Of a stretch of 64,000 nt of DNA, positions 1 to 64,000 are shown in pieces. The DNA is from Blepharisma japonicum (Eukaryota > Ciliophora > Heterotrichea > Heterotrichida > Blepharismidae): the NCBI GenBank assembly GCA_949751835.1, contig CATKHK010000069.1:186001-250000 (forward strand). The letters run 5' to 3'. The notes beneath the pieces are model-generated. The model saw only the letters and a list, made by a program, of their open reading frames with translations. It was not told the DNA's origin and made no database searches. The position numbers were made by a program, and so were the translations under genes. Position 1 is the stretch's first letter. Each line of letters opens with the position of its first letter.

Positions 1-450
1 TCACATATCCAAAGTAAAATAGAGCCCTGGTATGAAGTTTTTATTGCAAGTAATAGCAGATGTTTGAGCAAAATAAAAGCCTCTATCTAAGGTTGGAAGA
101 GGAGAATTTTCAATTGGATTATTATATGAAACTCCTCCTGGATTTAAAAATTCTGTATCAGAGCCTGATGAGTCCTCTATGCGATCTAATGATAAATTTT
201 GAACCTCAAAAAAATTTAAAGTAAATAAAATCGCATTCACTCCACTAGGCTTGCTACAATAGTTATAGCATGTGCCGCAATTTTGCGAGTCTGAAGGAAA
301 AAGGGAAGGACACATATAGGCGCATATTTTGGAGTCAACCATGAATTTCGGCTTATTGCAGCTGATCTGCCCAGAAACAGTTAAGCTATCATATGGGCAT
401 GTTGAAAGAGCCAAATTAACGAGAATGATTAAAATAAAGATCCCTATCAT
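1..450 (-). CDS. Gene A: giant LamG/Cys-rich surface protein, N-terminal part only
   Basis: The start codon is at 450 and the reading frame runs off the left edge of the window. The first ~17 residues are a hydrophobic signal peptide ending just before CPYD, the same mature start as in genes B and C. A short Cys-rich stretch follows (ICAYMCPSLF, then CYNYC). The first lectin-like module then begins, with the family signature SPLPTLDRGFYF. The codon at 1-3 is TGA, read as Trp, so the protein continues out of view. Only about 150 residues are visible. By homology with B and C it should be a long secreted or membrane-anchored protein of the same family, but its size and C-terminus cannot be seen. 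The next gene, B, ends 3.1 kb upstream of this start, a far larger gap than elsewhere in the array. Confidence 0.85.
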   Translation of the reverse strand: MIGIFILIILVNLALSTCPYDSLTVSGQISCNKPKFMVDSKICAYMCPSLFPSDSQNCGTCYNYCSKPSGVNAILFTLNFFEVQNLSLDRIEDSSGSDTEFLNPGGVSYNNPIENSPLPTLDRGFYFAQTSAITCNKNFIPGLYFTLDM

Positions 451-3400
451 TTTTATTTATGGATAATTTCAATGACGTCTAAGAAATAAAAATTTTAAAA
501 TAATTAAATCTTTTAATAAAACTATTGAATTATAATTATTTGTGAAGAATTAGAATTTTTATAATACCTTTGAAAGGTGTGGGGAAGAAAATAGAAACTA
601 AAAACCTCATTGAAATATGGCATTTTACTATTATGAAGCCAGATAAATATGGGAATAATAGATTAGTCAGTTAAAAGCTTTTATCAAAATATTCTCAAAT
701 GATTTAGTTTCGCAAAAGATCGAGCTTTATATTCTCAAGAGAAGAGGTATAAAGTGAAATCTACATCTGGAGCTGAGTTTATAAAAAATGGATGATGCCA
801 TCACTCTTGAACTGAGCAGAATTAAAACTTTTAATTTATAAATACCCTCCTTATCCATGCTCAATAAAATGTGAGATATATGTTGTACAGCATAGCAACA
901 AAAGACTTTAGCAAATATAATATTTCTAAAATCAGAATTATTATAATTTTAGCAAACATCAGTTGGAATTTTCGAACTAATTATTTTAAATTTTAAAACG
1001 CTTTATTAATTTGATATTTTTTTGACTGTTTAAATTCTTTCAAGCACAAAGATTAGGCAATATTTAGGACTATTTTTATTGCCTAAATAAAAAAGGCTGT
1101 GCAAAATGATCTGCTATAATAATTATCAATTTAAGTCTTAATCTCAGATTTTTATATATTATTACTAAAATATGACTGGATCCTAACTATATCGCTAAAA
1201 CTTACAGGAATGATTATATTTTGTCAACTTTAATTGGGAGAGATTTTAAAATTTTAAGAATAAAATTAATGACGTCATTTAAAGTTTCTTTATTATTCAA
1301 AATTTTGTACATTTTATCAAATATTGTAAAATCAATATGCATAGTCTGAATTTAGCAGGAAGTCATTATTTTGTGTCTAAATTAAAAATTCAATCATTAA
1401 ACTTTGGTGAATTATTTCAGTGGTTTCTCTTTTACCAAAATTTATTTACTCTTTAAAAATGAATGGATTATTTAAATTTGTTATGAAGTAGCTAAAAATA
1501 TGGAAGAGTTTTAATATTGAATTCCATTCAAGAAAAGCATTTTTTATATTGATGAAACTGTTTTTATTTTTATAAGAAATCAAAATGACTACTTTTACTA
1601 GCATTAGTTATTATTACTTTAAGTGCTTTTTAACAGATTCTATCTCTCTTTATAAATCCTGCATTATCCTCCTTAACTTGCATTGATCACGAACTATATA
1701 GCACATCATCATTCAAGTTTATTTAATCATAGATTTAATAAAACAGTAGTATAAGGTATCATGCTAGTATAAGCCACATCAACATAAATTTATAACTTTT
1801 TATTTACTATAAGCTTATTTTAGTATCACAATTATTATAGAAAAAGTAATTTTGGTTATTCACAATGGATTTAAAGAAAGAGCTAAAACAAATACTTATG
1901 AATACATGATATTAAATTTTAATTAGTCTATTCTTCAACTTAAATATATAACATAAGATAATGCTTCTTAAGATTATTTCCTCACTACTGGGTATTTTTT
2001 ATCATATGATTTGAATAAACATAGATTCTACCACTAAAGAAGGGAACTTATTTCAATTTTAAGTGTACAAATATTTCAGTAACTAAATTATTTATTTAAA
2101 TTTGAGATAAAGAACAATAATATTGATAGTCAAGCCAATCTGTGGATAATATTTTACTTTTTTTCTGATAACGAAATTCATCAGGTAAACTCCATCAAAA
2201 CTCCGCTCAAGAAAAAGGTAGAGATTGAGTGAGGTTAATGAAATTCGAAAGTAATTAGTTAATATGGATAGTATTTTAATATAACTCCAACAAAGAGGAG
2301 GATAATATAATCGAGCTTGATAAGAATGGAGCATCTCTTCTTCGATTTTCTCTGCTATGATCTTCCTTCTTCGGAGGGCCTCCTTTTGCAAATATCAAGA
2401 GAATGCGCAAAGTAGCCTTCACACATATTCATGCTTCCTCTACATCTTATTCGCCATAACCTAGTTACTTTAATATTTCAAAGCTCATCTCCGATATCGG
2501 AAGAGAGTCTGATAAAATTGATGCTGAGATAAGGAGATAGAACCGAATGAGTGATGATTGATTCGGAAGAATTGGAGCAAACAGTGACTAAATTTAGGGA
2601 GCTTATCCTAAGCTACAGCTCATTAGCGGTGGAATAGAAGCTCAGCCAAAAAAAAACAGTGGTAGCCAAAAGTTGATGGGAAATAGTGTAGTATGATAGA
2701 GTAGTTGCTGAAGAAAGAAACAAATTTGACAAAGAAAAAAGCAAATAATTGAAAAGACCTAGCATTGAGATCAGATAGACTGAGAGGGGAAAATCAATTA
2801 GAGAAGAAACTAAAGTAGGAACTGAAAAAGGAATTGAAGAATGGAGAAAGAAAGATAGAAAAAATTAGAATTAAGAAAAATGCTCCAAGAGCTTCAATAA
2901 TACGAAAGCATTTTATGGGCGATGATGAAAGATAATCTCTTAAAAAACTAAGTTTACTATATAAATAGCATTCTTAAAACAAAATAAAAAGTAATATTAG
3001 AATACTATAAGTTCTATAAAAAAAGGTATTATTTTACCAGAAAAAGAGATCCTAGATAGAATCAGGTAACTGAGAATTTATAGAGCCTTCATCATACATA
3101 ATAAAGAGCTAAAATTTAAATTTAAAATGGATATATCAGAAATTATAGTGATAGTTGCTTATGCTTGGGATTTGGTTGACTCAATAATTAGCGAATTTGA
3201 GGCCGAATCATAAGCATTAAAATATGCAGAGATTACTAATCAATTTAAAATATAGCTTATGCTCTTTTATTGATTGTTACTATTAATTATAGAAGGCTAA
3301 AACAATTAAAATATTAATCATTTTCTAAATAGGATTAACTACAGAGAGCTTAACTTTAAAAGCAATAGATTCCTCAATTAATCATCATAATCATATTAAA

Positions 3401-3529
3401 ATTGTTTTTCTTTGCTTTCAAACTGATACAGACATTCATACATTCAAATAGAAAGCATAAGTATAAGCGTAATTTAAAAATATAAAATGCGAAACATGAT
3501 AATTAAATCATTTAAATAATTTTAATCGA
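451..3529. other. 3.1-kb intergenic region without a supportable gene
   Basis: This is the longest gene-free stretch in the window. It is very AT-rich. All six frames are broken often by TAA and TAG as well as TGA, at roughly the density expected for non-coding DNA. From about 2600 to 2900 the plus strand is markedly purine-rich, so every plus frame reads as Lys/Glu-rich, coiled-coil-like peptide; this composition alone is not evidence of a gene. The longest standard open stretch, on the minus strand at 2092-2391, begins with a charged helix-like segment and then turns into AT-rich filler. Decayed gene remnants are possible but I cannot identify any. Confidence 0.6.
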
Positions 3530-6500
3530 TTATTTTTCAATTTTTTTATGGCTATCATTTAATGGTTGGATACTGTTTCTCATAATTCCAGCTTTGGTTA
3601 GCTTATGATGGATAATTCCATATAGAGTTCTTGCAAAAATAGCTATTGAAGAAAATGATTGAATTATCATAACTCCTATCACAATAGCTACAATGGCATT
3701 TTCAATTGTCGAAACAATTTCTTGCTCTATATTGAATAAATAAACTGATGTAGAGCTCATAACTAAGCAAATCATAATTTCAGTCAATAAATTATTGATT
3801 TGCAAAACTGGGTCCTCGAAAGGCCAGAAAAAGATCAGATGCAAGATAGTCATTAAGGAAAGAACAATATTTATTGTGACTTCAGTTTGTGGATATTCCC
3901 TTAAAAATATCAAGTTTATTATGTAGATAAATCTCCTTATAAAGAATACAAAATAATACTGTGTTGCAAGGAGACCTCTATCGACTCTGAATTCATAAAA
4001 AAAGGAACTAAATAATTCTGTGAAGCTCTTTTCTCTCGACTGGATTCGATTTTTATTTTTATAAGAGAACCAGAAATATCCCGGTGGAGTTATAACTAGT
4101 AATATATAAACAGCTAAACATAAAATAAAATTAGTAATTTGCGTGAAATTGTTGAGTCCAAAAGTAATTAAGCCAATACTGGCTGCAGCTCCTAGTTCAA
4201 GGTAACACTGTATTCAAAATCTCAAATAAAATCCAAATTGATAAACTTTTACTGTTTTCATAAACTTTTTGCCAATTCACCTAAATGAGCATCGTGAAAA
4301 GAAGAAAACTGCAGGTAGAGCTGATAATGAAGCAAGAATTATTGTAAAATCATTGCCTTGGGTTATTAAAATCAAATCACTATCAAACCCAAAATCTTGA
4401 GCTTGGGAATATGGAGTATTTCCTTCATTTTTATCAATTATATACGTAAATATATTTGGGAACAAATTAAAGGAATTCAAATTATTCAAAAACGTGTACA
4501 TTTTGGATGACATAGGAATTCCTGATAAAGTCAAATAACTCAGAATTTGTAAGCTGTTTATCATACTTCATAAAGAACTAGGGTTTGGATTTACTATTGA
4601 TAAGGCAACAGCTCCAGCAATAGCAGCTTGAACCCCAGCTGCTGCTTTTGACGTAATTGCTTCAACTGCTGCAGAGTAAGGAGCTGGGTCATAAGAATTG
4701 AGTGGTGCAGAAATATCTGAAGAATTTAAGATGCCGTTTGATATTGATCTTATATCTGTTAGATTTGAGAATTCTACAGTAGCTAATGTGCCTTTAGATA
4801 TTTCTTTAGAAATAACTAGAGAAATATAATAGCAGGTGCTATTCACCTCCTCCATTTTATATGAAACCTCTCCTTGCTTTTGAATTTTTATAATAAAATC
4901 ATTTGTAGAGAGACTGTTAGCAAGACTTTCAGAAAAAGTAAAGTATAGAGAATTGTCTGAAAGAACGGTCAGTTTTATTGAAAAAGGAACTAATGTACAG
5001 TTTTTTGTCCCATTGTAGCCTAAATTGCAGTAGCATAGATCATTTGTAAGGCTGGCGTTATCTACACAAGAATTGCATTTTGTAGAGGATTCACAATAAG
5101 TGCATAAGCTAGGACATGGATATAATTTTCCATCAGGACCTCTAAATCCACCTGCTTCCACTGGAATACAAGAACTATTGTTAGAATAATCAAGTACATA
5201 GTATATATCGCAAATGCAAGAACTAGGATTGATAGAATTTTCTTTGCATAATGTGCATCCAGCAGATGAATAATCATTACAAGAATCACATAATAAATTA
5301 TCGCAAAGAGAGCAAGTCGATCTTCAGTCTCGACAGGTTTTCTTGCATTTTGCATTACACTGATAACATTTATTATAGGCTGGACCACTCCAATATTCAT
5401 TTATTTTGCAATTCGGTATGCATGCTTTGCTTGTTGGACAGACGCTACAGCTTTCAGTGCAAGAGGCTGTTGAAAGGCTTGATATCGATTTTAGTGAATT
5501 AAATATCTGTATACTATAAATAAAGCCTTTATAAAAATTAAAAACTGATCCGGAACTAAGCTGAGCGCCTATAGACATTGTGGTATGAGGACCTTTATCC
5601 TGAAAAATCCCATATACTGTGAGCCCTTGTGTGTCAGATAATCCATTTATATAGCAAGACAGTTTACTATAACTGTTTTGAGTCAATTCTAATGTAAATA
5701 CTATGTGACTCCATTCGTAGCTATTAATTAGCCGATTGCACATATAAAATATTTGAAATGAGCTTAAGTTAAATGAAATTGATGCTTGGCTGCTCATCAA
5801 GGAGGTGGAATATAACGTTGAATAACTGTCAGAAATATTCTGCTTTGACAATAGAGTGCCATATGAGGTTTCTGTGTTTGCTCATATAGAAATTGTAAAG
5901 GTAGAGGTAATTACGAGTCTTGGTGATAAATAATTTGAATATTCAGGCATTCTCAAAACTGAAGCCTCTCCATTTAAATAAAATCCTCTTAAATAAGCAG
6001 GAATAGGATCATCAGTTTCATAATTGGGATAAAATTGCTTAGTTGATCCAGTTATAACAGGAATCGAGTTTACCTTATCATAAACTACTCCATTCAGAGT
6101 ATTCAGATCCAAGTCAAAAATTTTTTCTTGAACCAATACGCAAACACCTCCAGAAGGAGAATATCCTAACGGGCAGCTATTTGTGCAAATTCCCGATACA
6201 TTATAAAATCCATTAGAGCATGTCTGACAGTCTAATGAATTTGATGATGTACAAGTTTTGCAAGAAGCATCACACGCACTACAGCTTTCATTGGTGCTAT
6301 CCAAAAAGTATCCTGAATTGCATTGACAACTTGTACTGATTAAAGTTGCGTGTGTTTTACAGGTGATGCATGTGTTTGTATAATCATCACATACTTCGCA
6401 TAATGTATCTTTGCAGAGATTGCAACTTTTATCAATTCTTACACAACCCTTCATTAAGCATCCAGATGAGCATGTGACACAGCTGTTACCATTTCAATAT

Positions 6501-9500
6501 TGATCTATATCGCAACTATCCAGACAAGAATTTGAATTATCGATTGGACATAGAGAGCATCCACTGCAAGTGCTTGATGTTAAACCGCTGACTGCTATTA
6601 GTGTGTTATAAATTTTGAGATCTCATAGAAAACCATTAAAAAATGACGCTAAGGTTGAGGGGCTAATATAGCCTGCCCCAATTGTGATTAAAAACGAATT
6701 TTCTAAATCACTTAACCAACTTGAACCTAAATCGCTGGATGTATCGACTATTCCATTTGTAACTAAACTAATAATTTGTTGGGGTGTAGCACTTATGCTG
6801 GAGCTTGCCGATATGAAATTTCATTGAGAAAGAGTAGCCTCTAATGATGGATTAGCACTTGTAAAAGTTTTTATATTAGAATCTTTTAGAGTTAAAGTAA
6901 GTGAAGGGGCTTTGTTTATCAATTCCAAACTAATATATTTTTTAAAAGGACTACTATTGACTTGCTTGGAAAAGATTACTCCTGTACTTGAAATAGGCTT
7001 TATTCATGCGGATATAACAAAATTTGGCGAAAATGTGAGCAATGGAGAAGTGGCGCCTGCATAAGGAGGCAACTGCATATAAGATGAACCAGAAAAATAA
7101 TAACCTCTATAAATAGCTGCTATAGGATCAGTTGAGTCATAAACAGGATAAAATTTGTTATCCTTCCCTGTTAATACATGAATATTTGACTTCAAATCAA
7201 TAACAATATCTTTTATTTGATGAGGCATCAAGTTAAATATAAAATAATTTGAATAACTTGGATCGCTATCACAGTTACCACCATTTATAATATACCCAGT
7301 AGGACAAAATGGCATACAGAATGATTGTATTAGATAGTAACTGGAAATACATGTGAGACAACCATTATATTTAAGAGTTGAACATGTCAAGCACATTGTA
7401 TCACAAGGTTCACACTTATCTGAGTCTCAAATAGTATTAGCAATACATTCACAATGGGTATTTACTTTATGAGCATTTGTAATACAACTTGAGCATTCTC
7501 CTGAAAAAGTGGTACATGATAAGCATTCTTTATCTCTGCATAGTCTGCATGTTAAGCCATTAACACATCCTTCACTGCAACCAGTCTTGCAAACAGTGCA
7601 GCTATCTGGATACTCATTTACTGCACAATCACTTAGACACTGATGATTGGAAGGACAAGCAGAACAGCCAGTTGTGCATGAAGAAGTTGCATAATCATCC
7701 GATCTATAATTATGAGCGTTATATATCATTAATCTTGCTAAAAATCCATATAATCCTGAAGTCCCAAAAGTTTCATCATTTCCAACATAGAGTGACCCTG
7801 CATTAGTATCTTTAAAATAAGTAGAAGATACTGAAGTGATAGAACTGAAAGATGCTGAATTATCGATATACAGCTTTACAATTGATTTTCCATCATCTTG
7901 GACTTGGCATGTAAAGCTTAAAAAATGCCAACTTAATATAAGGCTTGTGGAGGTAGTTAAAGTTTGGGTTGATGAATCATCAAAAACAATTGAAAGCACT
8001 GGAAATCCTGATGTGTCGACTTCAATTTTGAGAATTTCAGCAGAAGTGTATTTAGTCATCAAAATTCCATGGTCCATAGGCTTAATTCATAAAGAGATGG
8101 TGAATGATGGAGCTATCATGACTGTAGAGGATAAATAATCACTTTTATAAAAATAGTACCCTCTTTTATAAGAAGGTATAGGATCATTCAAATCAGATGA
8201 CGCCAAACCAGAATAAGTATTTGTGTTAGAATTCCCAACATTAAAGCCAGAAACGATGTCTAGCCTAACTTGGTCTGTTAAATCAAGACTAATTCCTAAA
8301 TTTGATGCCCAATCACAAGTTTTCGCCCCTGAATTTTGGGTATATCCAGATGGGCACTCAACAAGACACTGTCCAGTATTAGCAAAGAAGTACCCAGAAC
8401 TGCATGCTGTGCATTTATTATAGGTTACAGCTAAGCATAACGAGCATCCACTAAAGCAAGAAGCGCATGATAAGCCATCAGTGGATCTTCCGAATCCAGC
8501 ATTACATAAGCAAAGTCCTGAAGATAAAGTTACACTGGGATCACATTGAGTGCATTTACCAGAATCAAATCCTGTGCAAGTTATACATAGCGGGTCATCA
8601 CAAATATTACAAGTACTAGACCGTCTGCATCCATTGGTACAAGAACTGCAAGCAGAGATAGAAGCTCCATTTTTATAAGAAGAAAGATCACAGGCTCATA
8701 AGCAAGATGCCCCTTGCCCTGAGTCACAAAATGTAAAACTGCTTATAATGGCTGGAAATCCTGAAATTGCTGTATTTCAGAGCTGAAAATAATAAATAAA
8801 GCCGACAAATCCAGGATTATTGCTTTTACCTAGTATTAGATAGGTCGATGGTTGGTCTCTGTAAATTTTTTTTGTTATACTACTTGTTGAACTTGAAACT
8901 CCATTTACATAAATCGTAAGGGTTGTACCTCCTAGTGAATATTCAAAAGTGACTGACAGATAAGCCCAGCCAGTAAATGATAAACCTGGTGCCAATGTCT
9001 GAGAAGAAGTTACTTGAGCTGGATCTATCATTGTTGCTTCTATAGATCCTGTAGACGTCAACTTCAAAAGACTTTGCTTTTGCAATAAATCACCATTAGT
9101 GATTACATATAGTCATAATCCTATTGAAAAACTATGAGAAATATAAACAGTTGTTGAGGATAATAAATACATAGTTCCATCAAAATATAAGCCTCGTTTA
9201 TATGCAGGGATTGGATCAACGCTTTCAGGGCTGCTGGAAAACTGAAAAGTTGCTGCACTTGTTCCTGTTGTAAAAATTCCATAAGACCCTTGAAAATCTG
9301 TATCAAAAGATTGATCAATCACTGCAGCCGTTACTGTTGAGCAAGAAGTGCTATATGGACACTCATTAAGGCATACACTCCCTGCTAATTGATTGATTCC
9401 TGAACAATTTGAACATTCAAAATAAGTTGTTTTTAAGCAAGTCGAACAAAGAGCATCACAAATTTCACAAGTTTGGCTTGAAGACACCCAGAAAGCATTA

Positions 9501-12500
9501 GAAGCACAAGTGCAGCCTCCATTTCCATCACTAACAGCATTTGTAATACAAGTTAAGCATGAATTTGTTCCTGTAAACTCAGTACATGTAGCACATTCTT
9601 TAGTCTTGCAAAGGTTACAAGAATCAGAGTTTCTGCATCCTTGATTACATGTATTTATACAACTCGCACAAGGAGAACCATCATAATAGCCAGTTAATGG
9701 ACAATTGTCTGGGCAACTAAAATCTGCTGGACACTTTGTACAGCTACCTGAGCATCCGGCAGTTTGCCAGTCATCTAATGCATGATTACTTTGGCAGTAA
9801 ATTTTTAGTTCCCACAAAAAACCAATAAACCCACCGCTATAAAGCCCAATGTAAAAGTTTCCTGTTTTGCTGTCCAATAAATAAAGTGGGCTTAAAGATG
9901 TAGAAACAACCTGAGAAGCAGCATCAATATAAGAACTTATTGTGGTTGTTCCATCAGAATTAATTTTGCTATCAAATGATATGAAAAATCAGTTGTTAAG
10001 CACATTTGAGGATCCTATAACTGAAACAGTGCTTGAAGAATCCATTAAGAGGAGAGAAAGTTTTGGACAACCTGAAGATAAAATCTGAACAAACCACTGG
10101 GTTGTTGATACGTATTTTGTTATAACCATTCCGCTTGATGTAGCCTTTATTCATAGAGAAATTGAAAAATTTGGAGCAAGCATAAACATTGTAGTTAAAT
10201 AACTATTGGAATTAAAATAGTATCCTCTGAGATATGCTGGAATTGGATCATTCGAATCATAAGTAGGGTAAGAGTTAGAAAATGAAGATCCTACTTGTTT
10301 TCCAGATAGCTGGTCAAGCAATATTTGATTGCTAAAAGATAAGCTAAGTGGAATTATAGAAGACAAATCACAGTTACCTGTGCCTGTATTTTTTGTATAT
10401 CCTGTAGGGCAATCTGGAAGACACATTTTGCTGTTATAAAAATAAGAGCTGGAGCTGCAGGAGGTGCATAAATAATAATATGAGCCTGTGCAATGAGCAC
10501 ACCCTGCATAGCAAGCAGAGCATAAAGCTTGGTTTACATAAGGCTGATAAAATCCAGAATTACAAGAGCATGGAGATCCAGAAGCGTTAGTAATGCATTG
10601 TGTGCAAGACCCTGACCAAAATGACGAACATTGAGCACATAAAAAATCATCACAGATATAGCAAGACGTCCCTCGAGTACAACCATTTGTGCAGGATGAA
10701 TCTAAGCACGATGTACAAGCAGATCCATCATAATAATACATATAATCGCATGACCAAAAAGATGATACTGAGCCTCCTGTCAATGTATTGATACTATAAT
10801 AAGCAGAAAAATCACTAATTGCCACCTGTCAAAGGATAAAGTAAGCTATAAATCCATTGAAATTCGGTGACCCTTTGCCGATATATAATGTTCCTGCTGG
10901 AGGTAGCCGAAATATATAATCAGTTATAGTTGCTGGAGTTCCTGCAATCTTGTTGAGATATGGGGTCATAGTTGAGACTTTATTAGCAAAGCCAAGTGAA
11001 TAGGAAATATAAGTTCATGTATAAGAAGTTATAGACTGCGAAACAGAGTAGCTTGAAGGTGAAGATGAGCCATCCCATTTTTCTAAGTAAAAAGTGGCAG
11101 TTCCACTAGAATCAATAGCAAGCTTATTTGTGCTGTGACTAATTATTGTCCCAGATATTGCATAAACCCACATCGCCATAGTCCAAGTGTTAGACAAATT
11201 TATAGATCCGCTCAAATATTGATTAGAGTCAAAGTAAATTCCTCTATTTTTTGCTGGCTTTGGATCAGAAGATTCTGGAGAGTTCCAATAATTATAGCTT
11301 GCAGAACTTGTACCCGTCTTCAGAGCAGTTCCATAACTTCCTGCGAAAGTCCCTGTAAAATCAGCCGTTATAACAGCTGTATTAACAGCTGCACAATTTC
11401 CAAAGCCATATGGACATGCATATAAGCAAACATTCGCAACCAAAAAATTTCCAGTGGTGCACCCTGTATTTGTCCAGGTTTGTGAGCAAGCTGTCCCTAT
11501 ATAATCACAGCAATTAGGAACTACACCTGTATTGCAATTAATACACGTTAATGGAGGATATCCTTTGCAAGTAATGCAATCAAGGACATTACAAGTAATG
11601 CAATCAGTTCCTCTAATACACCAAGGCCAAGTTGGGCAATTTGAGTCACAGTTTTGGCAAGAAGAGCCATCCCAATACTGGTTATCAACACAATTAATAG
11701 TAGCAGTCAAGGCAGCAGTGCTCTGAGCGCAATCCGCTCTTGTTTGAAGCCAATAAATAAACCCTCTGAAAGAATTCCCGCCGCTTGTATTCCCAATAGT
11801 CCATGTATAGCCCAGCTTTGGAACTCTTGCTTCTGTGCTGCTAAACGCTGTGTTCCCAACATTGTTTCCATCAATATAAAAAGAAATATTTGCTGTATCA
11901 CAGGAAGATTGATTAATAATCATTGAAGCAGTATGTCATGAAGACGTATAGCTTATAGTGGCAGTTGCAGTTTGTGAGGCTTGATTATTATTTGAATCAT
12001 AAACAAACATTGTAAATTTATACACACCTGAAGAATCAGCCCATATTCTTATATAAGAAGTTGAGCTGTAAATAACGTTTAAAATTTCACCACTATTAAG
12101 GGGCTTAATTCATATATTTAGTGTAAAATAGCAGCCAGGAATGAAGCCATTGCTATTAGAAGTGCTTGAAGTAGTCGCAAAATAAAAACCACGGTCAATA
12201 GTTGGGAGAGGGGAATTTTGAGTTGAAGACATATATCAAATGGAGCCTGGATTTTGGAATTTTATAGAGGAATCAGTTGAGCTTGCTATGTAAGTAGCGG
12301 TTAAATCCTTGATACTTGAGAACTGCAAATCAAAAATAATTGCACTATTTCCACTATTTGGATAGCATCAAGAAATAATAACCAATTTCTTACCTGAAGT
12401 AAATCCTGAAGGGCATGCATTTGAGCCTGTACATATTTTGGCATCAATCATTTTTGAATTAACACAGTAAGCAATACCACTGCTATGAGTCGCGCCATCA

Positions 12501-12559
12501 TACGGACAATAAGCAGATGTCAACAAAATTTTGGCGATAAAAATCAGAAGAATTTTCAT
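3530..12559 (-). CDS. Gene B: giant receptor-like protein, seven LamG/Cys-rich pairs plus multi-pass membrane domain
   Basis: One uninterrupted frame of 3010 codons when TGA is read as Trp; it ends in TAA. The start at 12559 gives a hydrophobic signal peptide (MKILLIFIAKILLTSAY) before CPYD. LamG-like modules, each marked by a D-P-x-P/A-x-x-R-G-x-Y-F motif, have that motif near residues 123, 438, 776, 1121, 1468, 1818 and 2195. Each module is followed by a Cys-rich furin/GFR-like block with many CxxC pairs; the last ends near 2520. A membrane-proximal domain covers about 2523-2626. About 7-8 hydrophobic helices follow from about 2640 to 2993, with conserved landmarks DFTIILASLSALP, FYEFR, RRFIYIINL and TEVTINIVLSL. 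The cytoplasmic tail ends NDSHKKIEK. The helix bundle resembles the TRP-like C-terminal domain often annotated on ciliate Cys-rich proteins (from memory, not searched). Function is inferred: a cell-surface receptor or adhesin. No introns are evident. Confidence 0.85.
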
Positions 12560-12799
12560 TATGTCTGTAAATGATTAAAGGTGAAAAATCTCAATTTTTA
12601 AAGGATAAATTATTTATTTTGCTTAGAATCAGCCAATAAAGTCTTTAACTGTATTTATTGTTATTAAAAACTAAAATCAAAAAGCATAGTTGACAAAAAT
12701 AATTATACACATTCTTTTATATAGAATGTTGATTCTGTTAAAGAATAAAATAAGCTTTGCTTTCTTAATACTTGATCAGCCAAAAAGAAATTCACTAAA

Positions 12800-12832
12800 G
12801 TGCCTACTAGTGCTATCAAAAAAGGCACTAGG
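12800..12832. repeat. Small hairpin (CTAGTGC / GCACTAG stem)
   Basis: A perfect 7-base stem (CTAGTGC and its complement) encloses a loop of about 11 bases. An outer CC/GG pair extends it across a two-base bulge. A further related copy (AAGTGCCTAG) follows near 12890. It lies about 240 bases upstream of the start of gene B. It could be a chance palindrome, a small RNA element or part of an old repeat. I see no evidence for a function. Confidence 0.35.
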
Positions 12833-13409
12833 GAGCCCATTCTTGCTTGAATATAGTATCATCAAACTCCAATTCATGAAGCTAAGAAAAAGTGCCTAGT
12901 CTTATGCTTCAAAAAGCCCACAATTCCCAGATTAATGGCCATCACCTTCAAATATATCTGCTTTATATTTGTTAAAGAATCCAGATTTTATTTAAAGACT
13001 AACTTACAATTTCAAAAGGTATAGTAAATAGAAGTTAAAAAATTTAATATATTATAGAAATTATAATTTTAAATAATAATCAGCATTGTTTGAATTTTCC
13101 CAAAACTTTAGATCATGATGATGTCTATTAAAGTACTTTAAATACTGTGAATGCAAATTGTGAATTGATCGATAATTAATGCTTTATCTTATCATATAAT
13201 TGGTTGAGAGAAAATGGGTAATATTAATATTAATAGTAATAAAATAAAGGATACTATATGTGTGAATTGAATGCATAAGAATGCAAATTAAATATAGCAA
13301 GATTTAAATGTAAGGCTACCCTTAGCATGCTTAAAAAATCCTATATTATGATGAGCTCTATTTATCTTATCTTAATTATATGTCTTCCTTTTAACGACCA
13401 TCTCCAGTT

Positions 13410-13870
13410 TGCCAGATCAAACACTTATCTGGGGGCATCTGCGCATTTTTCTTCCCCACCAAGTTGCAGCCAGCTTGGCTTCAGCTAGATATTAACTCCA
13501 GTTCATAAGTATGTTTTAGATGATACCATTCGAGTCCAGGCAACTTGCTTGGGTCTTTAGGCACCTAAAGGTATCAGACTATATCGGCTGGGGTGGATGG
13601 TACTTTTCTGAAAATTCGACTCATAAAGATAAAAATCACTAGTAAATTAAAGAATTGTATTTTCTAAAAGTGTATTGCCTACCCACTCTGTAGAGGGAGG
13701 CTGGAGCCTTTTGGGTTCTAAGAGACCCAAGCTAATTGCTATATTTTAAAAGAAAGTCAGCGAAGTCAAAACTTCAAGACTTACCTCCTAATTTGAGAGA
13801 GACCAAGTTGGCTTACTTTGGAAGTGGGGAAAAAATGGCACATGTCTTTCTAGGCAGTTTTAGAAATAGT
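13410..13870. repeat. GC-richer imperfect inverted repeat, about 460 bp
   Basis: This block is visibly richer in G and C than its surroundings. Its left part (about 13419-13622) is similar to the reverse complement of its right part (about 13660-13870). Matching stretches in order are CATTTTTCTTCCCCAC against CATTTTTTCCCCAC, CCAGCTTGG against CCAACTTGG, CTTGGGTCT..TAG..CC..AAAGG in both arms, and GGGTGG..GGTAC..TTTT.TGAAAATTC against GGGTAGG..ATACACTTTTAGAAAATAC. The AT-rich centre is at about 13623-13659. Two readings are possible: an old MITE-like element with long terminal inverted repeats, or two divergent inverted copies of a short sequence such as a small RNA gene. I see no tRNA fold and no open frame. 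Confidence 0.5.
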
Positions 13871-14161
13871 TGTAGCAGCGGCGACCTATTAGTTGACTCT
13901 AATAAATTTTAATTGGTTAATTGATTCAAAATTTTCAAGTAAATATACAGCATTTTGTTTTTATAGATTTATGTCAATTGCATTCATATAGACAATAAAT
14001 TAGATTTTGGCACATCAAAAGTAATGATTTTATTAGAATTCTCTTCAACGATGAAAATAAAAGAATTCATTGAGTAAGAGGAGAAAATTTATGAAATAAA
14101 TTAAACTGATTTTAAGTCACGATTTAAAGTTTTACAACTATTGAAAGAAGGAAATAAGAGA

Positions 14162-17100
14162 TTAATTATGCTTCATAAAGTTTTCTGATTCATTAAGATT
14201 TTTACGAATTATATGGTACATTGTCCTTGAAAAAATTGCAATTGAAGAAAGTAATTGAACTCCCATCACTGTGATTACAGTTGCAACTATCATATATTCA
14301 AAAACTGCAACTAGTTCATTGTTTATATTAAATAAATACACTGAAATAACAATCATTACTAAGCAAACCAATATTTCAGTCAGCAAATTACTTGTTTGAA
14401 TGATTTGATCTCTAAATGGTCAGCAGAAGAATAGATGCATAATAGTAGATAAAGAAAGCACGATATTTACAGTAACTTCTGTTTGTGGATAATCCCTTAA
14501 ATAAACCAAATTTATTATGTATATTAGTCTTCTAGCAAAAAATACAAAATAATATTGTGTTGCCATAAACTCTTTATCTGTTCGAAATTCATAAAAAAAT
14601 GTGCCAAATAATGAGTTAAAAGATTTGTCTCTATATTTGATTTTATATCTATTTTTATAAGAAAATCAAATATACAAAGGTGGAGTTATAACTAAAGGTA
14701 TCAACAAAATGATGCATAAAATCAGGTTTGCAGCTTGGGTAGGATTACTATAACCAAATGTGATAAGGGCTATGCTAATTGCAGCACCTAATTCAAGATA
14801 GCATTGAATTCAAAATCTTAAATAAAAGGCATATCTATAAGACCTTAATGCTTTCCTAAATTTTTTATTAAGCCATCACAGAGAACACCTTGAAAAATAG
14901 AAAACTGCAGGAAAAGCCACCAATGATACCAGAATAATTGTAAAATCATCTCCATGATTAATTAAAATTATATCAGAATCATATCCAAAAGTTTGAGCCT
15001 GAGAATAAGGAGTATTCCCTTGATCTTTTTCTATAAAATATATAAAAATATTTGGAAAAATGCTAAATGAATTCAAGCTGTTCAAGAAAGCTATTATTCT
15101 GTCTGATAAAGGTATCCCTGATAGCGTTAAATAGCTAAGAATCTGCAAAGTGTTCATCATAGTCCATAAAGAGCTAGCACTCGGATTTATAATTGACAAA
15201 ACAGCAGATATTGATACAATTGCTTGTGTAGCCGCTGTAGTTTGAGAAGTAATTGGAGCATAAGAATCTGGGTCATAAGAATTTAAATTTGCCGAAATTT
15301 CAGATGAATTTAATAAGCCATTTGATATTGATCTGATTTCTGTGAGATTTAAAAATTCAAGAACTAATAATGTTCCTTTGGAAACTTTGCTGTTAAAGCT
15401 TAAAGAAATATAATAACATGTCTCATTCTTGTGCTCAATTTTTCAAGAAAAATCTTTATGGTTTTTGATTTTTATAGTAAAGTCTGATGACGAAAGAGGG
15501 TTAGTGAGATTGTCTGAAAAGTTAAGATATAAAGAGTTATCTGATAAAACCATTAGGCTAGCTGAGAATGGAACTAGCTTGCATTCCTTTGTGCCACTAT
15601 AGCCTAAACTGCAATAACATAAATTATTTGATAAGCTCGCATTTTCTACACAAGCTATGCATTTTGTTAGAGACTCACAAGAAGTGCATAGGTTTGGACA
15701 AGAATAAAAAAGTCCGTCTGAACCTCTGAATCCGCCAGATCCGATTGGAGCGCAGGTGCTATTATTAGAGGTATCCAGAACAAAATCAATATCACATATG
15801 CAAGAATCAGGGTTTATAGCATTTTCTTTACAAGTTATGCATCCTACAGCAGAATAATCTATACAATCTTCACATAGTAGATTATCGCATAATGAGCAAG
15901 CAGATCGTCAATCCCTACAGCTTTTCATGCAGTTTATATCACATTTTAAGCATGAATTATAGCTTGGACCACTTCAATATTCATTTATTTTGCAATTAGG
16001 TATACAAATATGATTTACAGGACAAATCCCGCAACTTTCTGAGCAGATAGTAGTTGATAGCTGCGAAATTTGGATTATTCCATTATATATCTGTATTTTG
16101 TATATGAAGCCTTGATAAAAATTATATATTGTGCCTGATGATAGTTGAGCTCCAATAGTTATTGTCGTGTGAGAAATGATATCTTGAAAAGAATCATGTC
16201 CTGCTAAAACAGATGGATTAGGAGATGCATTTATATAGCAAGTTATGCTATTATATCCAGAGTCAGCTTGCTCTAATGTAAAAGTTATATGGCTCCATTC
16301 ATAATGACTAAGAGAAGTTTGACATATGTACATGAATGAAGATGAGTCTATAATTAATGAAATTGCTGGCTTATCATTCATGACGAAAACTGCATAAATA
16401 ATTGATAAATTATTAGATAAATCATGTTTAGATAGTAATGCATAAAACGATGTTTCTGAATTAACTCATATTGATATAGTAAACATAGATGCAATAATAA
16501 GTTTAGATGATATAAAATTCGAATATTCAGGCATTCTCATTATAGAAGATTTTCCATTAAAATAAAACCCCCTCAGATAAGCAGGGATAGGATCATCGTC
16601 TTCATAATCAGGATAAAATTTCTCAGAAGACCCAGTTATTACAGGGATTGAGCTTGCTTTATCATAAACTATCCCACTTAGAGAATTTAAGTCTAAATCA
16701 AATATTATTTTATTAGCCAAAACGCAGCCAATTGGAGAGTTTAAATATCCTGAGGAGCAACTTTTTGTACATAGACCTGATTTCATAGAATAACCAGTAG
16801 CGCATACTAAACAGCTATCAGTATTAAGATAAGAACAGGCTGAGCAAGAAGGATTGCAGAGTTCACAGGACTGAGAACTAGAAATTCATAAAGCATTTGT
16901 AAGGCACATACAATGATCAGTTGGCTTATAAGCATTTGAGATGCAGGCTAAGCATTCTCCTGCAAAAGTGGTGCATGATGAGCATTCTTTGTCTCTGCAA
17001 AGTCCACAAGTTAAATCGCTAACACAACCTTTATGACAGCTTGCCAAGCAAGTTGTACAGCTATCTGGATATTCATTTAGAGCACACTCGCTTAAACATT

Positions 17101-20100
17101 GATGGTTAGAAGGGCATTTAGAGCACCCAGATATGCATGAAGAAGTTGTATAATCATCAGACTGACAGTTATAAGAGTTATATATGATCAGTCGAGCCAA
17201 AAAGCCTTTTAGTCCTAAATTTCCAGAGGTTTCATCATTTCCAATAAAAAGTGTTCCAGTTTGAGTATCCTTGAAATAAGCCAAAGATGGGGTTATAAAA
17301 TAATTATTTGGTACTGTGTTAATATAAGAGCTTAGGATTGTTTTACCATCAGGCTGTACTTGCCCAGTGAAGCTTAAAAAATACCAGCTGTTTAAAACAC
17401 TGATAGAACTCGATAAAGTAGCAGAAGATAAATCTGAAAACACTATTAAAAGGAGAGGATATCCAGAAGAGTCTATTTTTATTTTAAGGATATCGTTTGA
17501 AGTGTATTTAGTCATCAAAATTCCTGCTGCTAATGGCTTAGTTCACATAGAAATTGTGAAAGATGGCGCTATCATGACTGTAGAAGATAAATAATTTTTT
17601 TGATCAAAATAATATCCTCTCTTATAGGCAGGAATTGGATCATAAATATCAGATCAATCTGGATAAGCATTAGTATTATTATTGCCTACATTAAAACCAG
17701 AAACAGTATCAAGTCTAATCTGGTCTGTTAAATCCAAAATAATCCCTAAATTTGTTAAATAATCACAAATATTTGTCCCTGAATTTGCAGTAAACCCAGA
17801 TGGACATTCAATTAAGCATTGTCCAGTATTAGCAAAAAAATAAAATCCAGGCAAGCACGACGTGCATTTTTGATAAGTTATATCTGTGCATTGAGAGCAG
17901 CCATTTGAGCATGCTATACATGAAAATCCATCTGAAGAAATTATAAATCCAGCATTGCAAGTGCATAAGTTAGGGGCTCCGCTTGCATTAGCTATACATT
18001 GAATGCACTTTCCAGAATCAAATCCAGTGCAAACTGAGCACAATACATCATTACAAATATTGCAGGTGAATGCTCTAACACATCCCTTACTGCAAGAATT
18101 GCATGACATGCAGGAAGTTCCATCATAATAATGAGACATATCACAGGACCAAACACAAACATGACCAGAGGTGCATAATGCATTAATATAGGTTGTGAAA
18201 TCCATAATAGGGATATTTCAAAGCTGAAAATTATTAATAAACCCTATAAATCCTGAAGAGCTACTTTTCCCAATCATTAAGCTGGTCGAGGCAAGATCTC
18301 TAAAAATATAATTAGAAATAGCCAAGTTTGCAATCGAAATGCCATTAATATAAATCGTTAAAGTTGTGCTGCCAGAAATATACTTGAAAGTGACTGACAA
18401 GTAAGTTCAATCGCTAAGAGTAGAGCCAGAAGGCAAAGATTGTGCCGCTAATACTTGTGTAGGACTTTCCAAGCTTGCTGTAATGCCACCTGCTGAAGAT
18501 AAAATTAGCCTAGATTGTTTTTGTAGCCAATCACCATTAGAAATTACATAAATTCACGCCCCAATAGAAAAACTATGAGAAATTAATATCCCAGTTGACG
18601 AAAATAAATATTTACTCCCATCAAAAAATAAACCTCGCTTACATGCAGGGATAGGATCAACTGTTTCAGGAGAATTGAAAAATTGAAAAGTCGTTGAGCT
18701 CGTCCCTGTCCTAAAAATCCCATATGATCCTTGAAAGTCACTATTTAAAGATTGATCTATAACTGGAGTAGATACTGGCGCACAAGGAACACTAAATCCA
18801 TAAGGGCAGTCATTTAAACAAGCAGAACCAACTAATTTATAGCTCCCAGAACAATTTGAACATTCAAAATAGGTAGTTTTTAAGCAAGCCGCGCAAAGAG
18901 CGTCACAAATTTCACAAGTTTCAGTTGCAGATATCCAAAAAGCATTTGAGGCACAAGTGCAGCCACCAGATCCATCGCTGACGGCATTTGTAATGCAAGT
19001 TAAGCAGGAGTTTGCTCCAGAAAATTCTATACATGTGGCGCATTCTTTGGTTTTACATAGTCTGCAAGTATCAGTATTTCTACAACCTTTGCTACATGAA
19101 GAAATACAATCCGAACAAAAAGAGCCATTAAAATACTTAGACAATGGACAGTCATCTGGACAAGTCAGATCAACTGAGCATTTCGTGCAAGGACTTGGAC
19201 ACCCACTTCCCTTCCAGTCGTCTAAAGTATGACTATTTTCAGAAAATATTTTTATTTTCCACAAAAATCCAGAAAATCCTTGAGAGTTGCTTCCAATATA
19301 AAAATCTCCTGTTTGGCTGTCTTCAAAGTAAAGAGGATTTGCACTTATAGCAGTATCCTTTACAGCTCCATCAATATAAGATTTTATTGTGGTTGTTCCA
19401 TCAGTATTGATTATGCAATTAAAAGAAACGTAATATCAATTGTTAAGAATGCTTGATGGTCCTGCCACCAAGATGGTAGTTGATAGATTAGATAATAAAA
19501 GGTTCATCATAGGGGACCCTGATGGCAAAACTTGTATTACTAGTCTAATTGGTCCTATATATTTTGTTAAAACTAAGCCATTTGAAAGGGCTTTAATCCA
19601 CATGTATATTGAAAAATTTGGAGCGAACATAAAAGAGGTAAGCAAAAAGCTATTTGAGTTGAAATAATAACCTCTTAAATAAGCTGGATATGGATCATAA
19701 GCATCATAGTTAGGGTATGAATTAGAATTCGAGGAGCCTACTTTTACTCCAGATATAGTTCCTAGAAGAATGTGGTTAGGAAATGGTATTGAAAATGAGA
19801 CTGATATTAAATCACAATTATTTGTCGAAGAATTTGGAGAATATCCTGATGGGCACTCATTTAAGCATTGCATACTAAGAAAATAAGAGCCACTTTTGCA
19901 ACTTTTACATTGATGATACCCACCGCCATCGCAAGTGCTGCAAACATTATAGCACGATAAGCATAGAGATTGATTTGTCTGCTGATAATACCCAGAATTA
20001 CACAAGCATGGAGATCCTGAAGCATTCAAAATACATTCAGTGCAATCTCCTGAAGAAAATGACAAGCATTTTGAGCATAAAAGGTCATCGCAAATATAGC

Positions 20101-21995
20101 AGGATGTTGCTCTTGTGCAACCCATTGCACAAGAAGCTAAGCATGATTGGCACAAAACTCCATCATAGTAGTGAGAATAATCGCATGGCCATAAAGTTTT
20201 TACTACACTTCCTGTAAATCCATAAAGATTATAGCCAGCAGAAAAATCACTAATCACAGCTTGCCAAAGCTGAAAATAACTAATAAACCCATTGAAATTT
20301 GTAGAGCCTTTCCCAATATATAAAGTTTCTCCAGCTGGCACCCTAAATACGCGATTTGTTCAAGTAGATGCTGGGGTTGAGATATTATTTTTTCATTGAG
20401 TTAGGGCAGCTCCTTTATTCACAAACCCAATTGAATAGGAAAGGTAAGTCCAGACGTTTGAAGATATAGAATTTGTAAGTGAATAGGAGAGGTTTAATCC
20501 ATCCCATCTCTGTACTGTTATTGAAGTCGTCCCAATTATGATGTTAAAGCTATTGTCACTATGACTAATAATTGTCCCACTAATAGCATAAACTCACATA
20601 GCCATACTTCAAGTACAAGATAGATCAATAGATGCAGCCAGATACTGATTAGAGTTAAAATAAAGGCCCCTGTTTTTAGCAGGAAATGGATCTGAGGTTT
20701 CTGGAGAACTCCAATAATTATAGCTTGAAGAACTAGTCGCAGTAATTCAAGCTGTCCCATAGCTTCCAGCAAATTGGCCTGTAAAGTCTGCTGTTATTAC
20801 AGGTGTAGACACATATAAAGAGGGATCTGAGCAGCTGCCAAATCCATATGGGCACGCATTTAAGCAAATTCCGCTTATAAGGAATTTTCCAGTATTGCAA
20901 GCTGTATTAGTTCAAGTCTGGGTACACATTGCTCCATTCACATCACAGCACCCTGGAGGAATGCCTGTCCCGCATGCTGTACACATTGATGATAAATATC
21001 CAGAGCAAGACGAGCAATCAGGAGAATAACAATAGTTACAATTAGTGCCTCTAACACACCAAGGCCAATCACTACAGGCTACATTACAATTTTGGCAAGA
21101 TGACCCATCTCAATATTGTTTATCAACACACTCAATAATATTACTCATAACTCCATAGACAGCTGTTGTATCAGCCCTTGCTTGAAGTCAGTATATAAAC
21201 CCTCTAAATGAATTGCTAGCATCTCCTAAAGTTCATGTATAAGAGATACTAGGAAACCTTGCTTCAGCGTTATTTATTAATATAGAGCCAGCTGATGATC
21301 CATTGATAATAAACGTAAAAGTTACGTCGCTACAAGAGGTTTGAGAAAGAGTCATTGAAGCTGTATGCCAAGACGATGTATAAGGCACAGAACTTGATCC
21401 AGAAACAGAAAGTACAGAGCCATTAGAATCGTAAATCATTGCTGTAAATGTATAAAAATTAGAAGCATTTGCTGATATTTGTATATAGGTATTTGGAGAT
21501 GAAATAACATTTAAAATTTGCCCACTAGCAAGTGGTTTAATTCATAAATTTAAAGTAAAATAGAGGCCAGGGGTATGACTTTTATTGCTATTTGCTTTTG
21601 ATGTTGGGGCGAAATAGAAGCCACGATCTAACGTTGGGAGTGGAGAATTTTTTGATGCTGAGTTGTATGCAATTGATAGTGGATTTATAAATTTTTCGGT
21701 TGAGTCAGTTGAACTAGCGATGTAGTTTAATTGCAAATTCTGAATAGTAGAAAACTCTAGAGTAAATAAAATTGCACTTGCTCCATTAGGGCTGCTGCAA
21801 TAGTTATAGCATGAAGGATTGCATTGCTGATAAGAGGTAAATAAAGAAGGGCAAGAAGCTGCACAAATTTTTGATTCAATCATATATTTTGAGTTATTGC
21901 AACCAGAATTTCCACCTGAAGTTCAACTATCATAAGGGCAAGAGCTAGAAAAAACTAGGAAAAGTTTGGAGAGAAAAATCAAAAGCAAGCTCATT
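14162..21995 (-). CDS. Gene C: giant receptor-like protein, six LamG/Cys-rich pairs plus multi-pass membrane domain
   Basis: From about 21947 down to the TAA at 14162 the frame is open, with TGA as Trp, for about 2590 codons. LamG motifs (R-G-x-Y/F-F) lie near residues 125, 442, 775, 1118, 1458 and 1812, each followed by a Cys-rich block. The membrane domain occupies about 2245-2592 and the tail ends SENFMKHN. Compared with B it lacks one pair, the lectin module with the RGYYFSGSSYMQLPPY motif and its neighbour. The only ATG that gives a signal peptide is at 21995 (MSLLLIFLSKLF), but it is one base out of frame with CPYDSW downstream; that frame meets TAG at 21945-21947. Skipping one base restores a normal signal peptide, and no 15-16 base GT..AG intron can be placed there. 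A homopolymer sequencing error, a real mutation or +1 slippage could explain it. Otherwise the gene looks intact. Confidence 0.8.
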
Positions 21996-22264
21996 TGTTT
22001 AAAATTGCAACTAATTATTTTAAAAGTAAGAAAAATTCAGCATTCTCTCTTGTTTTGCATTTGGAGCTTATATTAATCAAGATAAAGATAGCAACAGTGT
22101 TGACTAAATTAAGTAAATCTAAAGTTTATTTCTATGATTATAAATTAGCTATTTTAATAATTTTATAAAGCATATTATTTTAATAATTTTTAAGATTAAT
22201 ATTTAATTTTAACGAAATAGCCAATTTTTTAAATACAATAATTTATTTCTAATATTTATGCTAT

Positions 22265-25200
22265 TTAAAGCTTATCTAGGCTTTTATTAATTGGATAAAT
22301 TCTATTTTTTTTATTTCCATGATCAGTGAGCTTTTGTCTAAATATTTCATAATAATTTCTTGAAAAAATACTAACAGATGCACAAAATTGAGTTCCTATA
22401 ATTATTAATGAAATAAAAATAATGCTATTTTCCACTCCAGATATTACATCTGAGCTTAAATCAAATAAATAAAATGAAGTTTCACACATAATAAACCCTA
22501 TAAACATTTCACTAAATAAATGGGAAATTTGCAAAATTCGATCTTTAAAAGGCCTATAAACAAGTAAATAAAATATGCTCATAAGAGAACATATAATATT
22601 AAGGGCAACTTGAGTCTTTGTATAGTCATTCAAAAACACTAAATTGCTTATATATATAAATCTTCTTAGAAAATATACAAAATAATAAAGTGTATAACGG
22701 AAACCTTTTTCAGTTCTAAATTCATAAAAAAGCGTACTGAATAATAAATTAAAAGCTTTTTTCTTTTTCTGAATTTTAGTTCGATTTTTATAAGAAAACC
22801 AGAAAAATGCAGGAGGGGTAGTTATTGATAATAAATATAATAAAAAACAAATAAAAATATTTGCTATTTGAACTGCATTGTTACTTCTTATTTCTACTAA
22901 GCCTACACTCGCTGCTGCAGTGAGCTCAAGATAGCATTGTATTCAGAATCTTATATAAAATGAATATTTGTATGCTTGAAAGATACTTTTGAATTTTTTA
23001 CCAACAAATCTATATGAGCAATTTGCAAAATATATGACAAATGGCAATACAACTATTGATGTTATTATGATAGAAAAGTCATCACCTTGATTTAGTAAAA
23101 CTAAATCAGTGCTATATCCAAAATTTCTAGCCTCTTTGTAAGCTTTATTTCCTTCTTTTTCTTCAATTAAGTACTCAAAAAAATTAGGGAAAAAATTATA
23201 TGAATTTAAACTTGAAAAAAATTGAATCATTTTATTCGAAAATGGAATCCTTGATAGCGATAAATAGTTAAGAATTTGTAAACAATTCAATAAGCCTCAT
23301 AAAGAACTTGGGTTTTGGTTTAAAATTGATAATATTATACTTCCGATAACTGTGCTTTGCACAATTGTGGCAATATTGGAAGCGATTCCTGATACTACTA
23401 AAATATAAGGATTTGGATCATATTTATTAAGTTTTGAAGTGACAGTCGAAGAATTCAACATTCCATTTCAAATTGATTTTACTTCTGACAAAACTAAAAA
23501 TGTGACATTTACAACTCCATCTTGAGGAATTCAATCCTTAATCGACATAGGAACATAATAGTATGTGTTATTAACTTGCTCAAGATTCCATGTGAACTTT
23601 GGATCATTCTCAATTGATATCGCAATATTGTTTATTGCAAGCACATTTTGCAAAGGATCTGAAAAATTGAGGGATAAAGAATCATTTGAAAACACAATGA
23701 GATTCACAGAAAATGGAACATAAGTGCACGTTGTTGTTCCATTATACCCATTGTTGCAATTGCATAAGTTGTTATTCAAGCTTGCATGATTTACACAGGA
23801 ATTACATATAAGAGATGACTCACAAGCTGAACATAAGTTTGGACAAGGATAAAAAAGACCATCTGGGCCTCGATATCCTCCAGCTGGAATTGAGATACAA
23901 GAATTAGAATTATCAAACACATAGTCTATATCACATATGCAAGAATTATTTTCAAGAGAAGCTTTTGATTTGCAAGCTATACATCCAGTCGAAGAATAAT
24001 CAATGCATGTATCGCATAAGGGACTATAGCAAGCTGAACAAGATGTTTGGCTGTCTTTACAACCATTTTTGCAGTTTGAATTGCAATTCGAGCATTTATT
24101 ATACTCAGGCCCTTTCCAAAACTCATTTATTTTACAATTGGGTATACATGAACCATCTATTGGACACACTCCACAATTTTCAGAGCAAGATGTCTGCGAT
24201 AATAAAGTAACGGAATATACTACATTATATATCTTGATTTCATATAAAAATCCTTTAAAAAAGTTTCCTATATCTTGAGATGCTTGCTGAGCTCCTATCA
24301 AAGATACTGTATTAGAATTATTATCTTGAAAATATCCAAATGCAAGAGTGAATGAAGAATCTGGGCTTGTATTTATATAGCAGGTTGCAACAGTATTTCC
24401 ACTATTATCAATATTAACTTGAAATACTAAATGATTTCACTTGAAAGCTATAAGCGAAACTTGGCATATATAAAGCATTAATGAATTTTTGATCAATAGC
24501 TGAATAGCAGGCTTGCTGTTAATTGAATAGACTGCATAAATAGTTGAATAACTATTAGTTACATTATTTTTTGAGATTACAGCTGAATTCTCATTCTCAA
24601 TATTTAACCATATAGAAATAGTAAACACTGGACCTATTTTCAATTTAGGCGATATATACGTTTTATATTCAGGTAGCCTCATAACTGAAGATATCCCATT
24701 AAAATAAAAACCTCTCAAATAAGCGCCTATTGGATCATCCTCTTCGTAATCTGGATAAAATTGTTCAGATGATCCCGTTAATACTGGAATTAAGTTGGCT
24801 GAATCATAAACAACTCCGCTCAATGAATTCAAATTTAAATTAAAAATTAGCTGATTTGCCAATAAGCATTCGCTCGATGCCTTTGTATATCCTAAAGGGC
24901 AATCAGATAGGCAAATATTGCCAACTGATAAATAATAATGACCAGAAATACAAGATGTGCAATGAGATGGCCCTGTACAATCAGAACATCCTGAATCGCA
25001 AAGTGTGCAATTAGTTTGTCCAGAAGGCTGATAAAGCCCACTAGCACATTTGCATGAACCACCTGATCGATTTTCAACACATAAAGTACAAGAATCAGGC
25101 AAAAATGAAGAGCACTCCAAGCATAATTCGCTATCACAAATATTTAATGAGTCTCCTTCTCTTACACAAGGCATTGATCCATAGCAGCTTTGACAATTAT

Positions 25201-27013
25201 TTCCATCAAAATAACTGTTCCCATCGCAAGTTAAAAAGTCTATACCAAAATCTTTCCGGGGTATATCCATATTAGAGATATAAGCTTGTCATAGCCGAAA
25301 ATAACTTATAAAGCCATTAAAATCTGAAGAACCAAGAAAAAGTGAGCCTCCAGCTGATGGCCTGAAAATATAATTTTCTGCATTAAAAGAATTATCAAGG
25401 GATTGGTTCTCACTCCACATAAATGTAGAAACAGCTGTATTTTTATCAAATTTCATCGAGAAGTACAAATTAAATCAAGTTAATGTAGGATAACTAGATC
25501 ATTGATCATTATATCGCAAGTTTGCTCCATTGTAATTCTCCATAATTATATGAATATTTTCACCGAGATCTATTTTTTCAATTTTTTTATCTCCATCTAT
25601 TAATTTTTCAATTTGAATAAATTGTATGATAGATCCATAGTTGATATACGCTCACAATTCAAAAGTAAATTCGTATGAAAGATCAATTTTTGCCTCCAAA
25701 TAGGTATATTCTCTAAATCAAAGCCCTCTCCCCTTTGCAGGTATAGGATCAGCGATCGGTTCTGGAGAATTTCAAAAATAATAGGAAGAAGCATCTGTAC
25801 CAGTAACTAAAATATTATCATAAATCCCTTCAAATTCACCCATAAAATCAGCTGTAATAACAGGTGTAGTTACTGGAGAGCAATTATTATCAAACCCATA
25901 TGGGCATGCATTGAGGCAAACTCCATCAATAAGATATTTTCCACTTTTGCATGTCTTACTTTTTCAAATTGAATCACATGTTTCAGCCAATCAATCACAA
26001 CCACTAGGATTTGCTCCTACGATGCATTCTGTACACATATTAGAAGAGCTATAGCTTGTACATGCTATACAATTTTCTGATTCACATGTGGTGATGCAGT
26101 TGATGCTCATTAAGAATAAAGGTCAAATAATGATACAGCTTGAAGAACAGTCATTACACTCACTACCATCTCAATATTGGAGATACGGGCATGAAATTGT
26201 TGAGCTTATAGCTGAATATTCTAAACTTAAATCATTTCTCACTTTAGCTGAATATAAAAATCCTTTGAATGAGTTTCCATTATTTCCTATTCTCCAATCA
26301 TAGACCCCATTCAGAAAATTTGCTTCATAACCAAAAAAAGTAAGACTTTTCTTACTGACTGAGTTAATAAAAATTTGTAATTGAACTGTATTGCAACTTA
26401 TTTGGTTAATCTGAAACGATAAATAGTGTCATTCAGATAAGACGCTTAGATATTGAACTGATAATTGAGATTCATTATTATCGTTTGAGTTTTGAGCGAT
26501 TATATTAAATCTAACACCATCATCTAATATGCACTCTATGTATTTTTTGGAATTCATAATCGCACTCATGACAGTTCCGCTAGAAACTGGACGAATCCAA
26601 AAATTTGCAGTAAAATAAAGTGAAGGGACAAAACTTTGATTGCCTATTATATATGAAGTTGTCTCAAAATAAAATCCACCGTCTGAAGTAGATAGTGGAT
26701 GAGTTTCTGATGGGTCTCTATAAGTATTTCCTGAAGGGTTCTTCCATTGACTTGGGGTGCCACTCTGGCTTTTGATAGAAAATGATGACAAATTTGGAAT
26801 ATCCCAAAATTTAAGCTCAAATAATTCAGGTAAGTTTGGTAAGTTGCAATTGGGAGAACTTAAAACAAATTGAGAAGGGCATATATTGGCGCAAACTTTC
26901 CCATCAACCATTCATATAAAATTCGAATCTGTACACACTCCAGACGCACTATTCTTTGGGCAGGACGAAAAGGCCAAAAGAATCTTGCAAACTAAAAGCA
27001 GGAATAATTTCAT
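22265..27013 (-). CDS. Gene D: short family member, three LamG/Cys-rich pairs plus multi-pass membrane domain
   Basis: One frame of 1583 codons with TGA as Trp, ending in TAA. The start at 27013 gives signal peptide MKLFLLLVCKILLAFSS followed by CPKN. LamG-like modules have their R/G-G-x-Y/W-F motifs near residues 113, 431 and 768; in the first the usual DRGFYF is DGGFYF. Cys-rich blocks cover about 284-378, 601-711 and 944-1098. The membrane-proximal domain contains SLSLNFSDPLQNVL. The helix bundle covers about 1224-1571 and the tail reads NRIYPINKSLDKL. The Trp of FTISIW is TGG here, where B, C, H and I have TGA, which helps prove the code. It sits 269 bases downstream of nothing but AT-rich spacer from C and 279 bases from E, its closest neighbour in size and sequence. 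Confidence 0.88.
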
Positions 27014-27292
27014 TATAAAATCAAAAAGAAATGTGATTAAAAAAATAATTTGATCTAGAATTTGAGTGTATATTAAGATAAATACCTATTTTAGCAAGAA
27101 AATTAATTTATATAATTGGTAATTTGCCTAGTGTATAGCTTGGCATAATTTTTGATAGCATTTCAATTAAGCATTTTGGGCTTTGGCATATTAAGACAAT
27201 AGCCTATGTTAAATTTCAAACTTCTAAAGAAAACATTTGCTGAATATTTAAAGCAATGATGATTATTAAATTGAACTTAAATCTAAATTTAT

Positions 27293-30200
27293 TTAAAGGA
27301 CATCTAAGTTATTTTTAATTGGATGAATACTGAATCTTGTCTTTCTATTATGTATGATTTTGTATCTAAAATTTTGATAAAGAGTCCTTGAAAAAATACC
27401 AAGAGAAGTAATAAACTGAGTTCCGATGATAAACAGCGATATGAAAATAATTGCATTTTCCACATCAGATATTATACTAGAACTTACATCAAATAAATAA
27501 AATGAGTTAGCACACATGATAATTCCTACTAGCAACTCACTAATTAAATTTGATATCTGAAGTATTTGATCTTTAAAAGGCCAATAAACAAGTATATAAA
27601 AAATACTCATAAGAGAACATATAATGTTAATTGAGACTTGGGTCTTTGGGTAATTAACCAAAAAAACTAAATTGGCTACGTAAATCAATCTTCTTAGAAA
27701 GTAAACAAAATAGTAAAGAGAATAAAGAACTCCTTTTTCAGTTCGAAATTCATAAAAAAACGAACTAAATAATGCATTAAAATCTCCTACTCTGCGTTGA
27801 ATTTTCAATCAATTTTTATAAGAAAAACTTAAAAATGCAAACGGAGAAACTGCAAATAGCAAAAACACTCCAAAACAAATGATGAAATTTATTATTTGGA
27901 TTGGGTTATTGAACTTAAAGACAAGTCCCACGCTTGCTGCAGCGCCAAGCTCAAGATAGCATTGTATTCAAAACCTTATATAGAATGAATATTTATAAGC
28001 TTTGAACATATCTTTAAATCTTTTCCCAACCCATCTGTATGAGCAGCCTGCTAAATAAACAACAAATGGCAGGAAAATTATTGACGAAGCAATAATAGTA
28101 AAGTCATCACCTTGGTTCAATAAAATTAAATCAGTGTTATACCCAAAATTAATCTCCTCATTACTGGCTTTGTTTCCTTCTTTTTCATCTATAATAAATT
28201 CAAAAATATTTGGAATCATACTATATGAATTTAAATTTGATAAAAATTTAGTCATTTTACTAGAAAAAGGAATTCCAGATAATGATAAATAACTAAGAAT
28301 TTGTAAGCAATTTAGTAAGCCTCATAAAGCACTTGGATTTGGAGTTATAAGTGACATTGCTGCACTTCCAATAACGGCACCTTGTACGCATGAAGTTATA
28401 CGTGAAGTGATTGCATCTACTACTAAGCTATAAGGATTTGGATCATATTCATTAAGCTTCGAGCTCACTAATGAAGATTTTAACATTCCATTCCAAATAG
28501 ATTTTACTTCTGTTAAGTCTATGAAAGTGACATTTATTAATGTATTTTGTGGAATTTCATCCTTAATGGACATTGGAATATTGTAGTTTGTTGTATTTAT
28601 TTGCTCAAGATTTCATGTAAATTGTGGATCATTCTCAATTGATATCGCAATATTGCTTATTGCAAGCACATTTTGCAAAGGATCTGAAAAGCTAAGGGAT
28701 AAAGAATCATTTAAAAACACAATGAGATTCACAGAAAATGGAACATAAGTGCATGTTGTTGTTCCATTATACCCATTGTTACAATTGCATAAGTTGTTAT
28801 TCAAGCTGGCATGATTTACACAGGAATTACATATTAGAGATGATTCGCAAGTTAAGCATAAGTTTGGACAAGGATAAAAAAGACCATCTGAGCCTCGATA
28901 TCCTCCAGCTGGAACTGAGATGCAAGAATTAGAATTATCAAACACATAGTTTATATCACATATGCAAGAGTTATTTTCAAAGGAGGCGTTTGATTTGCAA
29001 GCTATGCATCCAGTCGAAGAATAATCAATACATGTATCGCATAAGGGACTATAGCAAGCTGAGCAAGATGTTTGGCTGTCTTTACAACCATTTTTGCAGT
29101 TTGAATTACAATTTGAGCATTTATTATACTCAGGTTCTTTCCAAAACTCATTTATTTTACAATTGGGTATACATGAACCATTTGTGGGACAAACACTACA
29201 ACTCTCAAAGCAAGATGTCTGCGATAGCAAAGCAATAGAATAAACTGAATTATATATTTTGATTTCATATAAAAATCCTTTAAAAAATTTTTTTATATCT
29301 TGAGATGTTTGCTGGGCTCCTATCAAAGATATTGCATTAGAATTAATATCTTGAAAATATCCAAATCCAAGAGTGGATGAAGGATCTGGGCTTGTATTTA
29401 CATAGCATATTACAATAGTATTTCCGCTATTATCAATATTAACTTGAAATGCTAAATGGCTTCACTCGAAAACTATAAGCGAAACTTGACACGCATAAAG
29501 GAATAAAGAATTATTGATAAACAGCTTGATAGTAGGCTTGCTATCAATTAAATAAACCTTATAAATAGTTGAATAGCTATTAGAAACATCATTTTTTGAA
29601 ATCAGAGCTGAATTCTCATTCTCAATATTTAACCATATAGAAATTGTAAACACTGGACCGATTTTAAGTTTAGGCGATGTATAAGTTTGATACTCAGGCA
29701 GCCTCATAACTGAAGATATTCCATTAAAATAAAAGCCTCTCAAATAAGCACTTATCGGATCATCATCTTCATAGTCTGGGTAAAATTGTTCAGACGATCC
29801 CGTTACTACAGGAATTAAGCTCGCTGAATCATAAACAACTCCATTCAATGTATTTAAATTCAAATTAAAAGCGAGCTCACTTGTCAATAAACATTCGCTT
29901 GATGACTTTGTATATCCTAAAGGGCAATCAGATAAGCACATTTTGGTAATTGAGAAATAATAATAGTTCGATATGCAGGATGTACATTGATAATAAAATG
30001 ATCCTGTGCAATGAGAGCATCCGCTATAGCAGGAAGAACATATAGGCTGCCCTGCAGGCTGATAAAATCCAGTATTACAATCGCATGAGCCACCGGAACT
30101 ATTATCAACACAAAGTGTGCAAGAATCAGGTAAAAATGAAGAGCACTCAAGACATAATTCGCTATCACAAATGTTGCATGAATTTGCTCTTACACAGCCA

Positions 30201-32044
30201 CCTAGACAAGTGCATACATATCCGCAACCATTTTCATCACAATATTGATTTATGTCACATGGTCAAAGGCAATTAAGATATTCTCCTTGCCCATCACAAA
30301 CAAGGAATTTTGTAAGAAGAGGAAAATCTGAAATCGAGACTTGCCACAGTTGAAAATAACTTATAAAACCCCGGAAATTTTGAGATCCAAGGAATAGTGA
30401 GCTTCCTGCATCTGGCCTGAAAACACGATTTACCCCAGTAATCGCTGTGTTAAAAGAGTTTTCCTTATATGATGTAAATGTTGACATTCCTTTATCAAAC
30501 TTCATGTTATAAAGCAAGTAGTGCCACTCCAGGTTAGGAAAAGGATTCCATGTTTCAGTAAAATAAGAGATTGATCCAGTGGAATCGTACATAAAAATGT
30601 TAATATCTTCACTAATATCTATATAATTTAGAGTTTTAGCGAATTGTAAATAAGATCCAGTATCTGCATAAATTCATAATTCAATAGCGAACTCATATGA
30701 AAGATCAATTTTCGCTTCCAAATAAGATCCTTCAACAAATCAGAGTCCTCTTCCCTTAGCTGGGATAGGGTCACACGGCTCTGGAGAATTTCAGAAGTTA
30801 TATGTAGAACCATCTGCTCCAGTAACTAGAATAGTGTCATAAGTTCCTTTAAATTCACCTGTAAAATCTGCTGTGATAACAGGATTAGATACTGGAGCAC
30901 AATTTCCAAAGCCATAAGGGCATGCATGCAGGCAAACTCCGCCAATAAGGAACTTCCCAGTATTGCACGAAGTACTTTCTCATGTTGATTTACAAGTAAG
31001 AGCTAATCAATCACAACAATTAGGAAGTAATCCTGTACTGCAAGTTGAACACATGTTTGGAGCATATCCTGTGCATGCTGAACAACTTGATGAATAGCAT
31101 ATAGAACAATCTTCACCTCTGATACACCAAGGCCATGTCTGAGTATGGCAACTTGAACCACAAAGTTTACACTGACTTTCATTACTAGATCAATATCAAT
31201 TGTTATCACATATTGTTAGAGGAGTACTTAATGCAAATGATGCGAAGCTGCAATCATTGCTAGCATCTATGTAATATAAAAACCCTTGAAAACCTCCTCC
31301 AATAACTCATGTATAAGTTCCACTAGGAAAATTTGCTTCTGCATTTGAAAAAGTTTTAGACCCAATCAGGGCTTTATCTTTATAAATATATAAGTTCACA
31401 CTGTTACAAGACACTTGCTTGATTTGTAAGGTTATAAACTGTCAAGCTGAGTTAAATGAACCATCACCATATTTCAAGTCAATATTCTGACCAGAAATTG
31501 ACTCTTTTCCAATAATATTGATTGAAGCCGTAGAATCTATTATGCAATAAACATATGTGTTAGAGCCATTCATCGCAGTTAAAAAAACCCCTGGGCCTAT
31601 ATATCGAATATATGTATTTACCGTAAAATAGAGGGATGGGATATAGTTTTTGTTACTGATTAATAAGGAGTTTGGCACAAATCAAAATCCTCGGTCTAAG
31701 GTAGGAAGAGGAGTGTATTTACTTGAATCGCTAAAAGGGCCCGATAAACCATTCCTCCAATGATCTGAAGAATCAATAGAGCTTGCTATATATGTTGCTG
31801 ATAAGTCTTGGACTGAGGAAAAATCAAGTTGAAAAAGTAAAGGGGAAGATGGTAATTCACAACTTGTACATACGGAGACTTGTCCTACACATTTTGGAGT
31901 ATAATTAGAAGGACAAGTCTGGACACACACTTTATTATCAACCATCAATAAGTTGCTAGTGCAATCTCCAGAACTACTGTTATTTGGGCACTGAGAAAAA
32001 GTCAACCAAAGGTTGGAGATAATTATCAGCAGCAATAAATCCAT
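27293..32044 (-). CDS. Gene E: short family member, three LamG/Cys-rich pairs plus multi-pass membrane domain
   Basis: One frame of 1584 codons ending in TAA, almost the same length as D. I chose the start at 32044 because it gives a compact signal peptide (MDLLLLIIISNLWLTFSQ) before CPNNSSS; an in-frame ATG at 32095 would add 17 polar residues in front. LamG modules have their TLDRGF, AKGRGLWF and LRGFYF motifs near residues 120, 430 and 770. The second and third Cys-rich blocks and the membrane-proximal domain closely match D, with long identical runs around NCKNGCKDSQTSC and GYNGTTTCTYVPFSV. The membrane bundle covers about 1240-1570, with RRLIYVANLVFL and a tail reading RFSIHPIKNNLDVL. 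D and E look like a duplicated pair. A cell-surface receptor or adhesin role is inferred. Confidence 0.88.
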
Positions 32045-32534
32045 TATATATATGGAAGCACATTGTGCAAGAAATAAATGTTTTTTAATAGACAAAGCTC
32101 AGATAATCGAATCTAATCACCTTTATTATGAGATCAAATATAAAATCAACTAAATTATATATTATTCAGTAGAGAGTTCTCAAAAAAAAAGGAGTGATTG
32201 TAAGATGAGCTTAAGGCGCGACCTGAGAAAATTGCTGATCGTTTGCTAAAGTTAGGTAGAGTTTTAATTATAATTAGTAAAAATAAATCTGCTTAAAAAA
32301 AGAAATATATATGAGATGAAGTGCTTAAGTTAATAAATTTTTTATTAGTTTTTTTTATTAATTCTATCGAAAGGATTAAATAATTATTTAATCAATAGAC
32401 TGTCTAATTCTTTGTAATCAAAGATAAGTATTCTAATTTAACAGCATTAACTATAAGAATCTTAACCTTTGATATTCTTAAGCTCTTTTAATAAATCCAA
32501 TAGATAAAGCACATGTAGAATCATCTGACTAGTG

Positions 32535-32905
32535 ATACAAAGCTATAAAAAATTTGCTATTGAAGAAAAAGCTGAACTCCAATTAGCATAGAAAAAAGAA
32601 TAGTAATAGCTTTTTATGGCCTGATAAATTTTTGTTATTGAAAAAATAAATTAGTTCTTGCTCATCTTAATTAAATTTAATTTCTCAGTTAGAAAATTGG
32701 TTTTTTAAATTGAAACTTTGAAAATTCAGAAGATAATAAATGCATAATTATTATGAAGGATGATGCAATCTTCTATTTCTGAGCAATCCTTTAAATATGA
32801 TGAATTTATAGTATAAATCAACCTTCTTGCAAAAAATATCAAATAATACTATGTTGCAAGAAACCTTGATAGTTAGAAGCTCATAGCAATATTTATACAA
32901 TTCAA
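32535..32905 (-). pseudogene. Decayed fragment of the family's C-terminal membrane domain
   Basis: Read on the minus strand, this stretch follows the 3' coding parts of B, C and F in the same order. It has a counterpart of the 'gctattgaagaaa' segment of the last membrane helix, of the segment around the 'atgcataattattat' helix, and of the 'cttcttgcaaaaaatat..aataatac..tgttgcaag' segment that encodes FFxRRxIY and the YYxVF helix. Many substitutions, stops and length changes break every frame, and no lectin or Cys-rich part is recognisable further upstream. It is most simply the 3' remnant of a tenth array member that lay between E and F. Similarity was judged by eye. Confidence 0.6.
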
Positions 32906-33116
32906 TTTTGGCTTAAATAGCTAAAATATTTTTAGTATCCAAAAATATGGCGAGAATTTAATCCGACTAATTTGGTAAAGGAGATTGCTAGAAATTCTAA
33001 AAAGTTAATGACGGCTTTTTTTAACTTAAAGAATTAATCTTTAAGCAGCCTAAATTCGAATTTTCAAGTTCGTGAGGTATTTCCTTAAATTTTTTTGGTT
33101 TTATGGAAATTTTTGA

Positions 33117-33360
33117 AAAAGTGCTGATGCCAAAGAATTTGGGTTTTGATGTGAAAATTGCTGGAGGATGCTGGAAAATGTGAAGAAGATATCGATCTAG
33201 CGTTTAGCTTGCTAATAGATGCTGGAATTTTTGCAACAAGTTAATTAGTTGGCGCGAATGAATACAAATTTTGTAATTATAAAGTTGAAGATGAATTTTG
33301 ATATGAAACTGGAGATGGATATGAAGTAGAAGATTATGAAGATAATGCTTAAGTGTTATA
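33117..33360 (+). pseudogene. Decayed UBA-like fragment with acidic tail
   Basis: The plus strand reads ...NLGFDV, then after a frame change KLLEDAGKCEEDIDLAF and SLLIDAG. This fits the UBA pattern (LGF, then Ala-Leu..., G-D-hydrophobic-E, hydrophobic LL). An acidic stretch follows (YETGDGYEVEDYEDN). The frame is broken by TAA and TAG codons and by the frame change, so it cannot be translated as it stands. A better-preserved relative lies on the opposite strand at about 55.0-55.36 kb. UBA domains bind ubiquitin in other proteins; no function is claimed for this remnant. The recognition rests on a short motif read by eye. Confidence 0.4.
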
Positions 33361-33574
33361 GAGGTGGGTGCTGCTGTCACTGATGAATTTAAATGCAAAA
33401 AGAAGCAGATATAAATTTGGTGAGTGGAATGGAAAAATTGATGATAAAAGTTATAGTCAAATGATCAGCCTGAGCTTATAGAGAAGAGTATTAAATAATT
33501 TATTTATTATTTTATGATAAAATTTAAAATAATACCTTTAAAAAATATTTATTTAGTAAATTAATCTATTCATG

Positions 33575-33880
33575 ATTTTTAAATTTTGGATACAGCAGGT
33601 ATGCTGAATCAGCGCAACTAAGAGTTAAAGCTATTATTACCTTCTTTCCCACAAATTTGATTTTTACAAAAGCTTTCAAGCTTTACTTAGATGTCTTCTA
33701 TGGCTACTTGAGCTTTTCTAATTATCGGTAATAGCAGTTTAAACAGCACAACTAAAAGTTAAAATAATTTTAGCTCCTTTCCGCAAATTTTAGTTTACAA
33801 AAGCTTCCAAGCTTTACATGAAGGTCTTCTATACTTCAATTTAAATCCTCTACACTAATAATCTCTTGTTCGATTATTTA
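33575..33880. repeat. Flank repeat, two tandem copies downstream of gene F
   Basis: A unit of about 125 bases occurs twice in a row, at about 33605-33720 and 33740-33845. It is marked by CAACTAAGAGTTAAA (CAACTAAAAGTTAAA in the second copy), then CAAATTTGATTTTTACAAAAGC or a close variant, then CAAGCTTTAC and TCTTCTA. The matching place downstream of gene G (about 44185-44290) has a single copy. The sequence is non-coding. It marks the left end of the duplicated F/G unit and shows a local duplication after or during that event. Confidence 0.65.
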
Positions 33881-33965
33881 ATCGAAAGAAATCAATGCAA
33901 ATGCTCACAATTTACAAACATATTAATACAATTTTCATAAATTTTCTTAAATTATTTATTTTGGC

Positions 33966-36900
33966 TTAATTTACCTCCTTATAAGTTGGATTTTTGTCAT
34001 TTATTGCAATTTTTCCATATTTATGACGAATCACTTGATATAAAGTCCTTGAAAAAATAGCAAGTGAAGAGCAAAACTGAATAGCAATCGCCATAGCAAC
34101 AATTATAACCATAAAACTCTCTATCACTGTAATAATTTCTTGCTCTACATTAAAAAGATAAATCGATGATGATATCATTACTATGAAAACTAATATTTCA
34201 GTTAATAAATTGTTGATTTGTAAGATTGGGTCTATAAAAGGTCAGCAGAAAAGCAAATGCATTATTGTTATTAAGGAAAGCACAATATTTATAGTTACTT
34301 CTGTTTCTGGGTAGTCTCTTAAATAAACTAAATTTATTATATAGATCAATCTTCTTGTAAAAAATATTAAGTAATATTGGGTCGCAAGTAACCCTTTGTC
34401 AATTCGAAATTCATAAAAATAAGTACCAAATAGCAAGTAAAAAGTTTTTTCGCTTGACTGAATTCTGTTTTTATTTCTATAAGTAAACAAAAAATATAGA
34501 GGAGGTGTACAAACTAAAAAGAAATACACAAGGAAACATAAAATAATGTTGATAATCTGTGTAGAATTATTTCGACTAAGTGTGACAAGTGCTATACTAG
34601 CAGCAGCCCCTAAGTCTAAATAGCACTGAATCCAAAATCTCAAATAAAATCCGTATTTATAGGATATCATTGTTTTTTTAAATTTTTTGCCAAATCATCT
34701 ATAAGAGCATCTAGAAAACAATAAAACTATCGGAAATGCAGATATAGATAATAGAATTAATGTAAAATCGCTTCCCTCATTTATTAGTATCAGATCTGTA
34801 TCAAATCCAAAGTTTTTTGCTTGAGAATAAGGAGTATTTCCTTTATTTTCGTCTATAAAGAATATGAAAGCGTTTGGAAACAAGTTAAATGAATTTAAGC
34901 TATTTAAAAATTCACTCATTTTACCAGATAATGGGATTCCTGATAATGTCAAATAACTAAGAATCTGTAAAGTATTCATTAAGCTTCATAGTGAACTTGG
35001 ACTAGAACTTACCAGTGATAAAGCAACAGCTATAGAAACTGTACTTTGAACCCCAGCTGTTGTCTGAGAAGTAATTCCTTCAATTACAGATGAATATGAT
35101 GTTGGATCGTAATAATTAAGAGGTGCTAAAAGTTCAGATGACATTAGAACTCCATTAGATATTGATCTTAACTCAGTTAAGTTCAAAAATTTAAGAGTCA
35201 CTAATGTATCACTAAAAACTGTTTCTTCAAATCTTAAAGTAATATAGTAGCATGTGTTATTTATTTGCTCCATTTTTCAAGAAACGTCTTGGTTTTCAAT
35301 TGTAATAGTAAAATCGTAAATTTCAAGGCTATTTGCAAGGCTCTCTGAAAAAATGAGATATAAAGAATTATCATCTAAAACTGTAAGTTTTGCTGTAAAG
35401 TCAACTAGAGTGCAAATATTAGTTCCATTATATCCAAGATTGCAATAGCACAAGCCATTTGATATACTTGCGTTTTCTACACAAACTATACATTCTATCA
35501 AAGACTTACAGGAAGCGCATAGGCTTGGACAAGAGTAAAAATTACCATCAGAGCCTCTAAATCCTCCACGCTCAACAGGAATGCATGTGCTATTATTGGA
35601 AATATCTAAAACATAATTTATATCACAGATACAAAATCCAGGATTAATAGCATTTTCTTTGCAATCTATACATCCTGTTATAGAATAATTAATACACTCT
35701 TCGCATAGTAAATCATTACAGAGTGAGCAAGTCGGTCGTCAGTTCCTACAACTTTTATCGCATTTTATATTACATCGATTGCACTCATTATAGCTTGGGC
35801 CACTCCAATATTCATTTATTTTACAATTTGGAATACATATATTATTGGTAAGACAAATCCCACAATTTTCAGTGCAGATTGTCATTGATAGTTTATTTAT
35901 AGATTCAATAGCATTGAATATCTGAATACTATAAATAAAGCCTTTGAAAAAATTATATAATGTTTCTGGTGAGGCTTGGGCACCAATAAGAATTGTAGTT
36001 TTTAAGCCTATGTCTTTAAAATATCCATTCATAGCAATTGCAGATGAATCTAATACACTATTAATATAGCAAGATACCTCACTATTCCTATCATTAGTAA
36101 TTTCTAATGTAAATGCTATATGATTTCATTTGTATTCATTTAATGATGTTTGACAGGTGTATAAATATGGAGATGAGTTCATTACTAAAAATAATGCTGG
36201 ACTGCTGTTTATTAAATAGACCGCCCAAATTGCTGATGAGTCAGAAATTTTATGCTTTGACATAATTGCAGAAAAAGAGGCCTCAGGATTTAGCCATATA
36301 GAAATTGTAAAAATAGGCGCAATAGCAAGCTTTGGAGAAGTGTAGTTTGAATATTCAGGCATTCTTAAAAGTGAAGACTTCCCATTAAAATAGAACCCTC
36401 TTAAATAAGCAGGAATTGGGTCATCATTTTCATAATTGGGATAAAACTGCCTAGTTGAGCCAGTCACGACTGGAATTGAGCTGGCTTTGTCATAAATCAC
36501 CCCCTCTAGAGTACTCAAGTCTAAATCAAAAATTTTTTCTTGAGCTTGCAAACATTTGCTGCCAGTCGAGAAGTATCCAAGAGGACAACTCGATAAACAA
36601 ATTCCTGAGAAGAGGTAGAATCCATCAGAGCAAGCTAAACAGTCTAAAGAATTGGATGATATACAAGCTTTGCAAGATTCATAGCATGCATCGCAGCTTT
36701 CATTATTAATATCTCAATAAAATCCATCGTTACACTTGCAGCTCGAGCCAATTAAGCTTGCATTTGATTTGCAGACAATGCATACACTTGTATAGTCATC
36801 ACATACTTCACAAATAACGTCTTGGCAAAGATTGCAATTTTTATCTTTTCGCACACAGCCAGTACTTGAGCATTCAGATAAGCAAGAAACACAAATATTC

Positions 36901-39900
36901 CCGTTTCAGTAACTGTCTATTTGGCAATTATCCAAACAGATATTTGAATTATCTATAGGACATAAAGAGCATCCATTGCAGGATACTTGAGTTAGTGCTG
37001 GAGTATTTAAAGTATTATAAATTTTTAAATCTCATAGAAAACCATTGAAGAATGAGCTAAAATGTGTTGAATCAATATGGCATGCTCCAATTGTTATTAA
37101 AAATGAGCTTTCTAAATCTTCAAATCAACTGGCACCTAAATCGTTTGAAGTGGTACTGAATAAGTTTACTGTTAAACTAATTGATTGCTGAGGAGTTGAG
37201 CTTAATCCAGAAGTAGCTGATATGAATACTCATTGTGTAAGAGTAATTTCCAATGATGGATTAGAACTTGTATAGGTTACTGTTGAGGAATCCTTTAGAG
37301 TTATTGTAAGTGATGGGTAGTTATTTATTAGCTCAAGACTGACATATTTTGTAAAAATACTATTATCACTTTGTTTGCAAAAAATGATACCTGATCCAGA
37401 TATTGGCCTTATTCAGATTGCAATAACAAATTGTGGTGAAAAAGTAAGTAAAGGTGATGAAGCCCCTGAATAAGGAGGAAGCTTCATATAAGATACTCCA
37501 GTAAAATAATATCCTCTATTTATAGCAGATATTGGATCGGTCGTATCATAATTTGGATAAAAATTATTGTCTTTTCCAGTAAGAATTGGAATACTATTTT
37601 GTAAGTCAACAACTTCATTTTTTATTTGATGAGGCTTTAAGTGAAATACAAAGCCACCATAATTCGTATTTAATTCACAAATATTGCCATTTGTCATGTA
37701 GCCAGTTGGACAAAATGAACAACAAAAAGATTGATGCTTAAAATATCCTGATTTACAGCTTGTACATTGCGTATAAAGTGATCCTATACAATGTGAACAT
37801 AAATCATAACAGTTTGTGCATAAGGCTTGATCCGAATCTTCAGTCCACCCTGCTGGACATTGAGTCAAGCACTCATTATTGTAAAGAAACCAGCCTGATA
37901 AGCATGAAGTGCATTGAGTGCTAAGCGTCCCTAAACAGCTTGCACAGCCTGAATAGCATCCCCAAATACATGAAAATCCATCAGCTGAAGGAATATAATT
38001 AGCATTGCAAGTGCAAACTCCAGCTTGAGGTGCCGCATTTGAAACACAGCTAAGGCATTCTGCTGAATCGAATCCACTGCAAATTGCGCATAATTGATCA
38101 TAGCAAACATTGCAATTTTGACTTCTTCTGCATCCTAAACTGCATGAGTTGCAGCCACTGCATGATACTCCTGTATAATAACTGTTAATATCGCAGGTCC
38201 ATAAACAATTTTTGCCTAATCCTACTCCACATAAGTTATTTACTTGTGAAGAAAAGTCAGTAATTGGAACATTTCATAGCGTAAACCAATAAATAAACCC
38301 TTGAAAATCAGCTGCCGAACTTTTTCCAATATATAATGATTTTGAAATTTGATCTCGAAAAATCTTGCTATTTGCAGTAACAGGCGTTATTGCAGCAGTA
38401 TTTGCATAAAGTGTAATGGATGTTGTTGTAATAGATGAAATTACTGTAAAAGATATGTAATTCCATGCATTATTGGGCAGCGTAATTGTAGAAGTGAATA
38501 GTGTAGTAGCTTCATTGAGGTCTTCAAGTAAGATTTTTAATATTCCATTAGATGCCAAAGACACATAGGTTTCCTTATAAATGATATATCCAGGAGCGAT
38601 TTGATATACTCAAACTCCTATTGAAAAACTATGTGAAAGGTAAACCTCTATACTTGACTGTAAATATTGCCCTGGAGAAAAATAAAGCCCTCTTTTATAA
38701 GCAGGAATAGGATCAAAGGATTCAGGTGAATTTCAAAACTGATAAGTATTTGCGGATGTCCCTGTTTTAAAAATCCCATAGTTTCCTGCAAAATCTCCAT
38801 AAAAAGTTTGATCAATTACAGGAGCTGTCACATTTTTACAATGAGGTGAAGTGAATCCATATGGACATTCTCGTATGCATAATTTCCCAATAGCATTATT
38901 GCAAGCAGCGCATTGAAAGTATCCAGCTGTTAAGCATGTCTGGCAGATTTGTGTGGTTTCATTAAAATATGCATCAGAATCACAATAGCAAGAGCCATTT
39001 TCTAAGTATGCATTAGCTATGCAAGAAAAGCAGTCTCCATTAAATTCTTCACATGATAGGCAAGTGCTCTGTTTGCATAATCTGCAAGTTAAACCATTTA
39101 TGCAACCATCAGCGCAAGTTGGCAAACAGTTTCCACAGCTAGTTCCTGGGTATGTATTTATCAAGCATTCACTAAGACAAACTAAGCTGCTAGGACACTT
39201 AGAGCATGATCCATTGCATCCACTATTAGCATAGTCTAATCCATAGCTAAGAGAATCAGGATATATAGAAATTTTGCTAATAAATCCTTTGAATCCATTG
39301 CTCATAGTCTGGTCGCTTCCTATATAAACTAGGCCTGAGCTTGAATCTGCCACATAAGAAAGCGCCGCAGTAACTGCGTTACCATCCGCTATACCATTAA
39401 CATATGTAGCAAGAGTAGTTGAGCCATAAACATTCATATTGGATATTTGTGAAACATCAGAACATAAACTTGCAGTTACCGATAAGAAATTTCAAGAGTT
39501 TAGCAAGCTAGAAGTTGTATTGACTTCTAATCGGCTTGCTGATCAAAAAGTATAAAGTGAGCAGTTCACATAGCCTTTACCTGAGCTGTTGATTTTTATT
39601 TGAATGATGGAATCAGAAACATATTTCATAAAAACAAAGCCGCTGTCAAGTACTTTAATTCACATTGAAACAGTAAAACTCGTCCCAAGCATAAAAGGCA
39701 TAGACACTGAGCTGTTTCCAGAAAAATAGTACCCACGGTTTATAGCAGGCAAAGGATCATTAGCGTCATAGTCAGGATATTTATTTGTGTTTGAATTTCC
39801 TACTGTCAAAGAACCTATAGTATCTAGCTTAATCAAGCCATAAAAATCTAGAAAATAAGTGCCTGAGCCTGAAGAATCACAGGTGTTTGTTGAAGAATTT

Positions 39901-42900
39901 GTAATATACCCATCAGGACATTCAGAAACACACATACTACTATATAAGTAGTATCCTGTATAGCATGATGTGCACGAGTTATAAAGAAAGCTCAAACACT
40001 TACGACAGCCAGTACTGCATTGCGAACAAATATAGTTGTATTTGGTGAAGTAACCATCATTGCAAGCACATAGCTTAGAAGGAGCACCTGCAGAATTAGC
40101 AACGCACTTTATGCATTTCCCTGGGCTGAAATTGGTGCATGAAGCACAAAGAGGATCGTCACATTGATTGCAAAGAATATTCCGAACACAGCCAGTTAAA
40201 GAGCTATCACAAGCTGAACAGCTTGCAGAATTATTGTATTGAGCAGAAGTATACGTATATAGACATGTGCTTTTAAGCCCTGCTCCACAAATATTGTTAT
40301 TAATTCATGAAGAAAAATCACTTACCAATGCGTTTCAAAACTGGAACGAATAAATATAACCCACAAAGCAATTATTAAAAGCATTGATTCTTCACACACT
40401 TTGTGAGATCTGTCTTAGCAAATAACTCCATTTCGTACTATAAGCAACTCGATTCCCATTTACGAAAACCTGTATTGTTGTGCAATTTGATACGTAGTTT
40501 ACTGTAAATGATAAATAATTTCATGCATCACTTGGCACTGTCTGTGTAGGTGTAGCAAACTTAAACTTTGTTCTCCATCTATTAGTTAGCTGGTACAATA
40601 AAGACCCATCAGTTGAAAACACAAAGTCATAGTTATAAAATGAAGAATAAAAACTCGCCAAATTTCCATGAGTTATAGCATTAACTCATATTCCTACTGC
40701 AACATCATAGAATAGCCGAACAGAACTTGACTCCAAATATATAGCTTCATTTATAAATAAACCTTTCTGAACTGGAGTTACTGCATCATTATTATCAAGG
40801 GTCTTAAAAAGGTTAAGGCGATTTGTATCCATTTTATTTTTGAATATTCCATAAGTCGTTTGAAGACCTGTATTAAATAGCTCATTTATGACAGGAGTTG
40901 ATACAGGAGAGCAGCCAGCTCCAAATCCATATGGACAAGCACCCAGACATGCTAAAACTGCTAGAGTAAATCCAGCTCTGCACTCAGAGCACTCAAAATA
41001 TGTAGTGCCTAAACACACTTTGCAGGATTTATCACATAAATCGCATGTCAGACTATCTGAATTCCAAAAATACATGTCAATACAAGCACAGCCACCATTT
41101 CCATCTGGAGATGCATTACTAACGCATGAAGTGCATGGACCTGAAAATGATAGGCAACTATAGCATTCAGGCATTTTGCATAGTCCGCATGAGATGCTAT
41201 TTACGCATCCTCCTGTACAACCACTAAGACAGTTCACACAAGTAGAAGTCGAAGTATCTAAATATGACGAAAACGGGCACATTGGAAATACTATTCCGTA
41301 TGGGCATGGAGTGCCCCCACATCCAGCTGTATTTCAATCAATCGAATATTTATTTTCATCGTTATACGCTGAAAAACTTCATAAAAACCCTGCAATGCCT
41401 CCAGATGATTTCCCAATGTACATATCACCTAAGTCATATAAATATGCTTGACTTACTGATGTAGATGACGCTTCGATAGCATTATTGATATAGATTTTTA
41501 AATTCGTGCTGCCAGAATAAGCTGACCCAGTGATCGATAAATATTTTCAATTATTTAACATAGAAGAAATCCCTAATAAGCTCATTGTAGAGCCATTAGA
41601 TAAAGTTAATGAAACTGATGCATAGCTTGTTCCTGATGCGATGGAAATCAAAATATAAGTGGTGGTAGTAGAGGATTTTCTAAATAAAGCTCCTGAAGCT
41701 ATTGGATATAATCAAAAATTTAGAGCAAAAAAAGGCGACATATAATTTCCTTCACTTTTCAAATAGCTTGTTGATTTGAAATAATATCCTCTATTATAAG
41801 AAGGTATAGGATCATTAGTATCATAAATTGGATACAAGTTAGTATTTACTGACCCAACTCGGAAAGTGGAGATAATATCTAAAAGAATAATTCCATTAAG
41901 TGCTAATGAGGCCACTAAATCTGTAACTTGGACACATTTATGCAATGCAGTATCTTGAGTATATTGAGAAGGGCAGGTAGTCATACAAATAGACTTAAGC
42001 AAATAAGTACCTGTTGGGCAAGCAGTGCATAAATAATAGCCTGGGCCAGAACATGCAGAACAAGAATTATCACACTGTTCACATTTTAGAAGAGTATAGT
42101 TTGGATAATATCCTGTATTGCAGCTACATGGGATTCCAGTAGCATGCTCGATGCATTGGCTGCAGCTTCCAGTATTAAAGGAGCTGCAATTTCCACATAA
42201 ATTATCATTGCAAATATTACAATTTCCATTTAATACGCAGCCAAATGTGCATCCTCCATCACATGCAGTGCAGGCTGATCCCCAAAATAAAAATCCGCAA
42301 TTTCATAAGCAGCTGATCCCATTTCCTGTTCCACATCCTCCATCTCCCATTTCACCAGAAAAATCACTGATAACTCCTCCCCAGAGTTTAAAATAGCTTA
42401 CAAATCCTTTATAATTGCTGGAAATACTTTTTCCTATAAATAATTTATCATTGCTGTTTGGTCTAAATACAAAATCGCTGATAGAACTCGGTAAGCTTGG
42501 GGAGTTATTGGAATACACAATGATTGTTGTTTGCTTATTGGAAAAGTTAACAGAAAAAGAAAGATATTTTCAAGCAGCGGTAGTAATAGTAACAGAGTTT
42601 GATAAAGTGATTGTTGCAGTATTATCTCAGGATTTTAATAGCAAAGTAACTAAACCTAGAGAAGAAAATTTGAGATCTCCATATGAATTTCCTAATATAT
42701 CTCCCGATTCAGGTCTTATTCATAAGGAAATTGTAAATGTATGTGAAAAATCAATAGAGCCTGTTAAATATTTTCCAGATGAAAAATACAGACCGCGATT
42801 TTGAGATGGAACAGGATCTACAGTTTCTGGTAAATTAAAAAATTGATAGCTTGAAGAATCAGTTCCGGTAATAAAAATCCCATAACTTCCAGAAAAAGGC

Positions 42901-43788
42901 ACATTAAAATCAGCTGAAATCAAAATTCCGGTATTTAGAGCACAGCTTCCAAAGCCATAAGGGCAGGAATTTAAGCATATGCCATTAATCAAAAATTTTC
43001 CAGCTTTGCATATACTGCAACTCCAAGTTTGGCTGCAAGTATTACATAAAGCATCACAGCATCCTGGAACTATCCCAGTGTTGCAGCTAGTACACATTGA
43101 AGTTTCATAGCCATTGCAAACTATGCAATCCAAGCTTTTGCATATTAAACAATTCTCATTTCTAATGCATCAAGGCCAGCTTTGGCAAGAACCACAAGAT
43201 CGACAGTTAGATCCATCCCATCAATTGGAATTTAAGCAGACTGGAGGACTAATTGTAGGAAAATAAATTGTGCTATCACTATTAGCCTGGATTCAATAAA
43301 TAAATCCTTGGAAAGAATTTACTGGGTCTCCTATAACTCAATCATAATTCCCATTAGGAAAGTTAGCTTCTCTATCTGAAATAGTAAGTGATGTCGAGCT
43401 ATTGTTTATAATGATTTGTAAATAAATTGAGTTATATGTTGTTTGAATATATTGAAAAGTCACTAGGAAGTGGAGTATTTTGACTTAGATCAGTAAATTG
43501 AAGATTTGAAGGGGTTAAAAAGCCATTAATTGCTCTCGCTGTTAGGTCTTTCTGAGATGTGAAGTCAATTAAAAAAATTTGGCCTGATAGAGATGAGCAG
43601 GTAGGGGTTGGGGTTGAAGAAAATATTGAATTGGTCGGGCAAGTTTCTACACAGAGCAAATTTCCTATGAGGCTGTAGCCAGTAGAACAGATAGTGCAAG
43701 GAACTGTACAATAAGATGAATCACAATGTAAGCAGCATTGAGAGAATGCCAATGGTAGAAGTGAGACTATAAATAAATATATCTGCAT
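33966..43788 (-). pseudogene. Gene F: long family member (eight LamG/Cys-rich pairs) broken near its N-terminus
   Basis: F is a close copy of G; over one 234-residue stretch I count 16 differences, about 93% identity. The signal peptide at 43788 (MQIYLFIVSLLPLAFSQ) and the first Cys-rich block match G. At 43464/43465 F then lacks 272 bases that G keeps (53893-54164 in G). These encode most of the first LamG module, from TLDRGFYF onward. The loss is not a multiple of three, so the N-terminal frame runs into TAA at 43432 after SDFSIYSNNI. Below about 43430 the frame is open again, with TGA as Trp, through seven further LamG/Cys pairs and the membrane domain to the TAA at 33966. F also has one extra codon relative to G near 41660. 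It may be a recent pseudogene, a gene starting from an internal Met without a signal peptide, or an assembly of variant somatic copies. Confidence 0.7.
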
Positions 43789-43794
43789 CCTCAT

Positions 43795-44396
43795 TAATTT
43801 ATATTTGAGATTATTAATATATAAGCTTAGAAAATCGATGCACCATTTTATGCAACAACGATGCAAAAGTATTTAGCCATTAGATTCTTTATCCTTTTTG
43901 ATTTATGATAGAATAGCTCCTTTCTGCTCTATGGCTAAATTATTTCTTTGATTTATTTCTCTTACTTCAGGATGACTTTCTTAACTTGCGTATTCTTTCT
44001 TTAAAATTAAATATAAATAATATTCCAATACTGCTAATATTCAGAAACTTTTTGGATTAAGATAGAAGCTTGCTAAATTTTTCTTTTTATCGTTAATAAT
44101 TTCTAAATTTAAGTCTAAATTGCCTTAGTAAATGAAGCTATCAATTATTTTGAACAATTTTGGATTCAGCAAGTATGCTAAATAAGAGCAACTAAGAGTT
44201 AAAACTATTCTAGCTCCTTTTCAGCAAATTTGATTTTTACAAAAGCTTCCAAGCTTACTTAGATGTCTTCTAGCTCAATTTTAATGCTCTAAGCTAATAA
44301 TTTCTCATTCGATTATTTGATTGAGAGAAAAGAACGTAAATGCACTCAGCTTGATAACATAATTTAAAACAATTTTCTAAATTTATTTATTTCGGC
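43795..44396. other. Spacer between genes G and F (duplication junction)
   Basis: 602 bases without a gene. The part next to F's start (about 43795-44135) matches the DNA upstream of G (about 54489-54832). The part next to G's stop (about 44150-44396) matches the DNA downstream of F (about 33565-33965), with one copy of the flank repeat at about 44185-44290 instead of two. The join between the two tandem units is therefore near 44140. The F/G shared upstream segment, with 'atgcaccattttatgcaacaac', probably includes the promoter, but I cannot name elements. Confidence 0.65.
44185..44290. repeat. Flank repeat, single copy downstream of gene G
   Basis: It carries CAACTAAGAGTTAAA, then CAAATTTGATTTTTACAAAAGC, TTCCAAGCTTAC and AGATGTCTTCTA, as in the two tandem copies downstream of F. 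It is non-coding. Confidence 0.65.
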
Positions 44397-47300
44397 TTAA
44401 TTTACTGCCTTATAAGTTGGATTTTTGTCATTCATTGCAATTTTTCCATATTTATGACGAATCACTTGATATAAAGTCCTTGAAAAAATAGCAAGTGAAG
44501 AGCAAAACTGAATAGCAATCGCCATCACAACAATTATAACCATAAAACTCTCTATCAATGTCATAATTCCTTGCTCGATATTAAAAAGATAAATTGATGA
44601 TGATATCATTATTATAAAAACTAATATTTCAGTTAATAAATTGTTGATTTGTAAAATTGGGTCTATAAAAGGTCAGCAGAAAAGCAAATGCATTATTGTT
44701 ATTAAAGAAAGCACAATATTTATAGTTACTTCTGTTTCTGGGTAGTCCCTTAAATAAACTAAATTTATTATATAGATCAATCTTCTTGTAAAAAATATTA
44801 AGTAATATTGCGTCGCAAGCAATCCTTTGTCAGTTCGAAATTCATAAAAAAAGGTATTAAATAGCAAATGAAAAGTTTTTTCGCCTGACTGAATTCTTTT
44901 TTTATTTCTATAAGAAAACAAAAAATATAGAGGAGGGGTGCAAACTAAAAAGAGATAGGCAAGTAAACATAAAATAATGTTGATAATCTGTGCAGAATTA
45001 TTTCGACTAAACGCGACAAGCGCTATACTTGCAGCAGCCCCTAAGTCTAGATAGGACTGAATTCAAAATCTCAGATAAAATCCATATTTATAGGATATCA
45101 TTGTCTTTTTAAATTTTTTACCAAATCACCTATAAGAACATCTCGAAAACAATAAAACTATCGGAAATGCAGATATAGATAATAGAATTAATGTAAAACT
45201 GCTTCCTTGATTTATTAGTATTAGATCTGTATCAAAGCCAAAGTTTTTTGCTTGAGAATAAGGAGTATGTCCTTTATTTTCATCTATAAAGAATATGAAA
45301 GCGTTTGGAAACAAGTTAAATGAATTCAAGCTATTTAAAAATGCACTCATTTTGCTAGATAATGGGATTCCTGATAAAGTCAAATAACTAAGAATCTGTA
45401 AAGTATTCATCAAGCTTCATAGAGAACTTGGACTAGGATTTACTAAAGATAAAACAGCAGCTATAGAAACTGCACTTTGAACTCCAGCTGTTATCTGAGA
45501 AGTAATTCCTTCAATTGTAGATGAGTATGGCGCTGATTCGTAATAATTAAAATAAGCTAAAAGTTCAGATGAATTTAGAACTCCATTAGATACTGATCTT
45601 AATTCAGTCAAGTTCAAAAATTCAAGAGTTGCTAAAGTGCCACTAGAAATTGTTTCTTCAAAACTTAAAGAAATATAGTAGCACGTATTATTTATTTGCT
45701 CCATTTTTCAAGAAACTTCTTGGTTTTTAATTGTAATAGTAAAATCGTAAATTTCAAGCCTATTTACAAGGCTCTCCGAAAAAATGAGATATAAAGAATT
45801 ATCATCTAAGACTGTAAGTTTTGCTGTAAATTCAACTAGAGTACAAATATTAGTCCCATTGTATCCAAGATTGCAATAGCACAACCCATTTGATATACTT
45901 GCATTTTCTATGCAAGCTATACATTCTATCAAAGACTTACAAGAAGTGCATAGGCTTGGACAAGAGTAAAAATTACCATCAGAGCCTTTAAATCCTCCTA
46001 GCTCAAAAGGAATGCATGTGCTATTATTGGAAGTATCTAAAACATAATTTACATCACAGATACAAGAATCAGTATTTATGGCATTTTCTTTGCAATCTAT
46101 GCATCCTGCTGCAGAATAATTAATACATTCTTTGCATAGTAAATCATTACAGAGTGAGCAAGTCGGTCGTCAGTTCCTACAGCTTTTTGAGCAATTTATA
46201 TTGCATCGATAGCACGCATTATAGCTTGGGCCACTCCAATATTCATTTATTTTACAATTTGGAATACATATATTATTGGTAGGACAAATCCCACAATTTT
46301 CAGTGCAGATTGTAGTTGATAGTTTATTTATAGATTCAATAGCATTGAATATCTGGATGCTATAAATAAAGCCTTTGAAAAAATTATATAATGTTTCTGG
46401 TGAGGCTTGGGCGCCAATAATCATTGTAGTTTTTAAGTCTATGTCTTTAAAATATCTACTCATAGCAATTGCAGATGAATCTAATACACTATTAACATAA
46501 CAAGATACCTCACTATTCCTATCATTAGTAATTTCTAATGTAAATGCGATATGATTTCATTTGTATTCATTCAATAATGTTTGACAAGTGTATAAATATG
46601 GAGATGAGTTCATTACTAAAAATAATGCTGGACTGCTGTTTATTAAATAGACTGCCCAAATTGCTGATGAGTCAGAAATTTCATGTTTTGACATAATCGC
46701 AGAAAAGGGAGCTTCAGGATTTAGCCATATAGAAATTGTAAAAATAGGCGCAATAACAAGCTTTGGAGAAGTATAATTTAAATATTCAGGCATTCTTAAA
46801 AGTGAAGACTTCCCATTAAAATAGAACCCCCTTAAATAAGCAGGAATTGGGTCATCATTTTCATAATTGGGATAAAATTGCTTAGTTGAGCCAGTCACGA
46901 CTGGAATTGAGTTGGCTTTGTCATAAATCACCCCCTCTAGAGTATTCAAGTCTAAATCAAAAATTTGTTCTCTAGCTTGCAGGCATTTGCTGCCAGTCGA
47001 GAAGTATCCAAGAGGACAACTTGATAAACAAATTCCTGAGAAAAGGTAGAATCCATTAGAGCAAGCTAAACAGTCTAAAGAATTAGATGATATACAAGCT
47101 TTGCAAGATTCATAGCATGCATCGCAGCTTTCATTATCAATGTCTCAATAAAATCCATCATTACACTTGCAACTTGAGCCAATTAAGCTTGCATTTGATT
47201 TGCAGACAATGCATACACTTGTATAGTCATCACATACTTCACAAATGACGTCTTGGCAAAGATTGCAATTTTTATCTTTTCGCACACAACCAGTACTTGA

Positions 47301-50300
47301 GCATTCAGATAAGCAAGAAACACAAATATTCCCGTTCCAGTAACTGTCTATTTGGCAATTATCCAAACAGATATTTGAATTATCTATAGGACATAAAGAG
47401 CACCCATTGCAGGATGTTTGAGTTAGTGCTGGAGTATTTAAAGTATTATAAATTTTTAAATCTCATAGAAAACCATTGAAAAATGAGCTAAAATGTGTTG
47501 AATCAAGATGGCATACTCCAATTGTTATTAAAAACGAGCTTTCTAAATCTTCAAGTCAACTGGCACCTAAATCGTTTGAAGTGGTACTGAATAAGTTTAC
47601 TGTTAAACTAATTGTTTGCTGAGGAGTAGAGCTTAATCCAGAAGCAGCTGATATGAATACTCATTGCGTAAGAGTAATTTTCAATGATGGATTAGAACTT
47701 GTATAGGCTACTGCTGAGGAATCTTTTAGAGTCAATGTAAGTGATGGGTAGTTATTTATAAGCTCAAGACTTACATATTTTGTAAATGCCCCATTATCAG
47801 TTTGCTTACAAAAAATGATACCCGATCCAGATATTGGCCTTATTCAGGTTGCAATGATAAATTGTGGTGAAAAAATAAGTAAAGGCGATGAAGTCCCTGA
47901 ATAAGGAGGGAGCTGCATATAAGATACTCCAGTAAAATAATACCCTCTATTTATAGCAGCTATCGGATCGGTCGTATCATAATTTGGATAAAAATTATTG
48001 TCTTTTCCAGTAAGAATTTGAATACTATTTTGCAAATCAACAACTTTATTTTTTATTTGATGTGGCTTTAAGTGAAATACAAAGCCACCATCATTTGTAT
48101 TTAATTCGCAAATATTGCCATTTGTGATGTAGCCAGTTGGACAAAATGAACCACAAAAAGATTGAATCTTAAAATATCCTGATTTACAGCTAATACATTG
48201 TGTATAAAGTGATCCAATACAATGTGAGCATAAATCATAACAGTTTGTGCATAAGGCTTGATCTGAGTCTTCAGTCCATCCTGCTGGACATTGAATCAAG
48301 CACTCATTGTTATAAAGATATCAGCCTGATAAACATGACGTACATTGAGTGTTTAGCGTCCCTAAGCAGCTGGCACAACCTGAATAGCATCCCCAAATAC
48401 ATGAAAATCCATCAGCTGAAGGAATATAATTAGCATTGCAAGCACAAATTCCAGCTTGGGGCGTTGCATTTGAAACGCAGATAATGCATTCAGCTGAGTC
48501 AAACCCACTGCAAATTGCGCATAATTGATCATAACAAATATTGCAATTTTGGCTTCTTCTACATCCTAAACTGCATGAATTGCAGCCACTGCATGATACT
48601 CCTGTATAATAACTGTTAATATCGCAGGCCCATAAACAATTTTTGCCTAACCCTACTCCACATAAGTTATTTACTTGTAAAGAAAAGTCAGTAATTGGAA
48701 CATTTCATAGCGTAAACCAATAAATAAACCCTTTAAAATCAGCTGTCGAACTTTTCCCTATATATAATGATTTTGACATTTGATCTCGAAAAATCTTGCT
48801 ATTTGCAGTAACAGGTGTTATTGCAACAGTATTTGCATAAAGCGTAATGGATGTTGTTGTAATAGATGAAACTACTGTAAAAGATATGTAATTTCATGCA
48901 TTGTTAGGCAGCGTAGTTGTAGAAGTGAATAGTGTAGTAGCTTCATTGAGGTCTTCAAGTAAGATTTTTAATATTCCATTAGATGCTAAAGACACATAGG
49001 TTTCCTTATAAATGATATATCCAGGAGCGATTTGATATACTCAAACTCCTATTGAAAAACTATGTGAGAGGTAAACCTCTATACTTGACTGCAAATATTG
49101 CCCTGGAGAAAAATAAAGCCCTCTTTTATAAGAAGGAATAGGATCAAAAGATTCAGGTGAATTTCAGAACTGATAAGTATTTGCGGATGTCCCTGTTATA
49201 AAAATCCCATAGTTTCCTGCGAAATCACCATAAAAGGTTTGATCAATTACAGGAGTTGTCACATTTTTACAATGAGGAGAAGTGAATCCATATGGACATT
49301 CTCGTATGCATAATTTCCCAATAGCAGTATTGCAAGCAGTGCATTGAAAGTATCCGGCTGTTGAGCAAGTTTGACAGATTTGTGTGGTTTCATTAAAATA
49401 TGCATCAGTATCACAATAGCAAGAGCCATCTTCTAAGTATGCATTAGATATGCAAGAAAAGCAATCTCCAGCAAATTCTTCACATGATAAGCAAGTACTC
49501 TGTTTGCATAATCTGCAAGTTAAGCCATTTATGCAGCCATCAATGCAAGCTGGCAAACAGTTTCCACAGCTAGTTCCTGGGTATGCATTTATTAAGCATT
49601 CACTAAGACACATTAAGCTGCTAGGACATTTAGAGCATGAGCCATTGCATCCACTATTAGCATAGTCTAATCCATAGCTAAGAGAATCAGGATATATAGA
49701 AATTTTGCTAATAAATCCTTTAAATCCATTGTTCATAGTCTGGTCGCTTCCTATATAAACTAGCCCAGAGCTAGAATCTGCTACATAAGAAAGCACAGCA
49801 GTGATTGCGTTACCATCCGCTATACCATTAACATATGTAGCAAGAGTAGTTGAGCCATAAACATTCATATTGGATATTTGTGAAACATCAGAACATAAGC
49901 TTGCAGTTGCCGATAAGAAATTTCAAGAGTTTAGCAAGCTAGAAGTTGTATTGATTTCTAATCGGGTTGTTATTCAAAAAGTGTAAAGTGTGCAATTAAC
50001 ATAGCCTTGACCTGAGCTGTTTATTTTTATTTGAATGATGGAATCAGAAACATATTTCATAAAAACAAAGCCAATATCAAGTGCTTTAATTCAGATTGAA
50101 ATAGTAAAACTCGTCCCAAGCATAAAAGGCGTAGACACTGAGCTGTTACCAGAAAAATAGTACCCTCGATTTATAGCAGGCAAAGGGTCATTAGTATCAT
50201 AGTCAGGATATTTATTTGTATTGGAATTTCCTACTGTCAAAGATCCGATAGTATCTAACTTAATTAGGCCATAAAAATCTAGAAAATAAGTGCCTGAGCC

Positions 50301-53300
50301 TGAAGAATCACAGGTATTTGTTGAAGAATTTGTGATATATCCATCAGGACATGCAGAGAGACACATACCGCTATATAAGTAATATCCTGTAAAACACGAT
50401 GTACACGAGTTATAAAAAAAGTTCAAACACTTTCGACAGCCAGTATTGCATTGTGAACAAATATAGTCATACTTAGTGAAGTACCCATCATTGCAAGCAC
50501 ATAACTTAGAAGGAGCGCCTGCAGAATTACCAACGCACTTTGTACATTTCCCTGGGCTGAAATTTGTGCATGAAGCACAAAGAGGATCGTCACATTGATT
50601 GCAAAGAATATTCCGAACACAGCCAGTTAAAGAGCTATCACAAGCTGCACAGCTTGTAGAATTATTGTATTGAGCTGAAGTATAAGTATATAGGCATGTG
50701 CTTTTAAGCCCTGCTCCACAAATATTGTTATTAATTCATGAAGAAAAGTCACTTACCAATGCATTTCAAAACTGGAATGAGTAAATATAGCCCACAAAGC
50801 AGTTATTATAAGCATTGATTCTTCATACACTTGTTGAAACCTGCCTTAGCAAATAATTTCATTTCGTAATATGATAAACTTGGTTCCCATTTACAAACAC
50901 CTGTATTGTTGTGCGATTGGATACATAGTTTACGGTAAATGATAAATAATTTCACGCATCACTTGGTACTGTCTGTGTAGGTGTAGTAAACTTATACTTT
51001 GTTCTCCATTTATTAGTTAGCTGATATAATAGAGACCCATCAGTAGAAAGCACAAAATCATAGTTATAAAATGAAGAATAAAAAGTTGCCAAGTTTCCAT
51101 GAGTTATAGTATTAACTCATATTCCTAATGCAACATCATAGAATAACCGAACAGCACTTGTCTCCAAATATATAGCTTCATTTATAAATAAACCTTTCTG
51201 GACTGGAGTTATTGCATCATTACTATCAAGGGTCTTAAAAAAGTTAAGGCGATTCGTATCCATTTTATTTTTGAATACTCCATAGGTCGTTTGGAGACCT
51301 GTATTAAATAGCTCATTTATGACAGGAGTTGATACAGGAGAGCAGCCAGCACCAAAGCCATATGGGCAAGAACCCAGGCAAGCTAAAACTGCTAGAGTAT
51401 ATGCAGAATAGCACACTGAGCACTCGAAATATGTTGTGCCGAGACATACTTTGCAGGATTTATCACAGAAATCGCATATCAGAGTATCTGGATTCCAAAA
51501 ATAAGAGTCGTTGCAAGCACAGCCACCATTTCCATCTGGAGATGCATTACTAACGCATGAAGTGCATGGACCTGAAAATGATAGGCAACTATAGCATGCA
51601 GGCATTTTACATAGTCCACATGAGATGCTATTTATGCAGCCTCCTGTACAACCACTAAGACAGTTCATACAAGTAGAAGTCGAAGTATCTAAATACGATG
51701 AAAAAGGACACATTGGAAATACTATTCCGTATGGGCATGGAGTGCCCCCACATCCAGCTGCATTTCAATCAATTGAATATTTATTTTCATCGTTATACGC
51801 TGAAAAGCTTCATAAAAACCCTGCAATGCCTCCAGATGATTTCCCAATGTACATATCACCTAAGTCATATAAATATGCTTGGCTTGCAGATGTAGATGAT
51901 GCTTCAATAGCATTATTGATATAGATTTTTAAATTCGTGTTGCCAGAATAAGCTGACCCAATGATCGATAAATATTTTCAATTATTTATCATAGAAGAAA
52001 TTCCTAATAAGTTCATTGTAGAGCCATTCGATAAAGTTAATGAAACTGATGCATAGTTTGTTCCTGATGCGATAGAAATCAAAATATAAGTGGTAGTCGA
52101 GGATTTCCTGAATAACGTTCCTGAAGCTACTGTGTATACCCAAAAATTCAAAGCAAAAAAGGGTGACATATAATTTCCTGTGCTTGCTAAATAGCTTGTT
52201 GATTTGAAATAATATCCTCTATTATAAGAAGGTATAGGATCATTAGTATCATAAATTGGATACAAGTTAGTATTTACTGATCCAACTTTGAAAGTAGAAA
52301 TTGCGTCTAAAAGGATAATTCCATTGAAAGCTAGTGAGGCCACTAAATCTGAAACCTGAACACATTTATGTAATGTAGTGTCTTGAGTATATTGAGAAGG
52401 ACAGGTAGTCATACAAATAGACTTAAGCAAATAAGTACCTGTTGGACAAGCAGTGCATGAATAATAGCCTGGGCCAGAACATGCAGAACAAGAATTATCA
52501 CACTGTTCACATTTTTGAAGAGTATAGTTTGGATAATATCCTGTATTACAGGCGCATGGGGCTCCAGTAGCATGCTCGATGCATTGGCTGCAGCTTCCAG
52601 TATTAAAGGAGCTGCAATTTCCACATAAATTATCATTGCAAATATTACAATTTCCATTTAAAACACAGCCAAATGTGCATCCTCCATCACATGCAGTGCA
52701 GGCTGATCCCCAAAATAAAAATCCACAATTTCATAAGCAGCTGATCCCATTCCCAGTTCCACATCCTCCATCTCCCATTTCTCCAGAAAAATCACTGATA
52801 ACTCCTCCCCAGAGTTTAAAATAGCTTACAAATCCATTATAATTACTGGAAATACTTTTACCTATAAATAACTTATCATTGCTGTTTGGTCTAAATACAA
52901 AATCGATGATTGAGCTTGGCAAGCTTGGGGAGTTATTGGAATACACAATAATTGTTGTTTGCTTATTGGAAAAGTTAACAGAAAAGGATAGATATTTTCA
53001 AGCAGCGGTAATAATAGAGACAGAGTTTGATAAAGTGATTGTTGCTGTATTATCTCAGGATTTTAATAGTAAAGTAACGAGGCCTGAAGAAGAGAATTTG
53101 AGATCTCCATATGAATTTCCTAATATATCTCCTGATTCAGGTCTTATTCATAAGGAAATTGTAAATGTATGCGAAAGATCAATGGATCCTATTAAATATT
53201 TTCCAGATGAAAAATACAGACCGCGATTTTGAGATGGGACAGGATCTACAGTTTCTGGTAAATTAAAAAATTGATAACTTGAAGAATCAGTTCCGGTAAT

Positions 53301-54488
53301 AAAAATCCCATAGGTCCCAGAAAAAGGCACATTAAAATCAGCTGAAATTAAAATTCCTGTATTCAGAGAACAACTTCCAAAGCCATAAGGACAGGAATTT
53401 AAACATATGCCATTAATCAACAATTTTCCAGCTTTGCATGCACTGCAACTCCAAGTTTGGCTGCAAGTATCACATAAAGCATCACAGCATCCAGGAATTA
53501 CCCCAGTATTGCAGCTAGTACACATTGAAGTTTCATAGCCATTGCAAACTAGGCAGTCTAGACTTTTGCATATCAAACAATTCTCGCTTCTAATGCATCA
53601 TGGTCAGTTTTGGCAAGAACCACACGATCGGCAGTTTGATCCATCCCATCATTTGGAATTTAAGCAGACTGGAGGACTAATAGCAGGAAAATAAATTGTG
53701 CTGCCACTATTAGCTTGGATTCAATAAATAAAGCCTTGGAAAGAATTTACTGGGTCTCCTATAACTCAATCATAATTCCCATTAGGAAAGTTTGCTTCTC
53801 TATTAGAAATAGTAAATGATGTTGGATTATTATTTATAATGATTTGTAAACCAATTGAGTTATATGTTGCTTGAGTATATTGAAAAGTCACTGGCTCTCA
53901 AGTATTAATTATTCCAGACCCTTGAAAAGATACTAAGTCATTTATTCCAGAATTGAGCGGGTTTTTCGATAATAAACTTATCTTATAATTCCCAGATAAA
54001 ATTTCAATTATAATATATTCTAAGGTTCCGATTTTTGTTTTAAAAATGACTCCAGAAGTAATAGGGAAAATTCAAATATTCATCGTAAATAAATAGCCAG
54101 GGATAAAATTATTTGAATTTTTTATGCTTGAAGAGGCTGCAAAATAAAACCCTCTGTCTAGAGTAGGAAGCGGAGTATTTTGACTTAGATCAGCAAATTG
54201 AAGATTTGAAGGGGTTAAAAAGCCATTAATTGCTTTTGCTGTCAAGTCTTTCTGAGATGTGAAGTCAATTAAAAAAATTTGGCCTGAAGGAGATGAGCAG
54301 GTAGGGGTTGGGGTTGAAGAAAATATTGAATTGGTCGGGCAAGCTTCTACACAGAGTAAATTTCCTATGAGGCTGTAGCCAGTAGAGCAGAGAGTACAAG
54401 GAACTGAACAATAAGATGAATCGCAATATAAGCAGCATTGAGAAAATGCCAATGGTAGAAGAGAGACTAAAAATAAATATATCTGCAT
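44397..54488 (-). CDS. Gene G: longest family member, eight LamG/Cys-rich pairs plus multi-pass membrane domain
   Basis: One frame of 3364 codons with TGA as Trp, ending in TAA; it appears intact. The start at 54488 gives signal peptide MQIYLFLVSLLPLAFSQ, then CCLYCDSSYC. LamG motifs lie near residues 113, 424, 756, 1099, 1443, 1789, 2181 and 2554. The fourth is divergent, with NDAITPVQKGLFINEAIYLE in place of DPIPAYxRGYYF. Cys-rich blocks follow each; the last spans about 2726-2880. The membrane bundle runs from about 3003 to 3343 with GSSFTLILLSISAFPIVL, RRLIYIINLVYL and TEVTINIVLSLITIMH, and the tail ends NDKNPTYKAVN. It has one more module pair than B and two more than C. It is the probable parent of, or sister to, F. 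A large cell-surface receptor or adhesin anchored by a channel- or receptor-like bundle is the best inference. Confidence 0.88.
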
Positions 54489-55449
54489 CCTTATTAATAT
54501 ATATTTGAGATTTTAATATATAAGCTTTAGACAAAGCAATGCACCATTTTATGCAACAACTATGCAAAGTATTCAGCCATTAGATTCTTTATAATTTAGA
54601 TTTATGAGAGAATAGCTTCTTTCTGCTCTTTGTCGAAATTATTGGATTTCATTTCTTTTACTTCAGGATGCCTTTCTTAACTTTCGCATTCTTTCTCTTA
54701 AAATTAAATGTGAATAATATTTCAATGCTTCGAATATTCCAAGACTCCATGGATTAAGACAGAGGATTGTTAATTTTACCTTTTTATCGTTAAAGATTCT
54801 AGATTTTAGCCTAAACTACCTTAGAATATCCTGCTTTTTCTTATTTGTCTTTAATTTTCCTTTAATTATAAAAGTATTCATCCCGAATTTCAATTTGGCT
54901 TACTCAATTTTTTCGCGGCAAATTCCTACATCAAGTTGTATTTGAATTTTTCCTTTCAAGTCTTTTCGCCTACTAAATATCACTTAATTCGTTTAATTTC
55001 ATTTAATTTCGAAATTAATTCATTTTTTTCTTCTGTTTCTTTAAATTCCAAATATTCATCTCCAAGATCTTCATAGCTAGTTCCATCAGTTTCAGCATCA
55101 TCAGTTTCATCCAAGCAATAGTTTACTCCTGTCTCTGCTAACACAAGCCCTGAATCTCCACTTTAATAACTTTCATCTTCACCTCCAACATTTTTCTCCT
55201 CATAGCCCTCATCTTTACATGTATCTCGCTAACTCTCTCCCAAGCACCTCCCCAATTCAGCACTAGACTGAAGGTCGTTTCCACATCTCCATCTCACATT
55301 CTCAACGCAACTCTTGCCTCGTCCTCTTCAAATCCCAAATTAGCCAAGGCCTAAATTTTCGTTTGAGCCTAAATCTCTTTCTCTTAATTAAATTAAAATA
55401 TTTTTAATAAGAGTATTTTTCAATTTTTTAAGTCTAATTATAAATTCTT
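54489..55449. other. Intergenic region between genes H and G
   Basis: 961 bases. The part at about 54489-54832 is homologous to the DNA upstream of F and marks the right end of the duplicated unit. A decayed UBA-like gene fragment on the minus strand covers about 54990-55362 and is listed separately. The remainder is AT-rich 3' flank of H. Confidence 0.65.
54990..55362 (-). pseudogene. Decayed UBA-domain gene fragment with acidic tail
   Basis: On the minus strand from 55362 the sequence reads KI-(TAG)-ALANLGFEEDEARVAL, then RMWDGDVETTFSLVLN. This is a good match to a UBA domain: hydrophobic-x-x-LGF, E-E-x-A-x-x-A-L, G-D-V-E, then hydrophobic residues. After a frame change the strand reads a long acidic stretch (DETDDAETDGTSYEDLGDEY) and then a Lys/Glu-rich helix-like segment. 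TAG and TAA interrupt at positions where Gln would fit. No start or stop fits an intact gene. It resembles the remnant at 33.1 kb on the other strand. A functional gene with unrecognised introns is possible but less likely. Confidence 0.5.
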
Positions 55450-58400
55450 CTATTTAAAGGGATCTAAACTTGCTTTAATTGGATGAACACTATATTTAAT
55501 ATTTTCATGTCGAGAAAGCTTATATCTAAAAATCTGATAAAAGTCTCTAACAAAAATACTGGCAGATGAACAAAATTGAGCTCCTATGATTATCATTGAA
55601 ATAAAAATGATGCTATTTTCCACCCCAAATATCACACCTGAACTTGTATCAAATAAATAAAATGACGTTATAAACATAATGACCCCTATGAGCACTTCAC
55701 TTATTAAATTGGAAATCTGCAGAATTTGATCTCTGAAAGGTCAATAAGCAAGCAGATAAAATATGCTCATAATAGAGCATATAATATTGACAGCCACTTG
55801 AGTCTTTGGGTATTGACTGAAAAATACTAAATTGGTTATATATATGAGTCTCCTTAGAAAAAAGACAAAATAATAAAGCGAGAAAAGGTATCCTTTTTCA
55901 GTTCGAAATTCATAAAAAAATGAATTGAATAATAAATTGAATTTTCTGTTGTTTCTCATAATTTTCACTCGATTCTTATAAGAAAATCAAAAGAATACTG
56001 GAGGTGAGGCTATGGATAATATATATAATAAAAAGCAAATAAAAAGATTAGTTACTTGAACTATATTATTGCCTCTAAGCATTACTAATCCTACACCTGC
56101 TGCAGCGCTGAGTTCAAGATAGCATTGTATTCAGAATCTTATATAAAATGAAAATTTGTAATCGCTAAAGATATTTGCGAACTTTTTACCAACAATTCTA
56201 TATGAACAGCCAGCGAAATATAATATAAACGGAAATAAAATTATTGACGCTATTATAATGGTAAAGTCATCTCCTTGATTCAATAATACTAAATCAGTAT
56301 TGTAGCCAAAGTTTTTAGCTTCATTATAAGCCTTGCTTCCTTCTTTTTCATCAATTAGATACTCAAAAAGATTAGGTAATAGACTATAGGAGCTTAAACT
56401 TGATAAAAATTGATTCATTTTATCGGAAAAAGGAATCCCTGATAGCGATAAATAACTAAGGATTTGTAAACAATTCATTAAGCCTCATAAAGAGCTTGGG
56501 TTTTGATTTAAAATTGAGAATACTACACTTCCAATCACAGATCCCTGCACAACTGTGGTGATTTTTGAAGCAATTTGAGACACCAATAAACTATAAGGAT
56601 TTGGATCATATTCATTAAGGTTTGAGCTAACTATTGAAGAGTTTAAAATTCCATTTCAAATTGATTTTACTTCTGATAAATCTATGAATGTGACATTTAC
56701 GACCGTATTCTGTGGTATTTCATCTTTAATAGATAATGGAAGGCTATAGTATGTTTTATTTATTTGCTCAAGATTTCAAGAAAACTTTGGGTCATTCTCA
56801 ATTGATATTGCGATATTGTCTATACTAAGGCTGTCTTGCAAAGGATCGGAAAAATTAAGAGATAAAGAGTCATTGGAGTGGACTATAAGATTTACAGAAA
56901 ATGGAACATAATTACAACTTGTTGTTCCATTGTAGCCATTAGCACAAATACATAAATCATTATATAAGATTGCGTGATTGATGCAAGAAATACATTTTAT
57001 ATGTGATTCACAAGTTAAACAAAAATTTGGGCAAGTATTAAGAAGATCATCTGAGTCTCCTTCTGGTGTTTCTGGTGTTTCAGGTGTTTCTGGTGTTTCT
57101 GGTGTTTCTGGTGTTTCTGGTGTTTCTGGTGTTTCAGGTGTTTCTGGTGTTTCTGGTACTTCTGGTACTGAAATGCAAGAACTAGACCCATCAAAGACAT
57201 AGTTTATATCGCAAACACAAGTATTGCCCACAAGAGAAGCATTTGATTTGCAAGTTACACATCCATCTGCAGAATAGCTGATACAAGTATCACATAGAAC
57301 ACTATGGCAAGCTGAGCAAGATGCTCTGCTGTCTCTACATCCATTATTGCAATTTGAGTTGCACTGAAAGCAGTTATTATATTCAGGCCCTTTCCAAAAT
57401 TCAGAAATCTTGCAATTGGCTATACATAAGTCATTTATGGGACAAGCACTGCAATTTTCAGAGCAAGACGTAGATGATAATAAAGAAACGGAATATAATA
57501 TATTATATATTTTAATCTCGTATAAAAATCCTTGAAAGAAATTTCCTGGATCTTGAGATGTTTGTTGAGCACCTATAAGAGATATTGCATTAGAATTTAT
57601 ATCTTGAAAATATCCAAAACTAAGAGTTGATGAAGGGTCTGAATTTGTATTTACATAGCATGTCACAGCTGTGTTTCCATCCTCATCAACATTTAATTGA
57701 AATAATAAATGACTTCACTCGAAAGTTGTAAGTGAGATTTGGCACAAATAAATAAGTACTGAATTATCGATTAGTAGCTGAATTGCAGGCATGCTGCTAA
57801 TTAAATAAATTGCATAAATAACTGAATAGCTATTAGAAGCATCATTTTTTGAAATCACATATGAATTTTCATTCTCAATATTTAATCATATAGAAATAGT
57901 AAAAATTGGGCCAATTTCCAGCTTAGGTGATAAATAAGTTTGATACTCAGGCAGCCTCATAACTGAAGATATTCCATTAAAATAAAAGCCTCTCAAATAA
58001 GCACTTATAGGATCATCGTCTTCATAATCTGGGTAAAATTGTTCAGAGGATCCTGTTACTACAGGAATTAAGCTGGCTGAATCATAAACAACTCCGTCCA
58101 ATGTATTCAAATTTAAATTAAAAAGAAGCTGAGTTGTCAATAAACATTCGCTTGATGACTTTGTATATCCTATAGGGCAATCAGATAAGCAAGATTTGAT
58201 TGTTGATAAATAATAATAGCCAGCTATGCAGGATGTGCATTGATAATAAAGTTGTCCTGTACAAGAAGAGCATCCGGTATAGCAGGCTGAGCATATAGCC
58301 TCCCCAGGAGGCTGGTAAAACCCATTATTACAATCGCATGAGCTACCTGAACTATTATCAACACAAAATGTGCAAGAACCAGGTAAAAATGAAGTGCATT

Positions 58401-60206
58401 CTAAGCATAATTCGCTAACACAAATATTGCATGAATCTGCTCTTACACAGCCATAGGGGCATGAACAAGTAAAGCATCCATCCTCATCACAATATTGATT
58501 TATATCACATTTCCAAAGACAATCAAGATAATTTCCTGAATTGCAAGGAATAAACATATTTCTATTAGAAAAACTGGAAATAGCAACTTGTCATAGTTGA
58601 AAAAAGCTTATATAGCCCTGAAAATCAGAAGAGCCGAGGAAAAGTGATCCTCCACTTGGAGGTCTAAATATATTATCAGTTGGAGAAGAGTAAGTGCTAT
58701 CAAGAGATTCAAATTGATACCATCTAAATGTAGAAACTCCGCTCTCTTGATCAAATTCCATTGTAAAACACAAATAATATCAGTCAAGTGAAATCACACC
58801 TCCTGTTCATGATAAATCACCACTTGAAGAAGTCACGCCAATGTTATTATCCATTGCAATATTAAATATATGAAAGATTTATTTTTGCTTCTAAATATTT
58901 ATCAGAAGAAAAATAAAGTCCTCGTTGCTTTGCAGGGATAGGATCATATATCTCACCATCATTTCCAAAAAAATAGGCAGAATCACCTATCCCAGTAACT
59001 AAAATGTCATCATAAATACCCTTAAATTCACCTGTAAAATCAGCTGTAATTACAGGAGTAGTGATTGGTACACACATGTCAAAGCCATATGGGCATTCAT
59101 ATAAACAGATTTGATTAATAAGATGATATCCAGCTTTGCATGTGCTGCTGTGCCAAGTTGAGTCACAAGTATCGGCTAATCAGTCACAAATAGGTGGTGA
59201 TTGTGTTTTACGCTCAATGCACATATTAGGAGCATATCCAGTGCATGCAATACAATCTATTGAATGGCATATTGAGGAGCAGTTACTTCGTATGCACCAG
59301 GGTCATTCTTGGGAGCAACTTAAATCACATTCATGACATTGATTCCCATCCCAGTATTGAAGATTAAGACATTCGATTTGAGGGCTCATCTCTCAATAGT
59401 CTAAGGCTAAGTCATTTCTTGCTTCAGTTCAATACAAAAATCCTTGAAAAGAATTCCCTGGGTTTCCTATTGTTCAGGTATAAATTCCATCTGGAAAATT
59501 TGCTTCCTGACCCAAAAAAACTTTGGTTATCATGCTACTCATTTTTGTAAAAATTTGCAACTGAACTGAATTGCGTGTTATTTGTTCAATTTGAAAAGAC
59601 AGATAGTTTCATAAGGATAAAGTTTTTGAATAATTGATTGATAATTGAGATTCATTGTAATTGCTTGAATTTTTAGAGATAATCTTAAAAGAAACTCCGC
59701 TCTCTAATATGCACTTAATATAATCTTTTGAGTTCGCATTTACAGTAATAAGAATCCCTTGAGATATTGGATGGATTCAAAAGTTCATAGTAAAATAAAG
59801 CGAAGGAATATAGCTTTTGCTGCTTATTATTGATGAGGATGGCTCAAAATAAAACCCACGGTCTAAAGTTGGCAATGGGGAATATTTCATCAAGCTTCGA
59901 TAAGAAACTCCTAAAGGGTTTGTCCATTTATGTGTATAATTACTTGAACTTTGGATAGAAGACGCTGATAAATCTTGGGATTTCCAAAACTCAAAGCTCA
60001 AATAACTTGGGTGATACTGGAAGATTGCATTTGACAAAAGGAGTTGATTCCTTAATGAATTGAGAAGGACATATTTCAGCGCAAATTTTGCCATCAATCA
60101 TGTACTTAAAATTCATATCTGTGCACATTTCTGATATGCTGTTCTTTTGAGATGATGAAAAAGCTATTAGAATGCTTGAGAGCAAAATGAGCTGGTATAG
60201 TTTCAT
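55450..60206 (-). pseudogene. Gene H: short family member with two frame breaks and a PET-repeat hinge
   Basis: The start at 60206 gives signal peptide MKLYQLILLSSILIAFSSS. The frame then shifts near 59997: after PKLFEL the codons CTT TGA carry one base more than expected, and dropping it gives FELEFWKSQDLS as in gene D. A second break is near 58865-58880. There the sequence goes from KINLSY straight to FNIAMDNN, missing about 86 bases (about 29 residues) present in E and D. Below 58860 the frame is open to the TAG at 55450, with the third LamG module, Cys-rich blocks and an intact membrane bundle (tail KYSVHPIKASLDPFK). Between the two halves of the last Cys-rich block, the usual GGYRGPDGLFYPCPN loop is replaced by about eleven Pro-Glu-Thr repeats. 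It is probably a pseudogene, though assembly error or variant excision could also explain the breaks. Confidence 0.7.
57056..57168 (-). repeat. 9-base minisatellite encoding Pro-Glu-Thr repeats in gene H
   Basis: The plus strand repeats GGTGTTTCT or GGTGTTTCA about eleven times, with GGTACTTCT variants at the right end. On the coding strand this is in frame as Pro-Glu-Thr, between VPEV and EGDSDDLL. No other gene in the window has it at this place; the others have a short Gly/Tyr-rich loop. Nearly identical units suggest recent expansion. Confidence 0.9.
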
Positions 60207-60912
60207 TATTGACCTCAGGAATAAATATGATCAATATATTTTTAGTTAGGTTTTATGAGGACTGAATGTTGAGAATTTAATTCCTAAAGTGTTCAGCTGA
60301 CTTTTCTAATCAGCTAAGGTGATTAATAAAACTTAATTTAATCAAATATTTTAGAATAGGCTTACGAAAAATAAGCCACCGAATTATAAAATTATTTGTT
60401 GCACATCAAGAGCACAGCAAAATTGATTAAATATTTTATATATTTAATAAGCTAAAAGTTTTATAAAAATATAATTGATTAAAAGATAAAAGCAAAAATC
60501 CATTTTCAGTCCTGATCAGATCTAAATAATGCAATTGTTAAAAAAATATTTTTGACCATTTTAGCTGAGTTTGATTTTGTTGTTGAATTTAATTAAGAAA
60601 TGCACACTTATGATTCTAAAGTACTTAATTGATAGAAATTTAATTTTATTAACAATTTCCAAATAGAAGTTGATCATTAAAAAGCTTCATTTTATAAATT
60701 TTAATCATATTTATATTTGAGTCTTAAAGCTTGACATAATAAAATTAGAAAAAATCAATTTCCTATATTAAAGATAACACTTATCACTTTATAGCACGAT
60801 TGATGTATTATTACATATAATTAAAAGCAACATAAATAGGCTTATTACAATAAATATTAGAATTTGATTACAATAAACAAATAATAAATGGAGCTTTAGT
60901 AAACTATTTAAA
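60207..60912. other. Spacer between genes I and H
   Basis: 706 bases of very AT-rich DNA upstream of the start of H and downstream of the stop of I. No gene, repeat or RNA is recognisable. The promoter of H must lie near its right-hand neighbour's 3' end, but no conserved element stands out. Confidence 0.6.
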
Positions 60913-63900
60913 TTAAAGAGCCGTTTCACTTTCTTGTGATTGCAATGAATGAATGCTAAGCTTATCATTTCCATACTGAGAGATTTTATATCTAATAATT
61001 TGATAAATTGTTCTTGAGAAAATACCAACAGATCCAAAAAATTGTATTCCCATGATTGTCATAGAAATGAAAATAATTCCATTTTCTATTCCAGCAATTA
61101 TGCTTGAACTTACTTCAAACAAATAAAAGGAAGTTACACACATAATAAAGCCTATCATAATTTCGCTTACTAAATTGGAAATCTGCAGTATTTGATCTTT
61201 AAATGGCCTATAAAAAATTAAATAAAAAATACTCATCAGCGAGCATATAATATTTATAGAGACTTGAGCCTTTGGATGTTTACTCAAAAACACTAAATTG
61301 GTAATATAAAAAAGCCTTCTTATAAAGAAAATAAAATAATAAAGAGAATAGAGAAATCCTTTCTCAGTTCGAAATTCATAATAAAACGAACTATAGAGCA
61401 AAGCAAAGTTTCTTTTATTTTTTTGGATTTTGTATTGGTTTTTATAGGTAAAATATCAAAAGGCAAGGGGTGAAGCGATTAATAATGAAAACACTGCAAA
61501 GCAAATAACAATATTTGCTATTTGAATTGCATTATCACCTTTTAGCATCGCTAGCCCTACAGCTGCTGCAGCTCCAAGCTCAAGGTAACACTGCAGTCAG
61601 AATCTAATATAAAATGAATATTTTAAATTTTTTAGTATACTTTTAAACCTTTTTCCGACCAATCTATATGAGCAATCTGCGAAATATATTATAAATGGCA
61701 ATGAAGTCATTGACAATATAACGATTGAGAAATCATCTCCTTGATTCAATAAAATTTGATCTGTATTATATCCATACTTAAGAGCTTGAGCATAAGCTTT
61801 ATTCCCATCTTTTTCATCTATCGCGTATTCAAAAAAATTGGGAAAAAGGTTGTAAGAATTCAAATTTGATAAAAATTGACTCATTTTTTCTGTAAAAGGA
61901 ATGCCAGATAATGATAAATAGCTAAGAACTTGCAAACAGTTCATCAAGCCTCATAAAGAGCTTGGATTGGGGTTTAAAAATGATAAAGCAATACTTCCAA
62001 TGACAGCACTTTGCACAGTTGCCGTAACTTTCGAAGTAATTGCAGCTACTACTAAACTATAAGGGCTTGGGTCATACTTATTGAGTTTTGAGCTAATTGT
62101 TGAAGAATTAAGTGTTTCATTTCAAATTGATTTTACTTGTGATAAGTCAAAAAATGTAACATTTACTATTGCATCTTGTTTAATTTCATCTTTAATAATC
62201 ATTGGGATGCTATAATATGTTGTATTTATCTCCTCAAGATCTCATGAGAAATCTGGATTATTTTCTATTGATATTGTCGTGATATTTGCTTTCAGTGAAT
62301 TTTTTAAAGGATCTGAAAAATTAAGAGATAAGGAATCATTAGCAAAAACTATAAGAGTGACAGAAAAAGTAGAGTCAGTGGAATTTGTGGTTTCATTATG
62401 AGTACTGATATCACAGTCAGTATCACATATACAAGTATTGTTCTTGAGAGTAGCGTTTGATTTGCAAGCTATGCACCCGTTTTCAGAAAAATCTATGCAA
62501 CTCTCACATAAGGAACTATAGCAAACTGAGCAAGACTCTTGATTGTCTTTGCATCCATTTTTGCATTTTGAATTACATTTAGAGCATTTATCATATTCAG
62601 GTCCTTCCCAAAATTCATCTATTTTACAATTTGGCAAGCATGATCCATTTATATGGCAGGCATTACAATTTTCAGAGCAAGATGGAGTTGCCAATAACTT
62701 AATGTCATAAGCTGTATTAAATATTTTAATCTCATATAAAAACCCTTGAAAGAAGTTTCCAATATTTTGAGATATTTGTTGAGCTCCTATAAGAGTGACT
62801 GCATTCAAGTCAGTGTCTTGAAAATATCCAAATCCAGCAGTAAATGTAAGATCTGGATTTGTATTTATATAGCACACTACAACAGTATTCCCATTACTGT
62901 CTAATTTTACTAAAAATGCTAAATGGCTTCACTTATAAGAGTCAAGGGATACCTGACATGTAATAGAAACTGCTGTATCATTAATCAGTAAGTGAAGAGC
63001 TGGTTTTGAACTGCTTAAAGTAATAGCATATATAGTTAAATAATTATTTGAAACATTATTTTTTGAGATCAGAGATGAATTCTCATTTTCAATATTTAAT
63101 CATATAGAAATTGTAAAAATTGGTCCGATATTTAGTTTTGGAGTTATATAAGTTTTATACTCAGGCAATCTCATAACTGAAGATTTTCCATCAAAATAAA
63201 AACCTCTTAAATAAGCACTTTTTGGATCATCATCTTCATAATTCGGATAAAATTGTGCAGATGATCCTGTAATTACTGGAATTAAATTTGCATCATCGTA
63301 GACGATTCCGCTTATACCGTTCAAATTTATATCAAAAACAAGATCTCCCTTAAGTAAGCATTCATTTGTAGATTTTGTATATCCTAAAGGACAATCGGAT
63401 AAACAAATATTTGCTTGAGATAAGTAATAATATCCAGATATGCATGATGTGCATTGATAATAAAGTAGTCCAGTACAGTCTAAGCACAAATTATAGCAAG
63501 GTGAGCATTCGGGTTTGCCAGGTGTTTGAACATATCCTTTATCGCACTTGCATGGGCTTCCTAATGCATTTGTTGCACACAATGTGCAAGAGTTAGTTGA
63601 AAATGATGAGCATTTCAAGCATAAGTCATTTTCACAAAGACCACATGAATCTGCCCTTATACAGCCATTCGTGCATGATCCTAAACATTGTTGGCAACTC
63701 GATCCATCAAAGAACTGATCATAATTGCAATTTCATAAGCAGTCTAAACTAGTCCCTGGTATACATTTAAAATAATTTTTGCCATCTGAAAAACTTGGAA
63801 TCGTTTTCTGTCATAGTTGAAAATAACTTATAAATCCATTAAAATCGGAAGATCCAATAAAAAGTGATCCTCCTGAAATTGGTCTAAAAATGCCATTGTC

Positions 63901-64000
63901 GATAGAAATTGGATTACCAGATACAGCATCAATATAAGGTGTGATTGTTGAAGTTCCATTATAAAAGTATTTAATCGAATAAGAAATGTAGTTTCACTTC
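60913..64000 (-). CDS. Gene I: family member, C-terminal part (probably a short type), runs off the right edge
   Basis: About 1029 codons are visible in one open frame, with TGA as Trp, ending in TAA at 60913. From the right edge the protein reads the end of a LamG module (SGGSLFIGSSDFNGFISYF), a Cys-rich block, a full LamG module (DDDPKSAYLRGFYFDG), a shortened Cys-rich block, the membrane-proximal domain and the membrane bundle (about 60950-61950; RRLFYITNLVFLSKHP). The tail is KLSIHSLQSQESETAL. Compared with D and E the last Cys-rich block lacks about 60 residues: after CICDTDC it goes through a short Ser/Thr/Asn linker to the membrane-proximal domain. The frame is kept, so this is a module loss, not a break. 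Its closeness to D, E and H suggests a three-module gene. Confidence 0.85.

Follow-up and report, generated by a model that had tools for sequence, protein, structure and literature searches.

A contig-long tandem family of giant, apparently surface-exposed LamG proteins in a Blepharisma-like ciliate

The window considered here is a 64 kb stretch of contig C69, from the 45 Mb genome of a ciliate that reads UGA as Trp and whose telomeres carry the Blepharisma-like repeat CCCTAACA. Open frames were called with TAA and TAG as sole stops and a minimum length of 150 codons. The minus strand carries ten such frames (152-3371 codons, each with 1-40 in-frame TGA) that total ~54 of the 64 kb, and their TGA positions align with Trp between members; the plus strand harbors a single frame of 176 codons. 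Neither tRNA genes nor Rfam families (gathering threshold) were found in the window. It touches nine members of one gene family: five intact, three broken, and one without an in-frame signal peptide. The C-terminal helix bundle lies inside the window for eight of the nine, the ninth only starting at position 456. The features are as follows, in window coordinates:

1-456, minus strand: broken member that exits the window leftward (contig 177434-186456); its 5' end falls here, with a signal-peptide-like start, and its frame is broken outside the window
2931-3233, minus strand: decayed helix-bundle relic (blastn 81-84% over 68-70 bp against bundles elsewhere in the family; lowest tblastn E 6e-6)
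3533-12574, minus strand: intact member of 3014 codons with seven LamG modules (classes ABcdePZ), an Ig-like domain and a helix bundle
3533-4987, minus strand: sample Ig-like domain, helix bundle and tail of one member
9335-10372, minus strand: sample single LamG and Cys-rich unit
14165-22072, minus strand: intact member of 2636 codons with six LamG modules (ABfgeZ)
22268-27085, minus strand: short intact member of 1606 codons with three LamG modules (ABZ)
27296-32122, minus strand: short intact member of 1609 codons with three LamG modules (ABZ)
32612-32866, minus strand: decayed helix-bundle relic (lowest tblastn E 1.6e-6; blastn 78% and 81%)
33969-43484, minus strand: principal frame (3172 codons) of a broken member, with eight LamG matches, the first one truncated
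43486-43812, minus strand: displaced 5' piece of the preceding broken member, which carries its signal peptide and N-terminus in a different frame and shares 91% identity with the N-terminus of member 44400-54512
44400-54512, minus strand: intact member of 3371 codons with eight LamG modules
55453-58878, minus strand: 3' part of a broken member, with its Z module, Ig-like domain and bundle
58865-60163, minus strand: 5' remainder of that broken member (55453-60163), which holds module A in a different frame
60916-63999, minus strand: member leaving the window (contig 246916-251418), three LamG modules (ABZ), no in-frame upstream signal peptide

Members share one layout: a signal peptide, three to nine LamG plus Cys-rich units, an Ig-like domain, the helix bundle and a short tail. 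Signal peptides were judged by a hydropathy rule and by eye rather than by a dedicated predictor; 19 of the 27 members on the contig have a signal-peptide-like start by the rule, five further ones by eye, and three have none. The LamG assignment is secure. In the two window members scanned with Pfam, PF13385 scores 163.7 bits over seven stretches (3533-12574; E 4e-48) and 53.2 bits over two stretches (22268-27085; E 5e-14), against a cut-off of 27.6. A purpose-built LamG profile counts 163 modules along the whole contig, with three to nine in every one of the 19 intact members. The predicted fold of a LamG unit matches concanavalin A (ConA)-like sandwiches. Clostridial toxin binding domains take the top Foldseek ranks (~1e-7), a likeness that we read only as a shared sandwich fold. 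The invariant LamG residues seem to serve the fold, and the analysis picked out no ligand site. For the Cys-rich part, Pfam furin/GFR models gave no match in the two members scanned; a distant paralog, L036, reaches 17.1 bits with GF_recep_IV against a cut-off of 29.5, and phmmer returned a weak match to R-spondin-2 (E 0.27). NCBIfam yielded a single, chance-level match (E 0.19). Viral contigs yielded 17 pattern stretches and prokaryotic ones 58, none of which was confirmed as a relative.

The family extends well beyond the window. Contig C69 (256,672 bp, ~257 kb) begins at its left end with telomere repeats and consists mostly of this one gene family, with 27 members (29 bundle rows), of which 19 are intact. 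Twenty-five lie head-to-tail on the minus strand, and two, adjoining the telomere, share one direction on the plus strand. Almost a whole somatic contig is thus given over to giant, apparently surface-exposed proteins, an array of which no description was found in the open-licence literature searched. An earlier note on this DNA had described a nine-gene head-to-tail family filling nearly the whole window, with LamG modules in uneven numbers, a surface-type layout, a conserved helix bundle and pseudogenes. All of these hold: the array is real and larger than claimed, the helix bundle is common to the members, and the window contains three broken members and two short bundle relics.

The broken members are those at 55453-60163 and 33969-43484 and the one spanning the window start. 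In the first, module B shows missing sequence and a frameshift relative to member 22268-27085. Short introns were considered as a cause of the frame breaks and rejected. Within 150 nt of seven junctions, only one GT-AG candidate of 14-23 nt joins the frames, a 17-nt stretch in member 177434-186456; since it falls in a conserved stretch, it was not credited as an intron.

LamG modules sort in a tree into position-specific classes (six of the 163, shorter than 100 residues, were left out beforehand), and it is internal module pairs that set the members apart. Trees of the N-terminal, middle and C-terminal segments conflict for the nine members of 27 that possess every module needed for the AU tests, so these members are mosaics. 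Identity does not rise smoothly from tip to membrane: module P is highest (0.674, 16 genes), the bundle has a mean of 62% (25 members), and the Ig-like domain stands at 0.547.

The earlier note had also proposed diversifying selection, to be sought by comparing dN/dS between outer modules and bundle; the averages obtained lend it no support. Omega, averaged over modules, ranges from 0.106 to 0.240 across 12 partitions and exceeds 1 in none; these partitions leave out the internal C/D LamG classes, and those of the bundle and Ig-like domain comprise 25 of the 27 members (the bundles of 113363, a broken member, and of 106642 are omitted). Whole-gene dN/dS is 0.15-0.33 (nine pairs), and across the two closest pairs not one of the 304 windows has a pN/pS above 1. 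Values of dN/dS near 1 occur only in the C-tail (24-25 codons) of two short pairs. No arms race is visible in omega, and selection appears mainly purifying. The bundle (omega 0.125) does not rank top in conservation: module P surpasses it in identity, and the omega of LamG B is lower. Recombination is clear, but the tests gave no hint of diversifying selection.

The bundle was compared with PF06011, the Pfam TRP family of fungal Pkd2/Flc TRP-like proteins; the fungal proteins are not known to carry LamG/Cys-rich arms. None of the three window bundles scanned reaches the cut-off of 28.5: that of 60916 scores 21.3 bits (E 1.4e-4), and those of 3533 and 22268 give no Pfam match at E<=10. A six-frame genome scan with PF06011 recovers two of the 27 members within E<=10, with values of 1.0e-3 and 0.24. 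Neither attains the cut-off, whereas eight of 35 places in the genome exceed it, six of these eight having also been found by the window bundle search. With hmmscan, relative L037 passes (29.4 bits) and L039 fails (27.1), while L040, L031 and L036 show no TRP match, L040 having been found by the bundle search nonetheless. A relative sharing the layout of the members passes the cut-off. Of the TRP-like character attributed to the bundle, what stands is a weak, indirect resemblance: profile scores suggest a distant relation to PF06011, mainly via homologous relatives above the cut-off, whereas the window members themselves all fall under it. None of the scanned bundles matched Ion_trans at E<=10, and the bundle is therefore not a canonical TRP channel. 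The AlphaFold model of the Ig-like domain and bundle, drawn from eight window members, has a pLDDT of 54.6 and an unusable membrane fold, and so yields no channel or receptor fold; the bundle profile matched no solved structure.

We favor, at a probability of about 0.55, a tandem family of giant surface adhesion/recognition receptors, possibly force- or ligand-gated. Distal LamG modules would attach to glycans or proteins of another cell, of prey or of a surface, and the Cys-rich chain would act as a long tether; the Ig-like domain is predicted to sit at the membrane, between modules and bundle. Binding or pull may then be transmitted to the bundle, acting as an anchor or a Ca2+-permeable channel. 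The array would be a reserve of dissimilar binding arms on a common, conserved base, their diversity arising through duplication, gain or loss of module pairs and recombination, under mainly purifying selection. A far bolder version seems quite unlikely, namely a combinatorial contact-recognition locus in which recombination and gene conversion re-assort LamG arms on a kept Pkd2-like Ca2+ channel that the touch of a particular glycan coat (mate, self or prey) would open directly. In this version the array could also harbor the pair-formation factors of Blepharisma.

The bundle might instead be a mere anchor, the proteins forming a structural glycocalyx or serving adhesion without signalling. 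This reading, doubtful but worth keeping in mind, agrees with the poor bundle model, with the failure of the analysis to reveal any pore or gating feature, and with a PF06011 match that in window members is either missing or short of the cut-off; conversely, the bundle ranks among the more conserved regions by both identity and omega, some relatives exceed the TRP cut-off, and a single helix would presumably suffice for attachment. Variable surface antigens, expressed one at a time, are a very unlikely account: a tandem array with broken copies, mosaic members and a contig starting with telomere repeats would suit them, but omega lies well under 1 in the tested partitions and windows and the bundle is polytopic. 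The nearby telomere is itself weak evidence, because telomeres in B. stoltei are described as added at many internal sites (PMC9942806).

It is unlikely, too, that the proteins recognize mating partners in the manner of Tetrahymena MTA/MTB, with a kept membrane part and a differing outer part. MTA/MTB and MRC1 are likewise described as large membrane proteins of a ciliate that combine an outer part with a Cys-rich GFR/furin-like region and end in a multi-helix C-terminal part (PMC10901506), the MTA/MTB terminal exon encoding five TM helices and the Cys-rich GFR domain, next to a type-specific extracellular part (PMC10901506, PMC3608545). In Blepharisma, the gamone 1 receptor is reported as putative and the pair-formation factors as unclear (PMC10892320, PMC9866912). 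MTA and MTB, however, are arranged head-to-head, one pair per somatic genome, and have five predicted helices (PMC10901506), whereas C69 carries 19 intact copies head-to-tail in two runs, each in one direction, with no head-to-head pair among them. The word "laminin" is absent from the main text of PMC10901506.

Ciliates select their contacts, be they mates, prey or surfaces. Should the receptor reading be true, the array would join adhesion and signalling in one molecule. A locus with lectin-like arms, a TRP-like bundle and shuffled arms provides concrete contact-receptor candidates, and illustrates modular receptor evolution.

Another ciliate LamG membrane protein is Tetrahymena Mdl1p of mucocysts, whose LamG domain is predicted to face the lumen or outside and in which a missense change impairs exocytosis; it differs by its size (40 kDa), its one LamG and its one predicted helix (PMC9159632). 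Tandem expansion of lineage-specific genes is also documented in the fast-evolving GFR and LRR families of Tetrahymena, Cys-rich GFR genes included, and such genes are commoner in subtelomeric and pericentromeric regions (PMC6564038). The text of that source does not contain the word "laminin". Its largest array is of LRR type, with 17 genes by strict and 65 by relaxed counting (PMC6564038), whereas the present one is LamG-based and gathers its 27 members on one contig.

The nine window members and their open frames, as given in the earlier note, are confirmed, and the array continues past the window, which spans bases 186001-250000 of contig C69. This contig measures 256,672 bp in a genome of 45.2 Mb and 224 contigs. 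A search with the C-terminal multi-helix membrane region (the "bundle"), in which 104 of 111 candidates were scored, placed 29 of its at least 96 matches on C69, corresponding to 27 genes. Two lie on the plus strand, between the telomere and 18.9 kb, and 25 on the minus strand, from 30 to 257 kb; summed, family frames occupy ~214 of the 257 kb. An unbroken frame, a signal-peptide-like start and a bundle are combined in 19 of the 27 members, the starts being called by a hydropathy rule and, in four of the 19 that the rule missed, by eye. Seven members are broken. One member without an in-frame signal peptide and the inserts breaking two others are:

C69:246916-251418, minus strand: member without an in-frame signal peptide
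C69:152677-152848 (2677-2848 of the C69 stretch L024): insert breaking a member, 172 bp between 8-bp TTTAAGCG direct repeats
C69:175430-175544 (5430-5544 of the C69 stretch L026): insert breaking another member, ~115 bp, 15% GC, ends with only 4-bp repeats in common by script

Upstream of 246916-251418, where the signal peptide is expected, a tandem repeat lies near 251500-251700, GYVDT-like in translation. Both inserts resemble Blepharisma internal eliminated sequences, about three-quarters of which are flanked by TA-containing repeats and whose length peaks include 110 and 174 bp (passages of PMC9942856), so some breaks may be retained germline inserts. A DNA search of this genome returned no second copy of either insert, a miss that does not prove rarity. 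Other genes also occur along C69. Between the two plus-strand members and the minus-strand array lies a block of unrelated genes (18899-29344); by eye these look copine-like, aldo-keto reductase-like and TPR-like, and one codes for a large helical protein. Within the minus-strand array lie an 887-codon frame without LamG (122090-124750, minus strand), which by eye joins helices to an outer domain of receptor-like type, and a 719-codon frame (125515-127671, plus strand) of very regular TPR-like repeats, also by eye.

The lectin-like assignment of the repeated domain is secure, resting on a Pfam match to LamG and on the structure prediction of one unit, whose sandwich is modelled with confidence and falls among ConA-like folds (179 Foldseek matches at E<=0.001). 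The Cys-rich part shows nine invariant cysteines across 28 units and, in the two window members that were scanned, hit neither furin nor GFR models of Pfam. A beta domain of roughly 100 residues, weakly resembling S-layer Ig domains, precedes the membrane. The bundle may comprise about eight or nine helices, judging from hydropathy and a low-confidence model; the hydropathy profiles of three members, taken by themselves, show 5-7 distinct peaks. Its charge would place the tail on the inside.

A tree of 157 LamG domains sets four position classes apart from internal odd and even types: A (first module), B (second), P (penultimate) and Z (last), with support of at least 0.997 for A, P and Z and 0.88 for B. 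The internal groups are less well supported, the two large ones at 0.55-0.74, and several internal modules fell into no class. The usual plan is A-B-(internal pairs)-e-P-Z, the shortest being A-B-Z; as exceptions, B is missing from member 71631, no Z was matched in 128364, and 100369 starts with e. The nearest relative is often the adjacent member, and nearest neighbours vary from module to module. Nine genes were divided into an N-terminal segment (A+B), a middle one (e+P) and a C-terminal one (Z, Cys part and bundle); in AU tests every segment rejects the topologies of the other two (p-AU <=0.0035), a conflict to which alignment error or rate differences could contribute. Between members 39850 and 49908, dS is 0.18-0.35 over residues ~500-1300 and ~0.7-0.9 at both ends, with another dip near residues 2200-2400, as gene conversion would give. 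Layout and mosaic evolution together match a putative surface receptor set, with exchangeable binding arms on a common base.

The earlier suggestion of a TRP-like bundle stands only as a distant superfamily relation, since scores against the Pfam TRP family PF06011 are mixed. At E<=10, Pfam has no family for the bundles of members 3533 and 22268, and that of 60916 reaches 21.3 bits (E 1.4e-4), below the cut-off of 28.5. A genome scan with PF06011 gave 35 places, eight above cut-off, and six of these eight (on C51, C15, C139 and C110) were also recovered with the window bundle. Among the six is the relative L037 (29.4 bits); L039, another relative, scores 27.1 bits, and a third, L040, has no TRP match. 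In L037, a LamG-like domain (by eye) is followed by a Cys-rich part, DUF4215, the beta domain and the bundle. L037 and L039 each hold LamG-like, Cys-rich, DUF4215 (Pfam, over cut-off), beta and TRP-like bundle regions in a single protein, possibly a bridge family. PF06011 presumably includes fungal Pkd2. Published work describes this protein as a putative Ca2+ channel that responds to mechanical force and has been assayed in vesicles (PMC12028594, PMC11277609).

Bundle and LamG-Cys unit also occur on C75, C37, C41, C46, C55, C78, C83 and more contigs; the unit has at least 117 genome matches (117 of 549 candidates scored), both this count and that for the bundle being lower bounds. No relatives were confirmed in viral and prokaryotic sequence collections. 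Titles, abstract starts and passages of the open-licence papers searched yielded no description of the array or of a LamG-PF06011 family, and the main text of PMC9942806 uses none of the terms laminin, growth factor or tandem.

TGA is decoded as Trp in open frames of the window. Three copies of CCCTAACA in a row were matched 168 times, overlaps counted, and the reversed control 0 times; among the places listed, the repeat stands at the starts of C69, C78, C80 and C89. The somatic genome of Blepharisma stoltei (41 Mb, 66% AT) likewise has UGA as Trp, introns of 15-16 bp and CCCTAACA telomeres (passages of PMC9942806). The DNA thus probably comes from the somatic genome of a Blepharisma or a near heterotrich relative. 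Seven of the eight distant paralogs read carry one or two in-frame TAG, each closing a 15-nt GT...TAG stretch presumed to be an intron. In the paralogs L029-L035 these presumed introns, one or two per paralog, sit in the bundle; the region is open at those places in intact C69 members and in the relatives L037-L040.
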